In this document: positions 1 through 64,000 of the stretch, piece by piece
How the letters are laid out: each line of letters opens with the position of its first letter
Numbering within the stretch: the stretch's first letter is position 1
Source of the DNA: Saururus chinensis
Taxonomy: Eukaryota > Streptophyta > Magnoliopsida > Piperales > Saururaceae
Direction: 5' to 3'
Length of the DNA stretch: 64,000 nucleotides
Assembly: GCA_035235625.1 (NCBI GenBank)
Contig: CP141147.1
Coordinates: 28,068,756 to 28,132,755, forward strand
Translations under genes and position numbers: made by a program
Notes under the pieces: model-generated
Databases searched by the model: none
Told to the model about the DNA's origin: nothing
What the model saw: the letters and a program-made list of their open reading frames with translations, nothing else

Positions 1-719
1 TTTGGATTCCGGCAGGGCCCCCCCACCCCCTCCTTCCCGCCCCGCCCTCTCTCTCATGTCCCGAGAGAGAGGGCACCGGATTTCGGCTCCCCACTGGAAC
101 CCAGTGCTCTCCCCGACCCTAGGAGGGACAGATAGGAATGTCCAGATTCCAGTCGGGTGCTGGAATCCAACCCCTCTCCCCTCCCAAGGCTTGCCATCGA
201 CACATTTTTTTTAATATTTTAAGGCTTTTAGCGACGCTTTTAAAACGTTGCTAAAGCCTTTTTAAATTTATTATTATTATTTTTCTTATTAGCGACACTT
301 GGTAAAGCATCACTAATACATAAATTTTATTTTTTTAAAAAAATATTTTTTTATATTAGCGATGCTTAAAAAAAGCGTTGCTAATAACGAATTATTAGCG
401 ACGCATATAATTATGCGTCTCTAATAAGTTATTTTTTTTATTTTTTTAAAAATAGTTTTTTGCTTTAGCAACGTATATATAATGTCGCTAATAATTGCTT
501 ATTAGAGACGCAAAAATTAAGCGTCGCTAATAATTTATTATTAGCGACATAATTATTTTATTAGCGACATATAAAATAGCGTCGCTTTTTTTATGCGTCA
601 CTAATAGGCAATAGCAACGACACTTTTTGCGACGCTTATAGCGACATTATTTATACGTCACTAACAGTCATTAGCGACGCTTATAGGACTATTAGCGACA
701 CATCCTTTTTTTTATAGTG
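1..719. mobile_element. CACTA (En/Spm-like) transposon, one end
   Basis: Terminal and subterminal part of a CACTA DNA transposon that enters from the left edge of the window. The last bases before 719 read TTTTTTTTATAGTG, the reverse complement of a CACTATAAAA-type terminus, so position 719 is the outer boundary. From about 225 to 700 the sequence is packed with short subterminal repeats of the TTAGCGACGC type in both orientations, which in this superfamily are transposase-binding sites. Positions 1-220 are GC-rich and hold a 70-codon open frame that I do not regard as a gene. The other terminus and the transposase are outside the window, so autonomy cannot be judged. A 3-bp target duplication (GTG at 720-722) is possible but unverifiable. 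Confidence 0.75.
225..705. repeat. Subterminal repeat array of the CACTA end
   Basis: More than a dozen degenerate copies of a 10-12 bp motif (core TTAGCGACGC or its complement GCGTCGCTAA) alternate in direct and inverted orientation. They are separated by AT-rich spacers with poly-T runs. The inverted pairs could fold into many small hairpins. Confidence 0.75.
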
Positions 720-2064
720 GTGGGTGAGGAGAGGTAGACTTCAGAGAACTGAAAACATTATGCGGTGGCCCAATATCTAGAGTGTAATATTCCTAGATGA
801 GGCCATCCTATCTAGAAAATAATTGCGAATGGTTTGCTTACAAATGGAATGAATATTACAAAAGGTATGTTCTCTTTTATGGTGATGATTGACTAATTTC
901 TAATGAGAATTCCATAGTATATTAAGTTCTTATGATTTTTTTGGATTATTATCCCACTGAGTATTTTTTGTATATTCAACATCTTTTATGGTGTAGGTGT
1001 TCGGGTCAAGATTTGGAAGTATGTAAAAGTCATAATAGAGATTTATTTTACCTTGATGGAGATATCTTAGCGATTTTAGCTAGGTTTGATTAAGCACGTG
1101 AGTGTGTTATTTATCTTTTGTTAGTTTTGATGTAATTAACAGACAAATTGTAAACTTGTGGGCCCTGTAAATATTTTAATATAATAGTTATATAAATTTC
1201 TATTTGAGGTACTTATATCACATTCAAATAATTATGAAAATAAATGATACATATACCCCTAACAATTTATATATTTCATAAATTTTTACCCTTATGATAA
1301 ATATGAAGGCTAGATTAGTTTTAAGATGTTCTTTTAAAGAGAAGGAAAAAGAGCATATTTAAAAAAAAATATTTAAAAATTATGAGTGTGACAAATTTAT
1401 GCTGGTGTATAGAAAATAGAATAGGAATATCATTTTCGATATGAAAACTAGGTATATTTGCTCACTTTAAGCCCCTCATTACCCTGACGTTGATGGACAA
1501 CCCTCAATTCTTTTCGACTATGCTTTTTTTCTCGCAACTTCTTTCTCCCAAACATGTCAATTTTCTTTGCGCCAATTAAAAAGAATGTCAAGTTGGAAAT
1601 TTTTTCTCTTCTCATCTTGAAGCAAAGGATTGCAATGAAAGGAATTGTATCAATAATTTATATCACTAATTCAATCGTCAAAGAAATTTCGTCCTCGCCT
1701 CCTCCCTCTAAATATAGCAAAGAATGCCACTGAGCTAAACCAAATGAGGTAATGAGCTGGACCTGAGGCGAAGTTGGGCTCGGTTAGTACACTCGATGTT
1801 GGTGGGCTTGACGACCTAAAGCCTTATGCTCAGCCCAACTTGAGCTAGCTGGAGGAATATGAGGTCAACTTCTTACCATCATGTATTCATTATTTAATTA
1901 AGCATTTTTACATTAAATAACAACTTTAAAACTCAATTGAACAACCCAAGTTGAGCTCAATTCAGCTTAGCTCGAGGATAAAATGAAGCTGAATCTAGTA
2001 CCAGCCAAAACTTGAATAAACTCAATAGCACCCTTAAAAAGAATGCCTTCTCTTGATGTTATAA
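720..2064. other. AT-rich intergenic DNA, no gene seen
   Basis: No coding frame of note. Positions about 1747-2037 carry GAGCT- and CTCGAG-rich sequence resembling the ends of the hAT-like family described at 6871-8400 (TAATGAGCTGG at the left, CAATAGCACCCTT at the right). This is probably a short degraded relative, but the ends are too diverged for a firm call. Confidence 0.4.
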
Positions 2065-2167
2065 TACTTCCTCCGACTCAAAATAATTGTCCTATTTAGT
2101 TTCTCAAAATAAACTAAAATTTGAAAAACAAAATATGACACTTATTTTAAAACCGAGGGAAATAGTA
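2065..2167. mobile_element. Stowaway-like MITE, short type
   Basis: About 100 bp with inverted ends (CTTCCTCCGACTC at the left, complement of CCGAGGGAAATAG at the right) and flanking TA dinucleotides. This is the signature of Tc1/mariner-derived Stowaway MITEs. The body is AT-rich and has no coding capacity. Confidence 0.6.
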
Positions 2168-3170
2168 AAAGAGCGTTAGACGCTCAAAAAAATTCAATTT
2201 GCAATTCTCCTTCCATTTGCCTTACGAGTTCAGTCCAAACTCAATAGTGAACAGTGAGTAGCATGGTTCTGCGTGCTCCTCTCACTTCCCTATTCAAATT
2301 TCAGTGCATGAACAGTAGAGTATCTTCCTCGCTTTCCTTCATTACGTGTGTGGGGGTGTGTGTGTCGGATTTCCATTTTCAGAACTAAATCTGAAAGATC
2401 AGTGTTGGGGTGAGGAGCAGTCCCTCCCACAGTAGGGCTATAGTGGGTGGAAGAAAATTGCTTGTCGTTTTGTGTTTCTTCCTCTTTCAAAGTTCACAAT
2501 CAGCACTTCGGTTGTTCTATATAAAAAATACAACTTTGGTTCAAACCTCATAACTAATCAGCATTGAGGTAATTAGGTCCAAGGGCATAACACATGTGTC
2601 ACTAGATTATGTTGCATGACCAGAAAGCCATCTCACTCCCACTATGAAGGTGACAAGAGACACCATGAAAGACTACAATCTGAACACAATCAAATATTTT
2701 AATAAGTCAATCCCTTAATAACTGTGTGGCACATGGTTATACAATGCCAATACTTTGACCTAAAAGCTTGAAATGAGAAGACTGCACTTACAAACTAGTC
2801 CAAACCAGCACTCCTCCCCATGTCATTAGGTGCGCCATCTCTCTAATATCTAAATCTGCACAAGACATTAATATGACTTCATCTCATGGAAATCCTAAAA
2901 CAATTGAAATAGTTCACCTTTGGAAGTAGATGGACAATATATCCAACTGGGCACTAGGCATTGACTTCTATCGAAGGAGATTGAAACATCCCAATTCCCA
3001 ACATGGGAATATGCATGAATTTTCAGCTGTTGGGAGGCGAGAGTAGTGGGTACAGTGATCAGACCACTGCATATTTTTGCTTCACGCAACCTGCTTTTCA
3101 ATGGCTGCCTTACTTGGTGGGTAGGCCTGGCTTTAAAGATTGAATGCCATAAAGTGGCCACCAATCCAAA
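2168..3170. other. Intergenic DNA upstream of the LBD gene
   Basis: I see no gene or clear repeat. Two open frames on the minus strand (about 66 and 95 codons) have no recognisable domain and are probably chance. The LBD promoter would occupy the right part. Confidence 0.4.
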
Positions 3171-3173
3171 GCT

Positions 3174-3180
3174 TATATAC
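3174..3180 (+). promoter_or_regulatory. Candidate TATA box of the LBD gene
   Basis: TATATAC lies 93 bp upstream of the LBD start codon, with CCAAT at 3161-3165 just before it. The spacing fits a short 5' leader. A second TATAT at about 3223 is too close to the ATG to be preferred. Confidence 0.4.
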
Positions 3181-3266
3181 ATAGATCACCCTCCTTCCAA
3201 TTCTGGCCTTCCCTTTCCTCTTATATGCAGTGAAGTCGAGGACAATTCTTTAGGATTGAGAGAATC

Positions 3267-4334
3267 ATGGCGAGCGATGGAGGTAGTACTCGTGGCGGGG
3301 GTACTCGTGGCGGTGGTGGTTGCGGAAGCCCATGCGGGGCCTGCAAATTCTTACGGCGAAAGTGCCCGGCGTGGTGCATCTTCGCCCCCCACTTCGATCC
3401 AGAACAAGGCACCGCCCGCTTCGCCGCTGTGCACAAGGTCTTTGGCGCTGCCAATGCAGCCAAGCTCCTCAACCGGGTGCCGGACCACCGGCGCCCAGAG
3501 GCCGCAGCCACCATCTACTACGAGGCCCAGGCCCGGCTCCGGGACCCCGTCCATGGCTGTGTATCCCACATCTTAGCCTTGCAGCAGCAGGTGACACAAT
3601 ATGCCCGCATGCACCATTAATATATATCTTGTGTTCTTCTAGGGACTTTCAATGTTTGATGTTGTAATTTGTTGCAGATAACTATAACTGGCCAAGAAAT
3701 TCACAGCAACATTGTACTAGGATTCAATATGATTGATTAATGACTTTTCTACACTATTTGGATCAAAGATACATCATATCAAGATGATTACATAAAAGTG
3801 AAGTATGATCTGCTGCATCCAAATCCAAGCAACTTGAGTCAGCTGTAAAATTTGCTACATTTAGTTGTTGAAAGACTTCACCATATGTCCAATGTTTTAG
3901 GTCATCATGACTCATGAGTGCCATTAGTTTCTTTAGGGGCATTAACATGTCATAATGCTTCTAGCAAACTAAGAAGGATTGATAATTAGGGTTTTTTATT
4001 AAGTTGTTCAAGTATGGGAATGGCATATGGGTGGTTTCAGGTATTGGACTTGCAGAACGAGTTGGCGTGCGTCCAGACTCGCCTCTCAGCAGTGGAGCTT
4101 CTTGCTCGTCCTTGGCAAGGGCAGGGCTATGCCCGGCCGTCGAGCTTGCTGCCGGCGTACGAGTCAGCATCCGAGACTCGGCGAGGTGGAGAAGGAACTG
4201 TGCCGCAGGAGCTGGCTGATCTGGCGGCTCTTTTGGAGGAAAGCCCAGTTGAAAACGAGATGCAATTGCTGGTGCAAGACCTTGTGTGCAGGTACTTTGC
4301 TGGGTCTCAATCCCAATCAGCCAAGTCTTGTTGA
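3267..4334 (+). CDS. Class I LATERAL ORGAN BOUNDARIES domain (LBD/ASL) transcription factor
   Basis: Plant-specific nuclear DNA-binding regulator of organ boundary, lateral root or vascular development, depending on the clade. Exon 1 is 3267-3590, a GT-AG intron of 450 bp covers 3591-4040, and exon 2 is 4041-4334, giving 205 aa in phase 0. The zinc-finger-like block C-X2-C-X6-C-X3-C is at residues 23-37 (Cys 23, 26, 33, 37). The GAS block follows from about residue 52 ([17 protein letters not shown]), with the conserved DP at 93-94. A leucine-zipper-like L-X6-L-X3-L-X6-L (Leu 105, 112, 116, 123) spans the exon junction and marks class I. A Gly-rich leader precedes the domain. The domain resembles the LBD16/18/29 group, but clade assignment needs a tree. 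The intron splits the gene at the usual position after LALQQQ. The frame is intact and GC-rich, so it is probably functional. Confidence 0.92.
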
Positions 4335-6775
4335 CAAATCTTCTCCCCCTGGCTAGCTTGGTCAACTTGAACATATTGTGTTAAAAAACTGGAGGAAGTT
4401 TTTGGTCACACGAAGGAAGATTTGATCTTTGTTTATGGTGTAAAACAAGGGTTTGCGAAATTGTTGTTCATGAGGGAGCATTGGCTGCTGCTTATTGGGT
4501 CCCATTCTGGCTTCTTTTCCGGCCTATGTGGCAACTAAATTATTATTAAATAACAAAACAGCCGAAAGTTTTAAATCTTGGCCTACAGTTCACTCAGTAA
4601 AGAACAAACATGTGAGTTTGTATGGAACGCCATCAAAATAGTCAACGTAGTTAATTATTTGCTTATATTAATTAAAAATTTATAATTTTACATAATATAT
4701 ATATAGAAGGACCCAATGAGCCCGAGCCTATGCCGACATACATAAGCCCAGGCGTGTATATATATATATATATATATAAAAGATGTTATTTAGCCTCAAT
4801 ATCAGAACTTGCTCGAAATAGTAATGAAAGGGAAGGAATTGAGTAAATGAAGGTGTTCTCTGTTCACAAAAAACCTAGTAATGACAAGTACAACTTATAT
4901 ATTCCTTCTGTCCCTCTATTGGTTTTTTAAAAAAGGGCTATTTATATGGGTTTAGGCTTCAACGGCATGAGCCAGGGTCCTTAAGATTATCGGATTTAAA
5001 TTTAATGGCCTATAATATTTAAGGGGTATTTAATCTTTAAATAATGTGGGCCATTAGATTTGGATGCAATAGCTATAAGGGCATGGGCTCGCAAAGAAAT
5101 AGAGCTATTAATGTGAGCTTGAGAGCATATTTATTTTTATCCTAAAATAAAGTCTATGTTATAGGGAGATTTTTAAAATCTTTGGCGCAGGGGATGTGTA
5201 CAAGCAGCATTAATTTAGGAGATATGGAAAGGTTTTCATACAAAGTGAAGAGAGCAATGGACAATTTTACCTCTAACCACGTCTACCTCTAGATAAGTAA
5301 AATTAAATTAACTAATTACGAGGGCAAAATAAAGCAAAGCCCACACCAACTAGACAATGCAATTTTTTTTTTAAAATGAAAACCTAACAGAAAACCCTAA
5401 ACCTGGTAAAAAAAACATGAGTGGCTCCATCCTGATCAAATCAATTTACAATTCTTTTTGTTTCATATTAATAGTTTTATTTAATTTTTTAAAATAAATT
5501 AAAAATAATTTATTTTTAAAAAATAAATAAAACCATTAATGTGAGACATTAGAAATTCAAAGAAACAAGTGACTACTAGACACTCGGTATACCCCAAGTC
5601 TTGGTCAGTATACCTTGCTTATGAATTTCTGAATTTCGCCCGTGGACATTTTCCTCCATGCGTGACTGATATTGAGCAACAAACCACTTCAAATATGCCC
5701 TTAATTTGAACTTTTCAACCACTTATCTCCTCACAAACAATCTCAAACTCAAAGCTTTAGCTTCCCGCCTAGCCTTGGACTTTGCTATTCAACTCAATGA
5801 TATATCAGCGTGTCATTGTGTGGTGTGTGAAATAAATCTCTCATATAACAAATGGTCTCTCTACTAAATAAAGTACCCTAGATGAGCATCTATTATGCGC
5901 TTATAAATGAAATATCAAAGCACAAGCAATGCTGTAAAGTTTCAAGCTCTCTCTCTCTCTCTCTAAATTCTAATTCTCAATTGAAACAATGGAGCACATT
6001 ACCTCAAACTCAAACTAAAGAGAGCTTATATAGTTCTAAAGGTCGGCGGCAAGCCTAATCCTAAGTTTAGTAAGAAAATGAATCAATTTAGGCTCAAAAC
6101 ATGCATTTTTTATAATATTGGTGAACAGTCCATAACTGGCAACTAAATGATCCCGTCCAATTGAGCGAAGTAGATAAAACGTGCCTCTACCTACTCATTT
6201 GAACTCCGCATTCAAACACCTTCTAGAATGCAATATAAAATTTTCAAGTGCAGTAATTTGGGAAGATATATATTAGATGCATCCACCTGTAATGAGTCTA
6301 AAATGAGCCCCTTGGGCATCTCCTTGTCAATGGTAACCGGTTGCCTCCATAGGCTAACTGGCTATAACCGCATGCAATTAGGGGTTCATTTTCAGCTCAT
6401 TGCAAGTAGGCGTATTTAAAAATCTTCTCATTACTCGAGCAAGTGAAGCTCTCCCTTACATCATCTTGGCACTCTTATTGTGCTCTTGGCCTAGGGTACA
6501 AAATTCAATATTGATGTGTTGGATCCATACACTATACAGAACTGAATTTTAACATAGCTTGATTATATTTCATACCGTGAGATAGCCTGCACCATTCCTT
6601 ATTGTTTGGCATTGTTCTTAAGAAAGCTAATCTTGTCTTATTTTAAATGCTTTTCTAATATTTTAATTAATTTTTTTTTCACTTAAAAATCCTTGGAAAT
6701 CAACCCGACTAACATATAGAGTACTTCCAACCCAAGTCAAGTTCGATTATCATGTTTAAAACCTTGAATTGAGTT
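4335..6775. other. AT-rich intergenic DNA with simple repeats
   Basis: No gene recognised. There is a (TA)n run at about 4757-4778 and a (CT)n run at about 5949-5964. Positions about 5457-5550 form an imperfect AT-rich hairpin containing ATATTAATAGTTTTATTT and its complement, probably a decayed Stowaway-like MITE. Confidence 0.4.
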
Positions 6776-7170
6776 TTATATATTCCATTTGTCTTAAATT
6801 AATAGCTCTATTTGGCAAACTAAATTCTTCTATATTAATAATTATATTTTGTTCAATTTAATAGTTAGGTATAGGGCTATTAACGAGCCGAGCTAGCTCG
6901 TTGAGCAGGCCCAACTCAGCTCAACTTGAATCGGGCTAGATTCAAACTCGATTCAAGCTCAAATAGGTTCGAGCCGAGTTTGAGGAGACCCATGCTTGAC
7001 TCGGCTCCTCGAACTCGGCTCGACTCGAATAAAACTCGAACTCGATGCTACTTGGCTTGAGCTCGAATATAATTTTAAAATTATATATACATAATATTTA
7101 TAAAATAAATAATATATATACATATTTTATATAAACATAATTGTTAATTTTAATATATATTTATGACATA

Positions 7171-7255
7171 CTACCTCCATTCTAGATTAACAGCTCTATT
7201 TAATTAGTTCATTTTGAAAAATCTAATGAAGTTATTAATTTAGGACGGATGGAAT
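7171..7255. mobile_element. Stowaway-like MITE, short type
   Basis: About 85 bp with ends CTACCTCCATTCTAG and the complement of AGGACGGATGGAA. The body contains AACAGCTCTATTTAATTAG and its inverted partner. It is nested in the hAT-like element. Confidence 0.55.
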
Positions 7256-7620
7256 ATATAAAATAACATATAATCACATATATATACCAATACAATAATA
7301 TTATGTATTATATATGATATATGAGACCCGTTTATATGAGCCAATGTTCACTCACGATTGCGTAAGCATTGATGTAATGCATCCTCATATTATAATCCAA
7401 CAACACACATAATTTAGGAGACAGATTAGTTTGTCTTCTTGTGCCATTGGATCCCAATTTGATGACCCATGATGCCTCGGCTCACGCTGACGTATGTGAG
7501 CCTAGATTCATATAATTTTTTTATGATATATATCAATGTTAAATTGTAATAAATATATAATTTTTATATATAATATATATTTTATAAAAATAAAAATATT
7601 AGAGACACAAACATTAATAT

Positions 7621-7722
7621 ACTTATTCTGTCCCAAATTAATAGCTCTATTTAATTTTTTAGATGAACTAAAATTAGTTCAATTGAAAAACCAAATGGAG
7701 CTATAAGTATATGACGGAGGGT
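7621..7722. mobile_element. Stowaway-like MITE, short type
   Basis: About 100 bp: ACTTATTCTGTCCCAAATTA at the left and ATGACGGAGGGT at the right, with the family core AATAGCTCTATTTAA and its inverted copy. It is nested in the hAT-like element. Confidence 0.5.
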
Positions 7723-8605
7723 CAACAGGATATCACACTAATATACTTAAAAATATTTCTAAAAGAAGCATAACGTTAGGAGACCAACCTTAGTCTATAA
7801 AAGAATGATTAAATATTCTTTTAAAAGTTGAAGCATGACACTGGGACCGCCTCATCTTACAAAATGTATATTTTTTTACATATACTTTAAAATTTTTTAG
7901 AGGCATACTAAGGCTAAAGAATAGTTCTTTTAAAAGAAAACACAAATAAGTAGATAATAATGTTGCCGAAATGAGTTTTTATTTTTTGTATTTTTTTAGT
8001 AATTATATATACATAAAGAGAGAAAAATAGTAATGCTGCATTTTTTTAGCATATGTAACTAAAACGTATTTGTCATAGTTTTCTTCTTTCATAGTGACTA
8101 TAGCAAGATGTTCATGGTGTAATCGTAATACTTCTTAAAGTATATTTATTAATATTTAATACTAAAAGTATATTAGTATGTGTGATATTTCATATATTTT
8201 AGATTTATATATAGATTATTTTTATTTTTTTAGTTCAAGCCTAGGCTCATGATTCACTTATTCAAGTTCGAGCCAAGCTTTGAATTTATAATTCGAGCCG
8301 AGCTCGAGTTGAAAGTTTCAAGCTTAATCAAGCTTCAACAATTCGAGCTTGAGCCATAAAAGCCTAATACTTGGCTCAGCTTGGCTCATTAACACCTTTA
8401 AGTTGTGTACTTAAAAAAGAGTATTATAAGCTTATTTTTCTTTTTCTTAAATATGGGTTTCACCATTTAATAAAAAGTATTATTTTTTCAAATGTGACTA
8501 TCAATATGGGATGGAAGGAGTACGTTTTTATTAATGGATCACCTATGTTTGGTTTGGAGCCACATGATATCAATATAGCCACTGGTTTTGTTTGAGATCA
8601 AGTGT

Positions 8606-8790
8606 CATTGTTAGGAAAATAATATTTTCACATAAAAAACACATAACAAAAACTCACACATGTGTCTTAATTGGATTAGATACATGGGCCCAAGTGAAAT
8701 TTGTGTAAAACCCACTTATCCAATCCAATCAAAATACATGTGTGAATTTTTGTAGGTGTTATTGTTATGGGAATATCACTATCCTCATTG
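8606..8790. mobile_element. Hairpin MITE
   Basis: About 185 bp forming one long imperfect hairpin. The left arm holds AACTCACACATGTGT and AATTGGATTAGATAC; the right arm holds the complementary ATCCAATCCAATC and ACATGTGTGAATTTTTG. There is no coding capacity. The superfamily cannot be assigned because the target duplication is unclear. Confidence 0.5.
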
Positions 8791-10329
8791 TTAATAGTTT
8801 TGTACACACGATTGAACTTCATTTTTTCCGCTGTCATTTCTTCTTACTCATTGGTGATCCTTTATCCATTATATCTCTCGGACTTGAGTCACATAGTTAG
8901 ATAACTAGGTATGGCTTTTACAACACCTAATTAGATTTGGAATAAATGGCCCATTGCTTATGGAGTGAAGCTTTAAATTGTCTAACAAGTGCATCTTCTT
9001 AGTGTTGCATAATCAGGTATGACTTTTTGAATTGTGGACACGTAAAAAATACACACAAAAATGGAGCTCCTGACAAATTATAGTGATTTTGATTTTATTT
9101 TAATAGACTCGATTTTTAAGTTTTATTTTCTATGTAATAATGAGTTTCAGGACTATGTAATAATTTTTATTATTGTCATCTTAATGCAAACTCATGGTTA
9201 ATAAAGATGGTTTTAGTTTATTATTATTAATGTTGCAAAATGTTTCTAGTCAGTTCTTTTACACTTTTAGAAGTGCACCTCAAAATGATCATAAACTATT
9301 CTTAAATGACCAAAGCACTCGCTAGGGTATGACACAATAGACTATATTGGTCACAACTAAAGTTGAACCCTAGCTAGTCCCAAATGTAAGTCATCTTCCA
9401 AATTGGCGTTCTCCTCAAGTCATCCATGAGCAAACACTAGCTAGTCCCCCTCCCCCCCTTTAAAAAAGATTATGTTGATAGAAAAATTTTCATTTCTATT
9501 GTTAATTGAGAATGAGATATGAAATATGCTACTTTAAAATTAAAAAATGCGAAGTCAACTGGATTTTTATTTTCATCCACTTTATTATTCACTTAAAAAA
9601 ATTTATGCTATAATGTTCAATTACATACAAAGCTAACGGTATTGAAGGAAAAAAAAGTGAATGAACCACATTATACTTATTTGCCATTTATAGTAGAAGG
9701 GAATAATTGAATAGATTAAACCATGTAATCATGCAATTCCTAGAAAACCATCACTTCTTTGATTGTTATGATCTAGATAAAGGAATGGTGAACAAAAAAC
9801 CTTTCACTCTTACCCTATCTCTTTTTCTTGCTTTGAAGGACATTTCATTTTTTTTCAGGTGTTAACTTTTAACCACGATTCTATTATGAATAAAGTTATG
9901 TATTACAAATGTTCAATCAAGAGATAGCACAATTTTCAGGAAAGAGATTGACTAGTTTTAATTTTTATGACAATTTTTATAAGCTTTGCTTGGATAATTA
10001 AGTAGGCCAATATATGAGCCTAAATAAAACTATCATATTTGCCAATAAAACAAATATAAATGACATTTTTTTATATAAATACAAATGACAATTTGATTAA
10101 TAGTATATGTCAATATATGAAAGGTAGGTGACTATTTGAGAATCAATCCTGAGGTAGGTGGTTTATGTAAATATCCATTTATATTAAACATTAAAAAAAT
10201 AGACTGCAAAACTGGTTTGTGGCGGCATTGCTGACTCTTCACTGCAAGTGTTATTATAATACTCATCACTAAAAGTTCGCGCAGACTTGAAGAAGGTTGA
10301 AGAATAGTTTTTGCATGATTTTTTTGGTT
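8791..10329. other. AT-rich intergenic DNA, nothing recognised
   Basis: No open frame, gene remnant or clear transposon terminus. A short C-rich tract sits at about 9446-9460. Confidence 0.35.
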
Positions 10330-10460
10330 AAATTTTAATTAATTGAGTATTTAAAAAAAAGTATCGTAAGCTTATTTTTTCTTCTCTTAGATATCAATTT
10401 TACTATTTAATAAAAATTACTATTTTTAAATATAACTTATAATACGGGACTGAGGGAGTA
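10330..10460. mobile_element. Stowaway-like MITE, right part only
   Basis: Contains the long-type core TTGAGTATTTAAAAAAAAG and AGCTTATTTT, and the right terminus GGGACTGAGGGAG followed by TA. The left terminus is missing or too degraded to see. Confidence 0.45.
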
Positions 10461-10634
10461 AAACAAAGTGTATCCAAATGACGCCTTAGTCATCTAAATC
10501 CGATCAATCCCTCACAGAGAAACTTATTTTGAGCTATATTAAGAGGCACACGGTGCTTAAATAAAGTCTTGCAAAAGCCAACCTTATCTATTGGAGATAG
10601 ATCAGTAGTGGACAGCCCAGGTGCAAACCTAGTA

Positions 10635-10718
10635 GGGCCCATCAGTGTGGGGCCCAGCATAAGTGGACTCCTAATGGGCTGGATCTCTCACTATCTCCGG
10701 AAGTAATAAAGGCCCACG
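10635..10718 (+). promoter_or_regulatory. Cluster of site II-like (TGGGCC/GGCCCA) elements
   Basis: Four GGGCCC, GGCCCA or TGGGCT motifs lie within about 85 bp (10635, 10651, 10675, 10711), ending 75 bp before the start codon of the 636-aa gene. Such site II clusters are known TCP-factor targets in broadly expressed plant genes. No TATA box is visible, which fits that promoter type. Confidence 0.45.
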
Positions 10719-10792
10719 AACAAGTTTCTTTTTGACCCCAAACCCCACTAAAATCCAAACAAGTCCACTGTCAGCTCTCTCCCTCTCTCGCG

Positions 10793-12703
10793 ATGAGTCT
10801 CAACCACTTGCACCCGCTTATGGAGCCGGCGGCGCCACCGGCCGCGCCGCCTCCTCCGTCCTTCCCTCTGCTCTCCAAGGTCGTCGTCTACCGCGATGAG
10901 GACGAGGAGGAGGAGGAAGACTGCGACGAGGAGCGCCCGCCCTCTTCCCCCTCTCCCAGTGACAATTCCTCCTCCTCCCACTCCGACCACCCTTCTGCTC
11001 CATCCGCCTCCGCCTCCGCCTCCCACCACCACCACCACCACCACCTACGATACCCCTACGTCGACCTGGAGCCTCACATCTCCACCCAGTTCTACACCTT
11101 CAACAGCGCCTCCCACGCCCTCATGGCCCGCTGCCTCGTCGAGCGCCGTCCTGCCTCCCCCGCCGAAATCCGCGCTGCCACCCCGCCCGCCGTGCTCGCC
11201 TCCTGGCGCTCCGTCTGGAAGGACCGCAACGAGGACACCGCCTACTCCACTGCCTGGAAGCGCATCCAGGACAAGCTCGCTGCCGGACCCGTCGACGCCA
11301 CAGGCGGGGCGCATATCCTCTACTTCAAGAACAACCCTGGCCAGTGGGTTCCCCACGTCGACCAGTGGCACGACATAGTTGTGTCCTCCCACGCGGATGC
11401 CGACCTCAAGCACCTGGGGCTCAAGGAAACCCTAGATCGGATCAAGCAGATCTGGACCGTCGGCGCCAAATTCTACGGCATCCCGGAGTCCTTCATTAGG
11501 GCTTGCGTAGCCAGCTGCCCGGTCTGCTCGGACGCGGCTGCGGCGGCCCAGCGGACGAAGCGGCGGCGGTTCGAGTACACCGAGTCGTTCGAGGTGCCGG
11601 CGAGGGAGGTACCTCAGCGGCTGCGGCAGCTGGCGGCAAAGCACCGCGTGGTCCTCTGCATCCGCCAGAAGTACGTCCGCTATAAGCCCTTCCTCGCTGA
11701 GGTCAAGGACTACGCCTGCCACCGTGCTGGCGAGCCCGTCTCGGCCACGAAGAAGGCACGAAGAGCGCTGAAGCGGGAGCCTTATGCGTCGAAACGGTGC
11801 GGATGTGGATTTAGGATTAGGGCGATTATGCCCATAATGAATTACAATGAGAAGGAGAAGACGTTTGTTTACCAGGAGGAGGGGGTGGCGGTGTTCAAGC
11901 TCTATGCCATCCATACGGGACATGAGCCGGGGCCCTTGGACGGGAATGCCCGGATAATTCACAGGGTGGTAGGGCATAAAGGTGGTTTTTTGCTGGACCA
12001 GGAAGCTGATTACGGGCTGAATGAGGATTTGGATATTGAATCGGAGGATTTTAGATTGATCGGGAAAGATGCGGGGGATTCTTCTGAGTTGGAAGTTCGA
12101 CGACAGTTGCAAGAGCTCAGGGTCGAAACTGGGATGCTGGAGGGGAAGATTGCAAAGTTGCCGAGGGAGATGCTGGGTGCAATGTCGAGGGAACTGGCCG
12201 AAGTATTAAACAGGCTTAGGAGCATTGGGGATGAGGCGTCGAGGCCAGTAGGGCTTTTGCTTGATAAGCAGCAGCACTCGGATGAGGTGTTGGTGGATGC
12301 TGAGCTCGGGCAGTGGGGAGATCTTCACCATGATCGGATGTATGGTAATGGGAAAGATGCGGAGCTGATTGAAGATGAGGGTGACAGCTTTGAGCATACA
12401 TGGGACCAAATGAGTGGTGAGTGCGGTGATGCAAAGAGTCTTATGAGGGGTAGCTGCAAGTCCGATAAGTGGCTCAAGGAGTGTGCTCAGTTTGATGAGA
12501 AGAGCATTCTTGACTGTGACGAGGACTCAAAGCTAATCAAGCCAATTAGACATGACGGAACCATAGTGACAGATGCTGCTCTTGTGGGAATTCAAGTAGA
12601 TAGTTTTTATCAGGAGAATCCTAAGTGGTATGATTCACCCTGCGCGCTGGATTCTGCTGGGGAGTATGCGGATGTTGGCGATAGACATGGTAGCATTGTG
12701 TAA
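10793..12703 (+). CDS. 636-aa protein with H2C2 integrase-type and FAR1/GCM1-like zinc modules, function unknown
   Basis: Intact single-exon gene. I do not recognise a named family. Visible parts: a Pro-rich N-terminus, an acidic run (about 35-47), a seven-His tract (78-84), and a conserved block with several Trp (about 138-192). Next comes an H2C2-type zinc-binding module like that preceding retroelement integrase cores (His200, His207, Cys242, Cys245, with LGLKETLDRIKQIW between). A second module has Cys309, Cys336, Cys338, His374 and His377, the C-C-H-H spacing of WRKY-GCM1/FAR1-type (MULE-derived) DNA-binding domains. A basic RTKRRR stretch (254-259) may be a nuclear signal, and a predicted coiled coil covers about 430-475. 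No integrase or transposase catalytic core is present. I infer a nuclear DNA-binding protein of transposon-derived parts. The first ATG is chosen; 5' GC content is very high. Confidence 0.75.
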   Translation: MSLNHLHPLMEPAAPPAAPPPPSFPLLSKVVVYRDEDEEEEEDCDEERPPSSPSPSDNSSSSHSDHPSAPSASASASHHHHHHHLRYPYVDLEPHISTQFYTFNSASHALMARCLVERRPASPAEIRAATPPAVLASWRSVWKDRNEDTAYSTAWKRIQDKLAAGPVDATGGAHILYFKNNPGQWVPHVDQWHDIVVSSHADADLKHLGLKETLDRIKQIWTVGAKFYGIPESFIRACVASCPVCSDAAAAAQRTKRRRFEYTESFEVPAREVPQRLRQLAAKHRVVLCIRQKYVRYKPFLAEVKDYACHRAGEPVSATKKARRALKREPYASKRCGCGFRIRAIMPIMNYNEKEKTFVYQEEGVAVFKLYAIHTGHEPGPLDGNARIIHRVVGHKGGFLLDQEADYGLNEDLDIESEDFRLIGKDAGDSSELEVRRQLQELRVETGMLEGKIAKLPREMLGAMSRELAEVLNRLRSIGDEASRPVGLLLDKQQHSDEVLVDAELGQWGDLHHDRMYGNGKDAELIEDEGDSFEHTWDQMSGECGDAKSLMRGSCKSDKWLKECAQFDEKSILDCDEDSKLIKPIRHDGTIVTDAALVGIQVDSFYQENPKWYDSPCALDSAGEYADVGDRHGSIV

Positions 12704-14901
12704 AGTTCTTGAATAGGCTTCCCACTTTCTCTAATCGGCTCCTAAGGTGGAGATGAGGCTGTAAATTGTGTATACTAATTGTTGGAGTTCCTTGTAGAGT
12801 CCTTTATGGGCGTTTGTTATGGCTTTGACACTAAATATTTAATATGTTTAACAATGGCTTCTAGTTTATATTTACGCTTGGAAAATCCTATATCTTGCTA
12901 ATTTTGGTAGAAGTATCTGCTTTACCGAATAAGTTCCGTCTTCTGTATGTTACAGTTTTTCTTGTCAAACTATTTGCACTTTGGTTCTGCCAATGCAGAC
13001 GCTATGTTAGTGCTATTTCTTGATATGATGCTGTCTTGTGAAATATCCAACAGGTATACTGTACTTCCAGCCAATTTTGTAATTATATTATCAAATTATT
13101 TCCTTTTTCCTATCAATGATATGAATTTAAGTCACATTTTCCTGTTTTTTCCTTTCAACTTTAATGTGTTTGTACATCACATGCCAAAGTACCGGTTTCT
13201 ACTGGTTGACTAAGTATTGGTGCATCAAATTGTTACTTTTGGACTTAGGCTTAAGGTAGTCAACAAACTTGTATTCCTTACCCACGTATATTATTGTCTT
13301 TTGTATCTGTGAAAAACATGTGGAATTTCTGAGAATAAAAAATGTCGTACCTAGTTTAGATTTCCTCCTCCTCAATAGCGAGAACTCAAATTCTCATCCC
13401 TAATGTTGAATTTTGTTTACTGCAATTTTGCAATTTTCAATGTTTATTTGTGCAAGTTTCCCACATAAAATTAGAAAGGAAAAAAAAAGATGAAGAATGA
13501 ACAGTCAATGAAGAATTGACAAATTTGTGCAATCCTGTCTCTGTTTTTAATGTTCCAGTGTTCTGATAATCTTTTTAGGCTGGTTTGATCCGATTTGGAA
13601 CACAGTTCACTCGAGATTGTTCCATGCAAAGCCCGATTGGCTAACAGCATAGACTAACCAGACATCAACTTGGTGTAAAATCCTTAAAACACGGCCACAT
13701 TAATACACGACACGATTTCTGTGAGCTAAAATTGTATCATTTCAGTTATAGAGAAAAATAACAAGCTGGATTAAAATCTATGTTTTTCTTTTATACTGCA
13801 ACCATCATTTGACATAGGTAGTCAAATGTATTTTTAGTGAATGTTTATGTCGTACTTGATGTTTATCACTGTATGAAATTCTGAGAACGTCATTTTTTTT
13901 CAGTGGAAGGTTGATTTATTATTCAGTAGTCAAATTATGGAAGAAGAAAGCTCATCAACCAAAAAGGTAAACTGAAGTAAAAGCTATGGAACATATTCAC
14001 AATGCTATGTTGATTTTTTGCAGTCCCTAAGATATTGCCCATTGATTCTACATATCAAAGCAAAAAGAATATGGAAGGCCACAAAGGTTCGTTTCCTTTT
14101 TTCCCCCACCATTTGGGCTCGGTAAATGACAATGCATGGGTTTATTTTTCTGGAAGGAACATTAGTAATCTGGTCCTTATGCAATACTAGGCCTTTTATT
14201 GTACATGATACCTTTAGGTTGTCACGAGCGCTCAAGGGACCACTGGTTTGTAGGGCCCTGAAGATCTGGATGCAACATAAGTTGTGGGTTTGTTCTATAC
14301 AAGTACTTCTATTTTGCGGTTTTCAGCAGCTGCATATGTAAGGATTTTTTATCTCAGAGCTTCGATTGGCTCCAGTTTGCTGGTCTTGCAAGCATTTGTT
14401 GAAGTGAATGAAATATTTTTGACTTTGTCGTATGATGTCTCATCTATCTCTTCTTCTTTTTCTTTCTTTGTTCCTTCTAAGATGCATATGGTTGGAGTCT
14501 TCCTTTATAACATAGGGAGGAACCGAACAGAATTAGTTTCTATGCATATTGGTGCACCTTCTGTTAAAATGCCAGTTGCCGATCTTTCAATAGTCTTGGT
14601 GAATATGAGCTTATTAGACGTGAATTTTCAGCATCAGGAATTTGTTGAGGGACAAAAGGAGGAGGCATAAGAGACATGAAGAAAGCTGTTGAAAGTACAA
14701 AGAGAAGATAATTATGTCATACAAAAACACAGAAGTAGGTGACCTCTGCCTTACCGTGGGAACTCTGTAGAGAAAAGTTTATTAGATGAAAACTATTTAA
14801 CTAGTGAAAATTTTCTTCTAATTAAAATTCTATGATAACTATGGCAAATTAGCACTCATATGTTGTCTCATCTCCTAATTTTCATGAAAATTTACTTTAT
14901 A
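12704..14901. other. 3' flank of the 636-aa gene, no further gene confirmed
   Basis: The first few hundred bases probably hold the 3' UTR. A 128-codon open frame at 14284-14670 has no recognisable domain. Two exon-like blocks bounded by AG and GT (about 13913-13977 and 14024-14085) could be UTR exons or chance. Confidence 0.3.
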
Positions 14902-15073
14902 CTCCTTCCGTCCCAAAGCTTTGTTCCATATTAATAGCTCTATTTTGTTCAATTTAAGTGACTGGGTGCTTAAAAAGTGTATCATAAGCTTATTTTCCCT
15001 CATAGATGTGGTTTCACATTCAATAGAAACTATTATTTTTCTTAATGTAGCTATTGTTTAAAGGACGGAGGGA
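14902..15073. mobile_element. Stowaway-like MITE, long type, complete
   Basis: A 172-bp element with CTCCTTCCGTCCCAAA at the left and the complement of GGACGGAGGGAG at the right, flanked by TA on both sides. The core reads AATTTAAGTGACTGGGTGC. It serves as a reference copy for the interrupted one at 6776-8522. Confidence 0.75.
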
Positions 15074-15990
15074 GTATATTGGTTAAAACGCCCCTGCAGA
15101 TGCTGCAGCAAACTTTTTGTCTTTTGTCAACAAAAAACCACCTTGTAAGTTTAGCATATTCTGTAATAGGTTGCATATGTCCTATTATCATGTGAGTGCT
15201 ATTTTATTTCTTATATTTTGTTACGTCCTTTTCCATACTTTGTTGTAATCATCTCTTCTTTTGCAAATATGGAATGAAATACCTGGCGTAGCTGTTAGGT
15301 TTGTGGTATTTCTTGAGGTCCATAACTTTCCTTGGTTCAAGATTTTGTGCAGCAAAACTCATTTTGCTTTTTAATATTTGTATGTTGATTCGTTGAACTT
15401 CAGAAATTTGTTGGAGTCCCTCATTAAGTGAGCATACAGACATTTTTTCAGAAGTGGAATAGGCTGTCGTTCTTATTGTTGCTTAATATTTGAGGATTGG
15501 TTTGTCTGCATCTTCGCTATGTTTCATCTTTTTCTCCATCTGAATTACATGGTATTTTTTGTTGAACGAATGCGTTCATGTTAGGTCTGAACAAAATTAT
15601 TAAAATTTTCCCCCATATCAAAACCTCGTCCCAGACCCTCTCTCTAACTTTTCTCTTTCTTCAAGCAAAATTATTAAAATATTCAAAAAATGATTTTTGT
15701 TGAACTTTTACGTACTTGGACCGCTTAAATAAGCATTAACGCTCATTTGCGGAATTCTTCATTAAATATTGGAATCTATGCGGGTACCAAACTTGTGTGA
15801 TTAACTGGCTTATCGTACGGTCTCCGAAGATTTGATTAGTTAACGATATGGGTTACTTTACCAATATGTGGTGTTGAATGAGGACAAAGGACTGACACAG
15901 TCTGGTTCAAACTTGAAGTCAGATAGCTGTGTCAGAGAAAAGTGAATAGTCTGAAGTGATGGATGAGCAAATAACGATATCAACATTGAC
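15074..15990. other. AT-rich intergenic DNA, no gene seen
   Basis: Only short random open frames on either strand, and no clear repeat boundaries. Confidence 0.35.
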
Positions 15991-15994
15991 CGGC

Positions 15995-18180
15995 AGTGGT
16001 GCTAAGGAACTGAGCCTGCTGGTTGTGTTTTACCGGCTCGACTCTAATTGGGCTCGATTGAGCCAGCTTGAACTTGAAACCAACTAGCTCGACAGGAGCT
16101 AAAAAGGAATACGGAGTTTGAACATGGTGCTGGTTGACTTGACGTGACTCAGTTTAGGCTTGACTTGTGCTGGATCTGGAGTGTGCCCCTTGCCCTAAAT
16201 TAATAGATATATTTAGTTTTTTAAAATGAACTAAAAATGTTAGCTCAGTTTGAAAATTAAAAAGTAGCCAACCAAGTAGGACGGCTGGAGTGTATATATT
16301 AATACTTGCTCCCATCTACTTCTAAAGGAGCTTTGTTTCATTTGTGCGCAAATAGCTACCTCTAGCTTCATCTTTACCGTCAACTCCCTTGTCACTAGGA
16401 ATAGCAGCTTGGTGTAGACCATGGTGGTCTACAAGGGCAGCCATTAGGTAGGAAGAGGAAGCTGCATCTTAGACGATTAAGACAAATGCTAACTAAACTA
16501 ACTCATAAATTATTTCTCAATGCTTGTCAAGAGAAGTGGTTACTTTTCTATTATACGTTTAAGTGTTGTTCAATCCAAGGAGTCTAATCTACATAAGAAA
16601 ACTAATTAAAATAAATGCCCTAAAAGGAATTCAATATGAACTAGGAAAGCAAGGAAAGTAAAGTGGAGGTTGTGAATGACCTAATAGAGCTTGGCCCTAG
16701 ATGAGCCGAATGGGCCATAACACAGTGCTTTTGTTCAAGTTGGCCCTTCCCTCTTGCTGCCCATTTGGCCTACAACACCCCTTTTGTACAAGTTCCTCCT
16801 TTCCTGGTTTATGCCCCGTATCTCTTCTTGGTGAGCAGGCACCACCATCATCTCAATTGCAACCTCCTCCTTGGTTGTGCCTCAAGTAGTGACAAGTTGG
16901 AAGGGGATGATTGCCATAATATTTGAACTACTTATAAATTTTAGGTTTCTTTGTGCTTACATTTAGGGCTGGAAAAAGGTTAGGTTGGGTCAGATTAGGT
17001 TGGCCTTGACCTACACTTAAATTAGGCCGTGTCAAGACCCAACCTTATTCATTGGATAGGTGAAAAATACAAACCATAACCCTACATAGGTTGACTATGC
17101 AAGTAACTCTATATTTTGTGACAATTAATTTTTTTTGTTAACTTAGGTTATACATTATCTTTGCAGGAGTGAAGCATATAAAACATATAGATGCATTACC
17201 ATATTACACTTTCTGTGTTAGTTTAGAAAAGAAAAGTTAGAGAGAGAGTATTATGGTATTCTATGATACACATCCATAATAATCCTACAAAAGTTGTTAA
17301 TTGAGTATGAAATAAAGAAAGAATCTACTAGTTAGTAGAATTCAAAGAATTTTTTTTTCTAATCTTCTCGATATTAACCAATTTTCTAGTTTCTGCCAAC
17401 TTCTCTATATAATCCACTAAAATAGAAGGCAAAAAATAAAAAAACTAAAATGAAATATGAATTATAATAATATTGAACATTCGAATGGGCCTTTGGAGAG
17501 GAATAACAAGTGGAGTCCTTATTCAAAAAGGTAACATTGAACATATGAATGAAAAACAAAGAATGACTGAACAGGAGAAGTCAAGAAGAAGTAAAATATT
17601 TTCGGTTTTTTTATTAGTGAAATGGGTCGGGGTTGGGTTTTGTTGGCTAATACCCGACCCGAACCTATTTTAAAATGGCCTTATTTAAAATTGAGTTGAA
17701 TATGGGTTGGGAGGGTTGTGTGCACAAGTAAACGGGTTGAGTTTACCTGAATATTTTTATGAAAAGATCAATTGAGATTCTAGTCGATAGAGTGCCTTGG
17801 GAAGCCTTTGGTTTCTACAATAGTTGTTGATCACTTTAAAAGTGTAAAATTAGTCTTAAGGTAAGGAGGGAAAAGTTCTAACCTTTTTTCTTGATCCTCT
17901 AAGTCCTTGCTTATTTCAATTTGTGTGGTTTCTAAAGAAATTTGAAGAACCTTTATAGATATTTTGAAAGATGGAGCCAGTACAAGCCCGAGTTTGACTT
18001 CCCTGTAAATGGAATTTGAGTTTGAGAACAAAACAAAGTCTTGAGCTGCCTATTGAGTAGTTCAAGCAAGTTGACTTGATTTTTTATAGTTAGTAAATAG
18101 CAATGTGACTTGATACTCGGTTGAGATTTAGCCTGCAAGACTAATGCTAGACTTGACTCGGCTCATTAAGCACCCCCCTA
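15995..18180. mobile_element. Possible degraded hAT-like element of the GAGCCGAG family
   Basis: The right end CGGCTCATTAAGCACCCCCC is the complement of a GGGGTGCTTAATGAGCCG terminus, closely similar to the element at 6871-8400. At the left, GTGGTGCTAAGGAACTGAGCC is a plausible but diverged partner, followed by GGCTCGACTC- and GGGCTCGATTGAGCC-rich sequence. The inside holds a nested Stowaway-like MITE and GGGTTGGGTC-rich patches (about 16966-17080 and 17620-17720) that may be further insertions. The target duplication is not convincing. Confidence 0.35.
16187..16292. mobile_element. Stowaway-like MITE, short type
   Basis: About 105 bp with TTGCCCTAAATTAATAGATA at the left and AGGACGGCTGGAG at the right. 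The body matches the short subfamily, although the left terminus is degraded. Confidence 0.45.
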
Positions 18181-20016
18181 GTGACAAATTCTCAGCAACA
18201 ATGCGGTGGTACATAGACAAAAAAATTAAAACTTAGCAATCAACTTCTCTTTTCATTGAGGCCTGATGTTGAGTCCTAGGCGTATAATTAAACTTTGATT
18301 TTTTAACTAACATCTAATAGGAAGTTTAAGGGAAAGAAAAACCATTTAGGGTGACATGCCTATTGGCTCATTGTTACACACGGGGATAAATTTTTGGATG
18401 CAAGTATGCCTTGTAAAGGCATGGTTGCACAACCTTACCGCTTCTCTTTACCTTACTTTCACCCCACTTTTAGTACACAAACATGCATAAACGAGATGTG
18501 GAAAAGATACTCTACCCTAAAATCTTTTATTACAATAATACATGCTTGAAATTTCAATGAATAAGGCCCTCTACCTTGCTCCCAAACCTAAGGAACAACC
18601 CTGCACTCTCATAGGACATCTCCCCTTTGCTGCCCAACTCACTCTCAACACTCAGCCCTCTCTAGAACTGGTCACAAGTATGTTGATTGCCCTTTTATTC
18701 AGCTCATTCGCCCCCTTATATAGGGGAGATGGTCCATAAAATCCTAGTACTACTAGAATTCTATTGTTCCTCTACTATTCGTCACCCAAGTGACCTTGCC
18801 CATTACAACGAGGAAACATGTGCACAATCTCACCCAAGACATTACAGTTAGAGATATATTGATATAGTTTTTTAGTTGTATAAATTTATTGCCTTGTAAA
18901 TATTATATGTGTGGATCATTTTTTTGTAACACTATTTTTTGCTACAAATAAATTTTCTCCACATTATTTGTAGGTTGTCTTTGCAGGTAAATAGATGCAA
19001 TTTAAAAAAAAATAACATAAATGATTTCATCATGAAATATATGTAAGACAGATTTTGCCACAAAGTGACAAAATCCTTATGAAGCCAATAATATTTAACC
19101 TTTGAGATTTAGATTTACAATTGCCTACTATGAGTGTATATGGGTTAGTATAGAGCTTACGTGTATAACTAATGAACATTGTGATTTTCAAAGTAATTTA
19201 TTATAATTATAACATGCAAGAGAGATATTTGTTTAATATATATTTTATTTCTAATTTATTTTATTTTATCCTATTTAATTTGTATTTACATACATAATGC
19301 ATGTGCATTTTTGCTAGTAAATACTAAACTACATACCTTCTCATGTTATTTACCCATTGCTTAAGAATGGATATTAAACCATAAATTAGATACATCATGC
19401 TTATAATTAATCTAACTAAATATTTTTCCGTGTTTGGATAGTTGTGGTTACCATTACACCATGTAAACAAGTCTGCAGTCTCCATATAAGGAGAAATTAT
19501 TAGGTACTACTAAGAGATTAGAAAATCAAGTTGAACATCATGTCTTTTTCATATGAGCCTAGCCTACCAATACTCGTGCGTGCCCACTAGGGATGGAACC
19601 AAAATTTCAACATAAGGGGGCGAGAAGTAAATAAGTCTTTTACATATTTATGTAGATGATCAATTTCGGCACCCTCTCCTGAAATCTCTCCAAAAAATAT
19701 TTTTTAAATTAAATATTAATTAAAATATAAATTCTTTAAACTTCTATTTGAATTATTGGTTTACATTCTCTTGAAATTGGCCTTTCTAACCTCATTAAGT
19801 ATAGTTGTGACATAATTACATTCTTACATTAAAATTTTATTTTCATAAAGTTGAAAATTGCAACCATATATTATTGAGGCACCAAAGAGAGAGTGACGGA
19901 GTTTAATTTCCATTATAATTAAATGACCAAATTATCAAATATACATTTACATCAAATCATCAACAAGAAAGAAAGAAAAGCTCAAAACAAGCATATGCAC
20001 ACTCACTGAGTTGGCA
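18181..20016. other. AT-rich intergenic DNA, no gene seen
   Basis: Nothing coding is recognised. The open frame at 18542-18739 lacks any domain. Confidence 0.35.
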
Positions 20017-20088
20017 AAATAATTGTTTCATACTAATAGTTTCATTTTGTTAAATTTAAGTAGTTGAGTACTTAAAAAAGAGTATCAT
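20017..20088. mobile_element. Stowaway-like MITE fragment, left part
   Basis: Contains TTTCATACTAATAGTTTCAT and the long-type core AAGTAGTTGAGTACTTAAAA, then stops abruptly. The right half is absent. Confidence 0.45.
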
Positions 20089-20207
20089 AACCCATATATC
20101 TAATAATAACATTTATCGGTGCTTGTACAACACTTCTTATATATTGTATACTAGTTTCATTTGTATATATATGTGTGTTGGGTCATTATTATTTTATTTC
20201 TTATATA

Positions 20208-20425
20208 CTCTCTGTCTTATAATAAGTGTTCTACTTTAAAAAAGTCAAATATCACTCAAAAGATTTTAGAATTACATCTTTTTATTGACATGTAAAAAAT
20301 GCTAATCAAGGGTACTTTAGAAAAGTTTACATAAAAACAGTATAGAAGAGAAGAACCAAGCAAATGAGACACTTATGTAGGACAAATTATTATTTCAAAT
20401 AAGACATTTATTTTATGAGAGGGAG
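20208..20425. mobile_element. Stowaway-like MITE, different subfamily
   Basis: About 218 bp with left end CTCTCTGTCTTATAATAAGTG and right end AAGACATTTATTTTATGAGA followed by GGGAG, TA-flanked. The body (AAAGTCAAATATCACTC and onward) differs from the other copies in the window, so this is a separate subfamily. Confidence 0.6.
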
Positions 20426-20593
20426 TATGTACGTAATTATTGTATCTTTCAAATTACAAGTCATTACTAGGTATTTCTAATAAATTAATTATTAGTACTA
20501 TAGGAGTAATGTTAGTTGTCTGTCCATGATGCATAAAATGTGGCCGGCATAAAATACCCCATGTCATCAATTTGATCCATGTTATATTTTATA

Positions 20594-20730
20594 CTCCCTT
20601 TGTCCTAAGTTAATAGTTTCATTTAGCAAAAAAAATTATTTTACATTAATAGCTCAATTTTATTCAATTTAAGTAGTTGAGTACTTAAAAAAGAGTATCA
20701 TAAGTTTATTTTCTCTTCTCTTAGATGAAG
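20594..20730. mobile_element. Stowaway-like MITE, left two thirds
   Basis: Starts with CTCCCTTTGTCCTAAGTTA after TA and carries the core AAGTAGTTGAGTACTTAAAA. The match fades after CTTCTCTTAGATG, so the right terminus is missing. Confidence 0.55.
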
Positions 20731-20989
20731 GTCTTAAATTAACATTATATGAAAATTATAGATACAATATTTATAAACTTCCTGAAGACGTGGAAAGCTC
20801 ACCACTTCACCAACTTAGATTGTAGCATTACAAACTACAAACTACACTTTCATGTTGCTTAGTGAAGCCTAATAGTATATGGCTTTAAATTTAAGGCAAA
20901 CCTTGCACTGAACTTTTTCACTTCAAGCAATATACAATATACTTTAATGTGGGGTAGAGGGAATATTTTTTAGTAAAGAGTAACAAATA

Positions 20990-21181
20990 CTCCCTCCATT
21001 CTAAATTAATAACTATTTGGCAAAAAGTTTGTTCTATATAAATACTCTATTTATTTAAATTTAAGTGGTTGGGTACTTAAAAAAGAGTATTCTAAGTATT
21101 TTTTAATCTTAAATGTGGATTTTACCATTTAATAAAAATTATTATTTTTTAAATATAGCTATTAATATGGGACGGAGGGAG
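20990..21181. mobile_element. Stowaway-like MITE, long type, complete
   Basis: A 192-bp element with CTCCCTCCATTCTAAA at the left and the complement of GGGACGGAGGGAG at the right, TA on both sides. Together with the partial copies at 20017 and 20594, it makes a dense cluster. Confidence 0.75.
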
Positions 21182-22380
21182 TATGAAACAATACAATGGA
21201 AAGAATATATGAAATAATTTGCAACTTTGTTCATCAAAATCCAGCAAGTTCAATGAGGTTGTTTATGTTTCAATGTAGTTCTTTAAAGTTCATCTATTAA
21301 TATAATCTTTCTTTTTCATTTGGAAAAAAAGTTAGGATGAGCATGGGCTCACGCGCGCTCGCATAAGCCTAGGCGTCAAGAGATCTAACAAAGCAAGGAC
21401 TAAGCTATGTGCACCGTCATATCGAAATTCAATGGCCCATAGAACCCAGACGCATGTTGATATGCATGAGCTTGGGCTCATACAAAGTGGACACTTTTCA
21501 TTTTCTTTGTTGGTTTGCATATATTAAACAAAAATGAATAGAAGCAAAAAAACCCATACCTCTCCTTGTCTCCCATAATTTTTACCTATATATAATTTTT
21601 AAAATATACTCCAATAACACATAAAAAAATGATTCAAGAAAGAGATAAGCCCACACATAAGCCCAGATATTGCAAGTTGTGAGATTTCAATCTAAAGGTC
21701 TCATTAGGATTAGTGACAAATAGGTTTTCGAGTATTTTGATCAAGCATGTGATGTTTTGACTTGCTTCATATGAGCCCAAACTCATATAAAAAAAACTCT
21801 TAAAAGAAGTCTACTTTTAAATTATTAAAGGGTTTTAGGCGCTAACTACAAATTTTTTTTATTAATCTGACATTAACTCTAAAATTTGTATTTAGACAAG
21901 AATGTCCATTTATCAATATTTAATTTCTAACTCATTACCCTCCCTCTCTTCTTATTAGAGAAAACATCTTTTTTTTCATCCCACGCCCACCGCCTGAGTC
22001 CCACACCTTAGTCATTTATTTCTTAATATAGCGCCCCCTCCTCCTCTTCCCGATTTTTCCAACTCTCGAAACCCTCCCAGATCCTGTTTCATAAATCACC
22101 CCTTCCTCTATGCTTTCCTTCCTACTCAAACATGGCTCCCACATGAGTTCGCCCTTTTCTCCCTTGTCAGCCAGTACTGGGCTCAATGCCGGCGAGAGAA
22201 GGGGCCCAAATGCTAGTTTTGCAACAGGAGGAAGGCTGCTTGGGTAATCTATTGTATTTGGTCTCTAACACTTGGAACCTAAAGGGAATGATAGTGGAAA
22301 CCATAAATATTTACTCACTTTGTTATATATAAAGAAAGTAAATTTTTTGTTATATACAAAGAAAGTAAATATTTACTGTC
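21182..22380. other. AT-rich intergenic DNA
   Basis: No gene recognised. A short direct repeat (GTTATATATAAAGAAAGTAAA, then GTTATATACAAAGAAAGTAAA) lies at about 22321-22372. Confidence 0.35.
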
Positions 22381-22394
22381 TTTATTAGAAGAGG

Positions 22395-22865
22395 TTTTGT
22401 GTGGCGACAGTGATAATAGGGTTGTCGTTGGCGAGGAGGCTCTTGTTAAGGATGAAGGGGTGGCGGAGGCGATGATGAGAGGCTCGTGGACAAGGTAAGA
22501 GTATATGGTGGAGCCATGGAGGAGGCACCGGAGCTATCGTGGGACGAGAGGGAGACAGAGAAGGAGGCAGGGGTGATGCCAGTGCGGTGAAACTCTAGAT
22601 CTAGCTGAAGTTGGGGCAGACAAGGAGGGACCAGCAGCTCTAATAGGGATAGTAAGGCTGATGTTGATGACTCTCTTGGTAGTGACGGTGACAACTAAGT
22701 TATCATTGGGGAGGAGGCATTTGTCAAGGATGGAAGAGCGGTGGAGGCGAAAATGAGGAATTTATAGTCAAGGGAGGAGGGTTCTGTAGAAGAGGGCACA
22801 TAGTGGAGGAATCACTAGAGCTGCTATGGAGGGAGAGGGAGACGGAGGAGAAAGAAAGCATAGAA
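22395..22865. repeat. Diverged tandem duplication of a purine-rich unit
   Basis: Two units of about 175 bp, starting near 22395 and 22682 (offset about 287 bp), share an ordered series of blocks: GGGGAGGAGGC or GGCGAGGAGGC, TCAAGGATG or TTAAGGATG, a GGTGGAGGCG-type block, GGAGCCATGGAGGAG or TAGTGGAGGAATC, and GGGAGAGGGAGACGGAG. The strand bias is strong, with purines on plus. Several open frames on both strands are artefacts of this composition. Confidence 0.5.
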
Positions 22866-23329
22866 TATGGATTAAAGATCTGGATGACAAAAAAAAGGAG
22901 CAATGATTTAATCGGAGGAAGAAGCAATTTAGACAGAGGAAGAAAAAGAATAAAAAAAATAGAAAAAAAGAAAAAAATAGAAAAAAATTATCCAAAAATA
23001 TAAATTATGTAGATTTTATATGGATAAATAACAAAGTTGTCATACCTTCCTTCAAATAAAATCTGGTCACGGGAGCGTATCAATTTCTTCACGTTTATTT
23101 CCCCCCAACAAATGCTTAGTACCCCCCAAAAAACAAAAAAAATAAATTTTTTTATTACTCAGCCTCCCCTGTAGTCCCCATTATTTTACTTACTGCTCAC
23201 CCCAACACCATGTCTTCCTTCCTCTTCCTCTCCAGCACTGGTACCGGCTGCTGCCGAACACCTATTTATTTTCTTTTAATGACAAACAGGTGCACTAGCG
23301 GCCTGTGCATGGCCGTGGCTTCCTCCATC
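22866..23329. other. Low-complexity A-rich and mixed intergenic DNA
   Basis: An A/G-rich run (about 22900-22990) is followed by sequence without recognisable genes. Confidence 0.35.
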
Positions 23330-23953
23330 CTCCCCTTTGCACACAATCCCCTTATGAGGTGCTCATAGCTCTTTTGACTTGGGAAAAACATTTAATCGCC
23401 ATGGCCAATCTCAAGACCTGCAAACCATCACAAACCCTTTTCTTAGGGCACAATTCCTTGATCACATCCCCAACCACTGATGCCTTTGCGTCATTATGTC
23501 TTGCATTTTGTCGAGCATTCCCTCTCGATAACAAGACAACAACAATGTGAACCTTTGCAGTCTTTGCTCCTATAATTTCCCCAAAAATGGCCAACTAGGC
23601 CTTTGCCCTTGCAACTTGTAGGCCAGCCAGATCTGCAAGTTGATGGTGGGAAACACCGGGCAAATCCCTCAGGAGCACAACAGTTAGACAATCTCAACTC
23701 CCAAGTCGACCTTCTCTAATTGCACGCAAGCTCTGATGAGCAAGTCGAAGACAAATGGCGCCGAGTCGCAGGTTTGGGCCAAGGCCTTGATGATCTCAGC
23801 CGGTTTGAATGCATAGAGGGTGGCATAGATGAGGCATTGGGTGGAGGATCGAAGGCGGGAGCGGGCGAGGATGTGGATGAGGGTGGAGTAGGATATAGAG
23901 CCGAGGTGGCAGAGGGCCTTGCGGCTTGACCAGAGGTAGAAGCGAAGGCAAGA
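23330..23953 (-). pseudogene. P-class PPR gene fragment, decayed
   Basis: Translation of the minus strand from 23953 downward gives the typical start of a mitochondrial or plastid pentatricopeptide-repeat protein: LRFYLWSSRKAL, then HILARSRLRS, then APFVFDLLIRACVQLEKVDLG. The next stretch still shows PPR-like segments in changing frames (ICPVFPTINLQ, GEIIGAKTAKVH, CYREGMLDKMQDIMTQ, VIKELCPKKRV), so several frameshifts and stops break it. PPR proteins bind organelle RNA. The 5' end is cut off at the boundary of the Copia element at 23954, and no PPR sequence resumes beyond its other end at 28649. A working product is very unlikely. Confidence 0.6.
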
Positions 23954-24746
23954 TGTTGGGATGTTCTATAGAAAATTCCTAATGTCCAACTTCGTATGTC
24001 AACAAAATAAATGCAACAAATATATCACCAAATAACCAAGCTAAATAGATAAAGAGACACAGAATTTTAACGTGGAAAAATCTATCAAATCAAGGGTAAA
24101 AAACCACAGGGCGAATCAGCCCAATCAAGCAATCCACTATGATAAGTTTAATACAACTACAATTAAACTTTCAAAGAGGTTTAATTCTCCCTCTTACAGA
24201 TCAATTCTTTATCATAAAGATAAACAAAAAACATAGATTATGGAGAACTTGAGAAGTCGCTGAGTCTTCTCTTTTTCTCCCCTTGCACAAAAGATGCACC
24301 CTTGAATTCTAAAAAACTGATCTGAATAATTGGGATGAAGATGATGAATCTCTTGTTCCAATGTCACTCACAGGTACAAATCCTCTCTTACAGTTGCCCA
24401 CCTCTATCCTTGTTCATGCACAGCAAGGAAGAAAACTTCTTTGTTTTACACACAGAACAAAAACTTTGCCTCAGTTTCGTTGAAGATGCACTATGTTTGC
24501 CTTTGGTATCATTTTCCCATGAACAACCAAAAAAACTTTGGTTACTATTTCATTATTTATCACATACTTTACTTCATTCACAACAAAACCGGGACGGGAT
24601 AGAATTTTGACTATGCACGTCTCCCACATACAAAACCGTTTAACTTTTGTATTCATCATCTTCCAAAATCATGTTGTGTCTGGATTCCTTGGGCATATCA
24701 ACTCCTGGGTGGGGCCCACTCATGGGGTGGACCCCAAACTACAACA
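23954..24746 (-). repeat. 3' LTR of the minus-strand Copia element
   Basis: 793 bp, bounded at the left by TGTTGGG and at the right by ACAACA next to the polypurine tract. It is homologous to 27963-28648. Confidence 0.75.
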
Positions 24747-27700
24747 ATCTCCCCCTCCAGCCCATGAGGGAGACTCACCCTGACACAGAGACTCAGTGTG
24801 AGTCCATGCCAGTCATTTCAATGCAAAGATCATGTTTGTCTCTTGAAACTGTCTTCGTAGCAAAAGAATTGTTCAAACTCTTCTTTAGATTTGCAATCTT
24901 GGCACTGTCCTTCCCTACAATCAATATGTCATCAACATAAAGTAATAAAATTATGAAATCATTCTCACCAAACTATTTGATGAAGACATAATTATTACAA
25001 ATAGATTTCTTGTAGCCAAATATTTCCATGAAAGATTCAAATTTCTTGTACCATTGCCTAGGAGCTTGTTTAAGGTCATATAAGCTTTTCTTCAATTTGC
25101 ACACCATCTATTTCTTCCCCTTTACTACAAACTATTCACGCTGCTCCATGTAAATTGTTTCATCCAAATTACCATGAAGAAATACAGTCTTCACATCTAA
25201 TTGTTCAACTTCTGAATCAATACTTGCAGCTAATGCCAAAACAACTCTAATTGAAGACATTTTCACTATCGGAGCAAATATTTCATCAAAATCAATGCAT
25301 TTCTTTTGGCCAAAGCCCTTCACTACCAATCTTGCATTATACCTTGGTTGTGAATTATTTTCATTATGCTTGATTCGGTAAACCCACTTATTCTGCAATG
25401 CTCTCCTCTCCTTGGGAAGATCCACTAACTCATAGGTGTGGTTGTCATGCAGAGACTTCATTTCATCTTCCATGGCTTTCATCCACTTTTCCTTCTCACT
25501 ATGAGCTTTTGCTTTACAGAAATTTTTTGGTTCTATACTTTCAATATTTGTCACATATTCTGATGATTTGTATTTGGTGGAGGGAACAGGTTTTCGAGTG
25601 GACCCTCTCAAATTTGTTGGCTCTCCCTACTCAGAAGCCTCTTGTTCCTGCTCAATATTATCATTATCAAAATAATCATCATTAGTCTCATGAATAATTT
25701 CATCCTCACCTCAATTGTCACTAGGCAAATATGTCAATTCTTTAATCTCTAACTCTTCATCCTGAGTCACCTCATTTTCTGGAACTGTGGTTGATGATTC
25801 ATTTACTCTTGTAAGACCTTCCTGAGTTTTCTTCTGAATGACTTCATCTTTTCTAAAATCTTCAACTGTTTGATCCTCTCTAAAAACAGCATCCCTACTG
25901 TGAATCACATTCATGTTCTTCAGATCCCATAGTTTGTATCCAAACTTATCATTTCCATAACTCAGAAATATGTACTCTATAGATTTCTTATCTAACTTAG
26001 CCCTCTGTTCTTTAGGCACATGTGTAAATGTCTTGCACCCAAATGCTCTCAAATGAGAGTAATTCACTTCTCTTCCACTCCGGACTCTCTCTGGTATGTC
26101 ACTTTCGAAAGCATATGTGTGAGACCTGTTAATTAAGTAGCAAGTTGTGTCAACTGCCTCACCCCTTTAGCTCTTAGGCAACTTTGCTAAAAATAGCATA
26201 CTTCTGATTCTCTCTGAGATTGTCCTATTCATCCTCTCAGCCACTCCATTATGTTGAGGAGTATAAAAAACTGTCTTCTCATACCTAATCTCATGTTTAC
26301 TACAATACTCATCAAATTTTGTAGAACAATACTCACCACCATTGTCACTTCTAAAGCACTTCAATTCCTTATTAGTTTCTTTCTCAACCATGACATTAAA
26401 GTTCTTAAAGATGTCAAACACTTCACTCTTATTCTTCATACCATAAGCCCATACCTTTTTAGAAGCATCATTAATGAAAGTAACATAATAACTAGAACTA
26501 CCAAGAGATTTTACCTCCATAGGACCACACACATCTGAAGTATGTCATGTGTTGCTTGCCCATCAAACAATGATCACAAGGGCTAATTGAAGTACCCTTG
26601 ACCTTGGAAAGTAGATTTTGCTTCTTCATAATATCTAGTCCCTTCTCACTTATATGACCCAATCGATGGTGCCAAAAGTTAATGGTGAACTCATTTGAGG
26701 AGACATTAACCTCCCCTTAAACTAGACTAGTTTCAATTTTGTATAAGCTACAATACTTCTTTTCCTTAGCCACAACTAAAGAACCTTTTACCAATTTACA
26801 CACTCCCTAAGAGAAGTGTGACCCAAAGCCTTAATCATTAAGTACACCTGTAGACAATAAATTTATTTTGAGATCTGGAATATGCCTGACATTCTTTAAC
26901 CATAACATGTAACCTGTGTTAGTCACAATATGCACGTCACCCTGACCAATGATCTTCAAGGTACCACTATTGCCTATCTTCACTTAGCCCAAATCTGCTG
27001 ATTGGTAGGTAAAAAAGAAATCCTAATTAGGAGTAGCATGAAATGATGCATCTGAGTCAACTACCCAACTAGCATCACAACTGGCTGCTAAGCATTCATT
27101 CTCACAGTCAATCATAATTATCAAGTCATCCTAAATAACATTGGCATCTTGTCCACCCTTTTCATTATTGTCTTTCTTTTTTTATCTTTCTTGAGTTTTC
27201 AATAGTCCTTAATATGACTTGTCTTGTCACAATAGTAGTATTTCAAGTTCTTCCTAGACTTGGATTTGCTTCTACTATTGTCCTTTTTAAAATTGTCCTT
27301 GGTTTTTGATCTGCCCCTATTTTCCTCTGACACTAAGGTTTGAGACCCATAAGCTGGCTTCAAGGACTTTCTTTTCAATTCTTCATTCAGCAAATTGCTT
27401 GTCACTATGGCTATTGTCAACTTCTCATCTGGAGCTGAATTGTTTAAGGAAATAACTAGTGTCTCCCAACTGTCTGGCAAAGAACTAAGAAATAGAATAG
27501 CCTGCCACTCATCATCTAAAGTCATTTTCATTCTGGCAAGTTGGCTGATTATATTTTTCATTTCATTCAGGTGTTCCCCAACACTACCTTCATCCTTAAA
27601 CTTCAAATTGACCAATTTCTTTATCAGAAAAATTTTGTTACCTGCAGTCTTTCTTTCATACACTTCAATAAGCTTATCCCAAATTGCCTTTGCAGACAAT

Positions 27701-27962
27701 TCATCAACTACATGGTGGTACACAACTTCATCTACCCACTATCTCAAACAAGCCATAGCCTTTTAATTTAGTGTTGTCCAATCTTTTTTAGTCATCTCTG
27801 TACGTTTTACACCTGTAATAAGGTCATACAAATCATTGGAATAAAGGAGATCTATCATTTTTCCTTCCAATAATTTTAATTATTTCCATCAAGAGAAATC
27901 ATCTTTATGTATTTATCCTCTATTATTGTTAAAATAAAAAATAACCTCACTCTGATACCACT

Positions 27963-28648
27963 TGTTGGGATGTTCTATAGAAAATTCCTAATGTCCAACT
28001 TCGTATTTCAACAAAATAAACACATCAAAAATATCACCAAACAACCAAGCAAAATAGATAAAGAGACACATAATTTTAATGCGGAAAAATCCCTCAAATC
28101 AAAGGTCAAAAACCACAAGGTGAATCAGCCAAGCAAGCAATCCACTATGATAAGGTTTAATATAACTACAATTAAACCTTCAAAGAGGTTTAATTTTCCT
28201 TCTTACAGATCAATATTTTATCATAACGATAAACAAAAAACATATATTATAGAGAACATGAGAAGTCGCAGAGTCTTCTCTTTTTCTCCTATTGTATAAA
28301 AGATGCACTCTTGAACTCTGAAAAACTGATATAAATAACTGAGATGAAGATGATGAAAGTATCTCCGGTTCCGGTGTCACTCGTAGGCACAAATCCTCTC
28401 TTACGGTTGCCCACCTCTATCTCTGTTCATGCATAGTAAGGAAGAAAACTTCTCTATTTTACACAGAGAACAAAAACTTTGCCTCAGTATCATTGAAGAT
28501 GCACTCTGTTTGCCTTGGTTTCATTTTTTCATGAATAACTAAAAAATACTTTGGTTACTATTTCATTATTTATCATCTTCCAAAATCATGTTGCATTTAA
28601 ATTCATTGGGCATATCAACTCGTAGGTGGGGCCCACTCATGGACAACA
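27963..28648 (-). repeat. 5' LTR of the minus-strand Copia element
   Basis: 686 bp and shorter than its partner. It is adjacent to the primer-binding site at 27953-27960. Confidence 0.75.
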
Positions 28649-29094
28649 CGACCGAGGGAGACTTGGGCAGCCACGGTAAGAAAGGATTTTACCGGTGCTG
28701 AGAAGTTAGTCCTACCGGAGTGGGAAGCTGATATCACCGGCGTTAGAGTAGGGAGAATTTGTTGGATGTAAAATATTAGTAGGGTAAGGTGGGTGTACAT
28801 AAGCAATTTTTTAATTTTAATTAGGGTGTAAAAAGTTTGGGGCCTAACTATTTATTGGGGGCGGAAATGGACGCATTCTTTCTTCAATTATTAAATTCGT
28901 ATACCCTTTTCAAGGCTACGTACGTATCTGCGCTATCACATCAGCATTGAACTCGCGCACGCGTTGGAGTGACCAAAGCGCACTTGCCCCATACGCCACC
29001 GACGCGCGAGAGTAAACAAATAATCGCCACGCCCGCTTTAAATGCATTGTGAGTTAACGTGGCGGGTTCCTATTGGTTCAAACCTGCAACATAA
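28649..29094. other. Intergenic DNA and CIPK promoter region
   Basis: No gene seen. The right part becomes GC-richer and holds the promoter motifs listed separately. Confidence 0.4.
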
Positions 29095-29103
29095 CTATAA
29101 AAC
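29057..29103 (+). promoter_or_regulatory. CIPK core promoter: ABRE-like, CCAAT and TATA motifs
   Basis: ACGTGGC (29057-29063) matches the ABA-response element core bound by bZIP factors. ATTGG, a reverse CCAAT box, follows at about 29072-29076, and CTATAAAAC at 29095-29103 is a well-placed TATA box. The order and spacing fit a stress-responsive promoter about 190 bp ahead of the favoured start. Regulation by ABA is an inference from the motif alone. Confidence 0.45.
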
Positions 29104-29231
29104 GTCCAAATAAATTCCCCGGAAACCGAATCGCTGACATCGGCCCCAGATTTCCCCGCCCTTCCGTCCAAATGGGCCTAACAGACCCATCCTAACCGTC
29201 TATCTTCCAATCTGACGGTCCAGATCTATTC

Positions 29232-30542
29232 TTGATTGCCCTTCGCCAAGTAGTCAGCTCGGAGCTCCAAACACCTCTCAGCCTCCACCCAATGCCCGAT
29301 TCCGCCGAGTCTCCGCCATGCTCCGAGCACCACTGCAAGCCCAAGACCCTTCTCGGCAGGTACGAGCTCGGGAGGCTTCTCGGCAGGGGCGCCACAGCCA
29401 AGGTTCGCCATGCTCGCCATCTCCCCACCGGCCGTAGCGTGGCCATTAAGACCATTTCTAGGCACGCCCTCCTCCAGCCGAGCCGCGCCACCCAGCTCAT
29501 ACGCGAGGTTGCAGCCCTCCGCCGCCTCCGTCAACACCCCCACGTCGTCCGCCTCCACGAGGTTCTGGCCACCCGTACCCACGTCCACTTCGTCATGGAC
29601 CACGCTGGAGGAGGAGAGCTCTTCTCTCTCCTATCTGCCCGCGGCCGCCTTCCGGAGAACCTCGCTCGCAGCTACCTCGTGCAGCTTGCCTCCGCCCTCG
29701 CCTACTGCCATGCCGCAGGGGTCTTCCACCGGGACCTCAAGCCGGAGAACCTCCTCCTGGACGAAAACAACAACCTCCTGGTCTTAGACTTCGGACTCTC
29801 AGCCGTGTCCGAGTCAGCTCTTAGACCCAACGAACTATTGTTACACACACTCTGTGGCACTCCGGCCTATGTTGCACCTGAAGTTCTGGCCAAGAAGGGT
29901 TACGACGGTGCCAAGGTGGACGTTTGGTCATGCGGGGTGATCTTGTTTGTGCTGAATGCAGGCTATTTGCCATTTAATGATGCTAATTTGATGGTAATGT
30001 ATGGGAAGATATATAAGGGGAAGTTTAGGTGCCCAAGTTGGACTTCTCCGGATATGCAAAGGATGATCGCTCGAATGTTGGACACGAACCCGGGCACCCG
30101 GATTACGGTTAATGAGATTCTGAATGACCCATGGCTTCAGAAGGTGGAGTTGAACCGACAGCTTGTGGTGGTACAGGAGGAGGGAAGGGATATGAATGCG
30201 TTTGATATCATTTCCTTCTCGTCCGGGTTGGATCTTTCATTGTTGTTTGGAGCGGAGGTGGAGAGGGAGAGGTTTGTCTTAGAGGAGGCAGCGGAGAGGG
30301 TGGTGGGGGCGGTGGAGGAAGCAGGCAGGAAGGAGAGGTTGGGAGTGAGGAGGGGGAAGAAGGGTTGGCGGGTGGAGGTGGAAGGCCTGAACGGGGAGTT
30401 CAGGGTGTCGGTTCAGGTGAGAGGGCTGGCGGAGGGGATAGTGGTGGTGGAGTTGACAAGGTGGGGCGGCGCTGCCGAGGGGTTGTGGCGGGAGAAGCTG
30501 TGGCCGGCTCTGGACGGGCTGGTCCATAGGAGGCCAGCATGA
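29232..30542 (+). CDS. CBL-interacting protein kinase (CIPK / SnRK3), intronless
   Basis: Ser/Thr kinase that couples calcium sensors of the CBL family to ion transport and stress signalling. The frame from 29232 encodes 436 aa. I favour the second in-frame ATG at 29292 (416 aa), because the added 20 residues look like leader sequence and family members start shortly before the kinase domain. In the 416-aa numbering: glycine-rich loop about 30-38 (LGRGATAKV), Lys53 (VAIKTI), HRDLKPEN 146-153, DFG 166-168, activation segment to APE 195-197, the CBL-binding NAF/FISL motif 301-319 (MNAFDIISFSSGLDLSLLF), and the PP2C-interaction region about 333-366. All catalytic residues are present and no intron is needed, as in the intron-poor CIPK clade (CIPK5/14/25-like by eye). 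The 3' end is GC- and purine-rich. Probably functional. Confidence 0.95.
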   Translation: MIALRQVVSSELQTPLSLHPMPDSAESPPCSEHHCKPKTLLGRYELGRLLGRGATAKVRHARHLPTGRSVAIKTISRHALLQPSRATQLIREVAALRRLRQHPHVVRLHEVLATRTHVHFVMDHAGGGELFSLLSARGRLPENLARSYLVQLASALAYCHAAGVFHRDLKPENLLLDENNNLLVLDFGLSAVSESALRPNELLLHTLCGTPAYVAPEVLAKKGYDGAKVDVWSCGVILFVLNAGYLPFNDANLMVMYGKIYKGKFRCPSWTSPDMQRMIARMLDTNPGTRITVNEILNDPWLQKVELNRQLVVVQEEGRDMNAFDIISFSSGLDLSLLFGAEVERERFVLEEAAERVVGAVEEAGRKERLGVRRGKKGWRVEVEGLNGEFRVSVQVRGLAEGIVVVELTRWGGAAEGLWREKLWPALDGLVHRRPA

Positions 30543-31790
30543 TGTGCATGCGCACTCCTAAAATTTATTTCCTCGGTCCAGGACCATCTTGAATTTCCAG
30601 CTTAGGGACCATCTTTAATTTTCGGGTTATTTGTAATTTTTTTTATGAATATAGGCATTATTGTTATATTGTTGGATACCAAATAACTATTTTATCATTA
30701 TTTTTTTCTTTCCACCCCATATTTTAGGGATGAAAAGTCTGATACCCCATATTATCCATCCCACCCCACAGTCGATAGATAATTACTGGCCCGATTACCG
30801 ACTATATATGTTAAGGGGTGGGCTGGATTAAGTAAGGGGAGTAGACTCATCATCTTGCTATTTTAACAAGCCTACTTTGCTATACATTGAGGATAAATAT
30901 TTACTGAGCCTATTTTGCTATACATTGAGGATAAATATTTACTAATAATATTCAAGGGGGTGGGCTAGCTAAAATAAGGAGTGAAAAACTTCTTATCTTT
31001 CTTCGTGAGGGGCAATCAGTTTTTAGCTTTTATTTTGTTTGTTTGTCCATCATCAAAGTAACAATGATAATCATCATATTGCAATAAGCCCCACTGTGAG
31101 GTTACCAGTTTATACTTAAAGCTCCTCATCTTAATGTTGAGTAGTGTGAAGTCAAACTGCTAATTATGTGTACACCTATTTTTCGAAGAACAAAGAGGGG
31201 AAAAGTTCTCATTCTTGTATCCTACAGCTTTGTGACACAAGGCAACTCTGTTAGTTGGCCTATGCAGTATTGCACGGCACTCCTGACTTCACTACTCCTT
31301 TTAAGTGAAGCAATGCTAAGAATAAACCCAAAGAGTAAAGTTTCAAGTAATTGAAGCTAAAGCTTGGAGATTGGAGCTTGATGGTTGAATTACAATGAGG
31401 ATTTAAAGAGTTGTCTGTATATGTACAAGAAATAACGAATGGAAGGATATTGAAGAGTCTACACTATAATTTGGATATTTGTCTACTCGAGGTCTCATTT
31501 CACTCGAAGAAGACCGTAACATATACGTTGCGCATAAATACAAGGGGAAGCTTTTAGAAAGATTCTAGGCTATTTTACGTATAGATAAGATATGTACCAG
31601 TTGGAAAAAAATGAAAACGAAGATACCAGAAATAGCGTCCCAGTTGGAAATGGTGGGCTGCCATTTCCTTCTTTTGGAGATGCTACAGGGGACGTTATTT
31701 GGCAATAATATCCCACATTGGAAATGCTCTTAGATATCTAATATACGTTCTTTATTCTTTATTGTTGTCACGTTAGGGAAACGGTAAGAC
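30543..31790. other. CIPK 3' flank and intergenic DNA
   Basis: No gene seen. It probably holds the CIPK 3' UTR and polyadenylation region. A short tandem repeat is listed separately. Confidence 0.35.
30869..30944. repeat. Two-copy 38-bp tandem repeat
   Basis: Two nearly identical 38-bp units start at 30869 and 30907 (AGCCTACTTTGCTATACATT, then AGCCTATTTTGCTATACATT, each continuing with GAGGATAAATATTTACT). They differ at about two positions, so the duplication is young. It lies 330-400 bp downstream of the CIPK stop codon. Confidence 0.8.
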
Positions 31791-31792
31791 AT

Positions 31793-32225
31793 GAAAAGCA
31801 TTTTCTATGCTCTCTCCTACTGACGGTGAGCCTAGTGTAAAGAATGCATAGGAGTCATCCATTCAAAATATGAGTGGTGCATATGTTAGCGCATATAAAT
31901 GTTAGGGCCAATGATGCTAAAAGGTACTAACACACATGCCATCTATTTTAAAGAAGTGTTTTCTATGCTCCACTCGGAGCGTGAGCTAAGTGTAAAGAAC
32001 GCCTGGTAGCTGTCTGATCTTAAGATCGATGGCGCACATGTTAGCGCACGTTAGCGTAAGTTGATCTTAAGTTCAGACAGCTTTTAAGCATTCCTTATGC
32101 TTAGCTCACACTAAAGAGGGAACATAAAAAATGCTTCCCTATTTTAAATATCAATAGCTCCACTGCTCTTATGCATTCTTTATGCTAAGTTCACTGAATA
32201 AGAAACATAAAAAATGCTTACTAAG
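31793..32225. mobile_element. Cluster of hairpin MITEs with GCATTTTTTATG-type ends
   Basis: The clearest member (about 31958-32152) pairs AGTGTTTTCTATGCTCC and GTGAGCTAAGTGTAAAG at the left with TTAGCTCACACTAAAG and GGAACATAAAAAATGCTTCC at the right. Its inner arms contain GTTAGCGCACGTTAGCG. A degraded copy precedes it (about 31793-31940) and a partial right arm follows (about 32170-32225). Related arms occur near 51937 and 58861-58920. No coding capacity. Confidence 0.5.
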
Positions 32226-32511
32226 TTACTAACACATGAAGGGCTGATAACAAATTTCAACAAGCACATTCAAGTGCATGTTAAAACTTTCCACGCTTGA
32301 ATCATTTTCACGTATTTGCAAAAGCTTTATCTCAAAGGTACGAAATCGTATAGGTCAAATGATATCAGTTGATCCGTACTTTTTAGAGTAAAAATGATGA
32401 CCTCTTAACTCAAACAATTTGCAGCCTTGTTAGAATTCTGCCAGAAAACGATTGGCTCAGAGGACTTGTACAATTACAGCAACTTTGAAGATACTTATCA
32501 ACAAACAAATA

Positions 32512-32613
32512 CTCCATCCGTCCTACATTAATAAACCTATTTATTTTTCAAAATGAATTAAGCTTAACTTATTTTCAAAAATCAAATAGAATTATTAATA
32601 GGGGACGAAGGGA
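32512..32613. mobile_element. Stowaway-like MITE, short type
   Basis: 102 bp with CTCCATCCGTCCTACATTAA at the left and TTAATAGGGGACGAAGGGAA at the right. The body contains the short-type core AATAAACCTATTTATTTTTC and its inverted partner. Confidence 0.6.
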
Positions 32614-33316
32614 ATATCACAATTTGTATAGGAACAAAGGACAAATTTGTGAAGTAATTTAGACTACGGTACCAAAAGGGTCTCCAGGCACTTCGATCGA
32701 CCCATCATACACGAATTGGTGGTTATTTGAAGAGCTTTGATGCTAGAATGTTGTACTTATGCACTAGCTAACATCCCAAGATTACTCGACTAGAAGTTTT
32801 GAAGGTTCCCCGGATTTTCTTTTTCAACAAGGCAGGATAAATTAGCAAGAAAACTCATCATTAATTTTGTTCAGGACATACACATCCTAATTCTTAGGAG
32901 AAAAAAATTATTTCACCAATAGTTTTTGGGAGCATTCAATGCATTTTAATTCATCAAATTATGACAAATTTATTACTGATTGAAACATGTTTACTGCATC
33001 AGCAGCAATTTATTACACGCGCTAATGTGTTCCAACAAGTTCCCAAATACAAGGATTGCATATACTTTCCACCAATCAGCCCCTTGCACAATGTCTAATG
33101 TAAAATCGCATAAGTTTCAACATTATCACAAATAAGAAATTGGGACAGAAGATCTTTTCTTATAAATAGCTGTGTAATTAGGAGAGTTTCAATGTGGTAA
33201 TGTCTCCTTTTCTAGTAACAAAATACTATATGTAATCAGTATATTAGCATAACCAACCTTAAAATTTGAAAAGCATGTATAAATATTTACATGATATAAA
33301 AATTACCAAAAATTCA
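32614..33316. other. Intergenic DNA, no gene seen
   Basis: AT-rich sequence between the MITE and the end of the LSF2-like pseudogene. Confidence 0.35.
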
Positions 33317-35350
33317 TCAGGTTCCCCTCAAGGGCCGTACTCGATCTTGAATCAATTTCCTTTCCCAGTCTGCTACATTTTCAAAAGCATGGTCTGTGGT
33401 AAGCTATCAAATGGCTCTTTCCATGGATCATTTTTGGCTAAATCATAGGTAGCACCACGGATGGCTGTCTTGTTAGGTCAACAAGGCCTCTTTGAAGTAA
33501 GTGTAGCGTAGGCAGTATTGAGCTATTTCCGTTCACACAAAAATTATTACTTTGATCAAGATGAAAGCGCAATTTATCAAGCATTCTAATATAATTTATC
33601 AAGCAATGGCAATGGCAGGGGCTGGCCCCAATCCTGCTCTACAGTGAATGTAGACTCTTCCTTTACCCTCTGATATTGCCCATTCCAATGAAGAAACTGC
33701 CTTCGGCAATCCATTTCTCAGTGATTCCGGATCGAAATCTCTAGCCTATCACCATGTAAATATGTTATTCCGATCAGCAATATAAGAAGCATTTAACTTG
33801 CTTCTAATTCATTTATGAAGCTATACACTGAAATTTAAAGCTTATAATTAGGCCAAGGAGGCTTACATAACACAATCAAATGATTTTTTGGGTAAAATAA
33901 AAGGGGAAAAGGAGCTTACAGGCCTTCTCATGTGACGGATTCTCTGTTATTTACACCTCTTAATAATTGCCTTCAAGTCAATATCCCAATATTCCACATC
34001 ATTGTCCTGCTGCAGATTTAATATGTAGGCTACATTCTCCTCATGCTTCAAATGATTGATGTCTTCAGGCTTCTGAGGTTGGGATTTAACGATCATGTCA
34101 TCAGTTATGAGGGTGTAGTTCATGCCTGGAAATCGTTGTGAACGGACATCCTTTTCTCAATTTAGACTGACATTGTAATTAGATATCTAAAACTTACAAG
34201 TGAAAGACATCAAGGGGTTGTTTGGCTCTGCTTTGGGTTTTAGGGGCTGTTTAGCAAGTCATTTGAAAAGGAAAGAGAAGGCACTTAAAAGTGTCAATCC
34301 TCTCCAACCCTCCTCATGAGGAGTTAGAGTAGAAAGGGAATCTTCCCGGGAAAAGTCTTTTTCCTTTTCAAATGGCTTGCCAAATAGCCCCTTAAAAGCA
34401 AAGCACCTTAAAGGCACTGTCCTACTTGAATCGCCTCAGGAGGAGAGTTAGGTTGTAAAGCGGCAGCAATGCATCAGAACTCTAGACATTAGGTTTTGGC
34501 CTAGATAAAAACCCTAAAGTGGAACACTTTATCCCCTAAAGCGGGAGCCAATCTAGACTTATAAAGGATCACTTTCTTGACATGTAAAGTTCACAAAAGC
34601 AGAATATCAATGCTGGTTCAAGTGATAGACTCTAATAAACAATGCTTACTGATTAAAAGACATGTAAAAGATACCTCTTTATCTAATCTCACCGGTATTA
34701 AGATACAATATAAAGAATATCTAATCTCACCAATGTGTAAAAGACCTGAAAATTTTCCATATCATACATAGAGCACAGGGCCATAGTCGAAAAAAAAATT
34801 ACTTAATCGGCCTATGAAGAGAATTGAAACGTCATCCAGCCGCCTGACTATAACTGAGCACATATCCAGGAGTAACAGGGAGAGGTCAGTAGAAACAGAA
34901 AACCTACTTCAGATTTTCAGCTCAAATCAAACATCTGATTTTATGAAGCCAGGATCTAAAACATAACCAATAGCCCCTCAGAATAACACCCAGTTCTAAA
35001 ATCTTCCAAAACAACATGATCAATCACACATCCTCCACTGGCAGCGTGAACCAGACGGAGTCCGTACAGACATCTAAAGCATATGATAGGATCCTAAACT
35101 CACCCCAGATCATGATGATATTGATATGGGTTCCTCATCATCCTCTTCATCGTAGTGTTATAATCCTCCATGCTGGTCTTTGACCCCCTCCCTCTTCCTG
35201 GCTCCTGCTCCACCTCAGTCCCTGAAACTGCACAGCAACAGGGTACAGCAACTGGGCAAAAAGATTTCTTTTTGCCGAAAGATTCGTCATTGACAAGAGA
35301 TTCAGGAAGGGATCGCATGTAGAAACGCCACCGTGACCAACAGACCCCAT
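33317..35350 (-). pseudogene. LSF2-like (LIKE SEX FOUR 2) phosphoglucan phosphatase pseudogene
   Basis: LSF2 removes phosphate from starch glucans in plastids. Four exon blocks on the minus strand match it: exon 1 35350-35104 (transit peptide, then MEDYNTTMKRMMRNPYQYHH), exon 2 34125-33919 (MNYTLITDDMIVKSQPQKPE, then NVAYILNLQQDNDVEYW and RIRHMRRP), exon 3 33745-33602 (RDFDPESLRNGLPKAVSSLE, then VYIHCRAGLGPAPA), exon 4 33522-33317 (AIRGATYDLAKNDPWKEPF, then DWERKLIQDRV and LRGT). Splice sites are largely kept. Breaks: a frameshift after the first codons of exon 1 (4 bp fewer than the 56-kb copy), one extra G at the exon 1 donor, a TAA in exon 2 after KRC-K, TGA in the CGPNK segment and a frameshift near HAFEN in exon 4, and loss of the YMYWFCDM segment. 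The catalytic Arg of the C-X5-R phosphatase loop reads Pro. It lies downstream of the MADS gene in the same direction. Confidence 0.85.
34229..34404. mobile_element. hAT-like hairpin MITE in LSF2 intron 1
   Basis: About 175 bp with long inverted arms: GGGGCTGTTTAGCAAGTCAT and TTGAAAAGGAAA at the left, TTTCCTTTTCAAATGGCTTG and CCAAATAGCCCC at the right. The flanking GCTTTGGGTTTT and AAAAGCAAAGC extend the arms. Only one arm is present in the inverted copy (to about 58686), so the duplication boundary falls inside this MITE. Confidence 0.6.
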
Positions 35351-35844
35351 CTCTCTTCCTCCCTCAAGACTCTGACCATTGAATCCTTAAAGCTAAGGTT
35401 GAAACTGGTAACGGGTCAATAAAATTCACGATCTGGGCCTCTCTCTTTCAATTGAACACTAGGCCCTGTCTCATGTCTGAGCAGATGAGCCCATTCTCTC
35501 TCCTGGACGCTATTGTGAATTGCATCATCGAGTTCAGTTATATGGATGGTTCGACTGTGGCCGGCATAAATTGGATAAGGATTTCGATAATTAATTCATT
35601 CAAAGATCAGTAGATCCCGGGATTCCATGAAATTGTGATGGATTTGATTTCTTATTAACAATTATCTAATATAATCTCAAGGGCCTTCAAATATCACATA
35701 ATTTTAGTTCAAGCTTAATCTTGATCAACTAATTTTTATAAAGCTCGGTAAAATTTTCTTTTCTAGTCATGATCAACACTGATATTACTATAATTGCCTG
35801 GAATATCTAACATAAATTACTAGTTAAAAAAATTTAGCTCTGCG
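35351..35844 (-). other. Spacer between MADS gene and LSF2 pseudogene
   Basis: About 490 bp between the MADS stop codon and the LSF2-type ATG. It would hold the MADS 3' end and the original LSF2 promoter. It is conserved at 55515-56045 in the other arm, and no coding frame is seen. Confidence 0.5.
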
Positions 35845-36462
35845 TTAATCGTATCTCAGATAATAATGGTGGCCAGGGTCGTAGTTCCCAGACACAGGAG
35901 CCTCGTCAATGGCCAAAAACGTTGATGGAGATGACTGGGCCTCAGCCAGCTCGTCGGCCCGCCTAGTCACGTTATTTCGCAGCTCCTCTAGGGAGGCCCT
36001 GTACTCCTCCAGCTCGTCCAGGCGTAGACCGTGAAAGTCAGCGTTCCACCAAAACCCGACCTCAGTAGCCGCCCGGCTGGCCGCGGTCAGTTCCTCATTC
36101 CTCTTCTTCGCGGTTTCCACCCGGTCGAGCAGCTCGTAGTATTGCCTCTTGAGCTCCCTTAGGGCCAGGTCCTCCTCGTATGGTGGAGGGACTAGAGATT
36201 GATTGGTGGCAGGGTCGGTGGTGGTTGAGGAGGAGAGGAAGCGGTGGATGACGTGGTCGGGTGAGGGGTGGCCGAAGGTGAACACCTTGCCGGCCGGGGA
36301 GAAGACGACAAGGGCGATCTCTGCGTCGCAGAGGATGGACAACTCGCTGGCCTTCTTGAAGAGGCCAGAGCGTCGCTTGGAGAAGCAGACCTGGCGGGAG
36401 TCCACATTCTCAATCTTCTTGATCTCGATCTTCTGCCGTCCCATGCTCGGCTTCTTCACCAT
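35845..36462 (-). CDS. Type I (M-alpha) MADS-box protein, AGL62-like
   Basis: Nuclear transcription factor; AGL62 relatives act in endosperm and female gametophyte development. Single-exon frame of 205 aa from the ATG at 36462; a longer frame from 36516 adds 18 residues not expected in the family. AGL62-like proteins start with MVKK followed by GRQKI, as here. The MADS domain runs about residues 7-66: [20 protein letters not shown], then [20 protein letters not shown] and [21 protein letters not shown] short coiled-coil-like region (about 100-135) follows, then the [18 protein letters not shown] block typical of AGL62 relatives. No stop or frameshift is seen, so the gene looks intact, unlike its copy at 54910-55514. 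Homology to the other arm ends only about 50 bp upstream of the ATG, so promoter status is uncertain. GC-rich, in a pseudogene neighbourhood. Confidence 0.85.
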
Positions 36463-36516
36463 GATGGACTCTGAATCTCTAATGGTCGGGGATTGAAGGT
36501 GAAAGAAGGAGATCAC

Positions 36517-37211
36517 TAAATAAGTGAAGCATTAGTAAGACCCAAGATGTACTAGATCATGATTTTAAAAATCAAATCATACAATAGATAAACATCTTCG
36601 CAATTTGGAGATAAACATTAAAAGAGTAATAAAAAATTATGTCTTTTTTATCTCCAAACTCTTAGACCAACAAAAAAAATTATTATAGTTAATAGAATAA
36701 TAGAAGATTAAGTGTATACCTCAGCCAATAGCGCTCTTAATCCTTGTTTGGGAGAAAGTAAAAAGTGCACAAGATTAACCTGAAAAAACAATAATATTAC
36801 AACCTAATAGCATATGCAAACTCACAACAACACTTAGGTCAAAGCTGGCGGAATCTCTAACACACAGAAATTGACACAACACAATGATAAGTAATAAAAA
36901 ATAAAACTACACCATTTTATTTTAAGAAGTTATACATAAAGGATACAACCAAAACAAAATGTGGTATTATTAAAACAATTACTAAGGTACAATTTCTACA
37001 CACAAAAAAATTACAATTGTTGCATAAAAAATATTCCATTACAACAAAAACAATTCATTTCAATGACCAAAACTCGGCATATAATAAATACTCTTCCTGC
37101 AAAAATAATTTTGAATTCTCAAAATTCAATTCCAGTAGCGAAGTGAACACCTGGGGATCATCTAAGCCACCAGATCTGTAAGGATTGACCTATCCCCAAC
37201 ATTTGGGTCAC
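36517..37211. other. AT-rich intergenic DNA
   Basis: No gene or clear repeat recognised between the MADS gene and the PPR fragment. Confidence 0.35.
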
Positions 37212-38090
37212 CTAACCACTTAAAATTTCGCTTTCTAGGCACTGAACTGAATGTCTTTGGTGCCCTTCCCTTAATTGTTTAAACAAAACAGAATGTGTAC
37301 ACAAATTTGGCTTAATATCCATCATCATCATTTCGCTATACAGTCTCAACGCCTCATCCCTAGAGCCCTGATTGCAGTTAGCATTCATTAGTAATGTGTA
37401 GGTATACTTATTAGGAGATAGCCCTCTCTCTCTCATTTCATGAAAGAGCTGATAGGCCTGATCAATTGCCCCTGTTTTACAATAGCCATTGATTAAAGCA
37501 TTATAGGTGATCTCATTCGGTAAAATCCCTCTCTCTAACATCTCTGAGAAGAATGATGAAGCTGCTTCCAATCTCCTATTGGCTGCACAAGCATGAATTA
37601 AAATTGTGTAAGTCACAACTGAGGGGCGCAATCCTCTCCCCAGCATTTCATAGAAAGGACCCTTAGCTTCTCTCATGTGGCCCTTCCTGAGATATGCATT
37701 GATGATCAAGGTATAGGTCCAGCAATCTGGTTGAATACCTTCTTGCAGCATTTCAAGCCTTAAGCTGGAGGCATTCGTTGAGTCCTCTGACTTGTACAAC
37801 CTATCAATTAAAACATTAAATATAACTAAATTTGGCCAGAACCCCTTAGAGATCATCTCTTCACGTAACCTAGCATTTTCAGATGGATCAGAAAGCTCAT
37901 TACCAAGCTTTAGCTCACCAACCATGCGTGTGATGTATGCAAAACAATCTGGCTGCAACCCTTTACTCATCATGTCATCAAAAATCACCGTAGCCATTGC
38001 TAAATTACCTACTTTAATAAAGCCATGTATGAGACTAGTACGTGAACACATCAGGAACCAACCCGAGATTTACCATCTCATTTCAGAATG
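37212..38090 (-). pseudogene. P-class PPR gene, C-terminal fragment
   Basis: An open frame of 279 codons (38051-37212) holds about seven 35-residue pentatricopeptide repeats, such as PDCWTYTLIINAYLRKGHMR, PSVVTYTILIHACAANRRLE, PNEITYNALINGYCKTGAID and PNKYTYTLLMNANCNQGSRD. The C-terminal tail ends CLESEILSG. Such proteins bind organelle RNA. Upstream of the first Met the repeat continues in another frame (EMVNLGLVPDVFTY), so a one-base shift interrupts it. Beyond about 38090 no PPR sequence or targeting peptide is found. The N-terminal half of the gene is therefore missing. A truncated functional protein cannot be excluded, but a gene fragment is more likely. Confidence 0.7.
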
Positions 38091-39823
38091 ATTTTGCCCT
38101 CAACAAACAAACTGTTTTTGTTTTGTTGGTTTCACCTCCTCAACATCATGCAGATCAATCTCATTTCAGAATTTGGAACTTGAAGTTTGATGTAGCTAGT
38201 GTGACAATCCTTTCTCACTCACTAGCACAGATGTGCATTACAAAAGCTAGTTTGTTTGTTTTTGTTTTGCACCTAACTTGCTGAAGAAAAAGAAAAGCCA
38301 GAATAAAAAATGTCTTCTGCTTGTATTGGGTAATTATACTGTTGGCAAGGGATTCCATTACAAAGCCATGGTTTCTAAGATTTGAAATTAGTACCTGTAC
38401 AAAAATAATTCTAATGTACTGTTTTTTATCTTTTATTTCAATTCTATCATAGTTTGTGTTACTAAAAAGTAAATTATAACTCTTTTCAAGAGCTCTAAGA
38501 GCATCTCATTTCTGCCATGGAGTAAATTGAAGTCCTAGATAAGGCCCAACTGTGGAAATGGCGCCCAATTTGTAACAAGCATATAGAATTTGGCTGTGAC
38601 TACATTTGTTAGAAGTTTCTTTGTGGGATATTTTGCTTCCATATTTGTCATCTTCATACAGACTTACAGATTTCTCTACAAAGTATCATCCTACAGCTTG
38701 GCTTCACTCCCTCCTCTCTGAACTCTCGGTTCCTTTGGTTAGGGTATATAAGACTTTGGTGTGCCTCTGTTTTTCTTTTCATGTCCTTGCAAATTCTAAC
38801 TGTTCATATTTCGAGTTTGAAGGGAAATGTGAATTTTTATCTAGTTTTTCTTTCTTCTTTTATTGTGTTTAGTTTCATTGGTAGGGACATTTATGACTTT
38901 TCTCAAATTTTGTAAGCCTAGATTTTTTAAAGTTTGCTTTTGTTAGCTTTGTAATTCTGGAATTTACACCAACACAATAGTAGAGGTTCTCTTCTTCACA
39001 ACACCCTGGACCAAGATTGGACCTGAGAGAGTACAAGAGCAAAGCATAAAGCAAAACTGGACCTGGTCCAGGAGAAGCCAGCTTTGTTGACCTTTTTTCC
39101 ATAAGGAGTTGTGTTTGGTGTGGAGAGAGTCAGTCAAAACCCATTGGCTAGCATTGATCTGTTGCAGTTTTTACTTTGGAATTCGACAACATTTGGCACC
39201 TAAGCAACTGTGTAATGGATTGAAAAAAAAACATAATGTAAAAGAATGCTGAGAAAGAAAAAAGAATGGAAAAGTTTGCATTAACCTGTTGTAGTTTTCT
39301 TGGGAAACACTATTCAAGTCACTAATAACATTATGAACCTAAGCAACAGTAATTTTCAACATAATTGAGTGAAACAGTCTTTGCAACCTATATAGCATAA
39401 AGAATGTGGCTACCCGTAATGAGAAAAAACAAAAGAGTAGCATATTTGCATGTTAACCAATGATGGACAAAAAGCTAGCTATCGATAGTAGTAATTATGT
39501 TCAAATGAAGCTTGAAAGCATGTAGAGAAAAGAAATTCCAAATAAAAGTCAAAAAATAACTTTTAAAAAATTTATCTGTGTAGGTTGGTAGTACTTGTAA
39601 AAGAGGAAAAAGGCATTAAAAAGAGAAGTAGCCTTTTCCTTGGTGGCTAGTTACGAAACATCTACAAAATATGTGATCACTTAGATGCAGAAAAGGAGAA
39701 GTCTTTGGATTAATCATATCAGTACAAAGTAGGAAAATTCTTTGAATAGAAGAATTATAAGAGGAGAGAAGTACTTTGCATATGTGTTGTTCTGCATTTG
39801 GGATCAGGATATCTGCTATTCAG
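38091..39823. other. Intergenic DNA, no gene seen
   Basis: No homology is recognised; random open frames only. Upstream exons of the coiled-coil gene fragment that follows were sought here and not found. Confidence 0.35.
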
Positions 39824-41338
39824 CATCCGGATCCCACCGTAGTTCTGATTCAGGTGAAATATTAATGGGGAGAACCTACTCACCCCCTGCAAACAATATT
39901 GATGGAGATCTATCTAGTCCTACCAAGAGACAGGATTCCTTTGGCTCCCAAAATATTTCAGTTGTTGGCTCGGCTCCCACTGATGATCCTTCCCGGTCAA
40001 ATCACTCATCATTTAGTTCAAGAACAGAGCTTCATAATCAGCGTCAGGTCGTCACAGGATTTAGCTCGTCGCGTGGCCTTGCTCCATTATCTTTCCGAAG
40101 TAATAACTCCTCTTCCAAGGACCTTCTAGATGCTGCTGAAGATAACATTGATGAACTGCGGGCGGAAGCAAAAATGTGGGAAAGAAATGCCAGGAAACTA
40201 AAGCTTGATCTTGAGACATTAAGAAAGGAATTCTCTGAGCAGTCAAGACGTCAGGCAGATCTGGACATGGAGCTTTCTGCTGCATTTGCTGAACGAGATG
40301 GCTTAAAGATGGAGGTTAATCAGTTGAAACGATTGCTAGATGAATCAGTAACAAAACAGAAAGTATTTGATACTTCAAAAACATTGAGTGAAGATGTGAA
40401 CTTGTACAAAGAATTAGGAAATGAACTGAAATTTCAGAAGGAATCTAATTCTGATCTATCCCAACAACTCCAGAAAACTCAAGCGCCCAATCTAGAGCTT
40501 GTTTCTATTCTTCAAGAAATGGAAGAGACCATCGAGAAACAGAAAAGGGAAATTGAAAATCAATCATCAGAATTGCAGAAGGCAGAATTTTCCAAGTCGG
40601 AGTCATTGGATGCCCTTGTTGAGTCCCTTAAGAAAAAATTAGATGAGAAGAACCAAGAATTTGAGCATGAAATAGCTCTAAGAGACCAGACCATTGATGA
40701 TATTGAGGGACAGTGGGTAAGTAGGGTATCTGAGAAGGATGAAGAGATTGTTCGCTTACAGGAGAGGATGTCCGGTTCATTTAATAAGAATAGTTCAGAA
40801 CTGGTTAAAGAAATTCAATCCCTAACAGCTAAACTTCAGAAGCTGGAAAGGGACTGTAATGAGCTTACAGAAGAAAATCTGGAACTTATATATAAGATGA
40901 ATCAATCAGGATAGGAACCAGGAACAACTGAAATGACTCTAAAATCTTTTTCGAGTTCGAATGATATACAGATGAAAATTGATGAGTTAGAGAGACAGTT
41001 GAAAGAAAAGGAAATGGTTGAGGTTCAGTTGACATCCTTTAAAAACAAGTGTTCAGACCTTGAACATAAACTTCGATGCAGTAAGGAGCAATCTTTTGAC
41101 CATCATCAAGAAATCATTAAAAATCAATTTGAACAGGAAAGCTTTGAAGAGGAGGATTTGGAAATTTATCAGCACATAGACACAGAACAAGAAAAAATGC
41201 ATGGTGTTGTCACTTAAGGAAGTGAAAATTTTGAATTATGTGGACATGTAGAAATAATGAATATGCTCTACAAATTGAAGGATCAGCTTCAATTGGCTCT
41301 AAAAAATATGGAAGTTACTAAAACCAGAGATTGCTAAA
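39824..41338 (+). pseudogene. NT-C2 / myosin-heavy-chain-related coiled-coil gene fragment
   Basis: The translation matches the middle of plant NT-C2 (EEIG1/EHBP1-type) myosin-like coiled-coil proteins of unknown exact role. Visible blocks are SASGSHRSSDSG, the Ser-rich linker, LLDAAEDNIDELRAEAKMWE, RKLKLDLETLRKEF, DLDMELSAAFAERDGLKMEV and LVSILQEMEETIEKQKREIE. The start follows an intron acceptor (TATTCAG at 39817-39823), so this is a DNA copy of one large exon and not a retrocopy. The 390-codon open frame is followed in the same frame by stops at 40912 and 41215, with matching sequence continuing to about 41335. The N-terminal C2 domain and the true C-terminus are absent. Upstream in-frame sequence to 39742 is intron. 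Very probably non-functional. Confidence 0.7.
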
Positions 41339-41437
41339 TCTGCCATTGTCCTCACATTAAAAATTTTAAGGGAACAGTGACATCTATAAGTAGTTTTGCA
41401 TAACTTTTTCCAGAAATGAGCACTTTATTGGTAGCCC

Positions 41438-41483
41438 AACTTGAGATTCTCCAATACTAATGCATTACTCAAATCCCTCTTAT
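41438..41483 (+). repeat. 46-bp exact direct repeat, copy 1
   Basis: CAACTTGAGATTCTCCAATA and following bases through CCCTCTTAT recur without visible mismatch at 42377-42422. Confidence 0.8.
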
Positions 41484-42376
41484 TATATATCAATGAATTC
41501 TAGAATAGAATACCTTTTCTTTGGAATTGGCTAAGCAATACAAAATATCTAGATTATTTGTCAGACGTATGCACAAACCTTGTCAAGTAAATGCTTGTTC
41601 CAAGCAAATTTTCAGTTGATTGCAACTCATGTTCAGAAAAGAAAATTCTTTGAATATCAAATTCTGAATCTAGATGTAGTTCAGCATATAACAGTTGTTA
41701 GATTGCTATAAGCCTAACTATTTTAGTTGTAGAATTTGGATTTTGTTTTCCAAAAAATCTTATGTCAACAGCAACCACAACCATATGATGCATGTTCCTA
41801 AGTTTGTAAAAGCAGTACACATTTTCTTCCTTTTTTTAGCTAAGGTATTTTCTAAAGCTGACTCAGAATATATATGTTCATTCAGGTATACAGAGCCAAC
41901 TTATTTGTTCAGGATGCCGAAACCTCCTCCTCTATCCACTGGGAGCAACTTCTGTATGCTGTGCAGTCTGCAATGCAGTGACAACCGTCCCACCTCCAGG
42001 TGTGCTTCTCTGTTTTTGGACTAATTCTTCTACCTGCAAGCATCTTATCTTGCATTTGCTGCCTCCCTGATGTCCCTCTTTTTGTGTATAGCCAGCTTCA
42101 TTTTGGTCCCTTCGGGGATTTATACACTATGGAGCTCCTTTAATGATCTTCTCTGGATTTTGAATCACTTAAAGTTCCTGTAATTGCTATTTTTGTTCCT
42201 GGGTTGCGTCTTAGGCTTATATGTGAATTTCATGTAAATAAAGAAACATCCTAGCAGTTAATATTAACTATGAAGATCACATGGTTGGAAGAAATTATGA
42301 TTTAACAGAAATGGCTCTGGTTTGTGGGGGCTGTCACACTCTATTGATTGTACTTCTTTCAACAAAATAAGATAAA

Positions 42377-42422
42377 CAACTTGAGATTCTCCAATACTAA
42401 TGCATTACTCAAATCCCTCTTA
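42377..42422 (+). repeat. 46-bp exact direct repeat, copy 2
   Basis: Second copy, 939 bp from the first. The DNA between them (41484-42376) holds no recognised gene. Confidence 0.8.
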
Positions 42423-42798
42423 TACTAAATTAAATTTAAAGCTAAAATATGTGAGTAAATTGAAGGAATCAAATCAATTGAAACACAAATTCGTTTCCCT
42501 GCTGGAAACACCCAGAAAACAAGGCCAAAACAGCACTGAAACGAATGAGTGTTTCTTCCGTCTTTGTTTCCCCATAAAACATCACATGTACTCTGAAACA
42601 AACCCAGAAAACTGTAAGTTCGAAGTGAAATTTTATCTTGCCCGCTCTTTAGATGAGAGCACTACCGACACAGCTCTGAAACACCCAGAGAATATAGCCC
42701 GAAGAAAACCAGATAAATAGGGGAAAAAATATGTGATGTACCTGCTATCCTTCTGCCTGGCTTTCCACTGCGTTTGTGTGCATAGCGATGTCTAGCTT

Positions 42799-43108
42799 TG
42801 TTAGATATAGAGTCTGATTTCTGGGAAGATTGACAGCTCGCATAAAGATTTGGGAACGACTCAATAAGGATAGTTTTTAGAAACCGACTGTGTTCCATAT
42901 TCAGCCGATGTTATTTCTGGATAGTGTTTATTCCTGGATGGTCTGGGACGATGATTTTAATTCCGGGGAAGAGTGAGGGAGCGATCAATACAAGAGAGAA
43001 AAACAAAGCAGAGCAGACAAGGGGGCAATCTGCTTTCTTGTAATTTTCTCCTGTAATTTTCTCAGAATATAGGGACTGTGTATCGGTCGTGGACGTAGGC
43101 AAATTGCG
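42799..43108 (+). repeat. 5' LTR of the plus-strand Copia element, interrupted
   Basis: Homologous to 51667-51912 over its first 235 bp. It continues with TCGTGGACGTAGGCAAATTG (43087-43106), a motif I know from leader parts of plant Copia LTRs. Clear LTR sequence fades before the Harbinger terminus at about 43159. Confidence 0.65.
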
Positions 43109-43439
43109 GAGGCTGCGTTGCTTTGGTTGGTGTGTCATGTGTGCCGCCCCCAACGAGAGGAGTTAGTCGTTCTTTATTTTAAATTATAATTTATTAATTT
43201 TAAAAAATAACGTTAGTTATTAAAAATTTTGTTTATATATTTAAAAATGTAGCTTAGTCATTTAAGATTTTACACATATATTTTAAAATATAGTATTAAT
43301 TAATTAAATTATAATTTAACCACCATCGTATCTAAAATATATGATAATAAAAATTTTATAAGTTGTGTATGTATTTTCAATTACGACTTCTCCCCTTTCG
43401 TAATTAAAAATGTACAAAACACGTGATGCTTGATCTCTT

Positions 43440-45984
43440 TCACGGAGCCATATATCTATCTGTAGGGCTAGCTCCTTCCCGCCGTCAACACCATCTTCTT
43501 CTTGTGTATTTCTGTCGCTCTCCACCAGGTACTTCCCCCTCTACCATCTCATCTTTTCTTCTTCCTCTCCTCTGGCGTAGCCATCTCTTTCTTCCCCTCC
43601 GGCGTGGCTATCTCTTGTCCCCCCTTTCTTATTTCCCTCCTGTCCCAGGAGGACATGCAGATGCAATGGCAGGCTGGGGAGGCAAAGTTGACAGTAGCGG
43701 CATAGAACTTGCTGGAGAAGATGCATGGAGAGTCGGGCTTCTGTTTGGCCCACACCAATCGCTATATGAACAAGGTGCTGCATCAAGTGGCTTGCTAATG
43801 TAGAGTGGCCGGCCAGCAGCGGAATACTTGGTGGAGGAGGTGGCGCACATAAAATTCAAAACTTTATATGAGATCTACACAATACATGCAATAAACTAAT
43901 GACAATTAGCAATATCAACATGTATATAATCAAATCATGTATATGAATATAAATATTGGAAAGATACACACTGACTTGGGCTTGATCCAGCCCTAGCACG
44001 CCCTTCAAATCAGCCTTCTCGCATCAATTGCAAGATCAATAAGAAGGGATTAAGATAATACCTTTCTAATGTGCAAATCCCTCAACACCGTGCTTGGATT
44101 GATGAAGAAACTCAGCAAGATCAGCCCTATATTTCAACCTCCACGTCCAAGCCTAGGAAGAGAACCTTCTTCCTCTTTCAACCCGCCAAACACACCTTAG
44201 AAGAAGGAGAAGCAAAGCGGCCAATAGCTTTTCTCAAAGAAAGAGCAGGCCGCTCCAATGGAAGATGAAGGGATAGAAAGAGAGGGATGTCTCAATTGGG
44301 AAGAGGATCAATTCAAGGGGTGGGGCGACCCAAGCATATAAGGTATTGAAATCAAATCCACTTAATTCTCTTATAATTCACTCTCTTGATTACCCTCTTT
44401 CCTTATTTAGGCGGTTCTTGAAATGGGTATCCTTTAATAGGCTTTTGAGTGGGCTGAATCAAATGGGCCAACCTGCAAAAATTCTTCTCGGTTTCACTAG
44501 AGGGTCTAACACAACGGGAGCGGAACAGAGCCCGCGGAGGCTTGGACCCCCTGCACACGGCCAAGCCCACGACAGGGTCGACCCCTCGCTAATCACGCGG
44601 GTCCCACCCTCATCACACAATTTGAGCGTCTGGGCCCCACAATGTATAAATGCACACCTAAATATATGTCTAGTGTATGTGTGTAACATGTGTGGGTCCC
44701 ACTCGAATTATGTGTAATGAAGGTACAAGTAGGTTCGGCGCGACCGCCCCCACCACCCTTGGACACCGTTGGACCAAACCGGGCCCGAGCCCATACCATG
44801 GTCCAATAGCCAGTTCTCGAGGGGAACCCCTGTGGTCAGGGATTGGGTAGCACGAATAGGAGATTCTCTAGTTGGCGGCCAAGGCCAGGCTCCCTGCTCT
44901 AGGATGCCCTTCATAGAGCTAGCTCTGATCCCATCCATGTCCCAGCTCTCTATGTCACCAAGGCTTCGCCTTTGCTGTGTGAAGTCCGATTACGGTCAAG
45001 GCAAGGGGAAAGGGAAGGTTGGGAGATTCAGAGAGCGGGGGCAGTGGGATATTTGGAGATGGCGTTCGAGAACTAAAATGACTATTAGGATGTTCGGGTT
45101 AATATTCCAATATTGCTTTCAAAACCATTAATAAATTGTTGAACGCTTCTTGCTTGGCTTTCCAAAGAAGGTAAAGGAAGGGCCGGTTACGATTGCTTCA
45201 AAACAGAGGAGTTCAGTTGCTGTTTCGGCTACTCCCCTGCATGCTGAATTTGGCTTATATCAATTCGGTCATCAGTCTAATCATATGCTAATTGTTTTTT
45301 TTCTGAGTAAAGATCATGTGGACAAATTTAGATAGCATAATTGGGTATTATTTTTTTGGTGGTTAGATGTTGGTCGATATGTCACAATACCGGTCACAAT
45401 TGTGGAATATTTCATACCAATTGCTTCAGCTACTGCAGAGAAGATTAATTAACTTAATTCTGACCCTTTTCTTCCATTGTTTAATATTCTATTGTTTATA
45501 GAAGAAAGATTTGTCTTGCAGGAAGACAAAGGCTAATTGGATATCCTACTGTGATTTTTACTTTTTATAGTTTCTGATTCTCCATAATACTATATATTCC
45601 AGTGCGATAGCTACTTCATTAGTATTCCTGATGTGCATTAGGTACAATATTTTGGATCTTTTGAATTTTTTTATTAGAACCAAAAGTAAAATACAGTACA
45701 GATGATACAATTAGTGATGGAAGCTAGTTCTCTCCGTCTATAGGTTTTCAAACCTTCATCTTTTTTATGGTTATGTAGTTATCAATAACATGTTGTTGTA
45801 TGAAAGGATGTTGGTCAGTCATATTCCAATCTTCAGAAGAAATCAACTATATTTCAATTTGAGTCAATCAAGCTAATAGTTTACTATGCAAACTTGCAGT
45901 GAAATCATCAATTAAGAGATATCAACAGAAGGTTATCAATACTTGACACGAAAATTGGGAGGGCGACCGAATGAATTTTGAGAT
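43440..45984. other. Unassigned interior of the Harbinger-type element
   Basis: CT-rich (43480-43640), AT-rich (43850-43980) and GC-rich (44500-44960) patches alternate. Several open frames of 60-126 codons occur on both strands without recognisable domains. It could include other nested, unidentified elements. Confidence 0.35.
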
Positions 45985-47205
45985 ATGTATAGAATGTATC
46001 CTGACTCATTTTTAAAGTTGTGTAGGATATTACACCAAAATAATTTATGTGATACTAGGTATGTCACAGTAGAAGAAATGGTGGGTACTTTCTTACTAGT
46101 AGCAACACATGGTCAACGATATTCAATTTGTCAAGATCGTTTGACTAGATCAAAGTGGACAACCAGTAAGAATTTTAATAAGGTTTTGAATGCATTTTTC
46201 TCATATGTGCCATTATTAATGACAAGTCCTTCTAGTAGCACACCACAAGTAGTGATGTCTGATCCACAGTTCTACCCATATTTTAAGGTTAGAATTTATC
46301 TAAATAATTGGTTCATGAAGGTTAACGTGTATATTTATATGTTATGATAGTTGACTTGTCCATTTATATGACATTTTAGTTATGATGTACAGGATTGTAT
46401 TGGTGTTATTGATGGAACCCACATAAAGGCAACTCCTTATGGACCTAGCAAGACGAGTTACCGTAATAGGCATGGTTGGTTATCACAAAATGTATTGGCA
46501 GCTTGCAATTTTAATATGGAATTTATATATGTCCTTGCGGGATAGGAAGGTTCTGCAAATGATGCAAGGATATTAAAGGGTGTCATAAAGAGAGTTAATG
46601 GTCTTTCTACACCATCAAGTATTATAGTGATACATATCTCATATATAATATTTATCTTTAGAGTATCACATTTATATACATATTAATGGTTGTAATTATT
46701 TATTAATAGGGAAGTTCTATTTGGTTGATTGCAGTTATCCTAATCGAAAAAAAAAATTAGCACCATATCGTGGAACTCGTTATCACCTCAAAGAATATAG
46801 TACACATGCAAGAAGTCAACCACGCAATTCACATGAAGTTTTTAATCATCAGCATGAGTCCTTGAGGAATGTCATTGAGCGAATTTTTAGGTGTTCGAAG
46901 TCACGCTTTAAGTTTTTTAAAGATCATTCACCCTTTTTTCCTTATGATACTCAAGTGAAAATGGTTTTTTCATGTTGTGCATTGCATAATTTTCTTCGTA
47001 GGGAAAATTGTAAGATTTGTTTGAAGTCAATAATGAAGATGAAGAGGAAGCACCACGTAATATTCCAGAAGATGGAGAAGAAGATTCTGATCCAAATAAT
47101 GATTTGGAGACTCAAGTTGAACAAAGGGCAATCGCAAATGTATGGCGAGATGAAATAACTGGCTGTATGTGGAGTGATGTGATCCACGTGACGATGGGTG
47201 TATGA
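45985..47205 (+). pseudogene. PIF/Harbinger (HARBI1-like) transposase, broken
   Basis: DDE transposase of the Harbinger superfamily. Exon A is 45985-46287 (SFLKLCRILHQNNL, then TVEEMVGTFLLVATHGQR), and a GT-AG intron covers 46288-46392. Exon B begins at 46393 (DCIGVIDGTHIKATPYGP, then SQNVLAACNFNMEFIYVL). After a second intron, exon C starts at about 46710 (KFYLVDCSYPNRK, then YRGTRYHLKEYS, SLRNVIERIF and CCALHNFLRRE). The likely catalytic acids are Asp in IDGTH, Asp in ANDAR and Glu in VIERIF. One stop replaces the conserved Trp in exon B (TAG where the family reads TGG in the PGWEGSA motif). A frameshift near 47010 separates the acidic C-terminus (47017-47205, NNEDEEEAPRNIPEDGEE). Only these two or so lesions are seen, so decay is recent. 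Confidence 0.8.
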
Positions 47206-50200
47206 GTTTGATGTTAAAATTGCACTATGTCATAGTTGGACTATATATTATGAATTGGGGATTTTTTTTAATTGTTTAACTATGCATTATAAATTATAGT
47301 TATCAATTTACTATGAATTTTTTATTATTTTATTATAAATTAATTATTTATTTTCATATTATTTAACTAAAATTTAAGGGATTAATATGTCATATCTTGT
47401 GTTTAAATGAGAATTGAATGTTACAAATTATATCGTGTATTTTGTCATACATTTTAAAAACACAGGATTCTGGCAAGCATTCTAAAATCAAGCATCTAAA
47501 ATACAGGATTTTAGTTTACATTTTGAAATTGAGCATTTGAAATACATGAATCTAAAATACAAAACGACTAACACCCTGTTAGAGAATTTCTATGGTGGGT
47601 TTAGGACTCCTATTGTTTCCTTACAAGTGGTAGCTACGGTTTGATAGGTTCGGGGTAGAGATGGCTAATGACAACAAGTACAAAATTGAAAAGTTTAATT
47701 GTGAGAATTATGCATTCTGGAGGATGCAAATTGAAGATTACCTGTATCAGAAAGACCTCTGGCACCCGATGACCGGTGAGAAGGCCAAAGACACCACGGA
47801 AAATCCCTAGGTGTCGTTCGTCTTGCAATTTCTGTGCCGGTCGCTTCAAATATTTTGAAGGCAAAAATGATGAAGGAACTGTTTGATCTATTGGAGGAGA
47901 TGTATGCAAGAAATTCTTCGGCACACAAGGCACATCTAGTTACTAGTTTTATGGATGATAGCGTGGCTAATCATCTAAATGAATTTCACAAACTCACCAA
48001 TCAGCTGGATGTGGTGGGTGTAAAATTCTCAGAGGATGTACAGGCCATTTGCCTCATAAAATCTTTGCCAAAGAGTTGGAGCATTTTCAAGACAAATGTG
48101 TTCCATTCAAAGGGCAACGTAAATCTGACATTGAGTGATATCACTCCCCAAATGTTGGTGGAGGAGATTCGACGAAAGGATGGAGATTCTCCCACTACGT
48201 CTGCCTTGACCATGGATGATTGTGGTCAACGATCACAATAGGGAAAGCAAGGTGGTCGTGGAAAATCCCAATGATGGCGTTCCAAGTCTCGCAACGGCAA
48301 GGGAGATGGAACTTGCTGGAATTGTGGCCAGGTGGGCCATATGAAACAGGATTGCACAGCCCTGCCCAAAAATGACAAGGAGGTAAAAATATTGTGAACC
48401 TTACCAGTAATTCTGAATGTATGATATTGTCAATAGAAGATAGACTTGATACATGGATTATTGATTATGGTGCATCTTTCCATGCTACTAGCAATAAAGA
48501 GTTACTTGAATGTTATGTTGCTGCAAATCTCAGAAAAGTTTATCTTGACAATAATAATACTTATGATGTGATTGGTAAGGGGAATATAAGTTTGTTGCAG
48601 GAGGATGACATAGTATTTATGTTGAAAGATGTTAGACTTTGCCTCGTTTAACGAAAATTTTGATATTTGTTGGTCAATTGGCTAGAACCGGAGTGGCTAC
48701 AAAGTTTATCTGTGACACATGGAGTATGACTCGAGGCTCCCTTTTGTAGCAAAAGGGAAAAGGTGGGGACATTGTATTTGTCCTCATGTAGAAACAAGGA
48801 CTCTATATCGGTGGCATCATCAGTTGTTGACTCTACAACATGGCACAAAAGGTTGGGCCACATGAGTGAGAAGGGGATGCAAGTTTTGATGAACAAGGGG
48901 AAGCTTCCTGACTTAAAGGAGGTAAATCTAGATTTTTGCGAAGAATGTGTTATGGGAAAGCAAAGAAAGGTTACCTTCACAAAGGCCGTTAAGGAAATGA
49001 AATTAGAATGTTTGGAGCTAGTACACACGGACGTCTGGGGTCCGGCTCATGTACAATCCCTCGGCGGTGCTCTTTACTTTGTGACTTTTATTGATGATGC
49101 ATCTTGCAAGCTTTGGGTTTATCATTGTCGTAATAAATCAGATGTGTTTAACTTGTTTGTCAAATGAAAAACTCTTGTTGAGAATGAGACATAATTAAAG
49201 TTGAAGTGCCTGAAATCCGATAATGGAGGAGAATATTGCAGTAGTGAGTTCCAATCCTATTGTGACAAACATGGGATTAAAAAACTTCTTATAACCCCAA
49301 GACAACCAAGACAAAATGGTGTGGTAGAGCAAATGAACAGGACAACCTTAGAGAAGGCTATGAGTATGAGACTCCATGCGGGGCTGCCAACATCATTTTG
49401 GACCTATGTCGTAGACACAACGACATATTTAATCAACCGTTCTCCATCTTACTCCCTAGATGGTGGACTACCCGAGGAGGCATAGACAGGGAAGGAGATA
49501 AAATATGATTTCTTACGGGTGTTTGGATGTGCAAGTTATGTACATGTGGAACCAAAAAATAGGGGAAAACTTTACTCAAAGTCGATCAAGTGCTATTTTA
49601 TTGGTTATGGAACTAACAGTTATGGGTACAAACTATGGGATGCAGAGCAGAAAAAAGTCATTAGAAGTATTGATGTTGTCTTCAATGAGTCTGATTTGTA
49701 CAAAGACTAACAAAGTCTATAAAAGGGGAAGGAAAAATCTCAGTTTGTAGAATTTGAGGTAGACAAATCCTTAGTTGATAAAGCAGGAAATGCAGATGAA
49801 GCCAGTTCTAGCCAGGAAGTATCTCAACCAGATGACAGTCATGATGAAGAGGTTGATGATGAGCCAGCTCATGTCTCACAATCCTCTACAATTCCTTTGT
49901 AGACACCGGATGGATGGAGGAGGAGTAGGGTACATAAGCCAAATCCAAAATATGACTCTAGCCTTAATTATTTGTTGTTAACAGATAGTGGAGAGCCTGA
50001 AAGTTTTAAGGAGGCATGTCGTATAGATTTATTTATTGAGTGGGAGCATGTCATGGATGATGAGATGAACTCATTGTCTTCAAAAAATACTTGGGAGTTG
50101 ACCCAACTGCCAAAAGGGAAGAAGGCTCTGCATAACAAATGGATCTATAGGTTGAAAGAAGAGACCAATGGAAACAAGCGTTACAAAGCCAGACTAGTAG

Positions 50201-51666
50201 TCAAGGGTTTTGAGCATAAGCATAGGGTAGATTTTACAAAGATATTTGCTCCAGTGGTGAAGATTACTACCATCCAAACAGTCTTGAGCATAGTAGCAGT
50301 GGAGGATCTCCACCGTGAGCAGTTAGATATGAAAACTGCATTCCTTCATGGTGATTTGGAGGAAGAGATCTACATGCATCAACCTAAAGGGTACATCGAA
50401 AAAGGTAGAGAGAATTTGGCTTGCAAGTTGAAGAAGAGTATGTATGGTTTGAAACAGGCTCCAAGACAGTTGTATAAAAGGTTTGATGGGTTTATGCAGG
50501 CAATTGGGTTCTATAGGTGTCATTCAGACCATTGTTGCTATTTCAAAAATTTTGGTACCTCCTATATTATACTACTGTTGTATGTCGATGATATGCTTAT
50601 TGTAAGATCCAAAATGATTGAGATTGTGAATTTCAAGAGAAAAATGTCTCAGGAATTTGCAATGAAGGATTTGAGCCCATCAAAACATATTCTTGGCATG
50701 CGAATTACTAGAGACAGAAAGAAGAAAGTGCTGAAACTATCACAGGCAGAATATGTTGAGAAGGTACTTCAGAGGTACAACATGCAGGGTGCTAAGTCAA
50801 TTGGCACCCCTCTTACAGCACATTTCAGACTCTCTCAAGATCAGGCCCCAACCACACTAGATGGGTGGAGAAAGATGGAGAATATTCTTTATGCTTCAGC
50901 AGTGGGTTCTCTTATGTACGCTATGACTTGCACTAGACCATACATCTCCCATTCAGTGGGAGCAATGGCTAGGTATATGAATAATCCTGGAAAGGAGCAC
51001 TAGGAAGCAGTGAAGTGGATCCTAAGGTATTTTAAAGGTACATCACAGTTGAGTTTATGCTTTGGTGGTTCAAACATAAAGCTCTTGGGTTATGTGGATT
51101 TTGATTTGGCTGGTGATGTGGACTCTAGGCGGAGTACCACGTGCTACGTATTTACTGTTGGGAGTGGAGCAGTAGCATGGCAGTCACAACTTCAAAAGAT
51201 AGTCACTTTATCTTCTACTAAGGAAAAGTGTGTTGTAGCCACAAAGGCGTGCAAGGTGTTGATTTGGTTGAAGGCATTCCTAAAGGAACTGGGTAAGGAG
51301 CAGGGTGAATGCTGGTTGCATTCAAACAATCATAGTGTTATTTATCTTGCCAAAATTTTGGCGTTTCATTCAAGAACCAAGCATATTGACATCAAGTATC
51401 ACTTCATCCGGGAGCTCATAGAGGAGAGGGAAGTGAATTTGGAGAAGATCCACACCAAAGACAACCCGGTGGACATGTTGACGAAGGTTGTCACCATGAA
51501 GAAGTTGAGGTCATGCTCAACTTCCATCGGTCTTTTACACTAGAGGACCGGCCATCCCACACCCGTTGCTTGTTCAGATTGAGGTTTGGAGGGTTGAAGA
51601 CTGTTAGCTTCAAGTGGGAGAATGTTGAAGAAGAAGATGAAGCCCATTAGTCTCCAAGTGGGAGAT

Positions 51667-51912
51667 TGTTAGATATGAAGTCTGATTTTTGGGAAGATTG
51701 ACAGCTTGCAAAAAGATTTGAGAACAACTCAATAAGGATAGTTTCTAGATCTCAAACTGTGTTCCATATTCAGTTGATGTTATTTCTGGAAAGGTCTTTA
51801 ACAATGTTTATTCCTGGAGGGTATGAGACAATGATTTTAATTCCAGGGAAGAGTCAGGGAGCAATCTATATAAGAGAGAAAAACAGAGCAAACAAGGGGG
51901 CGATCTGTTCAA
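51667..51912 (+). repeat. 3' LTR of the plus-strand Copia element, shortened
   Basis: Begins TGTTAGATATGAAG right after the polypurine tract. Homology to the 5' LTR stops after GGGGGCGATCTG at about 51912. Confidence 0.65.
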
Positions 51913-52283
51913 AGGAGAGAAGTGGCTCAGCGAGGGAAGCGTTTTTTATGCTCCTGAAAAGAATGAGCCCATAATAAGCCCCGAATCAAATAACGACACG
52001 TTGCAAAGAAGAGGGCACCGAAACGGAGACGGAGAAACTAGGTTGACGTTAACTCCGTGTTTCCTTCCGTCCGCTTCCCACTTTCAACTCCCGCTTCCCA
52101 CCCCCTGTTTACCGAGTATCTCCTCTGTTGCCGGGAAGATACGGAAGGATGAGCACAAAGGAAGAGCACTAGGGCAAAAGCGTTTTGGGCGGAGGAAGGA
52201 GCCATCTTTCCCGGTGAAGTGGGCTGCTAGCCTGCTATTGGTCGAAACCCTAGTGGAGCTCCCTCTTGTTGACGCTATCACCA
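51913..52283 (+). other. Start of mosaic region; promoter-like DNA of unknown origin
   Basis: Follows the shortened 3' LTR. Near 51937 it carries GGGAAGCGTTTTTTATGCTC, resembling an arm of the hairpin MITE family at 31.8-32.2 kb. The rest looks like gene 5' flank, and no coding sequence is assigned. Confidence 0.35.
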
Positions 52284-52505
52284 ATGGCGATTCACCGAGT
52301 CCTCTCCTCCCTCCTCCTTCCAGCTTGCCTCCAAGCCCGCCACCGCCCTCCTCGCGCCGAGAGCCCTCGCCGGCCGCCCCTCGCCCAAGGGCTTCCTCCT
52401 GTCCCGCACTCTCGAGTATGCCCCCTTCCCACCGGCGACACCGCCCGCCGGGCCTAAACTTGTGGGGCCCAGTGGTAAAATCACTGACGAGTTTACCGGG
52501 TTTGG
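52284..52505 (+). pseudogene. Mitochondrial ATP synthase beta subunit, N-terminal fragment
   Basis: The ATG at 52284 opens MAIHRVLSSLLLPA, like the mitochondrial presequence of the nuclear F1-ATPase beta gene. After a frame change the sequence continues GRPSPKGFLLSRTLEYAPFP and then GGKITDEFTG-like SGKITDEFTGFGNW, the diagnostic start of the mature beta subunit. Homology stops there. The catalytic P-loop domain and the rest of the gene (about 480 residues) are missing. This is therefore a captured or duplicated piece of exon 1 with at least one frameshift and cannot make an ATP synthase subunit. GC content is much higher than the surroundings. Confidence 0.65.
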
Positions 52506-53141
52506 CAATTGGTCCTTCCGCACTCAGACTTCTCTGGAGCCCCCTCCCAAACTTCTCTCTCGATCTCCCTCTCTGATCGAGCTCCACACCGCACCCTAGT
52601 TGCCGGAATCGGAATTGGCTCCTCTCTGCGGCCTTTCTCCCTAAACCTTAATCTAGGTTGTGCCGGCGGTTCACCTCCTCCTCCTCCTCAAAGCTGAATC
52701 CAACCAGCTTGCGAAAATGAGGTGAGTTCCCTTTGCTGCTGGTTTGATCATTGTGCGTTTCTTTCTCTCTGGGAAACTTTGCTGCCTTTTGTATTTCCTT
52801 TCCATTCACTTATCTGTCAACTTGATCTATGATTTTTGAAGCAGATGATATGAAGGTTCATTTGTTTTTTTGTTCTTTTTTTTGCTTAAGTCTAGTGTAT
52901 TTTCGTTCTTAAGGTCTTATTGGAACCCCATTTGAATCTGTGTTATGATATTACTCATAACATTGTCTATTTTACTTATAAAGCAGCATTAGACTTTTAA
53001 AGCCAGTCCCCCAATTTGATATCTCAAAAAACAGAAATTTCAGAATGTTAAATTCTTTGGTTATCATGATTTGCAAAGACTGATTGGATTTATTTATAAT
53101 AATCTTCTGACACATTGCTAGAAAGTTTCACCTACTTACAG
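52506..53141 (+). other. 5'-leader-like DNA and intron-like sequence
   Basis: CT-rich DNA (52540-52700) resembling a plant 5' UTR leads to AAAATGAG followed by GTGAGT (52717-52727), a plausible first exon end. T-rich intron-like DNA follows up to the first kinesin exon. The gene of origin is not recognised; it may be the kinesin leader or a third source. Confidence 0.35.
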
Positions 53142-54159
53142 CTCATAGACATGTGGGATCCAACAACTTCAATTTGCTCAGCAGCAGAAGTCATACAATA
53201 TTCACGCTGGTATGTTATTTATTGACCAGAAAAATCTGTTCAATTGATGAATTTAATTGAAAAAAAACATAGGTTAAATGCCGCATTTATGCTTCATTTT
53301 TACCCAAACGATTGGATTGATAATTAAGGAAGAATAAATGGCCAGTAGTGGAAAAAGCTGCATTCATGGTAAATTTCCAATTATTAATATGATTCCAGTT
53401 GTAGTTGTTTTGTGCCTTTGATTAAGATTTTTCCCATTAGGTGAAGCTGGTGTTAGGTCCTCTCTAAATTGTCCATTCAAAGGGTGTGTATTTTCAATAA
53501 TAGCTTTAGTGTGCTATAAAGGTTCTGGTTGCTTTATTGACATGCCCAGCATAGACTCATAAAGGCATGTATGGATTTTTGAAACGTAACAAAATTGGTT
53601 AAAACTATACTTGGCTTGTGTCAAGCTTGTTTATATGTTAATGGCCGGCTGGTGGCTTAGGAATGATCTTCTGTCTTCTTCCAATATTTGGGTTACTTAG
53701 TAATTCTTGTCATGATGTATGTATCTGGTATTATTAATTATTTAATGCCAATGTATCCTTTAAATTGTCTTGTTACAGACCATAGAGAGTAGTCCTTGCG
53801 GTGAAAATTGTGAAGGAGAAGCTGCGAACTTGTCTCAGTTGGTAAGATATTTCATTTCCAACCTACTTCAGTTGAAAAAAGTACCTTCCTTTCATATTCT
53901 ATATGATTGTTTAGTTAGAGTCTGATATTTAGCAAGCTAGATGTTTATTCTCATGGATTTGGCTGTATGAACTTTATATTTCTATCTATATTCAAGTTTT
54001 AGTGCGCAATAGATTGGCTTCTTATTTGTTTTGGTATTTTACTTATACCTGCAGAACCTCATCGATCTGGCAGGTTCTGAGAGCTCGTGGGCTGAAACCA
54101 CCGGTGATCGGAGGAAGGAGGGATCTTACATCAATAAAAGTTTGCTAACTCTTGGAACT
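53142..54159 (+). pseudogene. Kinesin-7 motor-domain gene fragment, three exons
   Basis: Three exons with GT-AG introns encode the switch I to switch II part of a kinesin motor. Exon 53142-53209: HRHVGSNNFNLLSSRSHTIF. Exon 53779-53841: TIESSPCGENCEGEAANLSQ. Exon 54055-54159: [20 protein letters not shown], then [15 protein letters not shown]. These match plant kinesin-7 (MKRP/KIN-7D-like) proteins, which move along microtubules. SSRSH (switch I) and LAGSE (switch II) are kept. The P-loop exons, neck and tail are absent on both sides, so a working motor is impossible. Retained introns show a DNA-level copy. The exons themselves have no stop. Confidence 0.8.
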
Positions 54160-54854
54160 GTAAGGCCTGATATGGATCTTTGATCACATACTTTTTCTTT
54201 TTGTATCCTGTTTGTAATTTTCTCAATTAATGTCTGTATCCTTTGCTGTGTTGAATTCCTTTTCCAAAAAGGTGATATTTAAATGCCATAGAATCCATTG
54301 ATGAAAAAGGAGATATTAGTAAATGCCATAGAATTTTTTGTTTGTTTAAGTGTTTATTCTAGTCAATTTACTGAAGTTTGGGATCACTTTATTTACAGAA
54401 TGTGCTTTTGGACCCACTGTAACAAGAATTATTTAGATGGTTAGAAAAACCTTAGCCTGCACTTTTCTAGGCCATATGTCGATGGCTCACTTAGTTACTA
54501 CCACATATGCACCTGACACACTTACTCTGAAATTTGTACAGATGTATGGGTGGGGATCCATGCCCATCCAGAATATGAAATCCAGAATATCTTAGTAGCT
54601 CCTCCTTAAAATGCATTCTCATTGAAACATTAATTGACAAGATTGGCCAAGTAGGGTAGTTTGTTGATGGCGTGTAGTGGGAGATAATCGCGAGAACGAG
54701 ATTCAACCAGATCTTTTGGAGGGTGATTTTACAAATTGCCTCTATGGTCGGATCCATAAGTCAAAATGACGGAGGCCTATGTAAAACCCTCTCTATATCT
54801 ATATTTTTAGTGGAGGTTTACAAATACCCCCACCATGCAAGTCCTGCTGTGGGT
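54160..54854. other. Spacer between kinesin fragment and duplication arm 2
   Basis: No gene, terminal repeat or Helitron-type 3' hairpin recognised. Confidence 0.35.
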
Positions 54855-54909
54855 CTAATTTTTCCCCTCCTACTTTGCCTTCAATCCCCGGCCATCAGAG
54901 ATAGTCATC

Positions 54910-55514
54910 ATGGTGAAGAAGCCGAGCATGGGACGGCAGAAGATCAAGATCAAGAAGATTGAGAAGGTGGACTCCTGCCAGGTCTGCTTCTCTAAGCGCT
55001 GCTCCGGCCTCTTCAAGAAGGCCAGCGAGCTGTCCATCCTCTAAGACGCAGAGATCGCCCTTGTCGTCGCAAGGTGTTCACCTTCGGCCACCCCTCACCC
55101 GACCACGTCATCCACCGCTTCCTCTCCTCCTCAACCACCACTGACCCTGCCACCCATCAATCTCTAATCCCTCCACCATACGAGGAGGACCCAGCCCTGA
55201 GAGAGCTCAAGAGGCAGTACTACCAGATGCTCGACCGGGTGGAAATCGCGAAGAAGAGGAAGGAGGAACTGGCTGCGGCCAGCCGGGCGGCTACCGAGGT
55301 CAGCTTCTGGTGGAACGCTGACGTTTACGGTCTATGCCTGGACGAGCTGGAGGAGTACGGAGCCTCCCTGGAGGAGCTGCGAAACAACGTGACTAGGCGG
55401 GCCGACGAGCTGGCTGAGGCCCAGTCATCTCCATCAGCGTTTTTGGCCATCGATGCGGCTCTATTGTTTGAGCACTACGACCCTAGCCACCATTATTATC
55501 TGAGATACGATTAA
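54910..55514 (+). pseudogene. AGL62-like MADS-box pseudogene (copy of 35845-36462)
   Basis: Starts [20 protein letters not shown] and follows the intact gene closely. In the MADS domain TGC (Cys in SILCDAE) reads TAA. A 13-bp deletion about 25 bp further on removes FSPAGK-coding bases and shifts the frame. The rest (55074-55514) remains open: [18 protein letters not shown], then SFWWNADVYGLCLDELEEYG and HHYYLRYD. An Arg in the FSKRRSGL motif is Cys. The protein cannot fold a MADS domain, so the copy is dead, although the 146-codon 3' frame could still be mistaken for a gene. Confidence 0.85.
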
Positions 55515-56045
55515 CGCAGAGCTAAACCTTTTTAACTAGTAGTTTATGTTAGATATTCCAGGCAATTACAGTAATATCAGTGTTCATCATGACTAGAAAA
55601 GAAAATTTTACCGAGCTTTGTAAAAATCAGTTGATCAAGTTTAAGCTTGAATTAAGATTATGTGATGTTTGAAGGCCCTTGAGATTATATTAGATAATTG
55701 TTAATAAGAAATCAAATCCAGCACAATATCATGGAATCTCGGCATCTAATTGATGATCTTTGAATGAATTAATTATCGAAATCCTTATCCAATTTATGCC
55801 GGCCAGAGAGCAGACAGTCGAACCATCCATATATGTGAACTCGATGATGCAATTTACAATAGTGTCCAGGAGAGAGGATGGCTCATCTGCTCAGACATGA
55901 GACATCCACAGGGGAGGATAGGATGGAACGGGCCTAGTGCTCAATTGAAAGAGAGAGGCCCAGATCGTGAATTTTGTTGACCCGTTACCAGTTTCAACCT
56001 TAGCTTTAAGGATTCAATGGTCAGAGTCTTGAGAGGGGAAGAGAG

Positions 56046-56297
56046 ATGGGGTCTGTTGGTCACGGTGGCGTTTCTACACTTTTGCGATCCCTTCCTGAAT
56101 CTCTTGGCAATGGCGAATCTTTCGGCAAAAAGAAGTCTTTTTGCCCAGTTGCTGAACCCTGTTGCTGTGCAGTTTCAGGGACTGAGGTGGTGCAGGAGCC
56201 AGGAAGAGGGAGGGGGTCCAAGACCAGCATGGAGGATTATAACACTACGATGAAGAGGATGATGAGGAACCCATATAATATCATCATGATCTGGGTG
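56046..56297 (+). pseudogene. LSF2-like exon 1 copy
   Basis: Encodes MGSVGHGGVSTLLRSLPESL, then the transit-peptide region and MEDYNTTMKRMMRNPY, matching exon 1 of the pseudogene at 33317-35350. Here the 5' part is in frame, because the 4 bp lost in the other copy are present. One base is missing just before the HHDLG codons. The donor CTGG followed by GTGAGT is normal and shows the ancestral splice phase. No later exons follow; the duplication ends in intron 1. Confidence 0.8.
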
Positions 56298-56654
56298 AGT
56301 TTAGGATCCTATCATACGCTTTAGATGTCTGTACGGACTCCGTCTGGTTTATGCTGCCAGTGGAGGATGTGTGATTGATCATGTTGTTTTGGAAGATTTT
56401 AGAACTGGGTGTTATTATGAGGGGCTATTGGTTATGTTTTAGATCCTGGCTTCTTAAAATCAGACGTTTGATTTGAGCTGAAAATCTGAAGTAGGTTTTC
56501 TGTTTCTACTGACCTCTCCCTGTGACTCCTGGATATGTGCTCAGTTAGTCAGGCGGCTGGATGACGTTTCCATTCTCTTCATAGGCCGATTAAGTAATTT
56601 TTTTTTCGACTATGGCCCTGTGCTCCATGTATGATATGGAAAATTTTCAGGTCT

Positions 56655-56663
56655 TTTACACAT
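56655..56663 (+). repeat. 9-bp target site duplication, left
   Basis: TTTACACAT, identical to 58274-58282. The other duplication arm carries this sequence once, followed by TGGTGAG, and is the empty site. Confidence 0.85.
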
Positions 56664-57332
56664 GGAATGGAAAACGATATTTCCACACGAGATCATCACA
56701 ACACTTACTCCCACAGCTGACGTGGATCCGTTATCAACTCCCCCTCTTTTTTCCTGCGCGTTTATGTTTTCTGCGCGAGACACTGAAATTTTCGCTCCTG
56801 TGCTCGCTCACCCTGCTCCTCTCCATCCTCCCCCGTTGGACACCCGCGACCTCCCTTGTTGGACTCCTCCTGCCCACCCACCATTGGCCTCCCATCTCCA
56901 TCCTCCTCATCGGACTCTGAAACTTTTGCCCACGTGCCCACCCGCCCAGCTCCCCTCCATTCTCCCTCGTCACCGGCGACCTCCCTCGTCGGACTCCACT
57001 CACCCACATTTGCCTCCCATCTCCATCCGCCCCATATGGACTCCACCCACCCACCCCCAGCATCTCTCTCTCCTCCCCCTTAGTACCCTACCCCATTCAA
57101 GGCCGTCCCCTCTCCCTCCTCCCCCTTCGGACACCCGCGCCCCTCCTCTGTTCCTCCTCTCCTTTTGGACTGCACTGATCCGCTCCTCTCTCTCCTCCCC
57201 ATTCGAATTCCATCTACACGAGCCCCTCCAGTCAGGAAATCATAGAGGTTGCAAGATAAATCTGGAGTCGGTATTGGGGTCACAGCCAAGCTTCCTACTA
57301 GGGAGTCCTGCAAGCTAAGAGGAGAATATTGC

Positions 57333-57690
57333 ATAAAAGTAGTCTTCTGCAAATGGAGAATACTGCAGCATACTAGGAGGTGAGTCGATTGATGTTGATC
57401 TTTACAAAGTTGACTACATAATTCCTGCAACTGGGCAGATCTTCTTATCAAGTTCCCAATTCATATCAAGTTATCAATCATTCCTTAAGGAAGCACTAAA
57501 TAGAAATGACGCCTTTCCAAGGCTGTCAAGATTACCGGTGAATGTTTTCCTTGAGTCTCTGCACAATGAACTTGAGCTTTTTACATTCACCGGTAAACTG
57601 CTTCTAATTGACAGCTTTGGAGATAAATCGCCCCTCAAAGATTTCTTCATTTCTCGGCAGAGGACAGGAACAGGGGAGTCGACGTAGGAG
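57333..57690 (+). pseudogene. Exon-like segment of unknown gene inside the MULE
   Basis: An open frame begins after an AG (TAG at 57330-57332) and reads about 115 codons to TAG at about 57687. It contains NGEYCSILGGESIDVDLYKV, then PATGQIFLSSSQFISSY, FPRLSRLPVNVFLESLHNEL and FTGKLLLIDSFGDKSPLKDF. Codon usage and hydrophobic pattern look like real protein. I do not recognise the family. There is no ATG at its start and no continuation, so it is most likely one captured host exon. Position in the MULE makes a chimeric transcript possible but unproven. Confidence 0.45.
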
Positions 57691-57735
57691 ATGCACCCGA
57701 ACTGGCTGAGCTAGACGCGACCGGAGGAGACGAGG

Positions 57736-58131
57736 TCAGCATCCTCGTTGGAGACGTGAGATGTAGGCTGCATGGAGAGACTCAGAGACACGGAGGAAGA
57801 AGCCAGGGCGGGCGGCACGCAGCGGGTCGTCCCCGCGAGGCATGATCTCTACCATCTGGAGGAGCAGCAGTGTCCAGTGCTCCCGGGCCACCTTGACGTC
57901 GGTGCTCGCATGCTCCAGCAGATTCGCCCACACGCCGGGCGCCAGCGCTGCCACCGGAAACGGAGATAGAGAAGAGGTCGATGGGGGGAATGGGTGGAGG
58001 GAGTCGTAGTTTGGGAGCCGTCGCTGCGATGATGAAGTTCTCTGCGCGGAAGAAGGTGTGGAAGGGAGATCTGGCCTCGGGGTTCTATTCCACGGAGAAG
58101 AAATGGGGACATGGGAATTTTGAGTTTTCAA
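57736..58131 (-). other. 131-codon open frame in the MULE, status unclear
   Basis: The frame on the minus strand ends with VWANLLEHASTDVKVAREHW, then LLLLQMVEIMPRG. The N-terminal half is Pro/Ser-rich and low in information. No family is recognised. It may derive from a second captured gene or be a chance frame in GC-rich DNA. Confidence 0.25.
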
Positions 58132-58273
58132 AATTTAAAGTAAGATAGGTAAAAAGTACTCTGGCGGTGGTAGATGGGTCAGATTGGGATGGCTGAGATG
58201 GGATGGTCTGATTGGTACACGCTGGATGTGGGAGAAAGTGATGTGAAAATTTGTTGTGGTAATATCACGATCC

Positions 58274-58282
58274 TTTACACAT
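58274..58282 (+). repeat. 9-bp target site duplication, right
   Basis: TTTACACAT, the partner of 56655-56663. LSF2 intron sequence resumes directly after it. Confidence 0.85.
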
Positions 58283-58697
58283 TGGTGAGATTAGATATTC
58301 TTTATATTGTATCTTAATACTGGTGAGATTAGATAAAGAGGTATCTTTTACATGTCTTTTAATCAGTAAGCATTGTTTATTAGAGTCTATCACTTGAACC
58401 AGCATTGATATTCTGCTTTTGTGAACTTTACATGTCAAGAAAGTGATCCTTTATAAGTCTAGATTGGATCCCGCTTTAGGAGATAAAGTGTTCCAGTTTA
58501 GGGTTTTTATCTAGGCCAACACCTAATGTCTAGAGTTCTAATGCATTGCTGCTGCTTTACAACCTAACTCTCCTCCCGAGGAGACTCATGTAGGACAGTG
58601 CCTTTAAGGTACTTTGCTTTTAAGGGGCTATTTGGTAAGCCAGTTAAAAAAGAAAAAGACTTTTTCCAGGAAGATTTCCTTTTTACGCATGGGAGCA

Positions 58698-58859
58698 ATT
58701 GGATTTCAAGATAGGTGGCACACACGCTAGTGTACATTAGCGTAAGTAATATTTAACCTTATACTTATCTAAGTGGTATCAACATAAAACTTTGTGGTAT
58801 TAGCATAATACTTACGCTAACATGCGTTAGCGTGTGCATCACCCATCTTGAAATCCAAT
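58698..58859. mobile_element. Hairpin MITE nested in a second MITE family
   Basis: About 162 bp. The left arm ATTGGATTTCAAGATAGGTG and the right arm CACCCATCTTGAAATCCAAT are nearly perfect complements, with inner arms CACACACGCT and AGCGTGTGCATC. The right flank (58861-58920) matches the right arm of the MITEs at 31.8-32.2 kb, so this element may sit inside a copy of that family at the edge of duplication arm 2. Confidence 0.65.
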
Positions 58860-58920
58860 GGTTCTCAGGCGTTCCTTACGCTCGGCGCACATTGACTTAG
58901 GAGTGTTAAAAACGCTTCCC

Positions 58921-59360
58921 ACCACCAAGTACCTGGATTCCCCTCCTCAACTGACGCTACTCCTTCCAATGGGGACAACAACCCTAGAGACACCTTCATC
59001 ACATCTTTTGTAATAACTTTAAGGTGGTATGACATCATTTCCATAGGTGCATCTATTTTAAGCATTTCGTTAATGGTAATCATCAATCTTTATTAGCGTT
59101 TTTCATTTCTTGTTCGCTAATGTTTTGTTAAGTTTTGTTTAGTGAATTATACTTTTACTTTTTTGGCAAATTTTCTTGTTTGGTAAATTATTACTATGAT
59201 GTTCTTGATTTCATTTGTTCTTGAATGCTAAAAGTTGAGGTAAATTTCTTCTTTTGTAATATAAAAATAATTAAAATTAAAACATAATTTACTAACAAAT
59301 AAGTTGCACACCCTCCTCTTAAAGAAGTTGGTCTTGCCAAAAAAAGATCAGCTTTAACCA
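58921..59360. other. Intergenic DNA, nothing recognised
   Basis: AT-rich, with no coding frame or clear repeat. Confidence 0.35.
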
Positions 59361-59541
59361 GTGTTTTAAAAACCGGACCGAACTGGCCGGTCAGACCGGG
59401 TTTGACCGGACCCGATATAAAAAACGGGTCAATTTGAGTAAAAATCCGGGTTGGTTTGACCCGGCCAGGTCAGTGTGACCCAGCCGGTTAAACCGCAAAC
59501 CCGGTGTTCCAATCCGGTCTAGTTTTTTTAAAAAAAAAACT
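59361..59541. mobile_element. MITE-like repeat with TTTTAAAAACCGGACCG ends
   Basis: About 180 bp, dense in ACCGG and GACCGG words. The left end TTTTAAAAACCGGACCG is mirrored by the complement of CCGGTCTAGTTTTTTTAAAA at the right. This composition is common in hAT-related plant MITEs. The target duplication is unclear. Confidence 0.5.
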
Positions 59542-60427
59542 ACAAATTTGGGGCGAGTCGCGGAGTCAGGCAAGGAGAAGGGTTTACTATTCATCAAATC
59601 ACATTGTGCATAGTGGCAATTTGGAGCTCGGTGGCCGGCGGAGAAATTTGGGGCACCGCCGCCACTAATAGAGGCGATCTCCGGCCGTTCGGTGATTCAT
59701 CTGCGTTTCGTCCGTCCAGCGTTTTCACAACCAATTAAATCTCACAGTCGTCATCTGTGGCCTGAAAGGGAGGAAATTTGGGTGATTTGGTTGGCAGCTT
59801 CCTCTCCAGCGAAAATCCGTCTATGGCAAAGATCTTTGTCCATCAAAAACTTATCTTCAATAAAAATCCCTCATTTCTCTTCTCATCAATTCCTTTCTTT
59901 ATCTTCTACAGCTCTACCCCGTCTACCTTTTTTTCCCCATATGTTTCACAATGACATTTTTTTCTCCCTTACAGGCACACTTTTCTGCCGGCCTTAGTAC
60001 CTTCTTCTACCATTCTGTTCCGTTCTGCACAATGGCAATTTCACCCATTCCGTTCTACGCAAGCTTCTGGGGTCTAGCTCAATCTGAATGGTTGGAACTT
60101 GCCAAATGTCTAGTACCTTCGGCCATTGTAAGTTTTAACTTAAGTATATATTTTGGCCGACATTTCTGTATCATCTAAATTTACAAACAATAAAGGTTTT
60201 AAGTATTCTGCCAATTCTTTTCATATTAGGATATTTTTTTGCGGTGTTGATGTATTTACTTACCGAACTATAGAAACTATCACTCCCCTATAGCTTTTTA
60301 GTGAATGCTATACCAGATTTAGATGGACTTAATTGTATGGAAATCATGTGAACATTTTGTTTGTGTTGCAGTCCAATTTGATCTCTTATTAAGTTAAATT
60401 TTGTTGCTGACTTATTAAATCATGTGA
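59542..60427. other. Unassigned DNA
   Basis: Mixed composition with a GC-rich patch near 59630-59700. Open frames at 59692-59997 and 59951-60178 have no domain I recognise and no typical start context. No gene is called. Confidence 0.35.
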
Positions 60428-62250
60428 TGTAATGCCCCATATTTTCCTACGATTTCTTATAATTTTTCTGCTATTTTCTGATTATTTTCGACAGGAAAAT
60501 ATGACGCTTTGACGTATTTGGTCATGATATTCTTACCCGTATAGTCGGGTGTGGGTTCAGTCGTAGGCCAAGGGCCCAGACGCACGTTTACGGCTCAAAA
60601 ATTTGAGAGAGAAGGAGACTGCAAACGATAGGGGGGAAAATGAAAAAAAACAAACAAACAAACATAAATATCGGGCTCAGCCGAGCCCAGTTCAGAAAAT
60701 TTTGGAACAGGACCATTCCCCCCCCCTCTCCGGTGTTTCTTTGTCCCAGCTGCTACCGGCCGCAGGGCCACTGCCACCGGCTCCGCCCCGGCCGTGCAAC
60801 GATAGGGGGGCACCGTCCCGGCCCCACGGCCGCGCCGCCCTCCTTCCCTGTCTTCCCCGGTCTCTCTCTGCTCTCGCTGATTTGTGTTGCGGCAGCACTG
60901 GCGGTGGTCGGTGGGCTCCACCCGGCCTCCGTCTGGACAACCTCAGGCCGGCGACAGCAGGGCCGCCGCCCTGGCCAGTCCCGCCAGCTCCCCCACTTGG
61001 ATTTCCCTGGTAAGCTCTCTCTCCCTCTCTCACTGTGTTTTGTGTACCGCCGCCGCCAAGGGCCGGCTGGCCAGCCACAACCCGCCATGGGCTGGTGACG
61101 GAGGGAGGCCACCCCTCCCGGCCCAAGGGCCTCCGCTCAGCTGCCCCGTCCCCATTTCTGCCTCTGCTCTATTTTTCACCGAACGAATTGCTCCCCTTCG
61201 TTCTTGGCCGGCAGTGGCCAACCGGCCACCATGGGTTCCACCCCAGCCTGGCGACGGCCAGGGACGGCCCCAACTAGTTGGCTCCACCTCCACCTCTTCC
61301 CCTATGTATTTCTCCTTCGGCCAGAGGCCTCCACCTCCCCTGTTCCGCCTGTACTTGGTTTTGGTGGAACGGAGGCCAGCAGTTGCTAGCCACAGACGAT
61401 AGACCTCTGTCTGGCTCCGCCCCGGCCTAACGACGGCTAAGCCACCGTCCTAGCTCAGGTTCGCCGACCCTAGCAATATTCCGGTCTGCCTCTCCCTCAT
61501 CTCCCTGTTTTTGCCGTCTATGATTTCATTGGCTTCCACCATCAGCTGGACGTCAGACTTGACCCACCAGACCTTTGTTCGGCTTCTATCCGGCCGGGCA
61601 ACGATGGTGGATGTTTCCACCCAGCCCAGTTTAGCCTTTGTCCCATCCGTTCCGCTAGAACGAGATTTGTTGCCTGCTGGTTGATGTGCTCATCCACAGA
61701 AAACTGAGCCTTTGCTCCTCACTGTGCTATTTGTCCGGCGTGTTGCCGCTGACTTTGATTGTCACCTCTAGCCAGAGATAGCTCCTCCCGGCCGTTAGGG
61801 CCACGACAGAGCCAGCCAGAGTCATTGTGTAAGGACCCTCATCTCTAAACCGGTTTTTGGTTTTCTTTAATTATTGGTTATCGTGAGATTAACGTGTTTT
61901 CTAATCTTATTCGGTGATTTCGTGAATAAATAGGGTTTGTGATGGTTTTAACCAAAATCAACTTTAATATTAGTGGTTTTAAGTGATTTTAAACCAAATG
62001 TGAATTTTTGGGATTTTTTGGAATTTTCACTATTTTCCCAAAAATTAGGGTTTTGGCGGGACCCCTGTGGGCCCCACCATCGAAAATTTTATTTTTGGGT
62101 CAAATTAACTTAGACATCTACCTAAGGTTATACAAAAATTTTCAGAATTTTCCTAGGCTTAATTAGTGCTTAAATTTGTAAAATATCCATTTTTAGCCTA
62201 CTTTTCCTATTTACACCCCAAAACTTACTCATGCATACCCCAACCCTTAC

Positions 62251-62260
62251 TATAAAAGGG
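62251..62260 (+). promoter_or_regulatory. Candidate TATA box in the LTR-like region
   Basis: TATAAAAGGG follows AT-rich DNA and precedes GTAGACCTGAGCC-like sequence. It is a plausible transcription start region for the element. Confidence 0.4.
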
Positions 62261-62929
62261 TAGACCTGAGCCATTTCTATTTTTGGGAATAGGCTAAGGA
62301 GGGAGGGTTGGCCTAATCCCCACTTAGGCCCGAATTAGAAGCCGATTAAGGTAAGTTTACTCTAATTAAGCACTAATCCATGACTTTCTTCTTAATCTCT
62401 TCCAAATCTACTATTTCCCCCTTGATTCAATTCGTTTTTGGGCATCAAAAACTACTGATTTGTGTTTTACTACAAACCCTAACATTCAAAATTCGATTTT
62501 TACTACCAACAAGCCCTAGATCTAAGATTTAATTAGGGATTTCTTAGGTAAATTGATTTTTATTAGAGTTTAATTCAAACTCAGTGTGTTTTCAAGGATT
62601 TCAAGAAGGGTGACTCTTCAATCCGAGCTTAATCAAGTGCTGAGGTAATGGGTCTTCAAAATCTCTGTTTATCCATGGTAAAATTCTTCATTTTTGGCTT
62701 ATTTCGAAATGGAGTTGCTTGATTTGGTGTGTTAATGGTAAGATTAGAAAATGGAATTATTTAATCCCGATTTCTTAGGGTTTTGCATTATTATGGTATG
62801 GTTTGATGTTCTGGAAGTGAATGACTTTTGATGATGATTAGGGTGTTAGATGTGGATTTGAAGTGTTATCAATGGTGTTTCGGTTTGAATTTGCGAAAGG
62901 AAGAAGATGGATTGTTCTGCCTTGTTGGC

Positions 62930-63090
62930 GTTCGAACGGCCCTTCTGGGCATTCGAAGGGCAACACTGCCGGAACGGCACTTTTCCAGTTCAACCAATCG
63001 AACGGCCTGCTAGGCATTCGAACGGCAAAACTGTGAATTTCAAAATTTTGCGTTTAACAGATCGAACGGCCTAAAGGGCGTTCGAACAGC
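62930..63090. repeat. Cluster of palindromic TTCGAACGGC words
   Basis: Six variants of TTCGAACGGC or TCGAACGGCC occur within 160 bp (62931, 62951, 62998, 63017, 63062, 63081). TTCGAA is a palindrome, and several copies are followed by a short gap and GGCATTCGAA. This suggests local amplification in the LTR-like region. Confidence 0.55.
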
Positions 63091-64000
63091 TACACAGTAA
63101 ATTGTATGTTGTGCATATGATGTCTATTTTGATGATTCCACTTTAGCTTGCCAATTTTATATGAATGTGGAGTGTTTTGAGCCATATTATGCTACTGAAA
63201 ATGCATGCTATTGAGGTTATGAAGTTGGGAGATATGCTTAGAGATTTATAGAATGGCTTATGTATTATGGCATGATGTTGGAATTGTCATCTTGAAATTG
63301 TGAATGGTTGATTTCCTATGGTTAAGCATATTTTCAGTAGGACTACAACCTATTATTGGATTGATTTGTCATGATAGAGTGTGGTTAGTTGGTGTGTGGA
63401 TGTTGGTGAATGCCATGACTCAATGATGAAATGGGTGATTTTATATGTGTTTAGCCTTTGTGGTTGAGATTTGAATTGGGATATGATTTCAACGATTCTT
63501 TTTCTATGATTTCCGTTGGAATTCATGTTTAGATGGAAATTCACATGTGTAGTGTAGTAGTGAGTTTAATTTCAAGCATGTTGACATACATTATATGAAA
63601 TGCTTCTACTAGTTACACACACATGTGGGGGTTAAATGATGATGTTGAAGCTTGATATTGTGATTATGAATGATGCATTAGGGGCTGATGAGAGCACTTA
63701 TCATGGATTTGGATTCATGTATGCCTTGCCCACGTATGTACCATGCTGCATGCATCATAAAAATGGATTTCCAATTGAGGCTTCATCGTGGTTAATCGAA
63801 TTTGACCGATTGGATGCAATGTGATGAAATTGTGTGCCGGATTGATCGGTTGTGGATTAATCGCAAGTTGATTGGTCCGAAAGGACATATTTTGATTTGA
63901 GTTCCTGTGTGGAATGAGTGCACTCCCCGGGTTGAGTCTTGTTAAATGGAATAATGTGGGGACGAGTTGTGTACTTGTCTTGCGGATTGTGAGAATGTTA

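Follow-up and report, generated by a model that had tools for sequence, protein, structure and literature searches.

Inverted-repeat silencing loci, such as those of duplicated CHS or PAI genes, are known. Inverted duplications can be generated by sister-chromatid transposition (SCT), as described for maize Ac/Ds in two reports (PMC3744419, PMC8225341). In a rice survey, only 8 of 94 putative excisions of DNA transposons were perfect, the others carrying deletions and/or foreign filler, and the fillers at excision sites were 1-123 bp long (PMC4423477).

The locus described here lies in a 64,000-nucleotide stretch of Saururus chinensis DNA (the window, on the contig called C8 below). With the CHS and PAI loci it shares inverted copies of gene segments in cis, whereas its spacer is 18 kb long and filled with transposon DNA, and any transcription through its arms would be conjectural. 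As in alternative transposition of maize Ac/Ds, a DNA transposon is flanked by an inverted duplication of neighbouring sequence; in contrast to Ac/Ds, the element is a CACTA and not a hAT transposon, it is truncated, the rearrangement is old (arms 3.2-9.1% diverged) and no target-site duplication survives. The loss of terminal bases and the joining of foreign DNA at a transposon edge recall the rice excision fillers, but the joined piece is 2.2 kb instead of the 1-123 bp given in that survey, inverted and locally derived (PMC4423477). A search of the open-licence literature for CACTA-centred inverted duplications with chromosome breakage or with siRNA returned no relevant title, from which absence from print is not claimed.

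Two inverted arms carrying MADS and LSF2 sequences

A first-pass annotation of the window had proposed that a MADS-LSF2 segment of about 2.2 kb is present twice in opposite orientation, about 18 kb apart. Comparison of the window with itself by blastn confirmed this arrangement: positions 34329-34744 pair with 58686-58271 (95.0% identity, 416 bp, gap-free, E=0) and positions 34733-36511 with 56663-54867 (91.4%, 1821 columns, E=0). The features of the locus are given in Table 1. Identity was not limited to the coding parts, as the LSF2-MADS spacer was 94.3% and the intron piece 95.0% identical.

Table 1. Positions of the features in the window and the evidence for each
Feature	Position	Strand	Evidence or remark
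Block collinear with C1:24739505-24750666 (CIPK and LSF2 genes)	19088..35651		23092-28885 extra in window
Entire but dead LSF2-like gene (exon 1 short of 4 bp; stops TAA in exon 2 and TGA in exon 3; last exon with TGA and frame break)	33320..35350	-	Alignments, exon comparison with C1
Inverted-repeat element in LSF2 intron 1, also present in C1	34229..34405		blastn
Arm 1: MADS gene, spacer, LSF2 promoter, exon 1, part of intron 1	34329..36511	genes on -	blastn, alignments
Open MADS-box gene with SRF-TF domain, one frame of 205 aa	35845..36462	-	Pfam PF00319 E=1.8e-27; translation
Left-truncated CACTA (En/Spm) element with PPR piece	36512..54863	-	Genome relatives; transposase domains in a relative
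About 11.9 kb inside CACTA, absent from C3 relative	42800..54653		Comparison with C3 relative
Arm 2: inverted copy of arm 1, split by 1.6-kb insert	54867..58686	+	blastn, alignments
Broken MADS copy (TGC->TAA at codon 45; 13-bp deletion)	54910..55514	+	Alignments
LSF2 exon 1 copy in arm 2, 1-bp deletion near exon end	56046..56294	+	Alignments
MULE-like insert, 1610 bp, DUF936 gene fragment	56664..58273		Pfam DUF936 E=5.1e-10; genomic relatives
Fold-back inverted repeat directly adjoining arm 2 outer end	58685..58872		blastn; fold z-score -8.98

The arms diverged by 3.2-9.1% over the four parts compared, with unshared indels, and outside the MADS coding sequence the K2P distance between them was 0.033-0.060. 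Because of this divergence and the unshared indels, a duplication made by the assembly is unlikely. The locus is represented in a single assembly, as an artefact would allow, but artefactual copies should be near-identical and an insert interrupts one arm only, so that the probability of such an error is practically nil.

A genome search with arm 1 yielded 42 rows (40 of 44 candidates scored), three of which are the two arms themselves. The others were one match on contig C1 (24749271-24750666, 86%) and 38 short MADS-box or repeat matches. Among the scored candidates, arm DNA occurs only here and in part on C1, where the match lacks the MADS portion. For the same reason, a larger transposable unit carrying the arms is unsupported.

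The outer end of arm 1 falls within the inverted-repeat element of LSF2 intron 1. That of arm 2 lies within a repeat and adjoins the fold-back element, and consequently there is no clean target site there. Among the 40 candidates scored of 874, no second copy of the fold-back repeat was found. By eye, none of the four arm ends showed a target-site duplication, and a 3-bp repeat could have gone with the element ends. The insert in arm 2 is flanked by 9-bp direct repeats ATGTGTAAA (56655-56663 and 58274-58282) and has degenerate inverted ends of about 45 bp; repeats of 9 bp and long inverted ends are the features of a MULE. In the single frame scanned (57736-58131), DUF936 was the sole match.

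The LSF2 copies and the block shared with contig C1

About 11 kb with CIPK and LSF2 are common to C1 and C8, and the right edge of this block is the LSF2-MADS spacer. Of five pieces compared between the two contigs, three gave K2P distances of 0.052-0.079 and the two most divergent 0.105-0.110. Outside the block only scattered matches of 67-79% and a repeat of 91-96% at 61824-64000 were found. As collinearity, judged within 220 kb of C1, stops sharply at both ends, whole-genome duplication was set aside as a simple reading of this match. No target-site duplication was seen by eye at the block edges, nor was a transposon mark detected at the right edge on C1, the first kilobase beyond it having no other match (40 of 1555 candidates scored).

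The window LSF2 gene, next to the MADS gene, is decayed and dead, and its counterpart on C1 is open. All four searched pieces of the C1 gene were open, its joined exon 2-3 peptides match the LSF2 structure 4kyq at 8.6e-57, and it is the sole open LSF2 gene found. The window gene is a pseudogene, its frame being disrupted by three stops and the 4-bp loss. Arm 1 had previously been taken to hold a mere LSF2 fragment consisting of exon 1 and part of an intron; this has to be revised, as exon 1 is contiguous with the further exons of a whole, dead gene. The 4-bp loss itself had been recognized correctly, and both arm 2 and C1 retain these bases. In arm 2 exon 1 does keep its first codons in frame, as stated before, but a 1-bp deletion of its own shifts the frame near the exon end. 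LSF2 exons 2-4 were not found beside this copy.

When C1 serves as outgroup, arm 1 alone shows the 4-bp loss and arm 2 alone the 1-bp deletion, which supports the earlier idea that the arms decayed independently from a better ancestor. A 33-bp in-frame difference from C1 is common to both C8 copies of LSF2 and thus predates the split of the arms. Unique substitutions numbered 15 in arm 1 versus 14 in arm 2 for the LSF2 promoter-exon-intron part, and 3 versus 16 for the outer intron piece. Most simply, arm 1 would be the source and arm 2 the copy, because arm 1 runs on into the rest of LSF2 and the block collinear with C1.

Silencing by a hairpin appears possible from the letters but is unsupported. 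In such a hairpin or antisense locus, the arms would yield double-stranded RNA directed against LSF2 or AGL62-like genes, and the shared 21-mers agree with this: 705 of 2163 from arm 1 are present in arm 2, and 101 of 340 from the exon 1 region of C1 LSF2 are present in both arms. However, the MADS genes point apart and are separated by 18 kb, around transposon DNA, and arm 2 is split by its 1.6-kb insert. We consider the chance of such a function very slim.

A truncated CACTA element forms the spacer

The first-pass annotation had overlooked the nature of the spacer, which is the best clue to the origin of the locus. The spacer of 18.35 kb is a left-truncated CACTA element swollen by nested DNA; it occupies the interval between the two MADS-LSF2 copies and meets the inner end of each. 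The distance from edge to arm is 0 bp for arm 1 and 3 bp for arm 2, the inverted copies being flush with the edges, an arrangement expected of a duplication by SCT. Each MADS start codon lies 43-49 bp downstream of the adjoining edge. Similarity to copies of the CACTA family begins at 36512 in all four copies examined, whereas on the right the alignment reaches 54863 in three of them and 54836 in the remaining one. When one relative served as query, 19 of 33 rows (own place included) crossed the junction, and the window row alone began at this point; 11 of 19 paired left-end rows are accompanied by a right-end row no more than 7 kb away, with order and strand conserved. At its left edge the element is cut short and does not end in a natural terminus. 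An internal CACTA motif follows 2 bp after this edge, a position that may be due to chance.

Collinearity with a relative on contig C3 extends over 36512-38573 (with one gap), 40251-42799 and 54654-54836, indicating that the spacer consists of a single element and additional DNA; identity in the two longest aligned stretches was 95.2% and 91.7%. The nested DNA contains pieces of a Copia reverse transcriptase (Pfam RVT_2) and of a PIF/Harbinger-type DDE transposase (DDE_Tnp_4). In a relative on C7, Transpos_assoc was detected above the Pfam cut-off (4.5e-20) and Transposase_21 (tnp2) below it (1.5e-4, 21.5 bits, cut-off 28.6). A TNP2-type transposase was accordingly assigned to the family, the window copy being truncated before that part. 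CACTA elements have termini reading CACTA...TAGTG. Three of the four relatives examined end on the right in GTAGTG, and these 6 bp are missing from the window copy. The stretches examined on C7 and C9 showed no matching left terminus, and the missing left part was not found elsewhere in the window either. As the window copy lacks both termini, no 3-bp target-site duplication is visible.

Origin of the inverted duplication

As the two arms meet the CACTA at its edges, the most likely origin of the duplication is around this element, through aberrant transposition or the repair of a break, and later than the duplication shared by C1 and C8. The locus is probably a non-functional relic of a transposon-associated duplication. 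At the start, the CACTA would have resided within the 5' leader of a single MADS gene. Through aberrant transposition, or repair of a break at the CACTA, the sister chromatid would have contributed another MADS-LSF2 5' stretch, joined to the other end of the element, giving LSF2-MADS-CACTA-MADS-LSF2. Afterwards, nested DNA would have widened the spacer, the MULE-like element would have inserted into arm 2, and the superfluous MADS copy would have decayed while that of arm 1 stayed open. The divergences are consistent with this order (C1/C8 up to 0.105-0.110, arms 0.033-0.060; K2P, outside the MADS coding sequence), which rests on rough dates because rates are uneven among pieces. No target-site duplication joins the CACTA ends; with 6 bp lost from the right terminus and an internal breakpoint on the left, the exact event is unreadable.

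The missing 6 bp at the right junction would also fit a repaired break. With the CACTA already near the MADS gene, a break at its right terminus could have been patched with the 2.2-kb MADS-LSF2 piece, copied from the nearby locus by synthesis-dependent strand annealing and without sister-chromatid fusion. Imperfect excision with deletion or filler is common in the rice data (8 of 94 perfect), but the fillers listed there measure only 1-123 bp (PMC4423477), and a 2.2-kb filler starting exactly at the other CACTA junction would be a coincidence. This course of events is unlikely, though it deserves some weight. A palindrome with abutting arms might alternatively have come first, the CACTA then entering its unstable centre and later losing its left part. 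A central insertion would indeed leave arms ending 0-3 bp from both CACTA edges, but the later deletion would have to halt exactly at the arm edge, and a target-site duplication is not visible, which makes this order of events distinctly improbable. It is highly unlikely that the CACTA acts as a two-way promoter for a rewired AGL62-like pair, with arm 1 under selection and the dead LSF2 arms feeding small RNAs onto C1 LSF2.

The relic around the CACTA looks like ordinary genome turnover by known processes rather than a working device, and the pair needs no function as a pair; no new system is revealed. If this reading is right, the likely series was block duplication, CACTA insertion, inverted duplication and gene death. 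The locus would then offer a natural example, with a rough date from its sequence, of a CACTA centred in an inverted gene duplication, an outcome described for maize Ac/Ds (PMC3744419, PMC8225341), and would illustrate how a single transposon is able to duplicate a gene while depriving both copies of the sequence upstream.

Fate of the two MADS copies

The MADS pair consists of a transposon-centred inverted duplication that takes along the 5' end of a second gene. PF00319 was the sole Pfam match of the MADS gene, with no K-box match, and its one open frame has no intron, as in type I genes; it is a putative AGL62-like (M-alpha) gene. One copy is decaying. The frame in arm 1 is open over 205 codons and a stop, and arm 2 carries a stop and a 13-bp deletion, both as first annotated. 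In the MADS box (first 67 codons) all five replacements, the stop included, fall in arm 2.

At 7.6%, divergence between the MADS coding sequences was above that of the rest of the arms. Differences affected 16 of 94 sites in CpG context and 30 of 511 other sites in the MADS sequence, and outside CpG context 11 of 189 sites in the spacer and 25 of 855 in the LSF2 part. Without CpG sites, divergence ranged from 2.9% (LSF2 part) to 5.9% (MADS). As CpG sites account for the gap between MADS and spacer, neither conversion nor an older duplication of MADS is needed to explain it; the LSF2 part is still lower. The dN/dS ratio between the MADS copies was 0.27-0.39 by three methods. This shows that at least one copy was constrained for some time, so that the MADS gene of arm 1 may still be a working gene.

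Inverted pair and its lesions

The window was compared with itself and arm 1 was searched against the genome (516 Mb, 11 contigs). The inverted MADS-LSF2 duplication proposed in the first-pass annotation was borne out in two pieces: an ungapped match of 34329-34744 to 58686-58271 (95.0%) and one of 34733-36511 to 56663-54867 (91.4%). Among the best 40 of 44 candidates scored, arm-like DNA was found elsewhere at a single place, on contig C1 of the same genome (C1:24749271-24750666), and there without the MADS gene. The lesions on which independent decay of the arms had been claimed were also found: LSF2 exon 1 is 4 bp short in arm 1, and the arm 2 MADS gene carries a 13-bp deletion and, at codon 45, a change from TGC to TAA. 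The description of LSF2 exon 1 in arm 2 has to be amended by a further lesion, a 1-bp deletion close to the exon end. The pair is real and well preserved, a further example of a kind already known: an inverted duplication that is associated with a transposon and has decayed.

Features of the duplicated region (window numbering)
Feature	Position	Description
C1-collinear block	19088-35651	
CIPK gene	inside C1-collinear block	kinase and NAF domains
LSF2 gene	inside C1-collinear block	
Inverted-repeat element	34229-34405	contains outer arm end 34329; also on C1
Arm 1	34329-36511 (-)	MADS gene, spacer, LSF2 promoter, exon 1, part of intron 1
CACTA (En/Spm) element	36512-54863	between the arms
Arm 2	54867-58686 (+)	inverted copy of arm 1 with insert
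MULE-like insert	in arm 2	1610 bp; 9-bp direct repeats; DUF936 piece
Fold-back element	adjoins outer edge of arm 2	188 bp

A CACTA element separates the arms

The DNA between the arms is a CACTA element. Its two ends, from 36512 onward and up to 54863, are parts of one repeat family; for 11 of 19 paired left-end matches a right-end match lay less than 7 kb away, in like order and strand. These end queries stopped at the arm borders, so the edges were examined again with flanking DNA included. Similarity then began at 36512 in all four relatives and stopped at 54863 in three of them and at 54836 in the fourth. Family members extend farther left than the window copy does: of 33 matches, 19 (the query's own place counted) cross the left edge of the window copy, which alone begins there. 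Left of this edge a relative carries Transpos_assoc (4.5e-20); its tnp2 match is weak (1.5e-4) and below the cut-off. The right terminus reads GTAGTG in three of four relatives, and the window copy is without those 6 bp; no matching left terminus was found in the stretches of relatives fetched. An internal CACTA motif at 36514-36518 begins 2 bp past the left junction; it may be fortuitous or mark a cryptic transposase end.

A relative on contig C3 is collinear with 36512-38573 (one gap), 40251-42799 and 54654-54836, with 95.2% and 91.7% identity over the two longest aligned stretches, gaps counted. For 38574-40250 and 42800-54653 it gave no match in collinear order and a few short matches out of order. 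On this comparison the part of the original element between the arms probably measured about 6-7 kb, including a PPR piece, and 42800-54653, which contains a Copia RVT_2 and a DDE_Tnp_4 piece, would be a later arrival. The stretch missing from the C3 relative opens with the first copy of an 83% direct repeat (42798-43032 and 51666-51907). Adjoining the right end of the CACTA element is a very young repeat, 53000-54650, which C3 and C10 both carry at 99% identity. Two long open frames, the first without a Pfam match, occupy 39742-41217; this stretch, shared from 40251 on with the C3 relative, is probably a captured gene piece.

Origin and order of events

Each inner arm end lies no more than 3 bp from a CACTA edge, a coincidence that would be hard to obtain from an unrelated duplication. 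Ac/Ds sister-chromatid transposition is described as able to produce inverted duplications (PMC3744419; PMC8225341). An aberrant CACTA event is favoured, in which a sister copy of MADS-LSF2 would have become attached to the element's free end. Excision repair is described as commonly involving filler addition or flank deletion (PMC4423477), and an inverted copy made by filler synthesis is possible.

Between the arms, K2P was 0.033 for the stretch from LSF2 promoter to intron 1 (where the arms lie 0.056-0.057 from C1), 0.053 in the intron piece and 0.060 in the LSF2-MADS spacer. The MADS coding sequence differed by 7.6%, above the other parts; without CpG-context sites the values were 5.9% (MADS), 5.8% (spacer), 4.0% (intron piece) and 2.9% (LSF2 part). 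Private substitutions numbered 15 in arm 1 versus 14 in arm 2 in the LSF2 part, and 3 versus 16 in the outer intron piece. The divergence of the arms, that between C1 and C8 and that of the CACTA copy from its C3 relative, all from single loci with uneven rates and giving relative order and no absolute date, fit the order block, CACTA element, inverted copy. It is also possible that the palindrome came first and received the CACTA element afterwards.

Fate of the MADS and LSF2 copies

C1 homology ends at 35651, between LSF2 and MADS, and the MADS gene lies outside the block common to C1 and C8, the contig of the window (C8:28068756-28132755). Both MADS copies face away from the CACTA element; the ATG lies 49 bp from the arm edge in arm 1 and 43 bp from it in arm 2. 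Over 200 of 205 codons, the stop skipped, dN was 0.058 and dS 0.147 (0.052 and 0.191 by YN00). Judged by three paralogues, all five replacements in the first 67 codons, the stop included, are arm 2 changes (at codon 45 two of the three concur). Past codon 67 a majority of the paralogues assigns 6 of 21 replacements to arm 2 and 2, at codons 122 and 143, to arm 1; 13 are unpolarisable. Accordingly, the arm 2 gene is dead and the arm 1 gene may be live, with a new upstream region. Silencing by hairpin RNA from the arms, suggested in the first-pass annotation, would have the shared 21-mers as the sole point in its favour.

The block is collinear with C1:24739505-24750666 except for 23092-28885, which is additional in the window; arm 1, which runs on into this block, is most simply the source. 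K2P between C1 and C8 ranged over 0.05-0.11 in five pieces (0.052-0.079 in three, and 0.105 and 0.110 in the two that differ most), and the CIPK gene gave dS 0.098 and dN 0.019 (414 codons). Peptides of exons 2 and 3 of the C1 LSF2 gene, when joined, matched the solved LSF2 (4kyq) at 8.6e-57. All four pieces of this gene searched are open; three of the four queries came from C1 itself, so this speaks to openness only and not to splicing. In the C8 gene, exon 2 carries TAA and exon 3 TGA, and the last exon has a TGA as well as a broken frame. Against the genome the exon 2-3 peptides gave five matches (two on C1, two on C8 and a weak one on C11), and thus the sole open LSF2 found is on C1.

Other repeats

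At least 67 genomic matches, itself counted, were obtained for the MULE-like insert among the best 40 of 55 candidates scored. No second copy of the fold-back element was found among the best 40 of 874 candidates scored, and a MITE label for it would therefore be a guess. The additional DNA at 23091-28886 is probably a decayed LTR-type insertion, with a direct repeat of 88% identity (23954-24562/27963-28575 and 24650-24725/28567-28642). A repeat of at least 2.2 kb at 61824-64000 is likely the end of an LTR element; near 24.69 Mb on C1 it has a 96% identical copy in opposite orientation, and a second copy (91%) nearby. Across 8397-21184, on the left side of the window, a family of imperfect direct repeats recurs, each about 50-160 bp long, and it occurs on C1 too.
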